From positions 5,208,001-5,272,000 of the forward strand of contig NC_063012.1 in assembly GCF_020509005.1 (NCBI RefSeq): 64,000 bases of DNA. Reading direction: 5' to 3'. Position numbers and translations under genes: made by a program. This document shows, one piece after another, positions 1-64,000 of this stretch. The notes below the pieces were generated by a model. That model made no database searches, had not been told where the DNA came from, and saw only the letters and a list, made by a program, of their open reading frames with translations. Each line of letters begins with the position of its first letter. The stretch's first letter is position 1. The DNA comes from Fulvia fulva. Lineage: Eukaryota > Ascomycota > Dothideomycetes > Mycosphaerellales > Mycosphaerellaceae.

Positions 1-352
1 TAGAGGAGAAACTATATTAGTAAAAACCCCTCCTCCTTCCCGCCTATCTTTTCCCCTCGTTATCGTCTTAGATTTCTCTTATTAAGGGTACGCTAGTGTT
101 ATAGGCCTACTATAATAACTACCCTATCTATAATCCCTCTAGCTTCCGCCTCTTATCTATCGACTCCTCCGTCTCGCTAGCTAGGCTAAACTACTAGAGG
201 TATCCCTACTATAGTATCTACCGAGAGATTCGGCAAATATTACCTTTATCCCTAATAATTAACTTATAGTCTCTCCTCTCCGCTTAGTACCTCTAATTTC
301 CCCTACTACTCGCCTGCTACGGGTATCGTAGTAGTATATATTCTAGGATATA
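1..352 (-). mobile_element. LINE-A 3' fragment, RIP-degraded
   Basis: This stretch matches, in the same orientation, the terminal part of LINE-A at about 50520-50745; both carry the C-rich motif after a run of A, and both carry the later block beginning tagtatctaccgag. The match ends near 352 at ttctagg. The second copy lacks about 150 bases present here. In bases 1-240 I count one TG and one CA against ten CG, a strong RIP signature. No open frame survives. The element continues to the left of the window. Confidence 0.6.
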
Positions 353-699
353 AGCGTCATCTATTTCTAGGGAGAGCACTAGCACTCCGGTTAATATTCT
401 ACTAGGGGATACGTTTTAGCCCTCAATCGACAGCCCTTATTAAGACGAGTAATCTACTTAAGTAGTAGCGACCCGCCTACGCTAGCGGCGGCGTAATCGT
501 GATACAAAAAACCCTAAAACCGAGGTCCCTTTCCCCTAAAGGCAGACCCTAGAATTATAGAGTTACGGAGGACAACTGCCTAATTAGGAAGCGCGACCCC
601 GAATAATAGCGAAGGATAGTAACTAACGAGAGCTACAGCCTTACGAACATTCTATACTAAGAGTTAAACCGGGGAACAAACTAAGAAAAAACCTAGGAC

Positions 700-1930
700 A
701 TAAGCTAAGGCCTACTATATAGAAAGTAGAGGCTAACGACAAATAACATAGCGTAGAAGACCCTATATACGGAGGCGGAGAACTTACTAGGGGATAACGA
801 ACACCTAGCCCGGGTATATAAGAACACTATAGCATAGCTACTAGGAGCGCTAAAAGCGCTATTATACCAAATTCCGAAGACAATCTAACAAGTAACACAG
901 AGGGCAGCCTAGAAACTAACTATATAGGTAATAGTAGTAGTAGGTAAGAATTAACCCCCTCCGAAGGCAAGTAAGGCGGTACGCCTATATATTACTAATC
1001 TAGCGGAGAAACAAGAAATCGTAGCCCTAATAAGCAAGGAGATTGTCGACAGAATCGGCCAAAAGGAGGTAGTTAGGGCGAGGGTAGAGGCAATAGGCGT
1101 AGTAAGACTCTTTACCGTATAAGAGTCTAATAGACGAAAGCTAGAGACCTATAAGGAGTAGACTACTAAAGTCGCGAAGTCGGTACGAGTCTCCTACTAA
1201 TAGTATACCGTTATCGCCTACGGGGTCCCTAGGACATTTAAGGTCGAAGACCTTCCCTACCTCTAAGTATAGAACTAGAATACCTCCCTAGGAGTACGAC
1301 TAACGAAGGCGGTATAGCTATATAAGATAGTAGACCGAGAAAAGACGCATTTATTACTTATTATTTAGGTAGAGACAGTGGAATAAGCTAACTAGATACT
1401 AGATAATAGGCTATTCTAGAACTACGAGAGAATGGACACGGAGATCTATTAGAGTAGCTATAGGGTACTACAATACTTCTAATACTAACAGTACGGTTAT
1501 ATAGCCCTAAAATACGGGGAGAAGACCCTAAGGTATCCTTACTACGTAGGCCTATACTAGGGAAGGGAATGCCTAAAAAAGGAGAGTAGGGACGTATACT
1601 ACGGTAGAAGGCACCTAGCGTATTTAAGCTAATACCCGGCTAGAATAGTAGTATAAGAACGAGCGAGATAAGTAAGGATCTCTATACTAGCTAGGTACCC
1701 CTAACGATAGTAGGAGGGACCTACCGTATATAAGGGCTTCGAGCCGAGCAAAAGGAAGAGGGTAGAAGAGACGAATAAGGGAACCTAACCGTAAACGTAT
1801 CTACCTCCCGGTAGGCCTCGACACCTTAACCGGGCTACTAACGAACTAGGCCAAATACGAATCTTTAGGGCGCCCTAGCGGCCCTAGGGCTAGCCGGATA
1901 GCGAGATATAGGCTTAGGAGATATAGTAGG
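700..1930 (+). pseudogene. LINE-A ORF1 remnant (nucleic-acid-binding protein with CCHC knuckles)
   Basis: Boundaries are approximate. At about 1469-1640 the reading frame shows Y-F-stop-Y-stop-Q-Y-G-Y-I-A-L-K-Y, with exactly the spacing of a C-X2-C-X4-H-X4-C knuckle. Every Cys (TGC/TGT) has become Tyr (TAC/TAT) and the His (CAC/CAT) has also become Tyr, as expected when CpA/TpG is mutated to TpA. Further degraded knuckles follow. Known role of the family: LINE ORF1 proteins bind the element RNA. This copy has many stops and cannot be functional. Confidence 0.6.
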
Positions 1931-1959
1931 TTAGCACGGAAATAGACCTTACGGATAAT

Positions 1960-3618
1960 AAATAATACTATACGACGACATTACTATCGTATAGTATAAC
2001 GTAAACAAAAGTAGGGACAAGGTCTAGCGCCACTTTCTATAAGAGCTAGACCCGCTACGGCACTACGTTATTACGGTATAGGAACTATAGATCAACCCCT
2101 ACGTAGGACTCCTAGCTACTTATAATAACCGGAGATACTATACCGTAATCGCGGGCTAACGAGGCGTCATCCCGAGGACATATATATACGTAAGTAAGAC
2201 TATAGACCTTGAGTCGTAGAAGGTTATACTACCGTAGTAGGGCAACCTAGGAGACATAACATTAATCTAGATCGACACGATATAAGGCCCTATCTAGATC
2301 TATAACGTTTATAACCCGCTACCGCGGGGTCGGACGAGTAGGGGACTAGGAACCCTCGCCTACCTAGAGCGGACCCTAAGCTAAGACACGAAGTAAGTAC
2401 TCCTCGGCGACTTCAACCTCTACTACCTATAGTAGGGACTCGAATTCACTCCCCTATATACGTTTCTAGGGGGGAAGCTACTAGATATAACCGTACGCTA
2501 CGGAATGGCCTTAGTAATACTAAAGGGAACAGAGACGTAGAAGGCCCGTACTAGTATAAGTACGATCGACCTATACTTCCTATTACGAGAACTTAAAGAG
2601 AGACTAGTCTAATGCCGACCGAACTACGTACTAGAAGCCTCCTTAGACTATATCCCTATCTAAACGACGCTAGGGGTAAAGGCGATAGAGGAGCTAGTAA
2701 ACGAACTACGCCGTAACTAGAAGAAGGCACGCTAGGACGATATAAGAGGCTTCCTCATAGCGAACCTACTATAGTATAGAGAACTCGAGACGATAGCTTA
2801 GCTAGATCAAGTAGCGGAACAGATTACCTCGGTTATATAGTAAGTAGCGGAACAATACACGCCGTTACTCCGGCCCTTAACGTAGTAGAAGGCCTTCTAG
2901 ACCCCTAAATACTCTACGAAGGTAAGGGAGGCTAGAAGGGTAAGGCGATAGTAGACGAAGGAGCATACCTAAGAGACGTAGGAGCAATACTGCTACGCGA
3001 TATAAGAGAAGAAGGCATAGATAAGACGCGATAAGCTATAGGACTAGAGAGCGACGATTAGGCTCGTTATAGAAAACCCGGAACAGATATAGAGACTTAC
3101 TAAATAGGCACGACTACCTAAAGAGCAACAAGCCCCTTACTTCCCCCTAATCGTAGACCGCGAAGGGATTGCCTAGGCCACGCCCCGGGGCAAGGCAAAA
3201 GCGTTAGCTAACCATTTCTTTTTGACGTAAGTAGAGGTAGACCTTACGGACATCGACCCGAGTATATACCCGGAACCCCTAGACATAGATCGGGCGGTTA
3301 GCTCTAATATAGTAATAGGAGTTATAAGTAAGCTAAAAGGACGAAAAGCCCTAGGCCTAGACAGGATACTAAACGTACTACTAAAAGAGTATAGAGAAGA
3401 GATCGCGCCGAGCCTTATAAACCTATTTACCGCGTGCCTACGGCTAGGGTATCACCCGAAGCCGTATAGAGAGTCTATGATAGTAGTACTACATAAGCTA
3501 TAGAAGGAAGACTATACTTAGCCTAAGTCGTATAGACTAATAGCACTTCTAAATACGATAGGGAAGGTCCTAGAAAAGATAGTAGCCTAGAGACTTACGT
3601 AGCTTACCGAGGACAACT
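1960..3618 (+). pseudogene. LINE-A ORF2 remnant (endonuclease and N-terminal reverse transcriptase)
   Basis: The frame near 2402 reads L-G-D-F-N-L, the APE-type endonuclease motif. At about 3330-3600 it reads a LINE RT segment (KLKGRKALGLDRILNVLLK, then SYRLIALLNTIGKVLEK), with stops where CAG/CAA or TGG codons became TAG/TAA. It breaks at the G1 insertion (duplicated target CAACT) and resumes at 10841-10899 with the segment ending RSTL. It parallels LINE-B ORF2 but is a separate family. It is not functional. Confidence 0.7.
3614..3618. repeat. 5-bp target duplication of G1, left copy (CAACT)
   Basis: CAACT lies directly before the 5' LTR and again at 10841-10845 directly after the 3' LTR. 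A five-base duplication is usual for Ty3/gypsy integrases. It shows that G1 is an undisturbed insertion. Confidence 0.95.
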
Positions 3619-3802
3619 TGTCACGGGCAGCCCGCGACCCCTCACTGTAGCTGCGTCGGCCCGGCTGAACCGCGGACCTTCTGCATCGGGTTAGCGCGGC
3701 TTGGCTTTACTTTATAACTTCGCCGCGCCTCGCGCTCCTCTTTCGTAGCTTCGTAGAACAACAACTATCTCATTCGGACCCTATGGTACGCGCGCCCTTA
3801 CA
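3619..3802 (+). repeat. G1 5' LTR
   Basis: 184 bp starting TGTCACGGGC and ending CCCTTACA. By eye it is identical to 10657-10840. It contains the likely promoter (TATAA at 3713-3717). Identical LTRs indicate a recent insertion. Confidence 0.97.
3713..3717 (+). promoter_or_regulatory. Putative TATA box in G1 LTR
   Basis: TATAA occurs once in the LTR, within tttataactt. It lies 40 bases upstream of 3753, the start of the sequence complementary to the putative primer-binding site, so a transcript starting near 3753 would fit both. This is inference only. Confidence 0.4.
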
Positions 3803-3813
3803 GTTTGTTCTAC
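3803..3813 (+). other. Putative self-primed primer-binding site of G1
   Basis: The bases following the 5' LTR (gtttgttctac) do not begin with the TGG expected for a tRNA 3' end. Bases 3805-3813 are a perfect 9-base complement of 3753-3761 in the LTR, and the pairing extends with a small bulge. This resembles Tf1/sushi-type self-priming, in which the 5' end of the mRNA folds back onto the site beside the LTR. A second inverted repeat, AGATC-GCG-GATCT flanked by CCTTAC/GTAAGG (3813-3844), could form a hairpin just downstream. Confidence 0.45.
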
Positions 3814-3938
3814 CTTACTACCCAGATCGCGGATCTAGGTAAGGGACGCGTAACAACAGGAACAGACAGAACCGCAGAACTCGAGAACGCGCAGAGCCGC
3901 ATCAGAACACAGAACACGGTAAGGCGCACAGCGCGCAG

Positions 3939-6065
3939 ATGCCTAGAGAACGCAACGCGGCGACACCATCAGCAGGTGGTCGCGCGCTCGTAGACAGTCA
4001 GGATACAGGCACCGTCACGCCTCCCCCGAACCCAGACAACATGACTTCACAAACAGCGAACGGCGGCATGCGACCGCCACCTAAGCCTAAGGGCAAAAGC
4101 AAGCAGCGCACATCTCTTTTCCCCGACCTCTCCTCTTTTCCTCAGAGTCAGACACAGGACGACAACCGGCGGGTCACAGTAGACACCGGTGTCGCGCTAC
4201 AACAAGAGATTGATAAAGCTTACCAGAAGGCCTTCGAGCGAGAAGAAGGTGGTGAGATTGACTTTACAGAACTGTTCGAGTTCAAGCTCGAAGAGAACCC
4301 AGGCGGCGACCCAGACGAGGTGTATCTATCACTCGACGAGGCAGAACACATTCTCGCATCCGAATACCAGAATGTCACCCCAGACAACCTCACGACCCTT
4401 GCATCCCAACACCCGAAGACCACCCACGACTTCGTGCTACAAGCAGTCAACACGGCAATTACTAAGGGCAGACAACTCGATGTAATGGAGCGAGCCAACG
4501 ACCTCCAGAACACCCAGTACACCACGCTGTACACCGAATACGACCGCATCTACAAGATGCTGCGAAGTGAAGAGCTTGTCACACAGAAAATGGCAGCAGA
4601 TCTCAAGAGCAAGAAGGATTGCGACCCAGCTAAGTTGCAAGAGCTGGGGAAGAAATACAAGGAAGCCAACAACCTGTGCAAGCAGTTCAGCGAGATCTGC
4701 GAGAAGGAGAAGAAGAAGGCACAAGATGCTGAGGCGAAGAACCAGGCCCTACAACAAGAAGTCGATGACCTGAAGGCTCGGCTTGAGGCAGGAGACACCA
4801 CACAGAACGGAGGTAGGGGCCGCTCAGGCCGCCGACCCTCTCGTTCCCGCCCACGCGAGACCTCACTCGAGCAGCTATTGCGTAGGTATCGCGAAGCTGC
4901 TGGTGGAGGGGGCGGTGGCGGTGGTGGTGATAACGATAACGATGGAGACGACGATGACCGTGGCGACAATGGCCGAGGACGTGACAACGACCGTCCGCGA
5001 CCAGGACCCAACAACAGTCGTGACTCGAGAATGCGCAACACCCGCACCCAGACACCACTGGTTGACCTTCCAGAACGTCTCTTCACCATTGACCGCACCC
5101 TCACTCGCGGCATGGAGATCGGCAAGGGTGTGCCCGACCCTAAGCACTTCAAGAACGATGACGACCCCAATTTCGACAGCTGGTACAGCAGTGTTCTCCT
5201 AAAGCTGACTGTAGCAACCTTCCGCACTGAGGCAGATGGTCTGCGCTTCGTGTATGGGTGGACACAAGGTGATCCTCAGCGAAGCATCAAGCCGAGGATC
5301 CCTGTGCCTGGACAGCAGTCCTTCAACGAGTTCAAGACTGGAGAAGAGTTATTAGACTGGATGACACGCCAATATGGCACACGCAATGAGGGAACCAAGG
5401 CTATGGTTGACATTGCTACCTGCAAGCAAGAACAAGGCGAAACCTTTGTAGCCTTCCATGCCCGCTACTCGAAGTTGCGCGCCTGGATGTCATGGACCGA
5501 TGAGACCGAGCTCATGCTGTTCCGTAACCGACTGAACCGCAAGTACTTCATCAAGACCTTCGGCGACCGCGAAGTCGACCGCCGCCTAGACAGCATGCAA
5601 GACGTTATCGAGGAGTGCACCGCACTGGACGAGAGTTTCTACGAGACAGATCGACTATACCCGCAGAAGGAGCGCCCCCGGGGCAATGGCAACTCGAACA
5701 GCAATGGCGGCCAGAACAACCAGAACAACGGCAACGCAGTTGCTAGTGCCGCTGCCGGTGTAGCAGGTGCCTTGGTACAGCGCCCACTACAGTACGCTGG
5801 TACCAAGAAGAAGGAGGATCTGCCGACACATCTACAGAACCTGCCTACGCTCAACCGTGAGCAGCGCGAAGACCTTAAGAAGCAGGGTAAGTGCTACCGC
5901 TGCCGTACAGGTTCTCACGTGTCGACCAACCCTGAATGCCCAATGTATGGGTACGATGGCGACTATCGCCCACCGCGTCCACGCAATACCACGCCGAATC
6001 CGAACGCGAACCTCAGTTCCCTAGCCGCCGATCCGCGGCAGGGAAATGGCACGACCGCTGCCTAA
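3939..6065 (+). CDS. gag: Gag polyprotein of gypsy element G1
   Basis: Structural protein forming the virus-like particle in which the RNA is copied; 708 residues starting at the first ATG of this frame. In order: a basic, Pro-rich N-terminus; a long alpha-helical, Lys/Glu-rich, coiled-coil-like region at about residues 185-285; an Arg/Ser-rich linker; a nine-Gly run near residue 322 followed by an Asp-rich stretch; a retrotransposon Gag core at about residues 385-570 (around WYSSVLLKL); a Gln/Asn-rich linker; and one zinc knuckle near residues 653-668. The knuckle is C-X2-C-X4-H-X6-C, two residues longer than the usual spacing. The last codons overlap Pol and hold a slippery heptamer at 6041. 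The stop codon is TAA at 6063-6065. Confidence 0.92.
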   Translation: MPRERNAATPSAGGRALVDSQDTGTVTPPPNPDNMTSQTANGGMRPPPKPKGKSKQRTSLFPDLSSFPQSQTQDDNRRVTVDTGVALQQEIDKAYQKAFEREEGGEIDFTELFEFKLEENPGGDPDEVYLSLDEAEHILASEYQNVTPDNLTTLASQHPKTTHDFVLQAVNTAITKGRQLDVMERANDLQNTQYTTLYTEYDRIYKMLRSEELVTQKMAADLKSKKDCDPAKLQELGKKYKEANNLCKQFSEICEKEKKKAQDAEAKNQALQQEVDDLKARLEAGDTTQNGGRGRSGRRPSRSRPRETSLEQLLRRYREAAGGGGGGGGGDNDNDGDDDDRGDNGRGRDNDRPRPGPNNSRDSRMRNTRTQTPLVDLPERLFTIDRTLTRGMEIGKGVPDPKHFKNDDDPNFDSWYSSVLLKLTVATFRTEADGLRFVYGWTQGDPQRSIKPRIPVPGQQSFNEFKTGEELLDWMTRQYGTRNEGTKAMVDIATCKQEQGETFVAFHARYSKLRAWMSWTDETELMLFRNRLNRKYFIKTFGDREVDRRLDSMQDVIEECTALDESFYETDRLYPQKERPRGNGNSNSNGGQNNQNNGNAVASAAAGVAGALVQRPLQYAGTKKKEDLPTHLQNLPTLNREQREDLKKQGKCYRCRTGSHVSTNPECPMYGYDGDYRPPRPRNTTPNPNANLSSLAADPRQGNGTTAA

Positions 6066-6083
6066 GCGTGGTAGACAGCGGTC
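6041..6083 (+). promoter_or_regulatory. Programmed -1 frameshift signal between gag and pol (G1)
   Basis: The heptamer G GGA AAT (6041-6047) fits X XXY YYZ and is phased correctly with the gag codons 6042-6044 and 6045-6047. A 5-base spacer (6048-6052) is followed by a perfect 8-bp stem, GACCGCTG (6053-6060) with CAGCGGTC (6076-6083), around a 15-base loop that contains the gag stop. Pol is in the -1 frame. All elements are visible in the sequence; frameshifting itself is inferred. Confidence 0.85.
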
Positions 6084-9000
6084 ACCCGAACTTCCTAGGA
6101 CAGAAAGAGCATGAGATTGAGAGACACGGAACGCAAGAGACGGTAACAGACTATAGTGAGGAGCTTAAGATATCGGCATGCGCACTGGATAAGCAACAGC
6201 CAGCTGTGTACCCTCACATAGTGTTACCCGTAATGATACAACAGAGAAAGGCTCGAGGCCTTGTAGATTCTGCTTCCACCTCTCTCTTTCTTGACTGGAA
6301 ATTCACACGCAAATACACAATACCCCTGATCCCTTTGACGCAAAGCCGACGACTAACACTGGGAGATGGAACGGCCACTGCGCGGCAGATTACACACGCG
6401 GCCCCTGTAGACGTAGTCATAGGCGATCATCACGAGCAAATGTTATGCTACGTCACCGACCTCGAATACGACATCGTCTTTGGCCTGCCGTGGCTTACAG
6501 CGCACAACCCAAACATCTTCTGGGAGACAGGCGAGGTGGCATTCAGGTCGGATTACTGCTTTGGTCACTGTCTACAGAATAAGACACCGACAACAGTGCA
6601 ATCCCTGAACCACCGCGAGAAGAAGAAGCAGGCACCAGTACGGTACGGACCAGAGCCCTTCACTGGAGATGTAGCGAGCTTCACAGCAGGAGGAGCAGAG
6701 CTGAATGCCTCATCATATGACCTGGAAGACATAGACGATGAAGAAGTGGACTGCCAGGGCGTTTCTCAACGCGCGTGGGGGATGTACGCGCACCGGCCTG
6801 GGGCTGAGTGCTTCTACATCATGCCCACTAGGCGTGAGAGCGACGGCGGAGAGCTTAAGCTGAGTGCAATGGCTGCTGATGATCTGGACCAATTCTTGAA
6901 CAAGCAGTTCAATCACAACCCGAAGGAGAAGTTGCCGCCAATGTACCACGATATTGCGGACGCTTTCTCAGCTAAGGATCATGAAGGACTCCCACCTCAC
7001 CGACTAGGCGTAGATCATGAGATTCACATTAAGCCTGATGGTCCACAAGAGCCACCATACCGCAAGCCCTACGGCCTAGCTGAGAAGGAGAACGAGGCAG
7101 TTAAAAAATGGCTAGACGAGCAAACATCTGAAGGGAAGGTGCGGAAAGCAGGGCAAAAGACGAACCAGTCTCCTGCACCAGTGCTAGTGGTACGTAAGCC
7201 TGGAGGTGGGCTGCGTGTTTGTATCGACTACAGAGGATTGAATGCGATCACTATCAAGAACCGGTATCCGATTCCCTTGATACAAGAGACGCTCAACCGC
7301 ATGCACGGCAAGAAGTACTTCACAAAGCTGGACATTGTAGCAGCCTTCAACAAGTTACGGATAGCTGAAGGGCACGAGTGGTTGACAGCGTTTGCGACAC
7401 GATACGGCATCTACGAGTGTCTAGTGTTGCCATTCGGCTTGTGCAACGGACCAGCATCGTTCCAATCATACATCAACAAGGTCTTGCAAGAACACCTAGA
7501 CGACTTTGTGTCGGCCTACCTGGATGACGTACTTATCTTCAGTGACACCTTGGAGGAGCACATTGAACACGTGCGGAAGGTTCTCACCAAGCTACGCGAT
7601 GCAGGACTTACAGTGGACATCGACAAAAGCGAATTCCACCAACAGAAGGTGAAGTATCTTGGGCTAATCATAACCCCTGACGGCATCGAGATGGACCCCG
7701 AGAAACTCGAATGTATTCAGACATGGGAAGCTCCTGAGAACCTGAAGGATGTCCAGGCCTTCCTTGGATTTGCCAACTTCTACAGGCGATTCATCGAAGC
7801 ATTTTCGCGCATAGCTGCTCCTCTCACCAACCTGACCAAGTCGGACGGACCAAGCAATCACAAGAACAGAAGGATTCAATGGTCACTAGATTGCCAACGA
7901 GCCTTTGACAATTTGAAAGCTGCGTTCAGCAAAGCCGGCATGCTCGCACATTACGTGCCAGGCAGGGAAACAGTAATAGAGACAGATTCTTCAGATTTTG
8001 TGAACGCCGGCGTGCTTTCGCAGTATGACGAGAATGGTGTGCTACATCCTGTGGCCTTCTACTCGAAGAAGTTGAGTCCACAGGAGTGCAATTATGAAAT
8101 CTATGATAAGGAACTGTTAGCCATCATCAAGGCTTTTGAGGAATGGAGACCCGAGCTCGCCTGCGAGGCAGATGATGAGGACTCACAGCCAGTCAAGATT
8201 TACACCGACCACAAGAACCTGGAATACTTCATGACGACAAAGCAGCTAAATCGGCGACAAGCGCGTTGGGCTGAGTTCTTGTCACAGTTCAACTTCAAGA
8301 TAATATACCGTCCAGGACTTCAAGGTACAAAGCCAGACAGCCTGACGAGACGCAGCCAGGACCTTCCGCAGGGGGTGGACGACCCTCGGAACCAGCATCA
8401 GCATCAGACATTGCTGCCTCCTAAGCGATTCCTTAAGATCGCCTCACTACAGGCAACAGTAGAAGATGCGCCGGAAGAAGAGGAACCAGTACCGCTAAAC
8501 CCTGAAGCTGAAGAGTTTATGCCTACAGAACGAGATGCGCCTACTGAACAACCGGCGACGCGTGAAAGTCAGCGGGAAGCCGAACTCGAGTATCGAATGT
8601 CGACGGCGTACGTAACCGATAACGAGCTCAAGACCGCGATTAAGGACCTGCAGAAAGACCGCACTCCTACACTGCTACAGAGAGCGAAGATTCACCCAGC
8701 ACACTGCAAAGTGGATGGCGACCTGCTATATGTTCGAAACCAATACGACGGCTGGAGCTTATGGGTACCAAATGACCAAGCTTTACAGACCAGGATAATC
8801 AAGATAAACCATGACGCTCCAGCAGCAGGCCATCCAGGACGAGCTCGCACTTATGAACTCGTAGCACGTGAATTCTACTGGCCTGGATTAGCGAGATCCG
8901 TGCGCAGATACACCGCGAATTGCCGCACCTGCCGTACAACAAAATCTCTGCACTCCCAGCCACTAGGATTACTACAGCCACTTCCTGTTCCAGATCGGCC

Positions 9001-10732
9001 TTGGAAACACATTGCAGTCGACTTCGTTGTCGGACTCCCAGACAGCACTCTTGACGGCATGGTCTACAACAACATTATGACCGTCACTGACAGGCTCACT
9101 AAGGAAGTCGAGCTGATCCCTATTGGCGCAATGACAGCACAGAATACGGCAAGGCTTTTCCTCAAACATGTGTTCTGTCGGCGCGGGTTTCCTGACACCA
9201 TTACATCAGACCGTGGCAAGCAGTGGGTTGCTACCTTCTGGAAGAAACTCTGCAAGATGCTCCGCACAAATCGCAAGCTGAGTTCTTCGTATCACCCAGA
9301 AACTGATGGACAGTCAGAACGCACTAACCAGGCGATGGAACAGTATCTCCGCATGTTCACCAACGAGGCACAGGATGACTGGGCAGAATGGCTGTGCCTT
9401 GCTCAGTTCGCGATCAACAATCACCTGTCTGAGACTACTGGTGTGTCGCCGTTCTACGCCACCTTAGGATACAACCCTGAGTTCATAGAGCGAGTTGACC
9501 TGAACGCTGGAAAGGAGGGAGGACTGACCACTCTCCAGCGACTGGACGCGCGATCAGCAGAAACCTTTGTGCGTCGAATTTGCGAGCTTCACAAACACCT
9601 TCAAGAGAATATGCGAATGTCACAAGCTCTCCAAGCAGAGGCAGCAAACCGCCACCGAAGCATTCCTCCAGACTACAAGGTGGGTGATTGGGTGTATCTT
9701 AGCACCAAGAACATCCGCACGACTCGACCATCTAAGAAGCTGGACAGGAGATATGCCGGCCCTTACCAGATCACGGAAGTTATGCCGGCCAGACTCTCTT
9801 ATCGACTGAAACTATCAGACGCTCTAGTAGGACTTGATAACTGCTTCCACACCTCACTACTACAACGAGCCGACCACCCCGATTTCCCACCACTTGAAGG
9901 GCAGCATCTGGCGCCGCCACCACCGATAACTATCGAACCTGACACCACCGAGGCTGATGCAGCAGCCGATGTAGTGGCAGCACCTACGCACATGTACGAG
10001 GTGGAAAAGATCCTTGACATGTACACCCGTAAGCGGGCAGGCAAGGTGAAGAAGGGGCACAAGCGCAAAGTAGATACATGGTACAAGGTGAAATGGGCTG
10101 GATATCAGAACGAAGAGGATGGTGAGACCTGGCAACCTGCAGAGGACATGCTTGAACACGCAGCCGCCGCTGTTGCAGACTTTCACCATAACCGGCCGGA
10201 GTTGTCTACGCCTGTAGGCTTCGCAGCTCCATCTGACTGGTCCCTACCAGCCACTGAGATACTCGGGCTCAACTCGATCAGGGTCATTCCGAAAGACACC
10301 GTCACGAATGAGTCGCCTCGAGCCTTGCCTCTAATAGAATCTGCTCCGCACATATTCGATACTCGAGTGGAGCCTACAGAGCCTGCAATGATACCCAACT
10401 TTGGTCATAAGGATCATACGCGAGTGCGAGCCGAAGACAGACTTAGATCTGGGGCAAGCCAGCTAACTAGGCAACATGTTTCTCGAAGGAAGCCGGTCGA
10501 GGATAGTCTTGATAGAGCGAATGCGATGTTATCGGATGACGACAGGGCACTAGAGGATGATTCGGCGTTCGCGCGATTATGGAGCTCGACAGGCAAGTGG
10601 CCTCACAAGGTGAATAACGCTCAGAGGACTGAGGCGTGTTTTGGGAGGGGGGGTACTGTCACGGGCAGCCCGCGACCCCTCACTGTAGCTGCGTCGGCCC
10701 GGCTGAACCGCGGACCTTCTGCATCGGGTTAG
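6041..10732 (+). CDS. pol: Pol polyprotein of gypsy element G1 (protease, RT, RNase H, integrase, chromodomain)
   Basis: Copies the element RNA and integrates the DNA. The frame is open back to 5936 but has no convincing start; the start used here is the -1 frameshift site, so the product is a Gag-Pol fusion. Protease: LVDSAS near 6256-6273. RT: FTKLDIVAAFNKLRI near 7318-7362 and catalytic YLDD at 7517-7528. RNase H: ETDSSDF near 7979. Integrase: an H-H-C-C zinc domain (8807-8935) and D, D, E in VDFVVG (about 9018), TSDRGKQW (about 9206) and SERTNQ (about 9311). Chromodomain: about 9995-10190 (YEVEKIL, WYKVKWAGY, ETWQPAEDM). About 180 residues follow it, and the frame ends at 10732, 76 bases inside the 3' LTR. 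All catalytic residues I looked for are present. Confidence 0.95.
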   Translation, partial: GKWHDRCLSVVDSGHPNFLGQKEHEIERHGTQETVTDYSEELKISACALDKQQPAVYPHIVLPVMIQQRKARGLVDSASTSLFLDWKFTRKYTIPLIPLTQSRRLTLGDGTATARQITHAAPVDVVIGDHHEQMLCYVTDLEYDIVFGLPWLTAHNPNIFWETGEVAFRSDYCFGHCLQNKTPTTVQSLNHREKKKQAPVRYGPEPFTGDVASFTAGGAELNASSYDLEDIDDEEVDCQGVSQRAWGMYAHRPGAECFYIMPTRRESDGGELKLSAMAADDLDQFLNKQFNHNPKEKLPPMYHDIADAFSAKDHEGLPPHRLGVDHEIHIKPDGPQEPPYRKPYGLAEKENEAVKKWLDEQTSEGKVRKAGQKTNQSPAPVLVVRKPGGGLRVCIDYRGLNAITIKNRYPIPLIQETLNRMHGKKYFTKLDIVAAFNKLRIAEGHEWLTAFATRYGIYECLVLPFGLCNGPASFQSYINKVLQEHLDDFVSAYLDDVLIFSDTLEEHIEHVRKVLTKLRDAGLTVDIDKSEFHQQKVKYLGLIITPDGIEMDPEKLECIQTWEAPENLKDVQAFLGFANFYRRFIEAFSRIAAPLTNLTKSDGPSNHKNRRIQWSLDCQRAFDNLKAAFSKAGMLAHYVPGRETVIETDSSDFVNAGVLSQYDENGVLHPVAFYSKKLSPQECNYEIYDKELLAIIKAFEEWRPELACEADDEDSQPVKIYTDHKNLEYFMTTKQLNRRQARWAEFLSQFNFKIIYRPGLQGTKPDSLTRRSQDLPQGVDDPRNQHQHQTLLPPKRFLKIASLQATVEDAPEEEEPVPLNPEAEEFMPTERDAPTEQPATRESQREAELEYRMSTAYVTDNELKTAIKDLQKDRTPTLLQRAKIHPAHCKVDGDLLYVRNQYDGWSLWVPNDQALQTRIIKINHDAPAAGHPGRARTYELVAREFYWPGLARSVRRYTANCRTCRTTKSLHSQPLGLLQPLPVPDRPWKHIAVDFVVGLPDSTLDGMVYNNIMTVTDRLTKEVELIPIGAMTAQNTARLFLKHVFCRRGFPDTITSDRGKQWVATFWKKLCKMLRTNRKLSSSYHPETDGQSERTNQAMEQYLRMFTNEAQDDWAEWLCLAQFAINNHLSETTGVSPFYATLGYNPEFIERVDLNAGKEGGLTTLQRLDARSAETFVRRICELHKHLQENMRMSQALQAEAANRHRSIPPDYKVGDWVYLSTKNIRTTRPSKKLDRRYAGPYQITEVMPARLSYRLKLSDALVGLDNCFHTSLLQRADHPDFPPLEGQHLAPPPPITIEPDTTEADAAADVVAAPTHMYEVEKILDMYTRKRAGKVKKGHKRKVDTWYKVKWAGYQNEEDGETWQPAEDMLEHAAAAVADFHHNRPELSTPVGFAAPSDWSLPATEILGLNSIRVIPKDTVTNESPRALPLIESAPHIFDTRVEPTEPAMIPNFGHKDHTRVRAEDRLRSGASQLTRQHVSRRKPVEDSLDRANAMLSDDDRALEDDSAFARLWSSTGKWPHKVNNAQRTEACFGRGGTVTGSPRPLTVAASARLNRGPSASG
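10643..10653 (+). other. Polypurine tract of G1
   Basis: gggaggggggg lies three bases upstream of the 3' LTR start, where plus-strand DNA synthesis is primed in LTR retrotransposons. Confidence 0.75.
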
Positions 10733-10840
10733 CGCGGCTTGGCTTTACTTTATAACTTCGCCGCGCCTCGCGCTCCTCTTTCGTAGCTTCGTAGAACAAC
10801 AACTATCTCATTCGGACCCTATGGTACGCGCGCCCTTACA
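10657..10840 (+). repeat. G1 3' LTR
   Basis: 184 bp, by eye identical to the 5' LTR at 3619-3802, and followed by the CAACT duplication. The last 25 codons of Pol and its stop codon lie in its first 76 bases. Confidence 0.97.
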
Positions 10841-10899
10841 CAACTACGTACTCCTAGTAATATAGATAGGGGGAAGAAGCTAGCGATCGACACTAATAG
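10841..10899 (+). pseudogene. LINE-A reverse transcriptase remnant continuing after G1
   Basis: Begins with the second CAACT copy. It reads, with stops, the RT stretch equivalent to LLPDTQMGARPQRSTL of LINE-B. Its last 16 bases (10884-10899, cgatcgacactaatag) recur as the reverse complement at 52146-52161. They are read here as a target duplication of the RIPed LINE-B, now split by the inversion. Confidence 0.75.
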
Positions 10900-11930
10900 A
10901 TAGATAGATTTGTCATTCCCCTATTCTAGGACCCTATCCGGCCTATATAGGTATATATCTATTATTATATATAAAGGGAAACCCGAATAGGTAAAAACCC
11001 TTCCCGCCCCCGACTACTCCTTATCTAGTTTAGCTTTCCCTCTAAACGTACGTAGTCTATGTCACTACCCCGTTAGCCCCCGCTCCTAGCCGGTCTCGTC
11101 GCGCTACGTCGTATCCTCTCTTCCTATACTATTCCTACTAGGCGGTACTATTCTAGCTAGCCCTTCTCTAGTATCTAGTTCGTAATACGCCGTAGGTCCT
11201 TAGCGTTGTTAAGAAGTGCCCTAATCGTCCGGTTCCTCGCCTTTACTATCTACTCCCCCCTTCCTAGCGACCACCTCGGATAGACGAGGAGTGCGTACCG
11301 TACGTTCTAGGAGCGATAGCCGTAGGGGTAGCTAGTATTTGTGTATCCTAGAACCTTCCTCTATAATAGGTACCCCTAGAGGCCGATGTGTTCGCTTCGT
11401 AGGTAGGTTGCTATACTACTCTATACCCTCGTAAGGCGGTAGTAGATAAGCTTCGGGGGGTGCTTAACCGCGGATTTTGTAGCTAACTATTCCTTAGGTT
11501 GTCCCGCTAGCTAAGGGCGTCTACTATACCCTACAACCTAGTTGTTCTACCTCTCTTTCTATAGTTGCTCTATAAACGATTTCTTACCTTCCTATTATAT
11601 TACTAGCTATTCGTCCCTTGCCCGGTAGTTCGGCTCGTTTCCGGGTCGAATGCCCCTATACGCTAGTACTAATTCGCGGGCCCTTACGACTGTACTAGCG
11701 ATGACCTTCTATACTAGGTACTATGCCGACTTGCCTAAGTAGGAGGTCCGTAGTCCCTAGATATATAGGTCGATCGGCGGTATAGCGGTCTCGTGCTTAA
11801 GTATCCTCGTTAGTATCGACTTATATACCCCGGTGACCTTCCTTAGGCATTAGTTTTAGATCTTCGCTAGCGGCGCGACGAGTCCCTTCGATAGGCAGGC
11901 CCTCTCGCCTAAGGACTACACTTAGCTACT
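10900..11930 (-). pseudogene. LINE-B ORF2 C-terminus and 3' UTR, RIPed
   Basis: Homologous over its whole length to the open C-terminal frame at 56140-56997, but with C-to-T/G-to-A changes in CpA/TpG context and stops throughout. The first stop after the switch (TAA at 11922-11924) ends the ORF2 frame here; in the other copy the same codon is CAA. By the inversion model this segment belonged to the RIPed LINE-B whose 5' part is at 52217-56126. Confidence 0.9.
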
Positions 11931-14390
11931 ATAGGTAAGGACTGGCCGTACAATAGCCGTATATAGAAGTCGTGACTGCCGGAAGTCCGCCCCCCATGTG
12001 GACGCAGTGAGCCTCTGGCATGATGCCATATTCTGTTCAGCTTTCCGTAATATTGCCTGTACGTGCTTCCTCCACCGTAGCGCCGGGTCCACCCATAGTC
12101 CGAGGATCCTGAGCTGATTTGCCGGGTTAGTCGTGTGCCCCTGTATCTGGATAGAAGCTTGCATATTGTGGAACCGTGGCCGGCGCGTAAAGTGTATCAG
12201 ATTGTACTTTTCTGGGGCAAACCGAGCCCCGTGCCTCCTAGCCCAGTCCTCGCAGATCTTGTGCTTCTCTTCTAGTAGCCTACAGTTCTCCTCAGTCGAG
12301 GAAGACCACGCTAGGATGTTTGTGTCGTCTACGAAGCCGCTCGCAGCGGTGTTCTGGGATTCTAGGGCTGGGAGCAGCGTCGCCATAAAGAAGAGGAACA
12401 GAATAGGTGCTAGCGTTGAGCCTTGCGGGATTCCAGTGTGGACTGCTTGAAATGGGCTTCTGTACTGGCCGACCAGGATCGACGTACTGCGGTTTTGGAG
12501 GTAGGACCGTACGAAGTTGACAAGCCACTCAGGGAGTCCTTTCGACCTTAGGATGTAGAGAAGCCGCGGGTGTGACACGTAGTCGAAGGCTCCCGATATG
12601 TCTAGGCTAAGTAAGGAAGCCACCTTGTCCCTATTCTTATACCAGATGGCCTTTACCTGAGAGGTGATAAGTTCCATCGCGGATAGCGTCGATCGCTGTG
12701 GGCGCGCACCCATCTGGGTGTCCGGGAGTAGGGAGTGTTCCTCTGCCGCCTCGGAGAGTCTCGTTGCAACCAGCTTCTCAAGCGCCTTCCCAAGAGTGTT
12801 AAGGAGCGCAATTGGGCGGTACGACTTCACCTGCGTATAGTCTTCCTTCTGCGGCTTGCGTAGGACCACTGTCGTCGATTGTTTAAAAGCTATCGGGTGG
12901 TATCCGGTCTGTAGGCAGGCGTTGAAGATCGCTGCAACTGCTGGGGCTAGTTGATCTCTACACTTCTTTAGTAGCTCGTTTGGGATCCCATCCGGCCCCG
13001 GGGCTTTCTTCGCCGGCAACTTCCTCAGCACAGCGGTAACTTCTCCCTCGGACACCTCCTGTTGGACCGCGATGCTAGGGGCTAGGGGAGTAGAGCTGTT
13101 TATGTCGCTTAGATCAGCCTCGACTGGGGGTGGGAAGAACTTGCTAGCCAGTAGACGCGCCTTGGCCTCGGGGTCGCTAACCGGGCCACTAGGCGATTGT
13201 AGCGCTGGGATAGAGAAGGAGGGGCCCTGTGTAGGGTCCTGTCGGGCCCATTTCGCTAGCTTCCACATCCTCTCTGGCTTGCCGGCGATTTCTTCCACTG
13301 TGGCCCTCCAGCCGACTGCTTTCTCCCTCCGTATTATGGCTTTCTTCTGTTGGCATGCCTCCCTGTATACGTTCCAGGCCTCCTCGCTATGGCTGCTCGT
13401 CCACACCCGGCGGGCTCTCCTTGCTTCTCTTACTACCGCAGTGCACTCCGGCGTCCAGTATGGTTTGGACCATGTCGTTGGTTGGGCAAGCGGAACGTGA
13501 AGTGAGGTCGCTTTTCTTATTTCGTCTGTCAACCCCTGGACTGCTTCGTCTATCTCGTCTTTACTGTTGTATTGCTGCTGCGCGATCTGGACTAGCCTCT
13601 TGGAGTCATCGAGGTACGCCTGGATGTTGGCCCAGTGGGCCTTTCCCCAGTTTGGCTTAGGGGTTCTCGCTGGTGTGCGTTGTATCTGTGTCGCAATAGA
13701 GGTCCTGACTGGCATGTGGTCTGACGACGCCTCGAGTTCATGTTCGATCCCACAGTAGGTTACCGTGTGGTAGTGGCTATCTGAGATCCAGGAGAGGTCG
13801 ATCGTGCCTTGGAGTCCCCCTCTCTTCCAGGTGCCCAGGTCCTTCGGGGTATTGAGGGCAATTGCGTTGCTCGCCATCAAGTCGAGTACTTCGTCGGCTA
13901 TAGGGTGCGGCTGCATAAGGCTTTCCCAGGAAGGGTGGTGTATGTTGAAGTCTCCTACTACGATGTGGCACCCTTGTCTCTTGAGCGCACTGTCTAGGTG
14001 TCTGCAGACCCCTAGGTCGCGGCTAGACCTCGAGGCTGGCGGTTGCATGTATAGGTTGTGTATCCAGGTGCTACCCACGTGGAGGGAGGTAATATCGCCC
14101 CCGCCTTCTTCGTCTGCGTAGTACACTACCTCCCAGTCGGATTCTAGTATGTCCTTGCTGACATAGAAGCACGTGCGGGGTCTGCCGTCGCCTCGTAGGC
14201 ATGTCGTGTAGCCTGGTGACTTGCAGGTCGTTGGTCTCTTATGGTGCGGGTTAATCCATGGCTCCTGGATTGCAAGGACGTGGTGGACGCGCGGGTCCGC
14301 CTCGTGTAGGAAATGGTTCTGGACTATATCCTTGCTATGGTTGACGTTATACTGGATGATGCTAAGCGTGTCGAGGCTAGTCATCGGCAT
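11922..14390 (-). CDS. LINE-B ORF2: endonuclease-reverse transcriptase, C-terminally truncated
   Basis: Nicks the target and copies the element RNA at the nick. The first ATG is at 14390 (an in-frame TTG is at 14396). N-terminal APE-like endonuclease: IIQYNVNHSK, AIQEPW, VVGDFNIHHPSW, TIDLSWISD and SSDHMPV, all within the first 240 residues. RT: PGPDGIPNELLKK, SYRPIALLNTLGKALEKL, SLDISGAFDYV, GIPQGSTLAPILF and catalytic FVDDTN (FVDD at 12325-12336, near residue 685). The frame reads un-RIPed sequence to 11944 and then meets a RIP-made stop at 11922-11924. The missing 285 or so residues are open at 56140-56997. ORF2 overlaps ORF1 by 14 bases. Confidence 0.9.
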   Translation of the reverse strand: MPMTSLDTLSIIQYNVNHSKDIVQNHFLHEADPRVHHVLAIQEPWINPHHKRPTTCKSPGYTTCLRGDGRPRTCFYVSKDILESDWEVVYYADEEGGGDITSLHVGSTWIHNLYMQPPASRSSRDLGVCRHLDSALKRQGCHIVVGDFNIHHPSWESLMQPHPIADEVLDLMASNAIALNTPKDLGTWKRGGLQGTIDLSWISDSHYHTVTYCGIEHELEASSDHMPVRTSIATQIQRTPARTPKPNWGKAHWANIQAYLDDSKRLVQIAQQQYNSKDEIDEAVQGLTDEIRKATSLHVPLAQPTTWSKPYWTPECTAVVREARRARRVWTSSHSEEAWNVYREACQQKKAIIRREKAVGWRATVEEIAGKPERMWKLAKWARQDPTQGPSFSIPALQSPSGPVSDPEAKARLLASKFFPPPVEADLSDINSSTPLAPSIAVQQEVSEGEVTAVLRKLPAKKAPGPDGIPNELLKKCRDQLAPAVAAIFNACLQTGYHPIAFKQSTTVVLRKPQKEDYTQVKSYRPIALLNTLGKALEKLVATRLSEAAEEHSLLPDTQMGARPQRSTLSAMELITSQVKAIWYKNRDKVASLLSLDISGAFDYVSHPRLLYILRSKGLPEWLVNFVRSYLQNRSTSILVGQYRSPFQAVHTGIPQGSTLAPILFLFFMATLLPALESQNTAASGFVDDTNILAWSSSTEENCRLLEEKHKICEDWARRHGARFAPEKYNLIHFTRRPRFHNMQASIQIQGHTTNPANQLRILGLWVDPALRWRKHVQAILRKAEQNMASCQRLTASTWGADFRQSRLLYTAIVRPVLTYSS

Positions 14391-15654
14391 CGACAATCAT
14401 TTCCTCTGTATCGTCCTGTGTCCTACTGCCCTGTGCGTCCTGGTCTACGCCTATCGGCTGTGTACTAAAGGGGAGCCGGGCCTGGTTAGATTCCCTCGCC
14501 GCAGCTAGCAGAGCACGTGGCCTCCCGTACGCCCTAGGCTGCGCATCCTTTACATCGTTCTCGGCCCTAGGGCGCTTGTGCCCGACCGCCGCTAGTTGGT
14601 TCCGGTGTGGGCTAGCCTCACGGTCGCCGTAGAATCTTGGGGCGACGGTTCTGTTTGTGATTGCCTTGTTTTTCGCTAGTTTCCGCTGTGGGCATTCCGC
14701 ACTATACGATGGGTGGTGCCCCGGACAGTTCGCGCACCGTCTCGTAGTCGATGTACAGTCCCTAGACATATGGTCTCCTGCACAGTTCGAGCAGGCCTGC
14801 TTGTTTGTGCACGTGTAGGTTTGGTGTCCATACTGTTGGCATTTGAAGCATTGGAGGACACGAAAGGATGAGGAGTGCTTTTCTACTGTCTTGAGGCTGT
14901 ATTGCCAGACCAGGCCTTGTTCTATCGCTAGATCCGCCGCTTTCGCGTCTTGTAGCCATACTATTAGCGCCGAGGCCTTCTTGCCTTCTGGCCATTTCCT
15001 ATGGAGCCAAGTCGCCTTCTGGATTGGAGAGTTAAGAGTGACCGGGTTGTCCTCTTGGAGAGCGCGTAGGTGACCCTGGTTGGTTGGGTCAAACTCCTTA
15101 GGCATGTCGTGGACTAGGATCGTGAATTGTTTCGTTGAGACCTTCGCTGATGCCGCAACCTTAGATGCCCACTGTGGCTGTGCCTCTAGGTGCCTCCTAG
15201 CAGTAGCAGAGCTAGTATAGATCTGTAGAGTGCCGTTGGACTGTTGGTTCACTGCGACCACCCCTGGTTGGTTGATTCGTTGGGCGAGCTCCTTGTTCGA
15301 TAGCTTCGCAACTTCGGCCTGGTCTTCCTTTGCTGCAATGCGGATCGTAACTGCATCGTGCGTTGGGCGGGGGCCTGGTATCGATGCCGCGACCGATGCC
15401 CAGCTATGGGGGTGTTGATTCCGGGTGGCCTTGCTAATCGCCTGGGACGTCGTCCTCATTTCTTGTTGCCCTCGGTGATACGACAGTACAAGCGCCGTGC
15501 GTAGCTGAGTGATCATTACCTGTAGAGACCGGTAAGGGAGCTGATCGTTAGTTTCCATGCTTTTTGCGTCCTCTATAAGTTGCTGCCAGTTGTCTTGGGG
15601 GGGCTTCGCCTGTAGGGCCGTAGGCGCCGTTAGTGCCGTAGCCTGGGCTGCCAT
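14377..15654 (-). CDS. LINE-B ORF1: zinc-knuckle RNA-binding protein
   Basis: 425 residues from the ATG at 15654. The N-terminal half has no domain I recognise by name. The C-terminal half holds three CCHC-type knuckles at about residues 262-320: CFKCQQYGHQTYTC (C-X2-C-X4-H-X4-C), CSNCAGDHMSRDC (C-X2-C-X3-H-X4-C) and CANCPGHHPSYSAEC. A basic, disordered tail follows. LINE ORF1 proteins of this layout coat the transcript; the role is inferred from the family. Its stop (TAG, 14377-14379) overlaps the start of ORF2 in the arrangement ATGACTAG. It is un-RIPed and probably functional. Confidence 0.88.
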   Translation of the reverse strand: MAAQATALTAPTALQAKPPQDNWQQLIEDAKSMETNDQLPYRSLQVMITQLRTALVLSYHRGQQEMRTTSQAISKATRNQHPHSWASVAASIPGPRPTHDAVTIRIAAKEDQAEVAKLSNKELAQRINQPGVVAVNQQSNGTLQIYTSSATARRHLEAQPQWASKVAASAKVSTKQFTILVHDMPKEFDPTNQGHLRALQEDNPVTLNSPIQKATWLHRKWPEGKKASALIVWLQDAKAADLAIEQGLVWQYSLKTVEKHSSSFRVLQCFKCQQYGHQTYTCTNKQACSNCAGDHMSRDCTSTTRRCANCPGHHPSYSAECPQRKLAKNKAITNRTVAPRFYGDREASPHRNQLAAVGHKRPRAENDVKDAQPRAYGRPRALLAAARESNQARLPFSTQPIGVDQDAQGSRTQDDTEEMIVDADD

Positions 15655-15853
15655 TGCCTAGGAGTTGCCCAATGTAGCTAGGCACCTCCGCGGCGTTTGG
15701 AGCTGAAGAAACAGGGTGAAGAGAGCTTCAAGCTGTCCAGATTGAATGAGGTAGAACTCCCTCAGTCCTAGGGGCAGTGGCCTGCTTTTTATATCGTTGG
15801 AATGGCCTTGATAAGAGCTTTCGAATGTGTCGTGTTTTGGCGCAGAGATCGAT
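15655..15853 (-). other. LINE-B 5' untranslated core
   Basis: 199 bases between the conserved 5' end of the element (atcgatctctgcgcc, ending at 15853) and the ORF1 start. The same 5' end is found, RIPed, at 52217 and 37710, which defines it as the full-length start of LINE-B. An internal promoter is expected in full-length LINEs, but I cannot point to a motif. Confidence 0.6.
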
Positions 15854-15892
15854 GATTCCCTCTACTAGGCGTATATAAGATCGTTATCTTAT

Positions 15893-15907
15893 TAACCTAA
15901 GATAATA
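15893..15907. repeat. 15-bp target duplication, partner at 57172-57186
   Basis: The reverse complement, tattatcttaggtta, is identical to 57172-57186, which follows the 3' tail of the LINE-B copy on the plus strand. The two flanks therefore came from one insertion event, although they are now 41 kb apart and in opposite orientation. Confidence 0.92.
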
Positions 15908-16576
15908 CGCTAGCTATATACCTGTCTAAGGAATTAGTTTCTACGACATAGGGCTTAGTAATATCAAAACGTACTAATACTAGGCGTTTATAGAATACTA
16001 CCTTTAGGGTCTCGAACGTACTTAAGTAGTCTAGGCTCTATACGAAGGGTATACGATTCTTAAGTACGTTACCGCGTATAAGGTCGGTTAAAGGTATAAT
16101 AGTACCGGAAAAGTTATTAACGAACCTCCTATAGAAGTTAGCTAGCCTAAGGAAGGATAGTATATCCTATAAGCTCTATAGAGTAGCCTAATCTATAATA
16201 GTCTAGACCTTGGATTTATCTATCTAAATGCCCTTATTAGTAATAATTAGTCCTAAGAACTTAATGCTCTTCTAGAAGAAGCGGTACTTATAGACGTCTA
16301 TAGGAAGTCGAGCGTCAATTAGACACTTAATAATAGTACGTACGTGTTTTACGTGTTTCTGAAATGAACTATACGTAAATACAATATAGTCGTCTAGGTA
16401 TATAGATACGAAGTCGTCTAAGTGTCTATATAATACTTTATTAATATATATCTAGAACGCGCTTAGTACGTTATAGAGACTAAATAGTACTATAAGCTAT
16501 TCGTAGGTACTATATCGGGTAGTAAAGGCTATCTTCTATTCGTCGCCTTTACGGATACGTAGCTCGTTAAATACTA

Positions 16577-16591
16577 TAATAATGTCTAAGG
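16577..16591. repeat. 15-bp target duplication of chimera copy 1 (left; right copy 19459-19473)
   Basis: taataatgtctaagg occurs immediately before the chimera and immediately after its tetranucleotide tail. The length matches the other LINE-B insertions here (15-16 bp). Confidence 0.92.
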
Positions 16592-16756
16592 GTCGACGAC
16601 GAGAATTACCTATACGTAGTATCGGCTACGAACCTCTCGTCTTACTATAAGAGAGCTAAGTATTCTTACGCTAGAGCGTCGTAGACGCGACGGGCGCGTA
16701 ACGTAGGCGAAGCCGCGGCGAATAGAGGACTACTAGTAAAACGGGTATAAAAACTA

Positions 16757-16990
16757 TCCGACGAGCGTATACTCGTATTAGGAGCGAGTCCCTCTTCTTT
16801 CTACGTATAAGAAGGGCGCGAAACCGTAGCCTATACGCTTAATAGGACACCTCTAGTATAAGTATAGAATTTTTACCTCCGGAGACCGTAAACCGAGCGG
16901 GCTAAGCGACGAATATTAGACGAGCGGACTATAGAATGATAACTAAGCGGACTATACGACGGCGTCGAGCGGACTACGAAACAATCTAGT
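16757..16990 (+). repeat. About 233-bp segment in the chimera 5' block, repeated directly at 17672-17905
   Basis: Begins atccgacgagcg and ends aatctagt; copies are at 16757, 17672 and (second chimera) 29699. It holds short inverted repeats (acgag/ctcgt; ccctcttctt/aagaaggg) and four iterations of a GAGCGGRCTA-like motif at about 26-35 base spacing near its end. The ends are not TG...CA, so LTRs are unlikely. Confidence 0.75.
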
Positions 16991-17925
16991 GTTTACTAGC
17001 GGGTAATACGGTAGGTAGGTAGATACGCGACGAAGCCTATAAGGGCCTATTAAACACCCGGTATAGGAACGAGGGTTTTACCTAAGGTACTACCTATCCC
17101 GCTATATAACGTACCTAGTCTAATATAGTAGATTACGACGAGGAAAAGACGATAGCCTAAGTAAGGAAAAGACGGCTATTAGGACGGGGAAAAGACGTAT
17201 AATATAAGTGGATTAGTTCTATAATCGGGGAGGATCGAGGGTAGGGTAATAAGGAACTTTATATTAGTTAGTAGGTAGAAACGTAACGAGTACGCTACCC
17301 GGCGTAGTGTGTGCCCCGAGCAAACCTACGAGGTATAGACGGCCGCTTTCTAGAGATAGGCTACGGTAACGCGAAGGGCGTCAAAACCTATAGCGTAGTA
17401 TATACTAGTAGCGACGGCTAATACTATCTATATAGCCCGAGAGGACGGATACGTATATCGGTTAATAGAGAGTACTAAAGTACTTAGGCCTATAGAGGTA
17501 GATATTAGCTTAAGGAGTAAATAGGAAGGGAGGGCGTAGAGAGAAGCTTTTACTCCGGGCTAACCTCTCGAAACGAGGCTATACGGTAGTACTAGATAAG
17601 TAGGAAAGCGCGGTTAAGACTTATTACCTTATCTCGTAGCTAGCTTACTAAATACACTTCCTTCCTTATATCCGACGAGCGTATACTCGTATCGGGAGCG
17701 AGTCCCTCTTCTTTCTACGTATAAGAAGGGCGCGGAACCGTGGCCTATACGCTTAATAGGACACCTCTAGTATAAGTATAGAATTTTTACCTCCGGAGAC
17801 CGTAAACCGAGCGGGCTAAGCGACGAACATTAGACGAGCGGACTATAGAATAACAACTAAGCGGACTATACGACGGCGTCGAGCGGACTACGAAACAATC
17901 TAGTATATAACGGTTTATAGTCGTA

Positions 17926-19458
17926 AGGCTTAACGCTAGTACCTATCCTGTTCCTCTTCTTTATAGCGACGCTACTCCTAGCCCTAGAATCCTAGAACAC
18001 CGCTACGAGCGGCTTCGTAGACGACACGAACATCCTAGCGTAGTCTTCCTCGACTAAGGAGAACTATAGGCTACTAGAAGAGAAGCACAAGATCTACGAG
18101 GACTAGGCTAGGAGGTACGGGGCTCGGTTTGCCCTAGAAAATTATAATCTAATACACTTTACGCGCCGGCTACGGTTCTATAATATATAAGCTTCTATCT
18201 AGATATAGGGATATACGACTAACCCGGTAAACTAGCTTAGGATCCTTAGACTATAGGTAGACCCGGCGCTACGGTAGAGGAAGTACGTATAGGTAATATT
18301 ACGGAAAGCTAAACAGAATATAGCATTATACTAGAGGCTTACTACGTCTATATAGGGGGCGGACTTTTAGTAGTTACGACTTCTATATACGGCTATTATA
18401 CGGCTAGTCCTTACCTATAGTAGCTAAGTATAGTCCCTAGGTAAGAGGGCCTTCCTATTAAAGGGACTCGTCGCGCCGTTAGCGAAGATCTAAAACTAAT
18501 ACCTAAGGAAGGTTACCGGGGTATATAAGTCGATACTAATAAGAATACTTAAGTACGAGACTACTATACCGCCGATCGACCTATATATCTAGGGACTACG
18601 GACCTCCTACTTAGGTAAGTCGGTACAGTACCTAGTATAGAAGGTTATCGCTAGTATAGTCGTAAGGGCCCGCGAATTAGTACTAGCGTATAGGGGCATT
18701 CGACACGGAAACGAGCCGAACTACCGGGTAAGGGACGAATAGCTAGCAATATAATAGGAAGGTAAGAAATCGTTTATAGAGCAACTATAGAAAGAGAGGT
18801 AGAATAACTAGGTTGTAGGGCATAGTAGACGCCCTTAGCTAGCGGGACAACCTAAGGAATAGTTAGCTACGAAATCCGCGGTTAAGTACCCCCCGAAGCT
18901 TATCTACTACCGCCTTAGGAGGGTATAGAGTAGTATAGTAACCTAACTACGAAGCGAACATATCGGCCTCTAGGGGTACCTATTATAGAGGAAGGTTCTA
19001 GAATATATAAATACTAGCTACCCCTACGGCTATTACTCCTAGAACGTACGGTACGTACTCCTCGTCTATCCGAGGTAGTCGCTAGGAAGGGGGGAGTAGA
19101 TAGTAGAGGCGAGGAACCGGACGATTAGGGCACTTCTTAATAATATTAAGGACCTACGGCGTATTACGAACTAGATACTAGAGAAGGGCTAGCTAGAATA
19201 GTACCGCCTAGTAGGAGTAGTATAGGAAGAGAGGATACGGCGTAGCGCGACGAGACCGGCTAGGAGCGGGGGCTAACGGGGTAGTGATATAGACTACGTA
19301 CGTTTAGAGGGAAAGCTAATCTAGATAAGGAGAAGTCGGGGGCGGGAAGGGTTTTTATCTATTCGGGTTTCCCTTTATACATAATAATAGATATATACCT
19401 ATATAGGCCGAATAGGGTCCTAGAATAGGGGAATAACAAATCTATCTATCTATCTATC
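17926..19458 (+). pseudogene. LINE-B 3' part (RT, C-terminus, tail) within chimera copy 1, RIPed
   Basis: Starts at the equivalent of GIPQGSTLAPILF in LINE-B RT and continues to the end of ORF2, with stops in CpA/TpG contexts, then the 3' UTR and a run of TCTA units at 19441-19458. It is parallel to 55644-57171. Confidence 0.85.
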
Positions 19459-19476
19459 TAATAATGTCTAAGGCAG

Positions 19477-19809
19477 TATTAACGAGCTAAGGGCCCCCTT
19501 TAGACCCTAGAATTTACGCGTCGAATCTCGTTAACCTTTAACAGTTCATTACGTAGTAGGGGTATATAGGGGTACTACTAAGATATATATAGTTAGGAGG
19601 CGACCTTAGTAGGAAGCTAGGATTTACGAAGAATCTCTCTATAAGGCGAAGATACGGGAATCTAAAATTTTAGATTTATTATCTTCTTTTTTTTAGCATC
19701 ACTACGTATATTTTACGGCCCGCGGACCGATAAGTATATATACCTACGCGTAAGCTATTCCAAGGTCACTAGGCGCGCCCTTAGTAACTAGGGTAGTTAG
19801 TCGTCTATA
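19477..19809 (+). repeat. G4 5' LTR
   Basis: About 333 bp; aligns with 27081-27407 from tattaacgagc to gtcgtctata, with RIP-type and a few indel differences. The termini are degraded to TA. Confidence 0.8.
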
Positions 19810-19999
19810 TTTTAGTAGTTAATAAGGGGGGGGTTCAAGTATATACCCGGTAGCATTATTAGTATATTTTAGTAAAATCAAGGTTAAGGTCGACTCGAAG
19901 TCGAAATCTTAAGGTATTAAGGTACCTAAGGTCAAGGTTCTTAGTATTAAGTAAAGTAAGTATAACGTTACGAGTAAGGTTACGGTTACGAACAAGGTT

Positions 20000-22700
20000 A
20001 TAAGTTTTAGTTATATCTTTATCGAGGTTCGAGTCGTTTACTAGTATTAGAGCTGGCTAAGAGTTACTAGAAAGTCTAACGAAGGTATATAGGCCTTATA
20101 GGGAGGCTATAATCCTAGAAGGGATAGAAGACTCGGATAGCGGCGAAGATAATATCCCGGAGGCTTTAAGCTCTAATAAGAGTAAGGAAAGAGCACGACG
20201 AAATAACTAAGAAGAGGATGACTTAAATAAGGGTACTATAACGTTAGGAATGCCCTATAGTCCGGATGTAATAGTAGCCTTATTTAGCCGTCTTGCTATT
20301 ACTATAGAGAATGTAGGACCTCGCTTCCCTACTCTAGGGAGTCCGGAAAACCTCCTCTTTAATAGTAGGAACGCTACTAAATTCTAGGAGAGGTTCAATA
20401 ATCTTATAGACTAGTATCTACTAAGGCTATTAATTAAGAAAGACAACTTCTAGGGTCGTTTCGAGCGTAACTACGAGACTACTATCCGACGTTTAGTAAT
20501 AAGGTTAGAGGGATAGTAAGTAAGGCGGAGTACCTTTAGGAGGTCCTTCTTAGCTAAATTTTCGAGATTCAATACCTATTTAATATTAGTAAGTCGAGAA
20601 TATCTTGAAGAGATAGTCCGGGCCGAGAAAGGGAAAAGCCCTAAGGGATAGGATATAAAGGAGTTTATCCGTCTCCTCGTAGCCTCTAGTAACCTAATTA
20701 ATCCTAAAGACCTCGATAATAGCTCCCGTAGCCGTCTTCTACTTTAGGAGCTCCTAGAGTCAGTTACTAAGGCAGTTTATAAGAAATCTAGGCTCTATCC
20801 GAAGTAGCCTAAGAAGTTTCGGCGCTTTTAAAAGATACTAGACGAGGCGACAAGTATAGCTAATAGTAAAGAAGGATAGAAGGCCGTATATACAGACTTT
20901 CTACTTACTTTACTATAGCTTTATCGGTTAGTTATAAAGCAGATACCGCGCTTAATCCCTAAGATTAATATACTTAATAAAATAGCTATTTCCGCTACTA
21001 TCGACGATAACCTTATTTAGAAAATAGTAGAAATAACTATTCGAGCTTACTAACGAGGTCGCGCGGCGGAGGTTAGATCCTTTAACCCTAGCAAAAATCA
21101 AAGGTCTATATAACTAGAGAACCCCGATCGAGTGCCTAAATCGTAGATTTACTTAATATAGCGCCCGTAGTTATAGAACCGCGAGTAGTCTAAAGCGCTT
21201 AATAGGTACTATTATAACTATAGTAGTACGTAATATTAGGCTAATAGGTGCCCCGCGATACTATTCCTTATCTTATAAGGGTATGTCTTTTTAGCGACAA
21301 ATAACTAGTAGTACCTAGGAAAGAAGATCGATCTAAATCCCCCTAAGTTCAACTTCTAACGGGACTATAGCAAACCTAAGCTCCTTTATATACTTCCGTA
21401 GCTTAAGGAACACTATAGCCCGATTCTATTTAATAAGGACATAAAAATCTCTACGCTTCGGAAACAATAGATAGGTCGAGATTATACTAGTGTCTTAAGC
21501 GTAAAGCTTCCTAACTACTCTAAACCTCTACCTAACAACCGACACCTTATAGAATACGGCCCTTAAGATGTTAGATCTAGGTAGTAACTAACGGCCGCTA
21601 GTAGTTACTAGATCTAGTTTAAGGAAGAAGAAGAACCGGCTCTATAAGGGAGTAGGATTATAAACTACGACGAGGTTAAGGTCAAGGCCTACCTAATCTA
21701 GAGTAATAAATCTCGAGGTAAAGCTCTAGTAGGAATTATAAAGAACCCTAATCCTCGAACTAGGTCTAGTATATAGGTATTAAGAGAACGAGCCGAGGCC
21801 GCTAAAGCTATACGATAAGAACTCGAAGAGGAGATCCGGTAGGAAGAACTCGGTTAGTAGGAGGTAGAGATTATTAGAGACGCCGGTTCTAGGGCTAGTA
21901 GAAGCTAGTTAATAGTAGCGTTAGGGGAGACTCTTAGAAGAAGGACGCCTAAGCCTCGAGCTAAGTCAAGGCCTACGCCCTCGGAATAGCCGGTAGGGCC
22001 CGTTAATATCCTATTTATATAGCGTAAACGGCTATAGAATACGAAGACGATAAGGATTAATAACTACGTCTAATAGTACGGTATAGGAGATAGGCCCGTT
22101 ACTAAGGAGGAGGGAGTGACCTATTAGATTAATCAAATCCTTTAGGCTACGTTTCTAAACGTTAATACCCGGGACTAGTTTTGGTATAGTCGCTAGTTTA
22201 AGACTACCTTGTTTAGGAGAGTAGTAAATACCCCTAATCTATAGTCTAAGCTTACTACCGTCCGTAAGTTAGCTAGCTAAGAAGGGACTAAAGTCCGTAC
22301 GAGTTATATTACTACCTATAAAGACGAGGAAGAAGAGGCTAATAAAGAAGTCTTTCGGGATAATTATTAAGCTCGCTTTATAGGTGTGTTCTTAACGATG
22401 TTATATAGTAAGGATGCTATCCCTACCGCCGAGTTATATAAGAACATTAAAAAGATCGGTCTCTCTAGTATACTAGACGATTTTGTAATAGTACCTAGCC
22501 CTTAGGTAGTTACCGAGCTTAGGACTAGTAAATGTTAGACTCGAGCCTTACTTAACGAGGGATCTAAAGTCAATATCATTAGCCCGAGGATAGTATATAA
22601 GTTTGGCTTACCTATCGTACCTAGCGCCTACTTGTCCTTTCGAGGAGTAGGTCGAAGAGCGAAGTTTAAGGGGGTAATTTCAAAGCTTAATACTTAGGTG
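20000..22700 (+). pseudogene. gag: G4 Gag-region remnant
   Basis: Lies between the 5' LTR and the protease/RT part. Translation shows long, charged, stop-interrupted stretches without a motif I can name, so the Gag label comes from position only. Boundaries are approximate. Confidence 0.4.
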
Positions 22701-22999
22701 TTTAGTATATACTACTAGATCGACATGTTTGTCTCCGCTAATCTAGATTCGCCTACGATCCTTAGCCGCCCTTAGTATAGGAAGGTACGACTAATAGGCC
22801 GTAACTACGACGATAGATTATAGGAGGGAACAATCGCTAGTAGGAAAGGTGAAAGTGTAATGTTCACGGCTATTATAGGTACTAACAAGTGCAAAACTCT
22901 TTAAGAACTTCTATAGTCCTCGAAAAATACGAACGCGGGTTGATCTACGGTAGTTAACCCGCTATAAGCATTAGAAGTCCGGTTTTAAAACAAGTCCGC

Positions 23000-25900
23000 T
23001 TTTCGAGTCTAGTCGGGGAGACCTTAGTAAATATATTAGGGGCGGAGTGTTCTAATAATACGGCGCGTCGACATCGATAAGAAGGCATAACGAAGCTAAA
23101 ACCTAAGCCTATAGACACGACTATCTTTGACTACTTTAAGAATCACCGCGGCCCCGTATTATAACAAAGAGAAAATGTCCTCGACCTTAGCCCGTATTCG
23201 AAGAAATTGCTAGAACTACTCGGGAACCCCTAATACTTAAGCGCTAAGGTGACTACTAACGCTCTAGGAGAGTAGGTCATTATAAATATATACTCCGTAT
23301 AGGGCGACTAGTGTACGGAGATCCTGAAATAGGGCTAGATTAATAGGTAGGCTTAGAAACGAGACGTAGGGTTATATAGACCCGGTATTAGGATGCCGTA
23401 TATATTTACTATATATAAGCGAAAAGCTAATAAGAAAAGACCTATTAATATAAGCGTTTACGAGAGGCCTTAGTCGAAAGTAGATAGTGACATAGATTAG
23501 AAGCGGAAGGCCCTTTACTAGGAATCTCTAATACTAGTAGGGTAAGGCCCGTTCGATAGGAGGTATCTTATTAAAAAGTTCTCTAGTATCGAACGCGGCT
23601 CGAGGATTATACCTAAAAGGCTCGCTAGTATTAAGGTTAGTATCGCTCTCTCGGCTAGGGAAAGACAAATGTTTAATAAAATACTCTTTAACCGAGAAGG
23701 TGTCCTAGCGTAGGATTTCAGTTATATACGGTAGATTAGACATAATGTTATACCTCCTTAGAAGATTATAACGATTACGTATAAACCGTAGTAGGCGCGG
23801 AACATTCGGTTATACCTAAGCTTACGAGCGATTATAGAATAGATAATCCGGGCTTAAATTAAGAACAGAATTCTTAAGTATAGTCAAGGTGCTTATACGA
23901 ATACTTAGTTCTTAGTAGCGAAGAAGGTCGAGCTAAATAGCGAAGCTATACTATATAGGTTGATCAACTCCGCTATACTCTTAAACTAGGTAATAATAAG
24001 GGATACGAACATTCCCCTAGATACGGACGGGTTCTCGGAAGACTTTACTAGGTATAGAGTGGCCTCTTTAGTAGACTTGTTTTCGGGTTACGACTAGATT
24101 ACGCTTAACGAAAGTAGCCGAGACTTAACGGCCTTTATAATGCCTCTTAGGCTTATACGGTATATAAAGTTACTATAGAGTACGACGAACTTAGTTACTT
24201 AGTTCGTACGGGCAGTAACTAAGGTGTTAATAGACTATATTTCTTACCGAGCAAAACTATTTCTTAACAATATTGGCGTAAAAGGTCCTACTAAGGACTA
24301 TAGTAACGCTAAGGTAGAGCCTAGCCTTCGACGATAGGTCGTAGAACATATTATGTCCCTTAATCTTATTCTTACGGACCTAGAGAGGGCCGGAGCGGTA
24401 GTCGTAGGGGAGAAGTCGTAGTGGCTTTATAAGACCCTAAAGATCGTAGGCTATATTACTAGCCCGAGCGGCCGCTATCTAGATCCTAAGGTAGTAGCTA
24501 AGATCTTAGACTAGCTAACCCTAAAGTACGTAAAGGACGTTCGAGTTTATATTAGGACCTATATTTACTTCCGGATTTAGGTCCCCTAGTTCGTAATCGT
24601 CGCTCGGCTAATATATAAGCTTTTAAGGAAGGACGTCGAGTTTGTCTAGACTAAGAATAAGTAGTTCTCGAAAGAAAACCTAGTAAGATTCTTAGTACTA
24701 GTACTAGCGTTAGTGACTATTTCCTACGCCCTAGGAGCTAGTAGGATCTTCGTTTCTATTAACGCGAGTAGTATTAGGTAGGGTTGTATAATATCGTAGG
24801 AATTACTAGAAAATACTCGATAAAGATACCCGGTAAGGTATAAGAGCGGCACCTAGAACGTAAACGAGGCTAAGTACGATCTAGGAAAGCGGGAGTGCCT
24901 CGGAGTACTAAAGGGCCTTAAGAAGGTGTAGCGCTACCTCGTAGGAGTAGACTTTATCCTCGAAGTTAATACTAAAACGCTAGTATAGTAGTTAAATCGG
25001 CTAGTATCCGATATTCTAAACTCTATAATAGTAAGGTAGGTTACTTAGATCCGGCTATTTACCTTTAAAGTAAGGCATATTAATAGGAAGAAGTACTCCG
25101 GACCGGATATACTGTCTCGTAAACCACCTATAGCTAAGGAGCTTACGGAACCTAACGATAATATTAATAAGATAATTGACGACAAATTCTTCCGTTACGC
25201 CGAGCTAGTTAATACTTTCCCCGTTATTCTAGAGCGTAAACGACTTCTCGAACCCTAGTATAGTAACAATTCCGAGCTTATAGCTTATATTCTAGTATAT
25301 CGAATACGACCGGAAGGGGTCACCCGGGCTAAGTATCGAAACCTCGTTAAGAAGAGTCCTCGGTACTACTTAAGAGACAAGCTCTTGTTTTATTAGCGGC
25401 GAAGGGGTGCACCGATATAGCTAGTAGTAGACGATAATAATGCTTAGAAAGAGATCGTGATATACTATTACGAAAAGTATAGTTACCGGAGTATAGAGCT
25501 AGTATATAATCTTGTTACTAGCCGGTATTACTAGGAGGGCTACTTCTCCGACGTATCGAATTAGGTAAGGACTTATACTCCTTACAACTTTCGCGAAGGC
25601 AACTAGAGAGTAGGAGAAATACACTTATCGACTTAGTAGGTTATAGGAGAGAGGTAGTACTACGATCCCGTCTACGTATATAGAAACGGGTACTTACTTA
25701 TTGCCCGAGAAGCTCTAAGTAGATAGATTAAGGCAAAGGTCGTACGGAAGCCTCTAAATTCGGGGGCGATTACTAAGTTCCTATACGAGATAGTGTTTAG
25801 CCGACATAGATACTGCTATAAGATTATGCTTAATAACGCTAGTATTAACGAAGGGGGGGTAGAGAGGATACTTATTAGTATAGGTATTAAGTATATCCGG

Positions 25901-26560
25901 ATCTTACCCTACTATCCGTAGTTAAATATAACTATAGAAGTAGGACATCGACCTGTTCTAGCTATATTAGCTAAGCTTACTAAGAACACCTATAAGTCCT
26001 AGGAACGATAGATTGCTACGGTACTTTAGGCTAATAGAACTACGGTACCTAGAATTACGGGTATAACGCCGGCGGAGGTTCTATATAGCTATCGTACTAT
26101 TCTCCTAATCGAGGTGGAATACCTAATATAGGCGAACTATAAATAGGGATCTATTAGATTAACGGAGGAGCTGTTAGCTATTCGGGCGCGTTAGTTATAG
26201 GTACGGGACATAAGTCTTTAGGAGTTATAGTTACGAAGAGCAAGGCTTTATATCCTAAGTAAGGAATACTTCGATACTAAACGTAGTATTACCCTCTACG
26301 GGTTCTAGGTCGGAGATCTTATAGTCAAGTTCGACAAGCCGTATAAGGATGTCCTATCTAGAAAAATTGGGTACCGCTAGCTTAGGCTGTATCGTATAGC
26401 TAAGGTGTACTCGGGGTTTAGTATATACGTCCTCGAAGATCTTAATACTACGAGGTTAAAGGGGATATAAGCCCGAGAGAACCTAAAGCTAATCCTATAG
26501 TTAAGACCGGACCCGGAGCTTAATCTTTCTAACGCTAAAGACATTATAGCGCTAGAGGAT
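23000..26560 (+). pseudogene. pol: G4 Pol remnant (RT, RNase H, integrase)
   Basis: At about 24055-24200 the frame reads VASLVDLFSGYD and later DLTAFIMPL; at 24256-24290 it reads LFLNNIGVKGP, where the family has a DD catalytic pair. At about 24720-25120 an RNase H/connection segment is readable (SINASSI, KVRHINRKKYSGPDILSRKP). At about 25800-26300 an integrase core follows (VERILISIGIKYIRILPYYP, TGITPAEVLY). Stops occur throughout. The RT differs clearly from G1 and G3. Confidence 0.65.
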
Positions 26561-27080
26561 AGGGTTAATATCGAGAATGTCGAAAAGGGCGATCTTCCGA
26601 ACAAGAACAGACCTACTACGTCCGGATCTAACAACGAAGAGGATGACAATATACTTCTAATAGGTATTAATAGGGCTGCTATACTTCCGGAACTAGAATC
26701 TAAGCCGAAGAGACTATAGGTACGGCCTTATAACCTTACTACGGAGGAGATAGCCAAATTCACTAGGATTTAGGCTAAAGGAGGGATAGGACTCCGTTAT
26801 TTCTTTTTCTTAGGCTTCTAGTACCTAGTTTCTAGCGTGCTTAACCGATTTCTAGGCTATATCCTTGATTTAAGAGCAGGCTTACTACAAAGACTAGACT
26901 TTGACTTAGCCTCCTTAGCTCTTATAGAATAAACTTACGATCTCCTTAATAACTCTAGACTAACTGCTTAACTAGACGCCGGACCCGCCTTCTTTACGTA
27001 TAACTTATAGGTATAGTTTCTTGGTCTATATTAGCGTAGCGGAGGTGAAACTAGGGATAGTTTCGTAATAGGGGAGGATA

Positions 27081-27407
27081 TATTAACGAGCTAAGGGCCC
27101 CTTTAGACCCTGAAATTTACGCGTCGAATCTCGTTAACCTTTAACGGTTAATTACGTAGTAGGGGTATATAGGGGTACTACTAAGATATATATAGCTAGG
27201 AGGCGACCTTAGTAGGAAGCTAGGATTTACGAATAAATATCTCTATAAGGTGAAAATACGGGAATCTAAGAATTTCAGATTTATTATCTTTTAGGATCTT
27301 AGTATATATTTCACGGCCCGCGGACCGGCAAATCTATATACCTACGCGTAAGCTATTCTAAGGTCACTAGGTGCGCCCTTACTTACTAGGGTGGTTAGTC
27401 GTCTATA
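27081..27407 (+). repeat. G4 3' LTR
   Basis: About 327 bp matching the 5' LTR at 19477-19809; preceded by the purine-rich taggggagga. Differences are mostly of RIP type. Confidence 0.8.
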
Positions 27408-29517
27408 CTAGGTTACGTAATACTAAGTATAGCCTTACGAGGTGAACCGTAATAGATATAATAATAAGTCGCGAAGACCCTCCGAATCCCCGTTAACGAC
27501 CTCCTATAACTCGATACCAATTAACTCGTTAAGCTTATATAGGAGCCCGAGAGGGCCGTAGCTATCTACTTTATCCTACGGCGTACCGAGTAAGAGTATA
27601 GGAATATAATATAAATAGCGACTATAATCTACGAGTAATTAGGTAAAGTAGGGTAAGAGCTTAGAAGATAGAAGAGTTACGAGTAGTAGATACGTAACGA
27701 GTACGATATACTAGTTAAGGATCGCGATATATATAAGATATAGAAGGAGAATACTATTAAGTACCGCGACGCTTTCTAGAAGGACCTAGGTACGGTACGA
27801 GAAGAAATAGATTAGGCTAAGTAATAGCTTACTTAGGTCTAGTAGGAACTCGATAACCTAAAGGCCTAACCTAGAGTATCCTTAAGTATAGTAATAACCG
27901 CCGAGATTAGCTCGCTTACTATAAAGAACGATACCCTAAAGAAGTAAGCGAAGGAGGCACTTTAGTAGTTATCTAATAACGACTCGAAGATTAAGGCCCT
28001 CGAATTTGACCTTAATATATATAAGATAGAAGCCTAGACCTATTAGAGCGATATCGAGTAGCTTAATAAGTCGTAGTAAACTTAGGTAGATAACCTTAAG
28101 AAGTAACTCGACGACCGCCGAGGCCGCTCTTAAGTACGATCCTTACTATCTCGCGCTATATTATAGCGCCGTGCCCTATAAAACGGCCGAACCCTATCTA
28201 AGGACAAGAATAATAATAGTAGAGCTAGTAGAGCTAGTAATAAGGACCGCGGTAATAAGTACGAGGATAAGGTACCTCGCCGTACTACTAGAAAGAAAGC
28301 TAAGAAGTCTATACGTAAGCTAGATAATAGTAACGACTCCGATCTATTATCTAATAAGTTAGAGGAGGCCTCGGAGTCGGATAGCGATACTCGTACTTAT
28401 CGCCGTTCTTCTAAGAAGGAGCTAGTCTACGACTTCGAGTCTCTAGTTAAGTATAATCCGGACCTTAGCTAGCCCTTTAAGACTTAGCGTAGTATAGACA
28501 AGCCTAAGAAGTTTGTCGGTACTATTAATAGTAAGCTATCTAGACCCTCCCTCGAGAAGTTCTTCTCCGAGTTAGAGACTATTATCGACTATATAGTCTT
28601 CCGCGATAAGAAGGTAGTACTTAAGTTCGTATACGACTTACTAGCCTCGATAGGTAACGCCTAGGAGTTAGTTAGACCTAAGATCCCTACTATCTTAGGA
28701 AGCCTAACTAGTAGTAAGAAGACGTATAAGGGCCTTAACGTCCTAATTAAGGAACTCGCTAAGCGATATAGAGACCGTAACCTAGTTAGTAGGGCTTATA
28801 ACCGCCTAAATAATCTTAAGATAGATAATAAGGACAGCTTCTAGACCTTCTTCCCTAAGTAGCGCTAGGATACTAATATCCTAGGCCTTAAGGGTAAAGA
28901 TATAATAGATAATCTATAAAGTAAGCTAACTGTCCGCTACCTTAATAAGTATCTTAACTTCCGACTCTTAACGATAACTAAGATAATCGATAACCTCTAT
29001 TAAGTAGACAAAGACTTTAAGATCCTCGACGCCCTATACCCGCGCTCCGAGAAGCTAACGAACGATAAGAAGGATAATAAGAATAAGGACGGTAAGGATA
29101 AGGACGATAAGCTAGTAGGCTTAGGCTCGGGCTTAGGCTCTAATAAGCTAACCCGTAAGGCCTAGTCTACCCGTCCTAAACCTTTTAAGAGTAATCTCGG
29201 CGAGACTATAGACAAAGCTAAGAATACTCGTTATATACGTAAGAACCTCTATAAGAAATGTCGTAAGTATAGTTACCGTCTATAGTAGCGTACTTACGAA
29301 CTCTTTAAATACGAGATACTAGTACGTCCTAGTACTAACGCTAGCGGTACTACCGTTATACTACCGGCGGAAAATGCCTAGTCCGCTATTTAAGCGTACT
29401 AAGTAGTAGATACGAGGAGAAGAAGATACGATACGAGGAAGTACTACTAGTAGAGCCGCTAGAAGGGCTTAAGCTATTATTATATATTCTTAGGATAGTA
29501 GAAATAGAACATAACCC
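27408..29517 (+). pseudogene. gag: Gypsy G3 Gag remnant, RIPed
   Basis: An acidic/basic coiled-coil-like N-terminal part (27500-28150) is followed by a Gag core (about 28420-29040: KPKKFVGTINSKL, VVLKFVYDLLAS), a Lys/Asp-rich linker, and a degraded zinc knuckle at about 29250-29320 whose Cys codons are partly Tyr. The sequence is cut at 29518-29532 by the second chimeric element and continues after its duplicated target at 39314. Confidence 0.65.
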
Positions 29518-29532
29518 TATTATCGGCTTATA
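29518..29532. repeat. 15-bp target duplication of chimera copy 2 (left; right copy 39299-39313)
   Basis: tattatcggcttata is identical at both places, immediately before the shared 5' end gtcgacgacg and immediately after a LINE-B TCTA tail. Confidence 0.92.
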
Positions 29533-30552
29533 GTCGACGACGAGAATCACCTATACGTAGTGTTGGCTACGAACCTCTCGTCTAGCTACGAGAGAGCCAA
29601 GTATTCTTACGCTAGAGCGTCGTAGGCGCGACGTACGCGTAACGTAGGCGAAGCCGCGGCGAATAGAGGACTACTAGTAAAACGGATATAAAAACTATCC
29701 GACGAGCGTATACTCGTATCGGGAGCGAGTCCCTCTTCTTTCTACGTATAAGAAGGGCGCGGAACCGTAGCCTATACGCTCGATAGGACACCTCTAGTAT
29801 AAGTATAGAATTTTCACCTCCGGAGACCGTAAACCGAGCGGGCTAAGCGACGAACATTAGACGAGCGGACTACAGAACAACAACTAAGCGGACTATATAA
29901 CGGCGTCGAGCGGACTACGAAACAATCTAGTGTTTACTAGCGGGCAATACGGTAGGTAGGTAGATACGCGACGAAGCCTATAAGGGCCTATTAAACACCC
30001 GGTATAGGAACGAGGGTCTTGCCTAAGGTACTACCTATCCCGCTACATAATGCACCTAGTCTGATATAGTAGATTACGACGAGGAAAAGACGATAGCCTA
30101 AGTAAGGAAAAGACGGCTATTAGGACGGGGAAAAGACGTATAATATAAGTGGATTAGTTCTATAATCGGGGAGGATCGAGGGCAGGGTAATAAGGAACTT
30201 TATATTAGTTAGTAGGTAGAAACGTAAGGAGTACGCTACCCGGCGTAGTATATGCCCCGAGCAAACCTACGAGGTATAGACGGCCGCTTTCTAGAAATAG
30301 GCTACGGTAACGCGAAGGGCGTCAAAACCTATAGCGTAGTATATACTAGTAGCGACGGCTAATACTATCTATATAGCCCGAGAGGACGGATACGTATATC
30401 GGTTAATAGAGAGTACTAAAGTACTTAGGCCTATAGAGGTAGATATTAGCTTAAGGAGTAAATAGGAAGGGAGGGCGTAGAGAGAAGCTTTTACTCCGGG
30501 CTAACCTCTTAAAACGAGGCTATACGGTAGTGCTAGATAAGTAGGAAAGCGC
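29533..30552 (+). repeat. 1020-bp anonymous 5' block of the chimera, copy 2
   Basis: Gap-free match in length (1020 bp) to 16592-17611, with RIP-type differences. No coding similarity recognised in any frame. Contains one copy of the 233-bp segment (29699-29932). Confidence 0.88.
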
Positions 30553-32539
30553 CGAAGCCTAGAGACCTAGATGACCTACGAAACTAATAGTAGTATTAGG
30601 CATTACTAGGCCTAGATCGTATTCTAACCCTATTATCTACTAGAGTATTATCGGTATATAATAATGACGTTATAACCCTACTTACGACCGCTATTTAAGG
30701 ACTCTATACGTAACTAGAGGCTAAGGAAGCCGTTTAATAGCTAGAACGAGATGATCTATATACCTTACTAAGGAAGTACTATATCGATAACCGTTATATA
30801 GTCCTAGTCGGAGGTATAATATATATTAAGAATATATATAGTAGTTATAGCCTATTCGTTCCTCCGGAGTTAGAAGATAATCTAGATAAAGGTGAAATCC
30901 CGGTACGTACTCGTATCGTATAGGCTTTCTATAACTATATAGTAGCTAGTTACTTAGGGGACGAGAAGACGTATAAATTAGTAGCTCGTAACTATACCTA
31001 GCTAGGCATCGTACGATTTATTAAGAGCTATATACGTACCTACCGCGCTTACCGTACGAATAAGAACACTAACATCTAGTACCTAGGGCTATTAAGACCG
31101 CTACTAGTACTATTTAGCGCTTAGGAGGATATCTCTATTAACTTCGTAGTTAAACTACCGAAGGGAATAAGCGTAGTCGACGGACAAACGTACGAGAATA
31201 TTATAACCGTTATATACCGCTTAACTAAGGAGCGACACATTATTCCTATTATCTCGATAATAGTATAGCATTACGTACTAGTATTCCTTAAGTACGTATT
31301 TAGTAGACATAGGCTCCCGAAGTCTATTGTCTCGGATCGTAGTACGTAATAGGTTTCCGTATTCTAGCGTAGGATATACGCGCTACTTAGTATTAATCGA
31401 AAGCTATCTTCGTCGTTCTACCTAAAAATAGATAGATAGTCGGAGAACACGAACAAAGTAATAGAGTAATACCTACGTATCTTTATTAACTATACCTAGG
31501 ACGACTAGCTAGGATAGACTCTATTAGCTAAGTCTATAGTAAATAATATAGTGTCCGTAATAATAGGCGTCTCGCCGTTCTATACTAATACTAGGCGTAA
31601 TCTAAGGTTCTCTAAGTTCGACTTAGACTTGCCTATACTACTAATGCTATATAAATAGCGACTAGACGCCGAGTCCGCGGACAAGTTTACGGCTAAGATA
31701 TAAGAGATATACTAATACTTACGATAGTAGATAGCCTTAGTATAAGTAGTCTAAGCTAAGTACGTAAACTAGACGCGTATACCTATACTACGGTACGCCG
31801 AAGGCGACGAAGTATAGGTAAGTACTAAGAACTAGACGATAAAGAGACCTTCTCGTAAGATAGACGTAAAGTAGTCTAGACCGTACGTAATTACGGAGGT
31901 ACTACCGGGCAATACTTATAAAGTAGAGCTCCTACCTACTTTGAATATTAATAATCGCTTCTACTTATACCTTCTTATACTAGTTTATCCGCCGGTTATA
32001 GGACAGACATAACCCGTACTACTACCGATCCGAATTGTCGACGACGAATAATACGAAGCCGATCCCGCCGAATCCGATTAATAGGAAGTTTAGCAAATTC
32101 TAGACTATAAGAAGAGATGGCCGCGAGGACTAATACCGGTAGGAGGTAAGTAGCTATATTATAAATACTTAGTAAAATATATTAGATATAATAAGCTATC
32201 CTATAAAGCTACGGACTAGGTTATCGAGACTACCGCCGCCTCCGTAGCCGACTTTTACTATAACTACCCGAGAGCGACTAAGCTACCTAGTTTTTAACTA
32301 CCTATAGACTAGATACCGAATAAGAATACTATAGACATACGTATAGCGCGCTAACTAGTATAAGTAGTAATAGCTCTAATACCTATAGAACGAGGCCTCC
32401 GGGCTTATAAGAAAGAGAGTACTACGTATAGTCTAATAGATAATAAGGTGTTTACGAAGGTAATAGGAGATATAATAGATACGGAAGATATAAGAGGAGA
32501 GGAGAGTACTCCGGAGCGTACTCTAAGAGGGGGGGGTAG
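30553..32539 (+). pseudogene. pol: Gypsy G2 integrase and chromodomain remnant, 5'-truncated, RIPed
   Basis: On the plus strand the frame reads an integrase zinc region (about 30950-31080), core pieces FVVKLPKGISVV and PKSIVSDRSTQ, then an integrase C-terminal segment. At about 32100-32280 a chromodomain-like stretch follows (KYLVKYIRYNKLSYKATD, VADFYYNY). RT is missing. The end is a G-rich purine tract (32528-32538) and the LTR at 32540. The minus-strand copy at 41618-42616 covers the same 3' region. Confidence 0.7.
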
Positions 32540-32724
32540 TATTACTATACCGGCGTATATTTACTTAAACCCGCGGGTACGTACCTAGACCTCGCGCCCG
32601 CTAACTAATCCGAATAGCGGCTTAGCGCCCGTATATAACTCTCGCGCCCTCCGCGCCTCCCTTAGATAGAATATCTATTCGACTTATACCTTCCCCGACT
32701 ACGTACTTATACCTACTTATAATA
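32540..32724 (+). repeat. G2 3' LTR (RIPed)
   Basis: 185 bp from tattactataccggcg to cctacttataata, preceded by a purine tract. It corresponds to 41618-41803 in reverse complement. The second copy still has a TG end, so this one was probably TG...CA. Confidence 0.75.
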
Positions 32725-32752
32725 GATTAGATAGCTTCTCCTTACGATATAG

Positions 32753-35700
32753 ATAGATAGATAGATTTGTCATTTCCCTATTCTAGGACCCTATCCGGCC
32801 TATATAGGTATATATCTATTGTTATATATAAAGGGAAACCCGAATAGGTAAAAACCCTTCCCGCCCCCGACTACTCCTTATCTAGTTTAGCTTTCCCTCT
32901 AAACGTACGTAGTCTATATCACTACCCCGTTAGCCCCCGCTCCTAGCCGGTCTCGTCGCGCTACGTCGTGTCCTCTCTTCCTATACTGCTCCTACTAGGC
33001 GGTACTATTCTAGCTAGCCCTTCTCTAGTATCTAGTTCGTAATACGCCGTAGGTCCTTAGCGTTATTAAGAAGTGCCCTAATCGTCCGGTTCCTCGCCTT
33101 TACTATCTACTCCCCCCTTCCTAGCGACTACCTCGGATAGACGAGGAGTACGTACCGTACGTTCTAGGAGTAATAGCCGTAGGGGTAGCTAGTATTTATA
33201 TATCCTAGAACCTTCCTCTATAATAGGTACCCCTAGAGGCCGATATGTTCGCTTCGTAGTTAGGTTACTATACTACTCTATGCCCTCGTAAGGCGGTAGT
33301 AGATAAGCTTCGGGGGGTACTTGACCGCGGATTTTATAGCTAACTATTCCTTAGGTTGTCCCGCTAGCTAAGGGCGTCTACTATACCCTACAACCTAGTT
33401 GTTCTACCTCTCTTTCTATAGTTACTCTATAAACGATTTCTTATCTTCCTATTATATTGCTAGCTATTCGTCCCTTACCCGGTAGTTCGGCTCGTTTCCG
33501 TATCGAATGCCCCTATACGCTAGTACTAATTCGCGGGCCCTTACGACTACACTAGCGATGACCTTCTATACTAGGTACTATGCCGACTTGTCTAAGTAGG
33601 AGGTCCGTAGTCCCTAGATATATAGGTCGATCGGCGGTATAGCGGTCTCGTACTTAAGTATCCTCGTTAGTATCGACTTATATACCCCGGTGACCTTCCT
33701 TAGGCATTAGTTTTAGATCTTCGCTAGCGGCGCGACGAGTCCCTTCGATAGGCAGGCCCTCTCGCCTAAGGACTACACTTAGCTACTATAGGTAAGGACT
33801 AGCCGTATAATAGCCGTATATAGAAGTCGTAACTACCGGAAGTCCGCCCCCTATATAGACGTAGTGAGCCTCTAGTATAATGCTATATTCTGTTTAGCTT
33901 TCCGTAATATTACCTATACGTACTTCCTCTACCGTAGCGCCGGGTCTACCTATAGTCCGAGGATCCTAAGCTGATTTACCGGGTTAGTCGTATACCACTA
34001 TATCTAGATAGAAGCTTATATATTATAGAACCGTGGCCGGCGCGTAAAGTGTATTAGATTGTACTTTTCTAGGGCAAACCGAGCCCCGTGCCTCCTAGCC
34101 TAGTCCTCGTAGATCTTGTGCTTCTCTTCTAGTAGCCTACAGTTCTCCTTAGTCGAGGAAGACTACGCTAGGATGTTTGTGTCGTCTACGAAGCCGCTCG
34201 TAGCGGTGTTCTAGGATTCTAGGGCTAGGAGTAGCGTCGCTATAAAGAAGAGGAACAGAATAGGTACTAGCGTTAAGCCTTACGGGATTCTAGTATAGAC
34301 TACTTAAAATAGGCTTCTATACTAGCCGACTAGGATCGACGTACTACGGTTTTGGAGGTAGGACCGTACGAAGTTAATAAGCTACTTAGGGAGTCCTTTC
34401 GACCTTAGGATATAGAGTAGCCGCGGGTATAACACGTAGTCGAAGGCTCCCGATATGTCTAGGCTAAGTAAGGAAGCCACCTTGTCCCTATTCTTATACT
34501 AGATAGCCTTTACCTAAGAGGTGATAAGTTCTATCGCGGATAGCGTCGATCGCTATAGGCGCGCACCTATCTAGGTGTCCGGGAGTAGGGAGTGTTCCTC
34601 TACCGCCTCGGAGAGTCTCGTTATAACTAGCTTCTTAAGCGCCTTCCTAAGAGTATTAAGGAGCGCAATTAGGCGGTACGACTTTACCTACGTATAGTCT
34701 TCCTTCTACGGCTTACGTAGGACCACTATCGTCGATTGTTTAAAAGCTATCGGGTGGTACCCGGTCTGTAGGTTGGCGTTAAAGATCGCTATAACTACTA
34801 GGGCTAGTTGATCTCTATACTTCTTTAGTAGCTCGTTTAGGATCCTATCCGGCCCCGGGGCTTTCTTCGCCGGTAACTTCCTTAGTATAGCGGCAACTTC
34901 TCCCTCGGACACCTCCTATTAGACCGCGATACTAGGGGCTAGGGGAGTAGAGCTGTTTATGTCGCTTAGATTAGCCTCGACTAGGGGCGGGAAGAACTTA
35001 CTAGCTAGTAGACGCGCCTTGGCCTCGGGGTCGCTAACCGGGCTACTAGGCGATTATAGCGCTAGGATAGAGAAGGAGGGGCCCTATATAGGGTCCTATC
35101 GGGCCTATTTCGCTAGCTTCTACATCCTCTCTAGCTTGCCGGCAATTTCTTCTACTATAGCCCTCTAGCCGACTACTTTCTCCCTTCGTATTATAGCTTT
35201 CTTCTATTAGTATGCCTCCCTATATACGTTCTAGGCCTCCTCGCTATAGCTGCTCGTCTATACCCGGCGGGCTCTCCTTACTTCTCTTACTACCGTAGTA
35301 TACTCTAGCGTCTAGTATAGTTTAGACTATGTCGTTAGTTAGGTAAGCGGAACGTGAAGTAAGGTCGCTTTTCTTATTTCGTCTATTAACTACTAGACTG
35401 CTTCGTCTATCTCGTCTTTACTGTTATATTGCTACTACGCGATCTAGACTAGCCTCTTAGAGTCATCGAGATACGCCTAGATGTTAGCCTAGTAGGCCTT
35501 TCCCTAGTTTAGCTTAGGGGTTCTCGCTAGTATACGTTATATCTATGTCGTAATAGAGGTCCTAACTAGTATATAGTCTAACGACGCCTCGAGTTTATGT
35601 TCGATCCTATAGTAGGTTATCGTATAGTAGTAGCTATCTGAGATCTAGGAGAGGTCGATCGTGCCTTAGAGTCCCCCTCTCTTCTAGGTACCTAGGTCCT

Positions 35701-37765
35701 TCGGGGTATTAAGAGCAATTACGTTACTCGCTATTAAGTCGAGTACTTCGTCGGCTATAGGGTACGGCTATATAAGGCTTTCCTAGGAAGGGTAGTATAT
35801 ATTAAAGTCTCCTACTACGATATAGTACCCTTGTCTCTTAAGCGTACTGTCTAGGTGTCTATAGACCCCTAGGTCGCGGCTAGACCTCGAGGCTAGCGGT
35901 TGTATATATAGGTTATGTATCTAGGTGCTACCTACGTAGAGGGAGGTAATATCGCCCCCGCCTTCTTCGTCTGCGTAGTACACTACCTCCTAGTCGGATT
36001 CTAGTATGTCCTTACTAATATAGAAGCACGTACGGGGTCTGCCGTCGCCTCGTAGGCATGTCGTATAGCCTAGTGACTTGTAGGTCGTTAGTCTCTTATA
36101 GTACGGGTTAATCTATAGCTCCTAGATTATAAGGACGTAGTAGACGCGCGGGTCCGCCTCGTGTAGGAAATGGTTCTAGACTATATCCTTGCTATAGTTG
36201 ACGTTATACTAGATAATACTAAGCGTATCGAGGCTAGTTATTAGCATCGACAATTATTTCCTCTATATCGTCCTATATCCTACTGCCCTATACGTCCTAG
36301 TCTACGCCTATCGGCTATATACTAAAGGGGAGCCGGGCCTAGTTAGATTCCCTCGCCGTAGCTAGTAGAGTACGTAGCCTCCCGTACGCCCTAGGTTACG
36401 TATCCTTTATATCGTTCTCGGCCCTAGGGCGCTTATACCCGACCGCCGCTAGTTAGTTCCGGTATAGGCTAGCCTTACGGTCGCCGTAGAATCTTAGGGC
36501 GACGGTTCTGTTTGTAATTGCCTTGTTTTTCGCTAGTTTCCGCTATAGGCATTCCGTACTATACGATAGGTAGTACCCCGGATAGTTCGCGTACCGTCTC
36601 GTAGTCGATATATAGTCCCTAGATATATAGTCTCCTATATAGTTCGAGTAGGCCTACTTGTTTATACACGTATAGGTTTGGTATCTATACTATTAGCATT
36701 TGAAGTATTAGAGGACACGAAAGGATAAGGAGTGCTTTTCTACTATCTTAAGGCTATATTGCTAGACTAGGCCTTATTCTATCCCTAGATCCGCCGCTTT
36801 CGCGTCTTATAGCTATACTATTAGCGCTAAGGCCTTCTTACCTTCTAGCCATTTCCTATAGAGCCAAGTCGCCTTCTGGATTAGAGAGTTAAGAGTGACC
36901 GGGTTGTCCTCTTAGAGAGCGCGTAGGTGACCCTAGTTAGTTAGGTCAAACTCCTTAGGCATATCGTGGACTAGGATCGTAAATTGTTTCGTTAAGACCT
37001 TCGCTAATGCCGTAACCTTAGATACCTACTATAGCTATGCCTCTAGGTGCCTCCTAGTAGTAGTAGAGCTAGTATAGATCTATAGAGTACCATTAGACTA
37101 TTAGTTCACTACGACTACCCCTAGTTAGTTAATTCGTTAGGCGAGCTCCTTGTTCGATAGCTTCGTAACTTCGGCCTAGTCTTCCTTTACTACAATACGG
37201 ATCGTAACTATATCGTACGTTAGGCGGGGGCCTAGTATCGATGCCGCGACCGATGCCTAGCTATAGGGGTGTTAATTCCGGGTAGCCTTGCTAATCGCCT
37301 AGGACGTCGTCCTTATTTCTTATTGCCCTTAGTAATACGACAGTATAAGCGCCGTACGTAGCTAAGTGATCATTACCTATAGAGACCGGTAAGGGAGCTG
37401 ATCGTTAGTTTCTATACTTTTTACGTCCTCTATAAGTTACTACTAGTTGTCTTAGGGGGGCTTCGCCTATAGGGCCGTAGGCGCCGTTAGTACCGTAGCC
37501 TAGGCTACTATTATATAGGAGTTGCCTAATGTAGCTAGGCACCTCCGCGGCGTTTAGAGCTAAAGAAATAGGGTGAAGAGAGCTTTAAGCTATCTAGATT
37601 AAATGAGGTAGAACTCCCTTAGTCCTAGGGGCAGTAGCCTACTTTATATATCGTTAGAATAGCCTTAATAAGAGCTTTCGAATATGTCGTGTTTTGGCGT
37701 AGAGATCAATAGTCCAATATAGATATATCAAGCTATTATTATATATTCTTAGGATAGTAGAAATC
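32753..37765 (-). mobile_element. LINE-B copy 3, full length, RIPed
   Basis: Core 32753-37710 (4958 bp, close to the 4955 bp of the restored un-RIPed LINE-B), TCTA-type tail at 32753-32767, and a 15-bp target duplication ctccttacgatatag at 32738-32752 and 37766-37780. Both ORFs are traceable but broken; a 68-codon RT piece remains open at 34706-34912 (AILRKLPAKKAPGPD). The 55 bases between the core and the duplication (37711-37765) include a 35-base exact match to G3 gag (29470-29504). Confidence 0.9.
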
Positions 37766-37780
37766 CTCCTTACGATATAG

Positions 37781-38689
37781 CTTCTCTATAAATATATCGT
37801 AGTCTATAGCGTTTATTACGTATACCTCCGCTTAGTACTCCTATCGACGCCGGAGGGCGCGATAGTAGTCCTTTTTAACGTATATTATATAAGCGGAAGC
37901 TAAGTTACTAGCTATAACCTTACGAGCCGTTATAGCGTATAGGCCGAGTACTTAGGCCGTAACCGAGTCTACTATACTCTTTGTAGCGTAAGTTTCTTAC
38001 GGGTTAATATATATCGTATAGACCTCTATACCGCGTATACGACACTCTCTACGTAGCTAGTAGATATTGATCTACTTAATGTCGGGCTCTCCTCCCCGAC
38101 TAATATCTCTAAGACCGACTTCCGCGATAGCTAAGGAGACCGGTATATTAGTAACGTCTAGTCGCTCTAGCGTATCGTAGTTAGGTATTAGGAAGGACTC
38201 GGTAATACGTAGAGAGACGACTAGTAGTATAACACCTTCGTATAGGGAGTACTTGCTATAGTAAGGGTCATTAAAAGTGATCCTAGACCTACGCTAATCT
38301 TTATAGGGTATATACTTAGCGTACTATATAAGGCCTAGTAGTATATCGTACGTAGTATTAGATACGAAGTATTAAATATGTTCTATATAACCGCTAAGAT
38401 TTAGCTTAATATCTACGGCCTTAGTAATAATCGTAGGTACTTACGACCTATTACCGAGTCTAAGCGTATATAGTTCGACGTTATATATTAGAATCTTATG
38501 TTTGCGTATTAAGGAAGTATTTATAATTTTAGTATTAGTACTATTATTAAGAAATGTATTTATAGTATATCTATTTACCCTACTCTAAACTACAAAGTAA
38601 TATAAGATCTTAGGTCCTCTATCTACTCTATAGAGGAGGGCGTATTCGATCGGGCTTATAAGGAGAATGCCTATATCTTATATATATAC
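37781..38689 (-). pseudogene. Retroelement protease-region remnant, RIPed
   Basis: On the minus strand the frame gives LRLGNRS, VPTIITKAVDI, then YDILLGLI and KDQRRSRITF-like text with stops, the pattern of a retropepsin-like region of a gypsy Pol (VLG followed by an aromatic or large residue). It runs opposite to the flanking G2 and LINE-B 3' pieces. The family cannot be assigned. Confidence 0.45.
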
Positions 38690-39298
38690 TAGGGACAACC
38701 TAAGGAATAGTTAGCTACGAAATCCGCGGTCAAGTACCCCCCGAAGCTTATCTACTACCGCCTTACGAGGGTATAGAGTAGTATAGCAACCTAACTACGA
38801 AGCGAACACATCGGCCTCTAGGGGTACCTATTATAGAGGAAGGTTCTAGGATACACGAATACTAGCTGCCTCTACGGCTATTACTCCTAGAACGTACGGT
38901 ACGTACTCCTCGTCTATCCGAGGTAGTCGCTAGGAAGGGGGGAGTAGATAGTAAAGGCGAGGAACCGGACGATTAGGGCACTTCTTAATAACGCTAAGGA
39001 CCTACGGCGCATTACGAACTAGATACTAGAGAAGGGCTAGCTAGAATAGTACCGCCTAGTAGGAGCAGTATAGGAAGAGAGGACACGACGTAGCGCGACG
39101 AGACCGGCTAGGAGCGGGGGCTAACGGGGTAGTAATATAGACTACGTACGTTTAGAGGGAAAGCTAATCTAGATAAGGAGTAGTCGGGGGCGGGAAGGGT
39201 TTTCACCTATTCGGGTTTCCCTTTATATATAACAATAGATATATACCTATATAGGCCGGATAGGGTCCTAGAACAGAGGAATGACAAATCTATCTATC
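38690..39298 (+). pseudogene. LINE-B 3' piece (end of ORF2, 3' UTR, tail) of chimera copy 2, RIPed
   Basis: Begins at gggacaacctaagg, the equivalent of 56567 in the un-RIPed copy, and continues through the zinc-binding C-terminus and 3' UTR to a TCTA tail. It is followed by the duplication at 39299-39313. Confidence 0.85.
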
Positions 39299-39313
39299 TA
39301 TTATCGGCTTATA

Positions 39314-41617
39314 CCTTATAATACTAGGGATAGCTAATAGGTAATATACATTTACTTTCCTTAATAAAAGTACTAACTCTAAATATATTGACTTCTCCTA
39401 TACGTAAGAACATAACCTACCTCTAATTAAGCTTAATAATATACTAGCTCTCGGGTTAGTAAATAGATTAATAGCTAAAGAGATAATAGAATACTATATA
39501 AACCTAGAACTTATACTTAGTAACGGTTATATAGAGATAAGAACTTTCTAGGTAACTTATCTTAAATACGATATCGTACTCGGAAGGCCCTAGTACGACA
39601 TATACTAACTAGGTATCTACTTTACCTCTAGTATAATAACACTTAACTCGGAGTACTATAAGGAATATTGCCTATAGGATAGTAAGCTAGTTTAGGCCTA
39701 AAGTGTTAATAATAGAGGATAAGAGCCTATAGTTACTATATAGAAGTTCGAGACTATATTACTAATACGACTAACCTTCCGAGCTACTATAGAGGAAGAT
39801 AATAAAGGAGATCTAGTATAGACAATAACCTCCGGCACAATTATAAAGCCGCGTCCGCGCCTACGTACTTACTCGATATCGCCGTCGACTACGCTACCCG
39901 CCGATAAAGTAACTATACCGATACTACCGGATATCGATATCTAGGAAGTTAGCGCGGAAGCGATCGAGAAGATAGCTAAGCGAAAGGGAGCCGAAGCCTA
40001 TATAATGTTTATATTTGATAAGAACGAACCTTAGTAACTAGGGGATCTACGTATAATAGACTCTCTAATAGCTTATACGATAAGTACTTAAAATATATAT
40101 AATGTCGTACCCTATATATCTAATACCGGCTATAGGATACTATCTAATAATAAGACTATCGAACGGCTAGATATACGTATAGCGGTATTTATAATAGTAG
40201 CGTAACGCGTTAGTCCGACACTTTCCGTCTATAAGATATATACGTAGTCCGATATAGATAGGTTTATAGAGAAGAAGGCGGAAGTTATCGATCTAAAGGA
40301 TCACCTCCTACCTATCTATTATGACTTCGCGTGTTGCTTCTTAAAGTAAGACGAGAAGGAGCTTCTACCTTACCGGCTAGGTATAGATTACGAGATTAAG
40401 CTTAAACCCTAGCGCGACTCCTCTATTTAGTAGACTATACCGTATATTAAACTAAGAAGATAAGATCATCGCCTATTAGGTCAACAAATAGCTTACCTAG
40501 AAGGGTATACGCCGATACTAAGGTAGAGTAGATACCTCTTTACTAGTCCTTATTATTAAGAAACCCGGTAGAGGCCTACGAGTATATATCGACTATTATA
40601 GTATAAACAAACGTACTATTAAGTCAAGATATCCGATTCCCCTTATATAGGATACCCTTAACCGTATCGTAGGAAAGAAGTACTTTACTAAACTCGATAT
40701 TATCGTAGCCTTTAATTATATACAGATTACTAAAGACTTAGAATAGCTAATAGCTTTTACTACGAGATATAGGTAGTTTAAATGCCTTATAATACCGTTT
40801 GGTCTATATAACGCCCTAGGGACGTTTCAGTCTTATATTAACGATACTCTAAGGGAGTTCTTAGATAACTTTACCTCGGTATACCTCGACGACAGCTTAA
40901 TATTTAGTGACACCTTAGAAGAATATATTAAATATATAAAGAAGGTGCTCTAGAAATACGGCGAGGCCGGCCTATAACTCGACATTACTAAGTACGAGTT
41001 TTATACCTAATCTACTAAGTACTTAGGTCTTATTATTAGTAAGGACGGAGTCTTAATAGACCCGGCTAAGGTATAAGCGATATAAGAATAGGGTTTACCG
41101 GCTAATATTAAAGATATCCTCACGTTTAATAGCTTCTCCGGCTTTTATCGGCGCTTTATTAAGGACTATAGCAAGAGAGTACTACCTATAGTAAAGCTAA
41201 CTAAGAAAGACATACCTTAGTAGTAGACCGAAGAGTATTAAAAGGCCTTCGATAGGCTAAAGTAAGCGTTTACCGATATAGAAGGCACTGTCCTTATAGT
41301 GTTCGTTCTAGGGCGTAGAACCGTCCTTAAAATAGATACTAGCGACTTCGTTACTACGGCGGTACTGTCTTAATACGATAAGAATAATATCTTAAGACCT
41401 ATCGTATACTTATCTAAGAAAATAAGCCCGTAAGAATATAATTACGATATCTATAATAAGGAGCTACTTACTATTATTTAAGCTTTCTAAGAACAGAGAC
41501 CTAAGCTTATAGTAGGTAATATCGATAAAGAATCCGACTTCGAAAACCTATAAGACCCGAACGGCCGCCCTATACTTATATATAGCGACTATAAGAACCT
41601 CGAGTACTTTATAAGTT
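39314..41617 (+). pseudogene. pol: Gypsy G3 Pol remnant (protease, RT, RNase H), RIPed
   Basis: Continues G3 gag after the chimera. Protease-like text at about 39480-39690 (YDIVLGRP, NSEYYKEYCL). RT at about 40310-41240: [53 protein letters not shown]. RNase H start at about 41325-41600: KIDTSDFVTTAVLS, YNYDIYNKELLTII, YSDYKNLEYF. It is cut at 41618 by a G2 LTR. Stops are at RIP contexts; the YLDD motif is still readable. Confidence 0.8.
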
Positions 41618-42616
41618 TGTTATAAGTAGGTATAAGCACGTAGTCGGGTAAGGTACAAGTCGAATAGATGTTCTATCTAAGAGAGGCGCGGAGGGCGCGA
41701 GAGTTATATACGGGTACTAAGCCGCTAGTCGGGTTAGTTAGCGGGCGCGGGGTCTAGGTACGTACCTACGGGTTTAAGTAAATATACGCCGGTACGGTAA
41801 TACTACCCCCCCCTCTTAGAGTACGCTCCGGAGTACTCTCCTCTCCTCTTATATCTATCGTATCTATTATATCTCTTATTGCCTTTATAAACACCTTATT
41901 ATCTATTAGACTATACGTATTACTCTCTTTCTTATAAGCCCGGAGGCCTCGTTCTACCGGTATTAGAGCTATTACTACTTATACTAGTTAGCGCGCTATA
42001 CGTATGTCTATAGTATTCTTATTCAGTATCTAGTCTATAGGTAGTTAAAAACTAGGTAGCTTAGTCGCTCTCGGGTAGTTATAGTAAAAGTCGGCTACGG
42101 AGGCGGCGGTAGTCTCGATAACCTAGTCCGTAGCTTTCTAGGATAGCTTATTATATCTAATGTATTTTACTAAGTATTTATAATATAGCTACTTGCCTCC
42201 TACCGGTATTAGTCCTCGTAGCTATCTCTTCTTATAGTCTAGAATTTACTTAACCTCCTATTAATCGGGTTCGGCGGGATCGGCTTCGTATTATTCGTCG
42301 TCGACAATTCGGATCGGTAGTAGTACGGGTTATATCTGTCCTATAACCGGCGGATGAACTAGTATAAGAAGGTATAAGTAGAAGCGATTATCGATATTTA
42401 AAGTAGGTAGGAGCTCTACTTTATAAGTATTGCCCGGTAGTACCTCCGTAATTACGTACGGTCTAGACTACTTTACGTCTATCTTACGAGAAGGTCTCTT
42501 TATCGTCTAGTTCTTAGTACTTACCTATACTTCGTCGCCTTTAGCGTACCGTAGTATAGGTATACGCGTCTAGTTTACGTACTTAGCTTAGAGTACTTAT
42601 ACTAAGGCTATCTACT
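41618..42616 (-). mobile_element. Gypsy G2 3' end (LTR, chromodomain, integrase C-terminus), RIPed
   Basis: Reverse-complement match to about 31725-32724. The LTR occupies about 41618-41803 (starts tgttataagtagg), next to a C-run (the purine tract on the minus strand), then the chromodomain and integrase tail. Similarity ends at about 42616, so this is a 5'-truncated fragment. Confidence 0.75.
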
Positions 42617-43064
42617 AATGTACTCTACTACCGAGTAGGCTACTTTTGCTAAGAACTATACTACTTCTACTTTAATTACGACGGTATCTTAATACGACGA
42701 CATCCTATAGAATCGTTACTAGGAGGACAATTCCTCTTTAGATTCTTCGCTATCTAGTAAGTCTACTTAATAGGTACGTACGTTATGCCCCGACTCGCTA
42801 TATCGCTTATAGCGTCGTAGCCTTAGTACTAGCCGAATACTATCTAGCGACTCTCTACTCACTTCCTACCTCCTAGTATCCTCTAGAGGTATTAATTGCG
42901 ACGCCTTATCGAAGGTTAGAGACCCTCTAGACTAAATATACTTGCGCTTTCGTGCTTTTCGCTATATAAGGGCCTCGTTAGACTTACGTAGCTTACTAAT
43001 CTCGCTTCGTATAAGAGCTATCTAATACGCTATCTTTCTACTCCCTTTTATAAGCTGATATACC
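42617..43064. other. Unassigned RIPed sequence
   Basis: About 450 bases between G2 and the RIPed G1. CpA/TpG-poor like its surroundings. I see no open frame, repeat partner or motif in it; it is presumably part of another decayed element. Confidence 0.4.
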
Positions 43065-43248
43065 TATAAGGGCGCGCGTATTATAGGGTCCGAACGAGAT
43101 AGTTATTGTTCTACGAAGCTATAAAAGAGGAGCGCGAGGCGCGGCGAAGTTATAAAGTAAAGCTAAGCCGCGCTAACCCAATACGGAAGGTCTGCGGTTC
43201 AGCCGGGCCGACGTAGCTATAGTAGGGGGTCGCGGGCTGCCCGTAATA
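43065..43248 (-). repeat. RIPed G1 3' LTR
   Basis: 184 bp, reverse complement of the intact G1 LTR with C-to-T/G-to-A changes in CpA/TpG context; the ends have decayed to TA. Confidence 0.92.
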
Positions 43249-46200
43249 GTATCCCCCCTCCTAAAACACGCCTTAGTCCTCTAAGCGTTATCTACCTTAT
43301 AAGGCTACTTACCTATCGAGCTCTATAATCGCGCGAACGCCTAGTTATCCTCTAGTACCCTATCGTTATCCGATAATATCGTATTCGCTCTATTAAGACT
43401 ATCCTCGACTAGCTTCCTTTAAGAAACATATTGCCTAGTTAGCTAGCTTACCCTAGACCTACGTCTATCTTCGGCTAGTACTCGCGTATAATCCTTATAA
43501 CTAAAGTTAGGTATTATTATAGGCTCTATAGGCTCTACTCGAGTATCGAACATATACGGAGCAGATTCTATTAGAGGTAAGGCTCGAGGCGACTTATTCG
43601 TAACGGTGTCTTTCGGAATGACCCTGATCGTATTAAGCCCGAGTACCTTAGTAGCTAGTAGGGACTAGTTAGATAGAGCTACGAAGCCTATAGGCGTAAA
43701 CAACTCCGGCCGGTTATAGTGAAAGTCTATAATAGCGGCGGCCGCGTGTTTAAGTATGTCCTCTATAGGTTACTAGGTCTTACTATCCTCCTCGTTCTAA
43801 TATCTAGCCCATTTCACCTTATACTATATATCTACCTTACGCTTATACCCCTTCTTCACCTTGCCTACCCGCTTACGGGTATATATATTAAGGATCTTTC
43901 CTACCTCGTATATATACGTAGGTACTACTACTATATCGGCTACTATATTAGCCTCGGTAGTGTTAGGTTCGATAGTTATTAGTAGTAGCGGCGCTAGATA
44001 CTACCCTTCAAGTAGTAGGAAATCGGGGTGGTCGGCTCGTTATAGTAGTGAGGTGTAGAAGTAGTTATTAAGTCCTACTAGAGCGTCTAATAGTTTTAGT
44101 CGATAAGAGAGTCTAGCCGGTATGACTTCCGTGATCTAGTAAGGGCCGGTATATTTCCTATCTAGCTTCTTAGATAGTCGAGTCGTACGGATGTTCTTAG
44201 TGCTAAGATATACCTAATTACCTATCTTATAGTCTAGACGAATGCTTCGGTAGCGGTTTGCTACTTCTACTTAGAGAGCTTATAACATTCGTATATTCTC
44301 TTAAAGGTGCTTATAAAGCTCGTAAATTCGACGTATAAAGGTTTCTACTGATCGCGTATCTAGTCGCTAGAGAGTAGTTAGTCCTCCCTCCTTTCTAGCG
44401 TTTAGGTCAACTCGCTCTATAAACTTAGGGTTGTAGCCTAAGGTAGCGTAGAACGGCGATATACTAGTAGTCTCGGACAGGTGATTATTGATCGCGAACT
44501 AAGTAAGGCATAGCTATTCTGCCTAGTCATCCTATACCTTATTAGTGAACATACGAAGATACTATTCTATCGCCTAGTTAGTACGTTCTAACTGTCTATT
44601 AGTTTCTAGGTAATACGAAGAACTTAGCTTACGATTTGTACGGAGTATCTTATAGTGTTTCTTCTAGAAGGTAGTAATCTACTACTTACTACGGTCTAAT
44701 ATAATAGTATTAGGAAACCCGCGCCGATAGAATATATATTTAAGGAAAAGCCTTACCGTATTCTATACTGTTATTACGCTAATAGGGATCAGCTCGACTT
44801 CCTTAGTAAGCCTATTAGTAACGGTTATAATGTTGTTATAGACTATACCGTCAAGAGTACTATCTAGGAGTCCGATAACTAAGTCGACTACAATATGTTT
44901 CTAAGGCCGATCTAGAATAGGAAGTGGCTATAATAATCCTAGTAGCTAGGAGTATAGAGATTTTGTTATACGGTAGGTACGGCAATTCGTAGTGTATCTA
45001 CGTACGGATCTCGCTAATCTAGGCTAGTAGAATTTACGTACTACGAGTTTATAAGTACGAGCTCGTCCTAGATAGCCTACTACTAGAGCGTCATAGTTTA
45101 TCTTAATTATCCTAGTCTATAAGGCTTAGTCATTTAGTACCTATAAGCTCTAGCCGTCGTATTAATTTCGAATATATAGTAGGTCGCTATCTACTTTATA
45201 GTGTACTAGGTGAATCTTCGCTCTCTATAGTAGTGTAGGAGTACGGTCTTTCTATAGGTCCTTAATCGCGGTCTTAAGCTCGTTATCGGTTACGTACGCC
45301 GTTAACATTCGATACTCGAGTTCGGCTTCCCGTTAACTTTTACGCGTCGCTGGTTGTTTAGTAGGCGCATCTCGTTCTATAGGTATAAACTCTTTAGCTT
45401 TAGGGTCTAGCTATACTAGTTTCTCTTCTTCCGGCGCATCTTCTACTATTGCCTATAGTAAGGCGATCTTAAGGAATCGCTTAGGAGGCAGTAATGTCTA
45501 ATACTAATACTAGTTCCGAGGGTCGTTCACCCCCTACGGAAGGTCCTAGCTACGTCTCGTTAGGCTGTCTAGCTTTGTACCTTGAAGTCCTAGACGGTAT
45601 ATTATCTTGAAGTTGAACTGTAATAAGAACTTAGCCTAACGCGCTTGTCGCCGATTTAGCTACTTTGTCTTTATAAAGTATTCTAGGTTCTTATAGTCGG
45701 TATAAATCTTGACTAGCTATAAGTCCTTATTATCTACTTCGTAGGCGAGCTCGGGTCTCTATTCCTTAAAAGCCTTAATAATAGCTAACAGTTCCTTATT
45801 ATAGATTTCATAATTACACTCCTATAGACTTAACTTCTTCGAGTAGAAGGCTATAGGATGTAGCACACCCTTCTCGTTATACTACAAAAGTACGCCGGCG
45901 TTTATAAAATCTAAAGAATCTATCTCTACTACCGTTTCCCTACCTAGTACATAATGTACGAGTATACCGGCTTTACTAAACGTAGCTTTCAAATTGTCAA
46001 AGGCTCGTTAGCAATCTAGTGACTATTAAATCCTTCTGTTCTTGTGATTGCTTAGTCCGTCCGACTTAGTCAGGTTTGTAAGAGGAGTAGCTATACGCGA
46101 AAATGCTTCAATAAACCGCCTATAGAAGTTAGCAAATCTAAGGAAGGCCTAGACATCCTTTAGGTTCTTAGGAGCTTCCTATATCTAAATACATTCGAGT

Positions 46201-49200
46201 TTCTCGGGGTCTATCTCGATACCGTTAGGGGTTATAATTAGCCTAAGATACCTCACCTTCTATTAGTAGAATTCGCTTTTATCGATGTCTACTATAAGTC
46301 CTGTATCGCGTAGCTTAGTAAGAACCTTCCGCACGTATTTAATATACTCCTCTAAGGTGTCACTAAAGATAAGTACGTTATCTAGGTAGGCCGATATAAA
46401 GTCGTCTAGGTGTTCTTATAAGACCTTATTAATATATAATTAGAACGATGCTAGTCCGTTATACAAGCCGAATAGTAGTACTAGACACTCGTAGATGCCG
46501 TATCGTGTCGCAAACGCCGTTAACCACTCGTGCCCTTTAGCTATCCGTAACTTGTTAAAGGCTACTATAATGTCTAGCTTCGTAAAGTACTTCTTACCGT
46601 ATATACGGTTAAGCGTCTCTTATATTAAGGGAATCGGATACCGGTTCTTAATAGTGATCGTATTCAATCCTCTATAGTCGATATAAACACGTAGCCTACC
46701 TCTAGGCTTACGTACTACTAGTACTAGTACAGGAGAATAGCTCGTCTTTTACCCTACTTTCCGTACCTTCCCTTTAGATATTTACTCGTCTAGCTATTTC
46801 TTAACTACCTCGTTCTCCTTCTTAGCTAGGCCGTAGGGCTTGCGGTATAGTGGCTCTTATAGACTATTAGGCTTAATGTGAATCTTATGATCTACGCCTA
46901 GTCGGTAAGGTAGGAGTCCTTTATAATCCTTAGCTAAGAAAGCGTCCGTAATATCGTAGTATATCGGCGGCAACTTCTCCTTCGGGTTGTAATTGAACTA
47001 CTTGTTTAAGAATTAGTCTAGATCATTAGTAGCTATTACACTTAGCTTAAGCTCTCCGTCGTCGCTCTTACGCCTAGTAGGTATAATGTAGAAGCACTTA
47101 GCCCTAGGCCGGTACGCGTACATTCCCTACGCGCGTTAAGAAACGCCCTAGTAGTCCACTTCTTCATCGTCTATGTCTTCTAGGTCATATAATAAGACGT
47201 TTAGCTCCGCCCCTCCTACTATAAAGCTCGCTACTTCTCTAGTAAAGGGCTCTAGTCCGTACCGTACTAGTGCCTACTTCTTCTTCTCGCGATAGTTTAG
47301 GGATTATACTATTATCGATGTCTTATTCTATAGACAGTGACCAAAGTAGTAATCCGATCTAAATGCTACCTCGCCTATCTCCTAGAAGATGTTTAGGTTA
47401 TGCGCTATAAGCTACGGTAGGCTAAAGACGATGTTATATTCGAGGTCGGTAACGTAGTATAACATTTACTCGTAATAATCGCCGATAACTACGTCTATAA
47501 GGGCCGCGTGTATAATCTACCGTATAGTAGCCGTTCTATCTCCTAGTGTTAGTCGTCGGCTTTACGTCAAAGGGATTAGGGGTATTATATATTTGCGTAT
47601 AAATTTCTAGTTAAGAAAGAGAGAGGTAGAAGTAGAATCTATAAGGCCTCGAGCCTTTCTATATTATATTATTACGGGTAATAATATATAAGGGTATATA
47701 GCTAGCTATTGTTTATCTAGTACGTATACCGATATCTTACGCTCCTTACTATAGTCTATTACCGTCTCTTACATTCCGTGTCTCTTAATCTTATACTCTT
47801 TCTATCCTAGGAAGTTCGGGTAACCGCTATCTACTACGCTTAGGTAGCGGTCGTACTATTTCCCTACTACGGATCGGCGGCTAGGGAACTAAGGTTCGCG
47901 TTCGGATTCGGCGTAGTATTACGTAGACGCGGTAGGCGATAGTCGCTATCGTACCTATACATTAGGTATTTAGGGTTAGTCGATACGTAAGGACCTATAC
48001 GGTAGCGGTAGTACTTACCCTACTTCTTAAGGTCTTCGCGCTACTTACGGTTAAGCGTAGGTAGGTTCTATAGATATGTCGGTAGATCCTCCTTCTTCTT
48101 AGTACTAGCGTACTGTAGTAGGCGCTATACTAAGGCACCTACTATACCGGTAGCGGTACTAGTAACTACGTTACCGTTATTCTAGTTATTCTAGCCGCTA
48201 TTACCGTTCGAGTTACTATTACTACCGGGGCGCTCCTTCTACGGGTATAGTCGATCTGTCTCGTAGAAGCTCTCGTCTAGTACGGTATACTCCTCGATAA
48301 CGTCTTATATACTATCTAGGCGGCGGTCGACTTCGCGGTTACCGAAGGTCTTAATAAAGTACTTACGGTTTAGTCGGTTACGGAATAGTATAAGCTCGGT
48401 CTTATCGGTCTATAACATCTAGGCGCGTAACTTCGAGTAGCGTATATAGAAGGCTATAAAGGTTTCGCCTTATTCTTACTTATAGGTAGTAATATTAACT
48501 ATAGCCTTAGTTCCTTTATTACGTGTACTATATTAGCGTGTTATCTAATCTAATAACTCTTCTCTAGTCTTAAACTCGTTAAAGGACTACTATCTAGGCA
48601 TAGGGATCCTCGGCTTGATACTTCGCTAAGGATCACCTTACGTCTACCTATATACGAAGCGTAGACTATCTACCTTAGTACGGAAGGTTACTATAGTTAG
48701 CTTTAGGAGAACACTACTATACTAGCTGTCGAAATTAGGGTCATTATTATTCTTAAAGTGCTTAGGGTTAGGCACACCCTTACCGATCTCTATATCGCGA
48801 GTAAGGGTGCGGTTAATAGTGAAGAGACGTTCTAGAAGGTCAACTAGTAGTGTCTAGGTACGGGTATTACGTATTCTCGAGTCACGACTATTATTAGGTC
48901 CTAGTCGCGGACGGTCGTTATTACGTCCTCGGCTATTATTACTACGGTTATAGTCGTCTCTATCGTTATTACTACTACCGCTACCGCCACCTCTACTAGT
49001 AGCTTCGCGATACCTACGTAATAGCTACTCGAGTAAGGTCTCGCGTAGGCGGGAACGAGAGGGTCGGCGGCCTAAGCGGCCCCTACCTCCGTTCTATATA
49101 GTGTCTCCTGCCTTAAGCCGAGCCTTTAGGTTATCGACTTCTTGTTATAGGGCCTAGTTCTTCACCTTAGCATCTTGTGCCTTCTTCTTCTCCTTCTTAT

Positions 49201-50096
49201 AGATCTCGCTAAACTGCTTATATAGGTTGTTAGCTTCCTTATATTTCTTCTCTAGCTCTTATAACTTAGCTAGGTCGTAATCCTTCTTACTCTTAAGATC
49301 TACTACCATTTTCTATGTGACAAGCTCTTCACTTCGTAGCATCTTATAGATACGGTCGTATTCGGTATATAGCGTAGTATACTAGGTGTTCTAGAGGTCG
49401 TTAGCTCGCTCTATTATATCGAGTTGTCTGCCCTTAGTAATCGCCGTATTAACTACTTATAGTACGAAGTCGTAGGTAGTCTTCGGGTGTTAGGATATAA
49501 GGGTCGTAAGGTTGTCTAGGGTGACATTCTAGTATTCGGATACGAGAATGTGTTCTACCTCGTCGAGTAATAGATATACCTTGTCTAGGTCGCCGCCTAG
49601 GTTCTCTTCGAGCTTAAACTCGAACAGTTCTATAAAGTCAATCTTACTACCTTCTTCTCGCTCGAAGGCCTTCTAGTAAGCTTTATTAATCTCTTGTTAT
49701 AGCGCGACACCGGTGTCTACTATAACCCGCCGGTTATCGTCCTATATCTAACTCTAAGGGAAAGAGGAGAGGTCGGGGAAAAGAGATATACGCTACTTAC
49801 TTTTGCCCTTAGGCTTAGGTAGCGGTAGTATACCGCCGTTCGCTATTTATAAAGTTATATTGTCTAGGTTTAGGGGAGGCGTAACGGTACCTATATCCTA
49901 ACTATCTACGAGCGCGCGACTACCTACTAATAATGTCGCTACGTTACGTTCTCTAGGTATCTACGCGCTATACGCCTTACCGTAGTCTATATTCTAATAC
50001 GACTCTACGCGTTCTCGAGTTCTACGGTTCTGTCTAATCCTATTATTACGCGTCCCTTACCTAGATCCGCGATCTAGGTAGGGTAGTAGAACGAAC

Positions 50097-50280
50097 TGTA
50101 AGGGCGCGCGTATTATAGGGTCCGAACGAGATAGTTGTTGTTCTACGAAGCTACAAAAGAGGAGCGCGAGGCGCGGCGAAGTTATAAAGTAAAGCTAAGC
50201 CGCGCTAACCCGATACGGAAGGTCCGCGGTTTAGCCGGGCCGACGTAGCTATAGTAGGGGGTCGCGGGCTACCCGTAACA
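50097..50280 (-). repeat. RIPed G1 5' LTR
   Basis: 184 bp, reverse complement of the intact LTR. The ends tgta...aaca are partly preserved. The primer-site hairpin region lies just left of it. Confidence 0.92.
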
Positions 50281-50454
50281 CTAGGGATATAATTACTAGC
50301 TATATAGAGACCTAATAAGGGCCGAAGTAAGTATAGTAATCTAAATTAGGTCTAAATATATTAGATTAAGGGCCTACTTATTTAGGAGATACGTACTAGA
50401 TATCTAAAGCCTAGCCTACTAGTATAGCTACCTATTATAAAGCCTAGAATATAT
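50281..50454 (+). repeat. LINE-A fragment forming an inverted repeat with 50735-50905
   Basis: About 173 bases that are the reverse complement of 50735-50905, differing mainly at RIP-type positions. The arms surround the LINE-A 3' end and tail. A sequence like this can form a hairpin of about 170 bp with a 280-base loop. Confidence 0.8.
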
Positions 50455-52161
50455 AGATAGATAGATATTTTATTAAGCTGTTGTAGTGCCCTTTGGCCTA
50501 TATAGCTATACTATCTTGTTTTTGTATATATAGAGGGGAAACCGTGTTAGTAAAAACCCCTCCTCCTTCCCGCCTATCTTTTCCTCCTCGTTGTGTAGTA
50601 TCTACCGAGAGATTCGGCGAATGTTACCTTTGTCCCTAATAATTGACTTATAGTCTCTCCTTCCCGCTTAGTGCCTCCAATTTCCCCTACCTCTCGCCTA
50701 CTACGGGCATCTTAGTAGTATATGTTCTAGGTTTTACGATAGGTAGCCATACTAGTAGGCTAGGCTATAGATGTCTAGTACGCGTCTCCTAAATAGGTAG
50801 GCCCTTAATCTAATGTGTTCGGACCTGATTCAGATCGCTATACTTGCTTCGGCCCTTATTAGGTCCCTATATAGCTAGTAATTGTGTCTCTAGAAGGCTC
50901 GGAGCGCTATCGGGCCTATTGTCTTAGGGGGCTTCCTTTTCTAGTCCTACTCCTATAGGTAGCTCGCTATCTATTCCGCTAGGCTTTAGGTCTTAGCCTT
51001 GCTCCCGCCGGCCTAGCGAGTCCTACGCTCCTCCTCCTTTCGTACTAGCCATTCGGTGCTTATCTATACGGCCGTAAAGGTAGTAAGGTCATCCTCTTTT
51101 TAGCTTGTCCTATGTCCTACCCCTCTCCGGTAGCGGCTTTCTATCTTATTCTTTGCCTCCTAGATCGTGGTTTATACTAGGTAAACTATCGTCTTTACCG
51201 CGTATTAAATTCTTATTCCCCGGATATACTAGCCGATTAGTAGTATTCCTGTCTCTATTTCTACCGTACTTGTTAACGTTGTCTTATATACGCCTAGTAC
51301 CCTACGTAGGTTGCCTACCTATATCCTGTTTAGGGGTTGCTCTATCCGTTTCGGGATCGGCTTGCCTACGCCTCCTATTCCCTAAATCTGTGCCCCGTAT
51401 AACATAGCTAGTCTAACGATCGCCTTATATATTACTCTTACCTTATCGAATGTTGCTCCCTATATAGATACCGTAAGCCTCTTTATCGAGGCTTTATTAA
51501 CTTACGCTCGACTCTAGGCTTTCTTAATCTATATATTCTAGCTTAGCTTCGGGTCGAGCTAGATCCCTAGTACTCGTAGCTCCGCTAATAGCTTAGTCCC
51601 GTAGCCTTAGATTCTTACCGCCGCCTTTATATTATAGTATGTTCTCGCTTTACTAAAGTGTATAAGTTAGTACTTTTTAGGGGCGAACCGGGTACTATAC
51701 TTCTTTACCTACTCCTCGTATTTCTTGTGCCTATCTTTAAGGAGGCGACAGTTCTCTTCTGTCGAGTCTGACTAGGCTAGGATGTTTGTATCGTCTATAA
51801 ACCCCGATACTAAGGTTTACGGAGAGGTAAGTAGGGGGATTAGATCCGACATAAATATTAGAAATAGGATAGGGGAGAGAGTAGATCCCTAAGGTATTCT
51901 AGTCTCTACCTTTACCGGGTCGGACGTATACCTTCCTAGGACTAGGTATGTCGTCCGTTCCTAGAGAAAGGAGTAGACGAACGACGTTGCCTACTAGGGG
52001 ATGCCTTTCTGCTATAGGATATATATTAGCCTTTGGTATAAGACGTTATCGAAGGCCCCTACGATGTCGAGAGATAGTAAGGACGCCGCTCGGTTCCTAC
52101 CGTAGTACTAGAGGGTCTGAATTTGCTCCGTAATTAGCTCTATTACTATTAGTGTCGATCG
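50455..52161 (-). pseudogene. LINE-A 3' half (RT to tail), RIPed
   Basis: On the minus strand, from 52161 inward, it reads RSTL, ELITEQIQTL, SLLSLDIVGAFDNVL, GSTLSPILFLIFMSDL, SGFIDDTNILA and FAPKKY, i.e. RT with the FxDD motif. The 3' UTR follows, with a tetranucleotide tail at 50455-50468. It is the expected continuation of the LINE-A part that stops at 10899; the two share the 16-bp sequence at 10884-10899/52146-52161. Confidence 0.8.
52146..52161. repeat. 16-bp target duplication, partner at 10884-10899
   Basis: ctattagtgtcgatcg is the exact reverse complement of 10884-10899. It flanks the 5' end of the RIPed LINE-B part on the plus strand, while its partner flanks the RIPed 3' part on the minus strand. 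Confidence 0.9.
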
Positions 52162-52216
52162 ACTATTTCTAGGAGTAGGGTCAGGTCGGCTATAAAGAGG
52201 AGGAGATTAATCGCCT

Positions 52217-55200
52217 ATCGATCTCTACGCCAAAACAAGACATATTCGAAAGCTCTTATTAAGGCCATTCTAACGATATACAAAGTAGGCCACTACCCCT
52301 AGGACTAAGGGAGTTCTACCTTATTTAATCTAGACAGCTTAAAGCTCTCTTCACCCTGTTTCTTTAGCTCCAAACGCCGCGGAGGTGCCTAGCTACATTA
52401 GGCAACTCCTAGGTAATAGTAGCCTAGGCTACGGTACTAACGGCGCCTACGGCCCTATAGGCGAAGCCCCCCTAAGACAACTAGTAGCAACTTATAGAGG
52501 ACGTAAAAAGTATAGAAACTAACGATTAGCTCCCTTACCGGTCTCTATAGGTAATGATCACTTAGCTACGTACGGCGCTTATACTATCGTATTACCGAGG
52601 GTAATAAGAAATAAGGACGACGTCCTAGGCGATTAGTAAGGCCACCCGGAATTAACACCCCTATAGCTAGGCATCGGTCGCGGTATCGATACTAGGCCCC
52701 CGCCTAACGTACGATATAGTTACGATCCGTATTGTAGTAAAGGAAGACTAGGCCGAAGTTACGAAGCTATCGAACAAGGAGCTCGCCTAACGAATTAACT
52801 AACTAGGGGTAGTCGTAGTGAACTAATAGTCTAACGGTACTCTATAGATCTATACTAGCTCTACTACTACTAGGAGGCACCTAGAGGCATAGCTATAGTA
52901 GGTATCTAAGGTTACGGCATTAGCGAAGGTCTTAACGAAACAATTTACGATCCTAGTCTACGATATGCCTAAGGAGTTTGACCTAACTAACTAGGGTCAC
53001 CTACGCGCTCTCTAAGAGGACAACCCGGTCACTCTTAACTCTCTAATCCAGAAGGCGACTTGGCTCTATAGGAAATGGCTAGAAGGTAAGAAGGCCTTAG
53101 CGCTAATAGTATAGCTATAAGACGCGAAAGCGGCGGATCTAGGGATAGAATAAGGCCTAGTCTAGCAATATAGCCTTAAGATAGTAGAAAAGCACTCCTT
53201 ATCCTTTCGTGTCCTCTAATACTTCAAATGCTAATAGTATAGATACCAAACCTATACGTGTATAAACAAGTAGGCCTACTCGAACTATATAGGAGACTAT
53301 ATATCTAGGGACTATATATCGACTACGAGACGGTACGCGAACTATCCGGGGTACTACCTATCGTATAGTACGGAATGCCTATAGCGGAAACTAGCGAAAA
53401 ACAAGGCAATTACAAACAGAACCGTCGCCCTAAGATTCTACGGCGACCGTAAGGCTAGCCTATACCGGAACTAACTAGCGGCGGTCGGGTATAAGCGCCC
53501 TAGGGCCGAGAACGATATAAAGGATACGTAACCTAGGGCGTACGGGAGGCTACGTACTCTACTAGCTACGGCGAGGGAATCTAACTAGGCCCGGCTCCCC
53601 TTTAGTATATAGCCGATAGGCGTAGACTAGGACGTATAGGGCAGTAGGACATAGGACGATATAGAGGAAATAATTGTCGATGCCGATAACTAGCCTCGAC
53701 ACGCTTAGCATTATCTAGTATAACGTCAACTATAGTAAGGATATAGTCTAGAACCATTTCCTACACGAGGCGGACCCGCGCGTCCACTACGTCCTTATAA
53801 TCTAGGAGCTATAGATTAACCCGTACTATAAGAGACTAACGACCTACAAGTCACTAGGCTATACGACATGCCTACGAGGCGACGGCAGACCCCGTACGTG
53901 CTTCTATATTAGCAAGGACATACTAGAATCCGACTAGGAGGTAGTATACTACGTAGACGAAGAAGGCGGGGGCGATATTACCTCCCTCTACGTAGGTAGC
54001 ACCTAGATACACAACCTATATATATAACCGCTAGCCTCGAGGTCTAGCCGCGACCTAGGGGTCTATAGACACCTAGACAGTGCGCTTAAGAGACAAGGGT
54101 GCCATATCGTAGTAGGAGACTTCAATATATACTACCCTTCCTAGGAAAGCCTTATGTAGCCGTACCCTATAGCCGACGAAGTACTCGACTTAATAGCGAG
54201 CAACGTAATTGCCCTTAATACCCCGAAGGACCTAGGCACCTAGAAGAGAGGGGGACTCTAAGGCACGATCAACCTCTCCTAGATCTTAGATAGCTACTAC
54301 TACACGGTAATCTACTATAAGATCGAACATAAACTCGAGGCGTCGTTAGACTATATACTAGTCAGGACCTCTATTACGATATAGATATAACGTACACTAG
54401 CGGGAACCCCTAAGCTAAACTAGGGAAAGGCCTACTAGGCTAATATCTAGGCGTACCTCGATAACTCTAAGAGGCTAGTCTAGATCGCGTAGTAGTAATA
54501 TAATAGTAAAGACGAGATAGACGAAGCAGTCTAGGGGTTGATAGACGAAATAAGAAAAGCGACCTTACTTTACGTTCCGCTTGCCTAACTAACGACATAG
54601 TCTAAACTATACTAGACGCCGGAGTGCACTACGGTAGTAAGAGAAGCAAGGAGAGCCCGCCGGGTGTAGACGAGTAGCTATAGCGAGGAGGCCTAGAACG
54701 TATATAGGGAGGCATACTAATAGAAGAAAGCTATAATACGAAGGGAGAAAGTAGTCGGCTAGAGGGCTATAGTAGAAGAAATCGCCGGCAAGCTAGAGAG
54801 GATATAGAAGCTAGCGAAATGGGCCCGATAGGACCCTATATAGGGCCCCTCCTTCTCTATCCTAGCGCTACAATCGCCTAGTAGCCCGGTTAGCGACCCC
54901 GAGGCCAAGGCGCGTCTACTAGCTAGCAAGTTCTTCCCGCCCCTAGTCGAGGCTAATCTAAGCGACATAAACGGCTCTACTCCCCTAGCCCCTAGTATCG
55001 CGGTCTAATAGGAGGTATCCGAGGGAGAAGTTGCCGCTATACTAAGGAAGTTACCGGCGAAGAAAGCCCCGGGGCCGGATAGGATCCTAAACGAGCTACT
55101 AAAGAAGTGTAGAGATCAACTAGCCCTAGTAGTTATAGCGATCTTTAACGCCAACCTACAGACCGGGTACCACCCGATAGCTTTTAAACAATCGACGATA

Positions 55201-56139
55201 GTGGTCCTACGTAAGCCGTAGAAGGAAGACTATACGTAGGTAAAGTCGTACCGCCTAATTGCGCTCCTTAATACTCTTAGGAAGGCGCTTAAGAAGCTAG
55301 TTATAACGAGACTCTCCGAGGCGGTAGAGGAACACTCCCTACTCCCGGACACCTAGATAGGTGCGCGCCTATAGCGATCGACGCTATCCGCGATAGAACT
55401 TATCACCTCTTAGGTAAAGGCTATCTAGTATAAGAATAGGGACAAGGTGGCTTCCTTACTTAGCCTAGACATATCGGGAGCCTTCGACTACGTGTTATAC
55501 CCGCGGCTACTCTATATCCTAAGGTCGAAAGGACTCCCTAAGTAGCTTATTAACTTCGTACGGTCCTACCTCCAAAACCGTAGTACGTCGATCCTAGTCG
55601 GCTAGTATAGAAGCCTATTTTAAGTAGTCTATACTAGAATCCCGTAAGGCTTAACGCTAGTACCTATTCTGTTCCTCTTCTTTATAGCGACGCTACTCCT
55701 AGCCCTAGAATCCTAGAACACCGCTACGAGCGGCTTCGTAGACGACACAAACATCCTAGCGTAGTCTTCCTCGACTAAGGAGAACTGTAGGCTACTAGAA
55801 GAGAAGCACAAGATCTACGAGGACTAGGCTAGGAGGTACGGGGCTCGGTTTGCCCTAGAAAAGTACAATCTGATACACTTTACGCGCCGGCTACGGTTCT
55901 ATAATATATAAGCTTCTATCTAGATATAGGGGCACACGACTAACCCGGCAAATCAGCTTAGGATCCTCGGACTATAGGTGGACCCGGCGCTACGGTAGAG
56001 GAAGTACGTATAGGCAATATTACGGAAAGCTAAATAGAATATAGCATTATGCTAGAGGCTCACTACGTCTATATAGGGGGCGGACTTCCGGTAGTCACGA
56101 CTTCTATATACGGCTATTATACGGCTAGTCCTTACCTAT
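52217..56139 (+). pseudogene. LINE-B ORF1 and ORF2 N-terminal part, RIPed
   Basis: Collinear with 15853-11931 without net gaps. ORF1 (about 52416-53690) and the endonuclease/RT of ORF2 (from about 53680) are readable through stops; for example, RT text around 55040-55790 retains AKKAPGPD-like and GFVDDTNIL segments. The changes are C-to-T or G-to-A in CpA/TpG context. Confidence 0.9.
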
Positions 56140-56997
56140 GGCAGCCAAGTGTGGTCCTTAGGCGAGAGGGCCTGCCCATCGAAGGGACTCGTCGCGCCGC
56201 TAGCGAAGATCCAAAACCAATGCCTAAGGAAGGTCACCGGGGCATATAAGTCGACACCAACGAGGATGCTTGAGCACGAGACCGCTATACCGCCGATCGA
56301 CCTATACATCCAGGGACTACGGACCTCCTACTTAGGCAAGTCGGCACAGTACCCAGTACAGAAGGTCATCGCCAGTGCAGTCGCAAGGGCCCGCGAATCA
56401 GTACCAGCGCACAAGGGCATTCGACCCGGAAACGAGCCGAACTACCGGGCAAGGGACGAACAGCTAGCAACACAATGGGAAGGTGAAAAATCGTTTGTAG
56501 AGCAACTATGGAAAGAGAGGTGGAACAACCAGGTTGTAGGGCATAGTGGACGCCCTCAGCCAGCGGGACAACCTAAGGAATGGTCAGCTACAAAATCCGC
56601 GGTCAAGCACCCCCCGAAGCTCATCCACTACCGCCTTACGAGGGCACAGAGTAGCATAGCAACCCAACTGCGAAGCGAACACATCGGCCTCCAGGGGTAC
56701 CTATCATGGAGGAAGGTTCCAGGATACACGAATACTAGCTGCCCCTGCGGCTATCGCTCCCAGAACGTACGGCACGCACTCCTCGTCTGTCCGAGGTGGT
56801 CGCTAGGAAGGGGGGAGTGGATGGCAAAGGCGAGGAACCGGACGATTGGGGCACTTCTTAACAACGCTGAAGACCTACGGCGCATTACGAACTGGATACT
56901 AGAGAAGGGCTGGCTAGAACAGTACCGCCTAGTAGGAGCAGTGCAGGAAGAGAGGACACGACGCAGCGCGACGAGACCGGCTAGGAGCGGGGGCTAA
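56140..56997 (+). CDS. LINE-B ORF2 C-terminal part, un-RIPed, detached from its N-terminus
   Basis: Open for 285 codons from the switch point to TAA. It begins in mid-protein (GSQVWSLGERACPSKG follows TY of the RT end), so there is no true start; the GTG at 56149 should not be taken as one. It holds the post-RT connection region and a C-terminal zinc-binding motif, C-P-C-G-Y...H...C, around 56736-56790 (C-X-C-X8-H-X4-C). I see no RNase H signature. Together with 11944-14390 it would make an ORF2 of about 1100 residues. RIP-free base content contrasts sharply with the sequence just upstream. Confidence 0.88.
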   Translation, partial: GSQVWSLGERACPSKGLVAPLAKIQNQCLRKVTGAYKSTPTRMLEHETAIPPIDLYIQGLRTSYLGKSAQYPVQKVIASAVARARESVPAHKGIRPGNEPNYRARDEQLATQWEGEKSFVEQLWKERWNNQVVGHSGRPQPAGQPKEWSATKSAVKHPPKLIHYRLTRAQSSIATQLRSEHIGLQGYLSWRKVPGYTNTSCPCGYRSQNVRHALLVCPRWSLGRGEWMAKARNRTIGALLNNAEDLRRITNWILEKGWLEQYRLVGAVQEERTRRSATRPARSGG

Positions 56998-57171
56998 CGG
57001 GGTAGTGACATGGACTACGTACGTTCAGAGGGAAAGCTAATCTAGACAAGGAGTAGTCGGGGGCGGGAAGGGTTTTCACCTATTCGGGTTTCCCTTTGTA
57101 CATAACAATAGATATATACCTGCATAGGCCGGATAGGGTCCTAGAACAGGGGAATGACAAATCTATCTATC
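56998..57171 (+). other. LINE-B 3' UTR and TCTA tail
   Basis: About 160 bases of UTR followed by TCTATCTATCTA at about 57160-57171. All LINE-B 3' ends in the window (10900, 19458, 32753, 39298, 57171) finish in the same tetranucleotide repeat instead of poly(A). Confidence 0.85.
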
Positions 57172-57186
57172 TATTATCTTAGGTTA
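57172..57186. repeat. 15-bp target duplication, partner at 15893-15907
   Basis: tattatcttaggtta follows the LINE-B tail and equals the reverse complement of 15893-15907. It is also part of the gypsy G5 coding sequence (VLS). Confidence 0.92.
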
Positions 57187-57233
57187 GAGAGGACGGTAAA
57201 TTATATCCTATCGTATTCTACTCGATAAAGATA

Positions 57234-57238
57234 AACCT
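57234..57238. repeat. 5-bp target duplication of Copia-1 (AACCT; right copy 62854-62858)
   Basis: AACCT occurs directly before the 5' LTR and directly after the 3' LTR, as expected for a Ty1/copia integrase. Confidence 0.95.
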
Positions 57239-57473
57239 TGTTAAGATGTAGCATCTCAAAGGGAGTCAACAATCAGGAAGTGATCTGGCAGCCTGAGGCA
57301 TCCACAATGACTCAGCTTGTAGGGAGATACCTTCTCTCCCCTTTAGCTTAGATAGACATCTAACACAATCAACATATTGGTTCCTGATATATTGCTGCAT
57401 GCTCGTGCTATTAGTCAGTTGAAGATTGATCTCTTACTCCACTCCGCTGCCATCTACCCGTACCTGTTCAACA
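57239..57473 (+). repeat. Copia-1 5' LTR
   Basis: 235 bp. It differs from the 3' LTR at two positions only: 57386 (G versus A) and 57451 (C versus T). Both are CpA/TpA-type differences. Confidence 0.96.
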
Positions 57474-57488
57474 GGTTATGAGCCCGGG
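57474..57488 (+). other. Primer-binding site of Copia-1, complementary to a Met tRNA anticodon arm
   Basis: GGTTATGAGCCCGGG starts right after the LTR. Its complement, CCCGGGCTCATAACC, contains the CAT anticodon within the conserved initiator-Met sequence GGGCTCATAACC. Drosophila copia uses a half-molecule of initiator tRNA-Met in the same way. There is no match to a tRNA 3' end (TGG). Confidence 0.7.
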
Positions 57489-57921
57489 TTTGTGCAGGAA
57501 TAAGAGCAACCTATATCAGTACAGGTTACTTGTATCCCTTGCTATCGTAGCAGAAAACATCTGGGAATCAGAAGTCTACCCCGTCTATCCTATCAAGGAG
57601 CTTAGTTCGATACTAAGTGATAGGTAACCCAGACAAGGACTCTGTGCGGCTTACTCAAAGCCAATACCTTGAAGATACTCTGTAGGCAGAACTGCATCGA
57701 GATACTATCAAGAAGGACTTCAAGTAAGTCATTTGAAGCTCTGCTAGGAGAGACAGACCTGTGTCCTAGCCTCGAGACCTCACACCGCTCCTTCTTTACT
57801 TTACCAAGCAGGCCTTGGTATCCACACCTACGAACTTTCCCATTCTACACCAGAAGCCTCAGCAGGATCTGAGCCACCACCTTGGAACATACACACCTTG
57901 TTTCATTACATCCAATTTATT

Positions 57922-60900
57922 ATGGATTCATACCAAGAGAAGACAGAGGAGAAGGGAGGCAAAATCCCAATTCTTGGGAGGGACAATTGGAAGAGATGGT
58001 TCAACCTTCAGAGATACAAGATGGAGAGCCAATCAGCATTCTTTGCAATTGATGACCTAATGGAAGTGTCTTTTGACAACATCAAGGGCAAGACTCTGAA
58101 ACTCCAAGAAGAGGCTACAACCAAAGAGATCCTCAATACGCCAACATGGACAAGACACAATGCAGTATGCAACTTCAGTATCCTTAGTAGGATCACAGAA
58201 GAAGATGAATTTGAGCTTGAGGGCTCATGTGAATCTGGAAGAGCTGCTGAGAAGTGGGTGTATCTCTGGAACAAGTATAGCCAGGTGCTACCAACCCATG
58301 CACATGAGCTCACAAAGCAATTTGTGACCTTTGAGATGAGTGAAGAGTTCACCATCAGATCTGCATGGACACACCTGGTTTCTCTTGGAAAAAGGATTGC
58401 TGATGTTGACCCAGAGGGTCAGCATTACAGGAAAGCTGATGTGAGGATGACCCAGCTCTTAAGCTCACTGCCACCTGACTACCATGTAGCCAGGGATACT
58501 ATCATGGCTCAGCCAAAGATGGATCATGAAAGGACCTTAAAGATCCTTGAAGCTCAAGAAGCCAGGTTGGATCCCTCTAAGGCTGAGTATGGCATGGCAG
58601 CCACCTGGGTCAAGCCCTCAGGTCTAGCAAGACCACTCTCCTGCCTTCTCTGTGAGAAGGATCATCTGATCAAGGACTGCCCTAGTTTGCCTGAGGCAAG
58701 AAAGGTCCTTAGATCTCATTCCCAACCACCATCTTCCCAGAATACAACACATGTCAAGAAGAAGAGAACTCCACCACCCACTTCAAGGAGGACACCAAGA
58801 GAGAAGTCCTCTATGGAAGAACTTAAGAAAATGGTGAAGAAACTCAGCTCTGACATGCTGTCACTCCAGAAGAACCAGGCCCAGTCTTATACCTCTAAAG
58901 CAAAGAAGACTGGAAAAGGTTTCTCCGCCCAAGAGTCACTATGCAGCTCATCCCCAGAGACAATGTCTGATGATGATGAGTATGATGAAGTGGCTCACTC
59001 AACTGCAGAAGTCCAAGGCAAGTTCCCCTCGTCAGAGTGGTTACTTGACTCCTGTGCTTCATCCCATATGACTGACCAAAGCTGCCTCTTTAGATCTATG
59101 ACTCCCTTGACAAGGAAGAAATGGATCAAAGTGGGAGGTGGGTTTTTATTGGCCACTCATATTGGGAATGCAGAGATGAGTGGGAGAGCTGGCAGAAAAG
59201 TTGTTTTGGAAGATGTCCTGCTTGTACCCAAGCTAGGAGTGAACCTGGTTTCATGGAACCAGTTTAGCAAGCAGTTTGGTGTGCAACCTCCATCATTTTC
59301 TCTTGTTTCCCCCTCTGGTGAGACTGTTGTCCAGACAAAGCTCCTTGGGGGGGTTCCATTCATTGATGAGATTTCTCCTCTCCTACAAGAACGGGCACAT
59401 TACTCATCATGTGCACCACCAATGGAGAATGCCTTTGTGACTGCTCAATCAGAGACCGACCTGAAGCAGTGGGAGCTTTGGCATAGAAGATTTGCACACT
59501 TTGGGAAGAATTTGCTCCAGAATCTTCACAAGGTAACAGACTTGAAAGAACCCATTCCTATCCCTAAGGATGGCTTTCACCAGTGCAGAGTATGCTCAAT
59601 AGCAAAGATGAAGAAGTACAAAGGCAAAGTTACAGAGAGAAGACCTGAAAGACTTGCCCTTGTATCTATTGACATATGTGGCCCACTACCAATCTCAAGA
59701 CTAGGATTCAAATACTGGCTTGAGATTGTTGACAACTTCTCTAGGAAGAAGTGGACCTTTCCTCTTAGGAAAAGAGAAGATGCTCCAGTTGCTCTCCAGA
59801 ATTGGAAGATCAAAGCAGAGAGGAAATCATCAGCGCAGCTGAAAGCAGTAAGACTTGACAATGCAAAAGAACTTATTGCATTAGTGAAGCAGTGGGAGAA
59901 GGATTTGGGGATTGGGCTCGAGCCGACTGAGGCATACAACTCTCTACAGAATGGACCAGTTGAGAGGTCAATACAAACCTCAGAGGACTCTATAAGGGCA
60001 ATGCTTGAAGAGGCTAAGATGCCGGTTGAATTTTGGCCTGAAGCACTAGAGGCCCAAACTTATATGAGGAACAAACTGCCAAATGGCCCAGATTACGATG
60101 GGTTCAAGGTTTCACCAGATGAGGCTTTTGATGGTATCAAACCGACCATCAACCATTTGAAAGTTTGGGGATGCAAAGCTGTTGTCTATATGGACACAAG
60201 ATCCCAACCTCAATGGGCAAGAAGTGACAAGCTAATGAATAGGGGTAAAGAAGCAGTGTTTATTGGGTATGTTGAAAACACAGCTAAAGCCTGGCTCTTT
60301 TGGGAACCAGACATGAGAGCTGTTAAACAACACACACATGCAGACTTCTTTGAGGACCAGCCTGGAGGTGATATGGGTCTCAATGTTCCAACATTGAATC
60401 TACCAAGCAGTGCACCAGCTAGGAAGCCCTTAGGAAGGCCGAGGAAGAACGTATCCTTAGGACAATCTACCTACCATTCAGGCGTCCATCAGAGCCCCCC
60501 CGAAATAGATCAGCCAATTGAGAGCCCTAAAGTCGCTCAGCCGAGAAAGCTGTTTGTGCAACTTCCCCAGCCTCCGGAGAACGTAGGGGAATTTCAGAAA
60601 ATCGATCAGCCAATTGAGAGAAGCTCCCTAGATCCCCAGGAAATAGACGTTACCAGGTCACAAGTGACGGTCCCTAAATCATCCCTTGGAAAGAGAAAGG
60701 CTGACTATGATGTTGAGGGCTATGACATGAAACAGAAAGCCCCAAGATCCATAGTCCCTAAGCCCGAACTAACCACTGAAGTGGGAGAAGCAATGGACCT
60801 CTCAGAGAACCTTGCTGCTTTTCACCAAGCTTTCTTTGCAGCCATGCAATCAGTGGACAGTTCAATACCATGGGATAGCGAATTCCTGGAAGAAGTTGAG

Positions 60901-62553
60901 GAAATGGCCTTTGCAGCAACTGTAGAAGCCATTGCATACAAGCAAGAGGTCCCAATTCCAAAATCCTACAAGGATGCTGTGAATGACAAGAAATGGGGAC
61001 ATCTTTGGAAGGAAGCAATCCAAAAGGAACTAGATGCTCTACAGAGTAACAACACCTGGGAAAATTCTGTTCCACCAAAAGGAGCAAATCTGGTTACATC
61101 AAGATGGGTCTTTGATATTAAGAGAAGCATTAGTGGAGCTATTGAAAAGTTCAAGGCTAGACTAGTTGCAAGGGGCTTCTCACAGAAGTTTGGTGTTGAC
61201 TTTATGGAGACATTTGCACCTACAGTAAGACAGGACACCCTTAGGGTGTTTATGGCTATTGTGTGTAAGAAGGATCTTCATCTTCACCAAGTGGATGTGA
61301 ACAATGCATTCACAGAAAGCACCCTCCATGAAGACATCTTCATGTTACCACCACCAGGAGTTGAGCTTCCACCAAACATGGTGTTCAAAATCCTCAAAAG
61401 CTTGTATGGACTTAAGCAAGCAGCTAGAGATTGGAATCAACTCTGTGTGTCAAAGCTCAGAGAGATTGGATTCACACAGTCAGAAGTGGATCCATGCCTA
61501 CTTATCCATAAGAAGAGGGAGATCATAATCCTTATACATGTGGATGACATTCCAATTGCTGCACCAAAGTTGACAGATGTTCTCTGGTTCAAAAGAGAAC
61601 TTGGCAAGATCTTCAAGATCAAAGATCTAGGTGAACCTGAAAAGATCCTTGGCATGAGAGTCACAAGGGACAGGAAGAGAGGAATCCTGAAACTTGACCA
61701 AGGACACTTTGTTAGGGACAGCCTAGCCAAGATGGGAATGAACCATGAGAAGGCAGCACCTACACACTCACCCATGGACAGCTATGAGGCCCTCAAACCT
61801 TCAAGCCACATGGATGAGAGGTGTGACAAGGCAGAGTACCAGAGTATTAATGGTACTTGGATGTGGCCAGCAACAATCACAAGGCCAGACATTGCTTTTG
61901 CCCTAGGAAGGATGAGCTCATTTGTGAGTGACCCATCCACCTACCACATGAAGGCTTTGAAGAAGATCACTAGGTACCTAAGATCATACCCTGATCTAGG
62001 ACTTCAGTTCTCAAAGTCTGGAAAAGGACACCTTATTGGATACTGTGATTCTGATTATGCAATGGACAAAGCAGACAGAGTCTCAATCCTTGGGTATGTC
62101 TTCTTCCTCTGTGGGGCACCAGTTTCTTGGATGAGCAAGAAGCAAAAGTCTGTAGCAACATCCACAATGGAGGCTGAATACATGGCTATGAATGCATGTG
62201 CGAAGCAGTCCCAATTCCTAGCTTCACTGCTGAGGGAAATGGATTGTCCAGAGTTAGTGGGAGACTGTTCCCATCAACCAAGAATCACTGGAAACCAGGA
62301 GACTGTATCAAATTTGAGACCAGTCCAATTAAGAGGTGACAATCAAGCTGCCCTCACCCTAGTGAAAGATGCACATGTTCATGACAAGTCGAAGCACATT
62401 GACATTGCCTATAACGCTGTTAGGAAACTTTGGTGGAGGAGGCTTATTGCTGTTGAGTACACCCCAACCTCTGAGATGGTTGCAGACGGGTTTACAAAAC
62501 CAAAGACTGGTCCACACTTCCAGAGGTTTGTAAGCCAGCTGAACCTGTCATAA
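57922..62553 (+). CDS. gag-pol: Copia-1 Gag-Pol polyprotein
   Basis: 1543 residues from the ATG at 57922 (the frame is open a little further upstream but without an earlier ATG). In order: Gag; a zinc knuckle CLLCEKDHLIKDC at about 58641-58680; a protease with LDSCASSHMT at about 59044-59073, where DSG is usual; a GAG-preintegrase H...H...C-X2-C motif (WHRRFAH, CRVC); an integrase core with D in SIDICGPL, D in RLDNAKEL and E in GPVERS (59660-59965); and a variable linker with two IDQPIE repeats (about 60505 and 60603). RT follows with QVDVNNAF, LYGLKQAARDW and catalytic HVDD (61537-61548). RNase H has GYCDSDYA, STMEAEY and DNQAAL (62035-62360). Gag and Pol are in one frame, as in many copia elements, so the particle needs another way to set their ratio. 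It appears fully functional apart from the unusual protease residue. Confidence 0.95.
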   Translation: MDSYQEKTEEKGGKIPILGRDNWKRWFNLQRYKMESQSAFFAIDDLMEVSFDNIKGKTLKLQEEATTKEILNTPTWTRHNAVCNFSILSRITEEDEFELEGSCESGRAAEKWVYLWNKYSQVLPTHAHELTKQFVTFEMSEEFTIRSAWTHLVSLGKRIADVDPEGQHYRKADVRMTQLLSSLPPDYHVARDTIMAQPKMDHERTLKILEAQEARLDPSKAEYGMAATWVKPSGLARPLSCLLCEKDHLIKDCPSLPEARKVLRSHSQPPSSQNTTHVKKKRTPPPTSRRTPREKSSMEELKKMVKKLSSDMLSLQKNQAQSYTSKAKKTGKGFSAQESLCSSSPETMSDDDEYDEVAHSTAEVQGKFPSSEWLLDSCASSHMTDQSCLFRSMTPLTRKKWIKVGGGFLLATHIGNAEMSGRAGRKVVLEDVLLVPKLGVNLVSWNQFSKQFGVQPPSFSLVSPSGETVVQTKLLGGVPFIDEISPLLQERAHYSSCAPPMENAFVTAQSETDLKQWELWHRRFAHFGKNLLQNLHKVTDLKEPIPIPKDGFHQCRVCSIAKMKKYKGKVTERRPERLALVSIDICGPLPISRLGFKYWLEIVDNFSRKKWTFPLRKREDAPVALQNWKIKAERKSSAQLKAVRLDNAKELIALVKQWEKDLGIGLEPTEAYNSLQNGPVERSIQTSEDSIRAMLEEAKMPVEFWPEALEAQTYMRNKLPNGPDYDGFKVSPDEAFDGIKPTINHLKVWGCKAVVYMDTRSQPQWARSDKLMNRGKEAVFIGYVENTAKAWLFWEPDMRAVKQHTHADFFEDQPGGDMGLNVPTLNLPSSAPARKPLGRPRKNVSLGQSTYHSGVHQSPPEIDQPIESPKVAQPRKLFVQLPQPPENVGEFQKIDQPIERSSLDPQEIDVTRSQVTVPKSSLGKRKADYDVEGYDMKQKAPRSIVPKPELTTEVGEAMDLSENLAAFHQAFFAAMQSVDSSIPWDSEFLEEVEEMAFAATVEAIAYKQEVPIPKSYKDAVNDKKWGHLWKEAIQKELDALQSNNTWENSVPPKGANLVTSRWVFDIKRSISGAIEKFKARLVARGFSQKFGVDFMETFAPTVRQDTLRVFMAIVCKKDLHLHQVDVNNAFTESTLHEDIFMLPPPGVELPPNMVFKILKSLYGLKQAARDWNQLCVSKLREIGFTQSEVDPCLLIHKKREIIILIHVDDIPIAAPKLTDVLWFKRELGKIFKIKDLGEPEKILGMRVTRDRKRGILKLDQGHFVRDSLAKMGMNHEKAAPTHSPMDSYEALKPSSHMDERCDKAEYQSINGTWMWPATITRPDIAFALGRMSSFVSDPSTYHMKALKKITRYLRSYPDLGLQFSKSGKGHLIGYCDSDYAMDKADRVSILGYVFFLCGAPVSWMSKKQKSVATSTMEAEYMAMNACAKQSQFLASLLREMDCPELVGDCSHQPRITGNQETVSNLRPVQLRGDNQAALTLVKDAHVHDKSKHIDIAYNAVRKLWWRRLIAVEYTPTSEMVADGFTKPKTGPHFQRFVSQLNLS

Positions 62554-62610
62554 AAAGGTCCAAGTACTATTGACAGGAAGTGAGCAGACTGTAACCTCCC
62601 ATACGAGATG

Positions 62611-62618
62611 AGTGGGAG
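62611..62618 (+). other. Polypurine tract of Copia-1
   Basis: The mostly-purine stretch agtgggag directly abuts the 3' LTR; the upstream gagatg extends it. Confidence 0.6.
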
Positions 62619-62853
62619 TGTTAAGATGTAGCATCTCAAAGGGAGTCAACAATCAGGAAGTGATCTGGCAGCCTGAGGCATCCACAATGACTCAGCTTGT
62701 AGGGAGATACCTTCTCTCCCCTTTAGCTTAGATAGACATCTAACACAATCAACATATTGGTTCCTAATATATTGCTGCATGCTCGTGCTATTAGTCAGTT
62801 GAAGATTGATCTCTTACTCCACTCCGCTGCTATCTACCCGTACCTGTTCAACA
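62619..62853 (+). repeat. Copia-1 3' LTR
   Basis: 235 bp; two transitions distinguish it from the 5' LTR (62766 A, 62831 T). Followed by AACCT. Confidence 0.96.
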
Positions 62854-64000
62854 AACCTAGTAGAATATCATTACGAGATTTACGATAAGAAGCTAATAGC
62901 TATTATTAGAGCGTTCGAGGAATAGAGGCCGGAGCTAATAAGCGCTCCCTCTAAGGTTCTTACCGACTATAAGGGCTTAGAGTAGTTCATAACGACTAAG
63001 TAGCTAACCCGCCGACAAGCGCGCTAGAGCGAGTTCTTATCCGGGTTCGACTTCTAGATAGAATATCGCCCTAGTAAGCTTAGGACAAAGCCCGATAGCC
63101 TTACGCGCCGTAGATAAGATATAGACAATAGGGATGATATAAAACATAGGTAGTAAGCTATATTAAAGCTACGTAATCTCCCTCCTAATATACGTAAGCG
63201 CTTAAAGCTATTAGCTATAACCACTCCGCGTACTACGGCCGACTAGTATTAATTAGTACTTTACGTACTCGAAGTAAACGAGGCCTCTATCGAAGAACTT
63301 ATCGAGGAAGCCTATACTAAAGACGAGCTAGCGTATAGTATTAAGAAGGCCCTAGACGATAATACTCGTACTTTACTATAAAACCTAGAAGGCTCTAGCT
63401 ATATCCCGCTTAGCGACTATAAGTTAGACGGTGACCTAATTAAGATCTAAGGACGTATATACGTACCGTATAAGCTTCGTCCGGAGCTAATAGCGAGGTA
63501 CTACAATACTCTATTAGCTAGGTATCCTAGGCGTAAGAAGATAGTCGACCTACTTACGCGTACGTACTACTAGCTTAGTCTAGTAGTAGATATTACTAAG
63601 TACGTTAAGAATTGTTACCTATATATACGATCTAAGGCTTTTTATAATACGTACTAAGGTATACTCCGATAGTTACCCGTGCCCTCGGGTACCTATAAGG
63701 AGATAGTACTCGATTACGTAGTAGAGCTACCGGATAGTTATAGTACTAAGGGTATAAAGTATAACGCTATCCTTACCCTAACCTATAGACTTACTAAGAG
63801 GAAGTATCTTATGCCCGTAGTAGATTTGACCCCTAAGGTAGCGGCCGACGCCGTATTAAAGTACGTAATTAAGGATTAGGGCCTATTCGATACGGTAGTA
63901 TTAGACTGTAGTAGTTAGTAGGTAAGCTAATTCTAGAAGGCTCTAATAGCGCGTCTAGCTATACGTATAAAGATCTCGACTACCTTTTACCCTCCGACTA
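62854..64000 (+). pseudogene. pol: Gypsy G5 RNase H and integrase remnant, RIPed, runs off the window
   Basis: Continues G5 after Copia-1: VEYHYEIYDKKLIAIIRAFEE, TDYKGLE and EYRPSKLRTKPDSLTRR (RNase H end), then an integrase zinc region near 63500-63650 and a core start, DYVVELPDS (about 63712). A piece at 63679-63879 is still open (LTLTYRLTKRKYLMPV). Stops elsewhere are in RIP context. Confidence 0.85.

Follow-up and report, generated by a model that had tools for sequence, protein, structure and literature searches.

Two LINE-B copies in opposite orientation, within the 64,000-bp window analysed here (Chr1:5,208,001-5,272,000 in one assembly of the tomato leaf-mould fungus Cladosporium (Fulvia) fulvum Race 5), are both chimeric between un-RIPed and RIPed sequence, and alignment, RIP profile and change-point test all place the switch at the same aligned position. 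The sequence evidence is best explained, with a probability that we put at about 0.88, by one reciprocal homologous crossover between two copies inverted on the same chromosome, one young and un-RIPed (X), the other older and RIPed (Y), so that approximately 44 kb would have been flipped. Inversions of this type are already known; what is special in this case is the 9% divergence of the partners and the base-level map of the exchange. The locus provides sequence evidence that copies set 9% apart by RIP swapped parts after RIP, with the switch falling within 13 bp. RIP state and exchanged target-site duplications together make such events findable, and orderable in time, from a single assembly, which would allow a test of whether rearrangement in this crop pathogen depends on how old and how similar its repeats are.

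RIP state and the switch point

LINE-B is a non-LTR retrotransposon (LINE), as indicated by endonuclease and reverse-transcriptase domains (PF14529, PF03372 and PF00078) on one 1,107-aa ORF of the reference copy L013 and by the target-site duplications of genomic copies. The two copies at the breakpoints are homologous and oppositely oriented, as expected for inversion by ectopic (nonallelic) homologous recombination, and align ungapped over 4,960 bp (minus 15853-10894 versus plus 52217-57176) with 456 mismatches (90.8% identity). RIP state was scored against a majority-base consensus of five further, near-identical genomic LINE-B copies. By this measure, the 3,895 sites in the 5' part of the minus copy include 1 difference and the 1,037 sites in its 3' part include 89, of which 83 are C>T or G>A. 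The plus copy is its mirror image: 366 differences, 356 being C>T or G>A, lie among the 3,895 sites of the 5' part, and 3 among the 1,037 of the 3' part. The un-RIPed parts, assigned to X, are the 5' part at 11944-15892 (minus strand) and the 3' part at 56140-57171 (plus); the RIPed parts, assigned to Y, are the 3' part at 10900-11930 (minus), now fused to the 5' part of X, and the 5' part at 52162-56126 (plus). Between them lie the switch intervals, 13 identical bases on opposite strands at 11931-11943 in the minus chimera (change-point e=3962, lnLR 133.3) and at 56127-56139 in the plus chimera (e=3949, lnLR 82.4); the stretches 15853-11931 and 52217-56139 each measure 3,923 bp. The 5' part of X carries ORF1 (425 aa, 14377-15654, minus strand) and an ORF2 cut to 824 aa (11922-14396, minus) with endonuclease and RT domains present. 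After the exchange no full-length un-RIPed LINE-B is left in the window.

Left of the switch, 358 transitions agree with the minus copy being intact, 5 are contrary and 5 differences are transversions; on the right, 83 transitions agree with a single-switch pattern, with 3 contrary and 2 transversions. Among the polarised C>T changes 432 of 441 are at CpA, which is the RIP signature (CpA-biased C-to-T change on either strand); the background in the intact 5' part is 489 CpA among 2,178 C positions, both strands counted. The preliminary description of this locus had proposed halves of opposite RIP state and a shared 13-bp switch with two 5' parts of equal length: the site counts bear out the former, and the ungapped alignment confirms the latter. 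The two patterns which, according to that description, would speak against its reading, alternating RIP blocks and duplications matching in cis, were looked for and neither was seen; over the full 4,960-bp alignment there are no alternating RIP and un-RIP blocks in either copy.

A sharp RIP step was found only in the X/Y chimeras among the 29 LINE-B copies of the change-point analysis, from which L011, L028 and the reference L013 were omitted. Ten or more RIP-type differences are present in 8 of the profiled copies, these two included; the other 6 have lnLR values of 11.6 or less, and the remaining 21 profiled copies have from 1 to 8 such differences.

The identical bases shared by the two copies are distributed over 443 runs with a median of 8 and a maximum of 68 bp, and runs longer than the 13-bp exchange tract hold 57% of them. 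Around the switch the copies are 88% identical in a stretch of 51 bp; the figure is 91% for 201 bp (percentile 57) and 92% for 401 bp (percentile 95). A preference for a long identity tract is therefore unsupported by run length (13 bp versus a maximum of 68 bp), although the 401-bp identity still lies at percentile 95; these values neither demonstrate nor rule out that the crossover favoured stretches of high local similarity. A run of 13 bp is also short for homologous exchange, which counts against the crossover reading.

Exchanged flanks

The target-site duplications are exchanged between X and Y, as in ectopic recombination. The 15 bp at 15893-15907 (5' side of X, minus) are the reverse complement of 57172-57186 (3' side of X, plus), and the 16 bp at 10884-10899 (3' side of Y, minus) are the reverse complement of 52146-52161 (5' side of Y, plus), whereas the longest common flank string in cis is 9 bp for the minus copy and 7 bp for the plus copy; that the duplications match crosswise only, as claimed earlier, thus holds. 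Such matches exceed what chance would give: in 2,256 between-copy comparisons involving 48 copies, end-adjacent matches of at least 15 bp that are not TA runs occur only in the X/Y pair and in one tandem array. A cis match of at least 12 bp near the ends is present in 21 of 25 genomic LINE-B copies. The four without one are L011 and L028, which align only from positions 120 and 1753, respectively, L025, and L033, whose lack is accounted for by its membership in an array; for L011, L025 and L028 there is no partner copy among the 48 compared. Of 20 RIPed copies with ends retrieved, 7 have, by our own count, cis duplications of at least 12 bp at the element tail; for an old copy like Y, a missing cis match would thus carry little weight by itself. 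A third LINE-B copy, RIPed and located inside the inverted segment (32749-37712, minus), serves as an internal control: its 15-bp duplication is in cis, at 32738-32752 and 37766-37780. The interior of the segment (15908-52145) consists of repeats and contains no unspliced ORF of at least 200 aa.

The repeats that host X and Y, for which we keep the labels of the preliminary description ('G5' and 'LINE-A'), are continuous only after flipping of the segment. Host sequence runs crosswise in 10 of 10 uninterrupted host copies, five for each host out of 41 and 40 matches, in agreement with the earlier claim, which is refined by the recognition of two further elements splitting the hosts. In all five copies of the X host the tested upstream stretch (15908-16493, minus) resumes at 57172; downstream of X this host occupies 57187-57238 (plus), is broken by a Copia-type element (57239-62853) and resumes at 62853. 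The main part of the Y host lies to the left of 3619, with the tested upstream stretch at 3018-3618 (plus) preceding a Gypsy-type element (3619-10840), so that just 10841-10883 (plus) and the duplication stand between this element and the LINE-B; in all five copies of the Y host the tested downstream stretch (51561-52145, minus) joins 3618 and 10841-10899.

These flanks bear directly on the possibility that gene conversion or patchy RIP made both mosaics with no inversion at all. Conversion between repeats is a common process, and RIP density does vary along other copies (lnLR 11.6 in L037 and 10.3 in L046). Neither process, however, swaps flanking duplications and hosts, and a single reciprocal switch without alternation also speaks against them; since flanks and hosts are exchanged as well and there is one switch only, we consider both ruled out, with a residual probability close to nil. 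The insertion of a ready-made chimera was likewise considered and set aside, since among the 40 places scored for each of the two junction queries, out of 1,431 and 1,425 candidates, no second copy with either junction was found, the best other matches being 98% and 97% identical over 601 bp. Four of the 78 matches outside the window were retrieved, one of which, L046, aligns only from position 983; these carry RIP-type changes across the part that aligns, and none shows a similar step.

In the middle copy of a LINE-B array on Chr2 (L032-L034) the 5' duplication is that of one neighbour and the 3' duplication that of the other, which would be as expected for a crossover between LINE-B copies. 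Exchanged duplications are common to this array and to the X/Y pair, and a second exchange within the family supports the crossover reading. The array, however, involves direct repeats and its outcome is a duplication, whereas X and Y are inverted repeats, and since all its copies are un-RIPed its crossover is mapped less finely.

Mechanism, timing and the assembly

In the mechanism that we favour, one copy would suffer a break that is repaired from the other, and the crossover resolving the joint would take place within a single chromatid; as the repeats are inverted, such an event would turn round the intervening DNA with no loss of bases. Because the two junctions share one interval and there is no conversion patch, the joint would have been short, or mismatches would have been resolved the same way on both sides. 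Two breaks followed by end-joining or microhomology-mediated repair, or template switching during replication, might instead have produced the inversion, as there are only 13 identical bases at the exchange, an ordinary run for this pair. Yet both junctions are in exact register within an ungapped 4,960-bp alignment from which no base has been lost, an outcome that would be rare from independent end-joining events, and we regard these routes as very unlikely.

With respect to timing, X is nearly RIP-free on both sides despite the many near-identical copies, so it seems that no RIP pass has hit X since its insertion. X is also young: among the matches listed, 20 of 39 other places are identical to it over the 2,001 bp tested. 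A crossover after the RIP of Y is the best explanation of these observations. Since the inversion is younger than X and the fungus is mainly clonal, the crossover was probably mitotic.

The preliminary description had left undecided whether the inversion is real or a misjoin, in which the assembler swapped paths within the LINE-B copies, so that the 44-kb segment is misoriented and X and Y are really whole. A misjoin would yield an identical pattern of halves, duplications and hosts, and the flanks themselves are repeats. Two reciprocal errors would have to fall in one and the same identity run, however, and this run is not the longest. According to the assembly report (PMC9453070), the reads had a mean length of 14,638 bp, which is about three times that of the repeat, at about 125x coverage, and Canu was run with a correctedErrorRate of 0.03, to be compared with the 9.2% divergence between the copies; two Sniffles calls are given there for the nuclear contigs, neither of which (0 of 2) was backed by Illumina reads. 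These published data favour a real inversion, and we consider a misjoin unlikely.

It is also conceivable, and compatible with a real inversion by crossover, that both orientations exist, the inversion being polymorphic in culture or among isolates and able to flip back: inverted repeats persist after an inversion, and reversal is in principle possible. A second crossover would usually shift the switch point, though, and only one switch is present; moreover, the assembly report, as excerpted, gives no supported structural variant for the Race 5 reads (PMC9453070). We regard such a polymorphism as fairly unlikely.

Relationship to known rearrangements

The closest parallel is the Galileo inversion 2z3 of Drosophila buzzatii, in which inverted transposon copies are likewise found at both breakpoints, chimeric and with exchanged duplications, and which was explained by ectopic recombination (PMC2775673). 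Galileo belongs to the DNA transposons and its host is an animal, whereas X and Y are fungal LINEs whose parental copies are tagged by RIP scars at hundreds of sites, so that the switch could be placed to 13 bp; on the other hand, non-inverted chromosomes were sequenced for 2z3 (PMC2775673), whereas we infer the X/Y inversion from a single assembly.

In C. fulvum itself, losses of Avr4E, Avr5 and Avr9 have been linked to transposons, and nonallelic homologous recombination was suggested for a 91-kb deletion between same-strand LINE/Tad1 copies with 85.9% identity, Tad1 being the name used in that report for copies other than X and Y (PMC10823647). These losses came about by deletion or by a nonreciprocal translocation and affect genes, as opposed to a balanced inversion of repeats; in their account, as excerpted, neither chimeric junctions nor exchanged duplications nor RIP states are mapped (PMC10823647). 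Three large variants are described among five isolates, a 654-kb inversion, a 1.2-Mb inversion and a Chr4-Chr10 translocation; two of them have breakpoints in repeat-rich regions, while the third breaks at a duplicated segment of 7.2 kb. The 44-kb inversion is absent from these three named variants, which counts against it (PMC10823647).

In Leptosphaeria maculans, from a related class of fungi, a comparison of two species revealed 30 intrachromosomal inversions, ranging in size from 1.3 to 355 kb and in 70% of cases bordered by transposons, with no chimeric copies or exchanged duplications given in the excerpted account (PMC4210507). Ectopic recombination has also been inferred in Mycosphaerella fijiensis, where 125 LTR retrotransposons with differing 5' and 3' insertion sites were read as evidence of it (PMC3562529), and in Cochliobolus heterostrophus, where aligned copies were run through recombination programs (PMC4112212); in neither case, as far as the excerpted texts go, are the partners paired into a named rearrangement, unlike X and Y. 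Among the papers listed in our literature searches, no title or opening of an abstract reports a fungal inversion mapped by RIP state.

A tentative generalization, to which we give slightly less than even odds, is that RIP divergence does not block ectopic crossover, 13 identical bases having sufficed between a RIPed and an un-RIPed copy 9% apart, that RIPed/un-RIPed pairs may act as base-resolution reporters of mitotic rearrangement, and that LINE-B may still be giving rise to inversions and tandem duplications. Recombination is expected to be rarer between mutated repeats, and the authors of the M. fijiensis study did not expect very degenerate copies to be targets of recombination, owing to their decreased homology (PMC3562529); by contrast, one of the two partners here is a RIPed copy.

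The RIP switch in two inverted LINE-B copies

The window (C1:5,208,001-5,272,000; the genome has 14 contigs totalling 67,169,167 bases) holds two copies of the LINE-B family of non-LTR retrotransposons, at 10894-15853 on the minus strand and at 52217-57176 on the plus strand, whose pairwise alignment extends over 4,960 bp without gaps and with 456 mismatches. In the 5' to 3' order of the element, nearly all differences up to 11944/56126 pair C or G of the minus copy with T or A of the plus copy; from 11930/56140 onward the roles are exchanged, and the minus copy nearly always carries the T or A. The state of repeat-induced point mutation (RIP) was judged against a majority-rule consensus of five further, near-identical LINE-B copies of the genome. 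By this measure, the 3,895 sites before the switch include 1 difference in the minus copy and 366 in the plus copy, and the 1,037 sites after it 89 and 3, respectively; 432 of 441 RIP-type changes are in CpA context. A change-point scan of 29 LINE-B copies against a single un-RIPed copy (L013) places the break at element position 3962 in the minus copy (lnLR 133.3) and 3949 in the plus copy (lnLR 82.4), which are both edges of one 13-bp interval (11931-11943 and 56127-56139); the highest value among the remaining profiled copies is 11.6. Thus alignment, majority-base comparison and change-point scan all agree with the preliminary description, which had placed the switch at the same 13 bases in both copies. 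The value of 11.6 belongs to L037 (G000:C1:2288584-2294584), a near-intact LINE-B with 16 RIP-type changes, nearly all within its 5' 1.9 kb, which may reflect conversion or a tract of light RIP.

Short 5' extensions that differ between copies precede the common start of LINE-B (15854-15892 and 52162-52216 in the window; also in L025 and L032-L034, elsewhere in the genome). AGAGAGGTCTACATCGCTACGATATTGACGG is common to those of L025, L033 and L034; the extensions are possibly variable 5' ends or sequence acquired on insertion.

Target duplications and interrupted hosts

The 5' duplication of the minus copy (15893-15907) recurs at the 3' end of the plus copy (57172-57186), and that of the plus copy (52146-52161) at the 3' end of the minus copy (10884-10899). 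The longest flank matches are 15 and 16 bp crosswise versus 9 and 7 bp inside each copy, so that the duplications pair only between copies, as had been proposed. As controls, a match of at least 12 bp within the same copy is found near the ends of 21 of 25 genomic LINE-B copies (a few of low complexity), and one of 15 bp at the third LINE-B of the window. The test loses force with older elements, since only 7 of the 20 RIPed copies with fetched ends carry a tail match of at least 12 bp. Over 2,256 between-copy comparisons, end-adjacent matches of at least 15 bp, excluding TA runs, occur only in the minus/plus pair and in a LINE-B array on C2; the other long matches are two TA runs and two (29 and 24 bp) away from an element end. 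The same 14-bp duplication, TATTAGTATACGGA, lies on both sides of L026 (G000:C14:64714-70714) and of L085/L086 (G000:C6:643594-643794, 648624-648844), un-RIPed and RIPed LINE-Bs on different chromosomes; it may mark a duplicated locus or repeated insertion at one host-repeat site.

The interrupted repeats also resume crosswise, a further point on which the earlier reading holds. In five fetched uninterrupted copies of the host of X, the young un-RIPed LINE-B parent, the 15.9-kb side runs directly into 57172-57238 and then 62853, the overlap being the duplication; in five of the host of Y, the older RIPed parent, 3618 is followed by 10841-10899 and then by 52161 and downwards. Two LTR elements outside the inverted segment split these hosts, a Gypsy-type element (3619-10840) that of Y and a Copia-type element (57239-62853) that of X. 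The former, whose two 184-bp LTRs are identical and which contains ORFs of 708 and 1,598 aa, is present again in inverted orientation at 43064-50280 as an AT-rich copy, 86.8% identical; this pair is a possible second substrate for inversion. The latter (235-bp LTRs 99.1% identical, ORF of 1,551 aa) sits in that same host of X, 52 bp away from the target duplication of X.

Origin and timing of the probable inversion

The finding is real as sequence. Flipping the segment would give an X un-RIPed throughout and a Y RIPed throughout, each with its own duplications, in keeping with the preliminary description. In the simplest history Y would have inserted and then been RIPed, X would have arrived later, inverted relative to Y, and a single crossover would have exchanged the ends of the two and inverted the segment between them. 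An assembly misjoin could produce the same arrangement through two reciprocal false joins inside the LINE-B copies, but it is quite improbable: both errors, in copies 9.2% apart, would have to evade PacBio reads described as having a mean length of 14,638 bp and a depth of about 125x, a Canu correctedErrorRate of 0.03, polishing with Illumina data, and a check by Sniffles that is reported to give two calls in nuclear contigs, neither backed by Illumina reads (PMC9453070). Race 5 and 0WU are reported to differ by 718 structural variants; a small inversion could still go unnamed in that 2024 text, since over the isolates 97 to 98% of the variants it describes are insertions or deletions (PMC10823647). 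A real inversion through crossover between the two LINE copies is most likely.

The mechanism is already described for Galileo in Drosophila (PMC2775673), as are repeat-linked variants in C. fulvum (PMC10823647) and related fungi (PMC4210507, PMC3562529, PMC4112212); the distinctive feature of this locus is that one parent is RIPed and the other is not, by which the event is ordered after RIP and mapped to 13 bp. Both junctions are in register in an ungapped alignment, which favours homology-directed repair over end-joining as the explanation. The exchange site, a 13-bp identical run, has a length that a randomly chosen position would commonly show: among the 443 runs that the parents share, the median is 8 and the maximum 68, and intervals of this length or shorter make up 46% of the inter-difference length. 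Local identity reaches 91% in a span of 201 bp (percentile 57) and 92% in one of 401 bp (percentile 95), so the exchange may have mildly favoured similar surroundings, a single event being too few for a rule.

RIP-type changes in X number 0 in 3,895 and 1 in 1,037 sites, in spite of at least 20 identical places elsewhere over 2,001 bp among the matches listed. As RIP is described as acting on repeated DNA before meiosis (PMC9453070), X seems to have been spared any RIP pass since insertion. The event was likely mitotic, because this fungus reproduces mainly asexually according to the 2024 paper (PMC10823647).

Coding consequences and a probable LINE-B exchange on C2

There is no sign of a broken gene, as a search of the inverted interior for unspliced ORFs of at least 200 aa found none; a spliced gene could escape it. 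In the minus chimera, ORF1 is 425 aa long, and ORF2, with 824 aa (1,107 aa in L013), retains the endonuclease and RT domains (Pfam). The X sequence is now split, and its end at the plus copy holds an ORF (56149-56997) that matched no Pfam family.

On C2, three LINE-B copies (L032, L033, L034) lie in tandem about 6.7 kb apart within G000:C2:3828980-3848418. The middle copy, L033, shares its 5' flank with L034 and its 3' flank with L032, and has target duplications from both; it agrees with L034 in 312 upstream columns, plus 104 assigned to the element by the border used, and with L032 in 377 downstream columns, with 4 disagreeing. This fits an unequal crossover between direct copies, or a tandem duplication equivalent to it, and suggests that LINE-B copies exchange parts outside the window too. 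The 10 internal differences of L033 from L013 are those of L034, and four private to L032 are absent from it, which would put the exchange near the 3' end, unless these four are later mutations.
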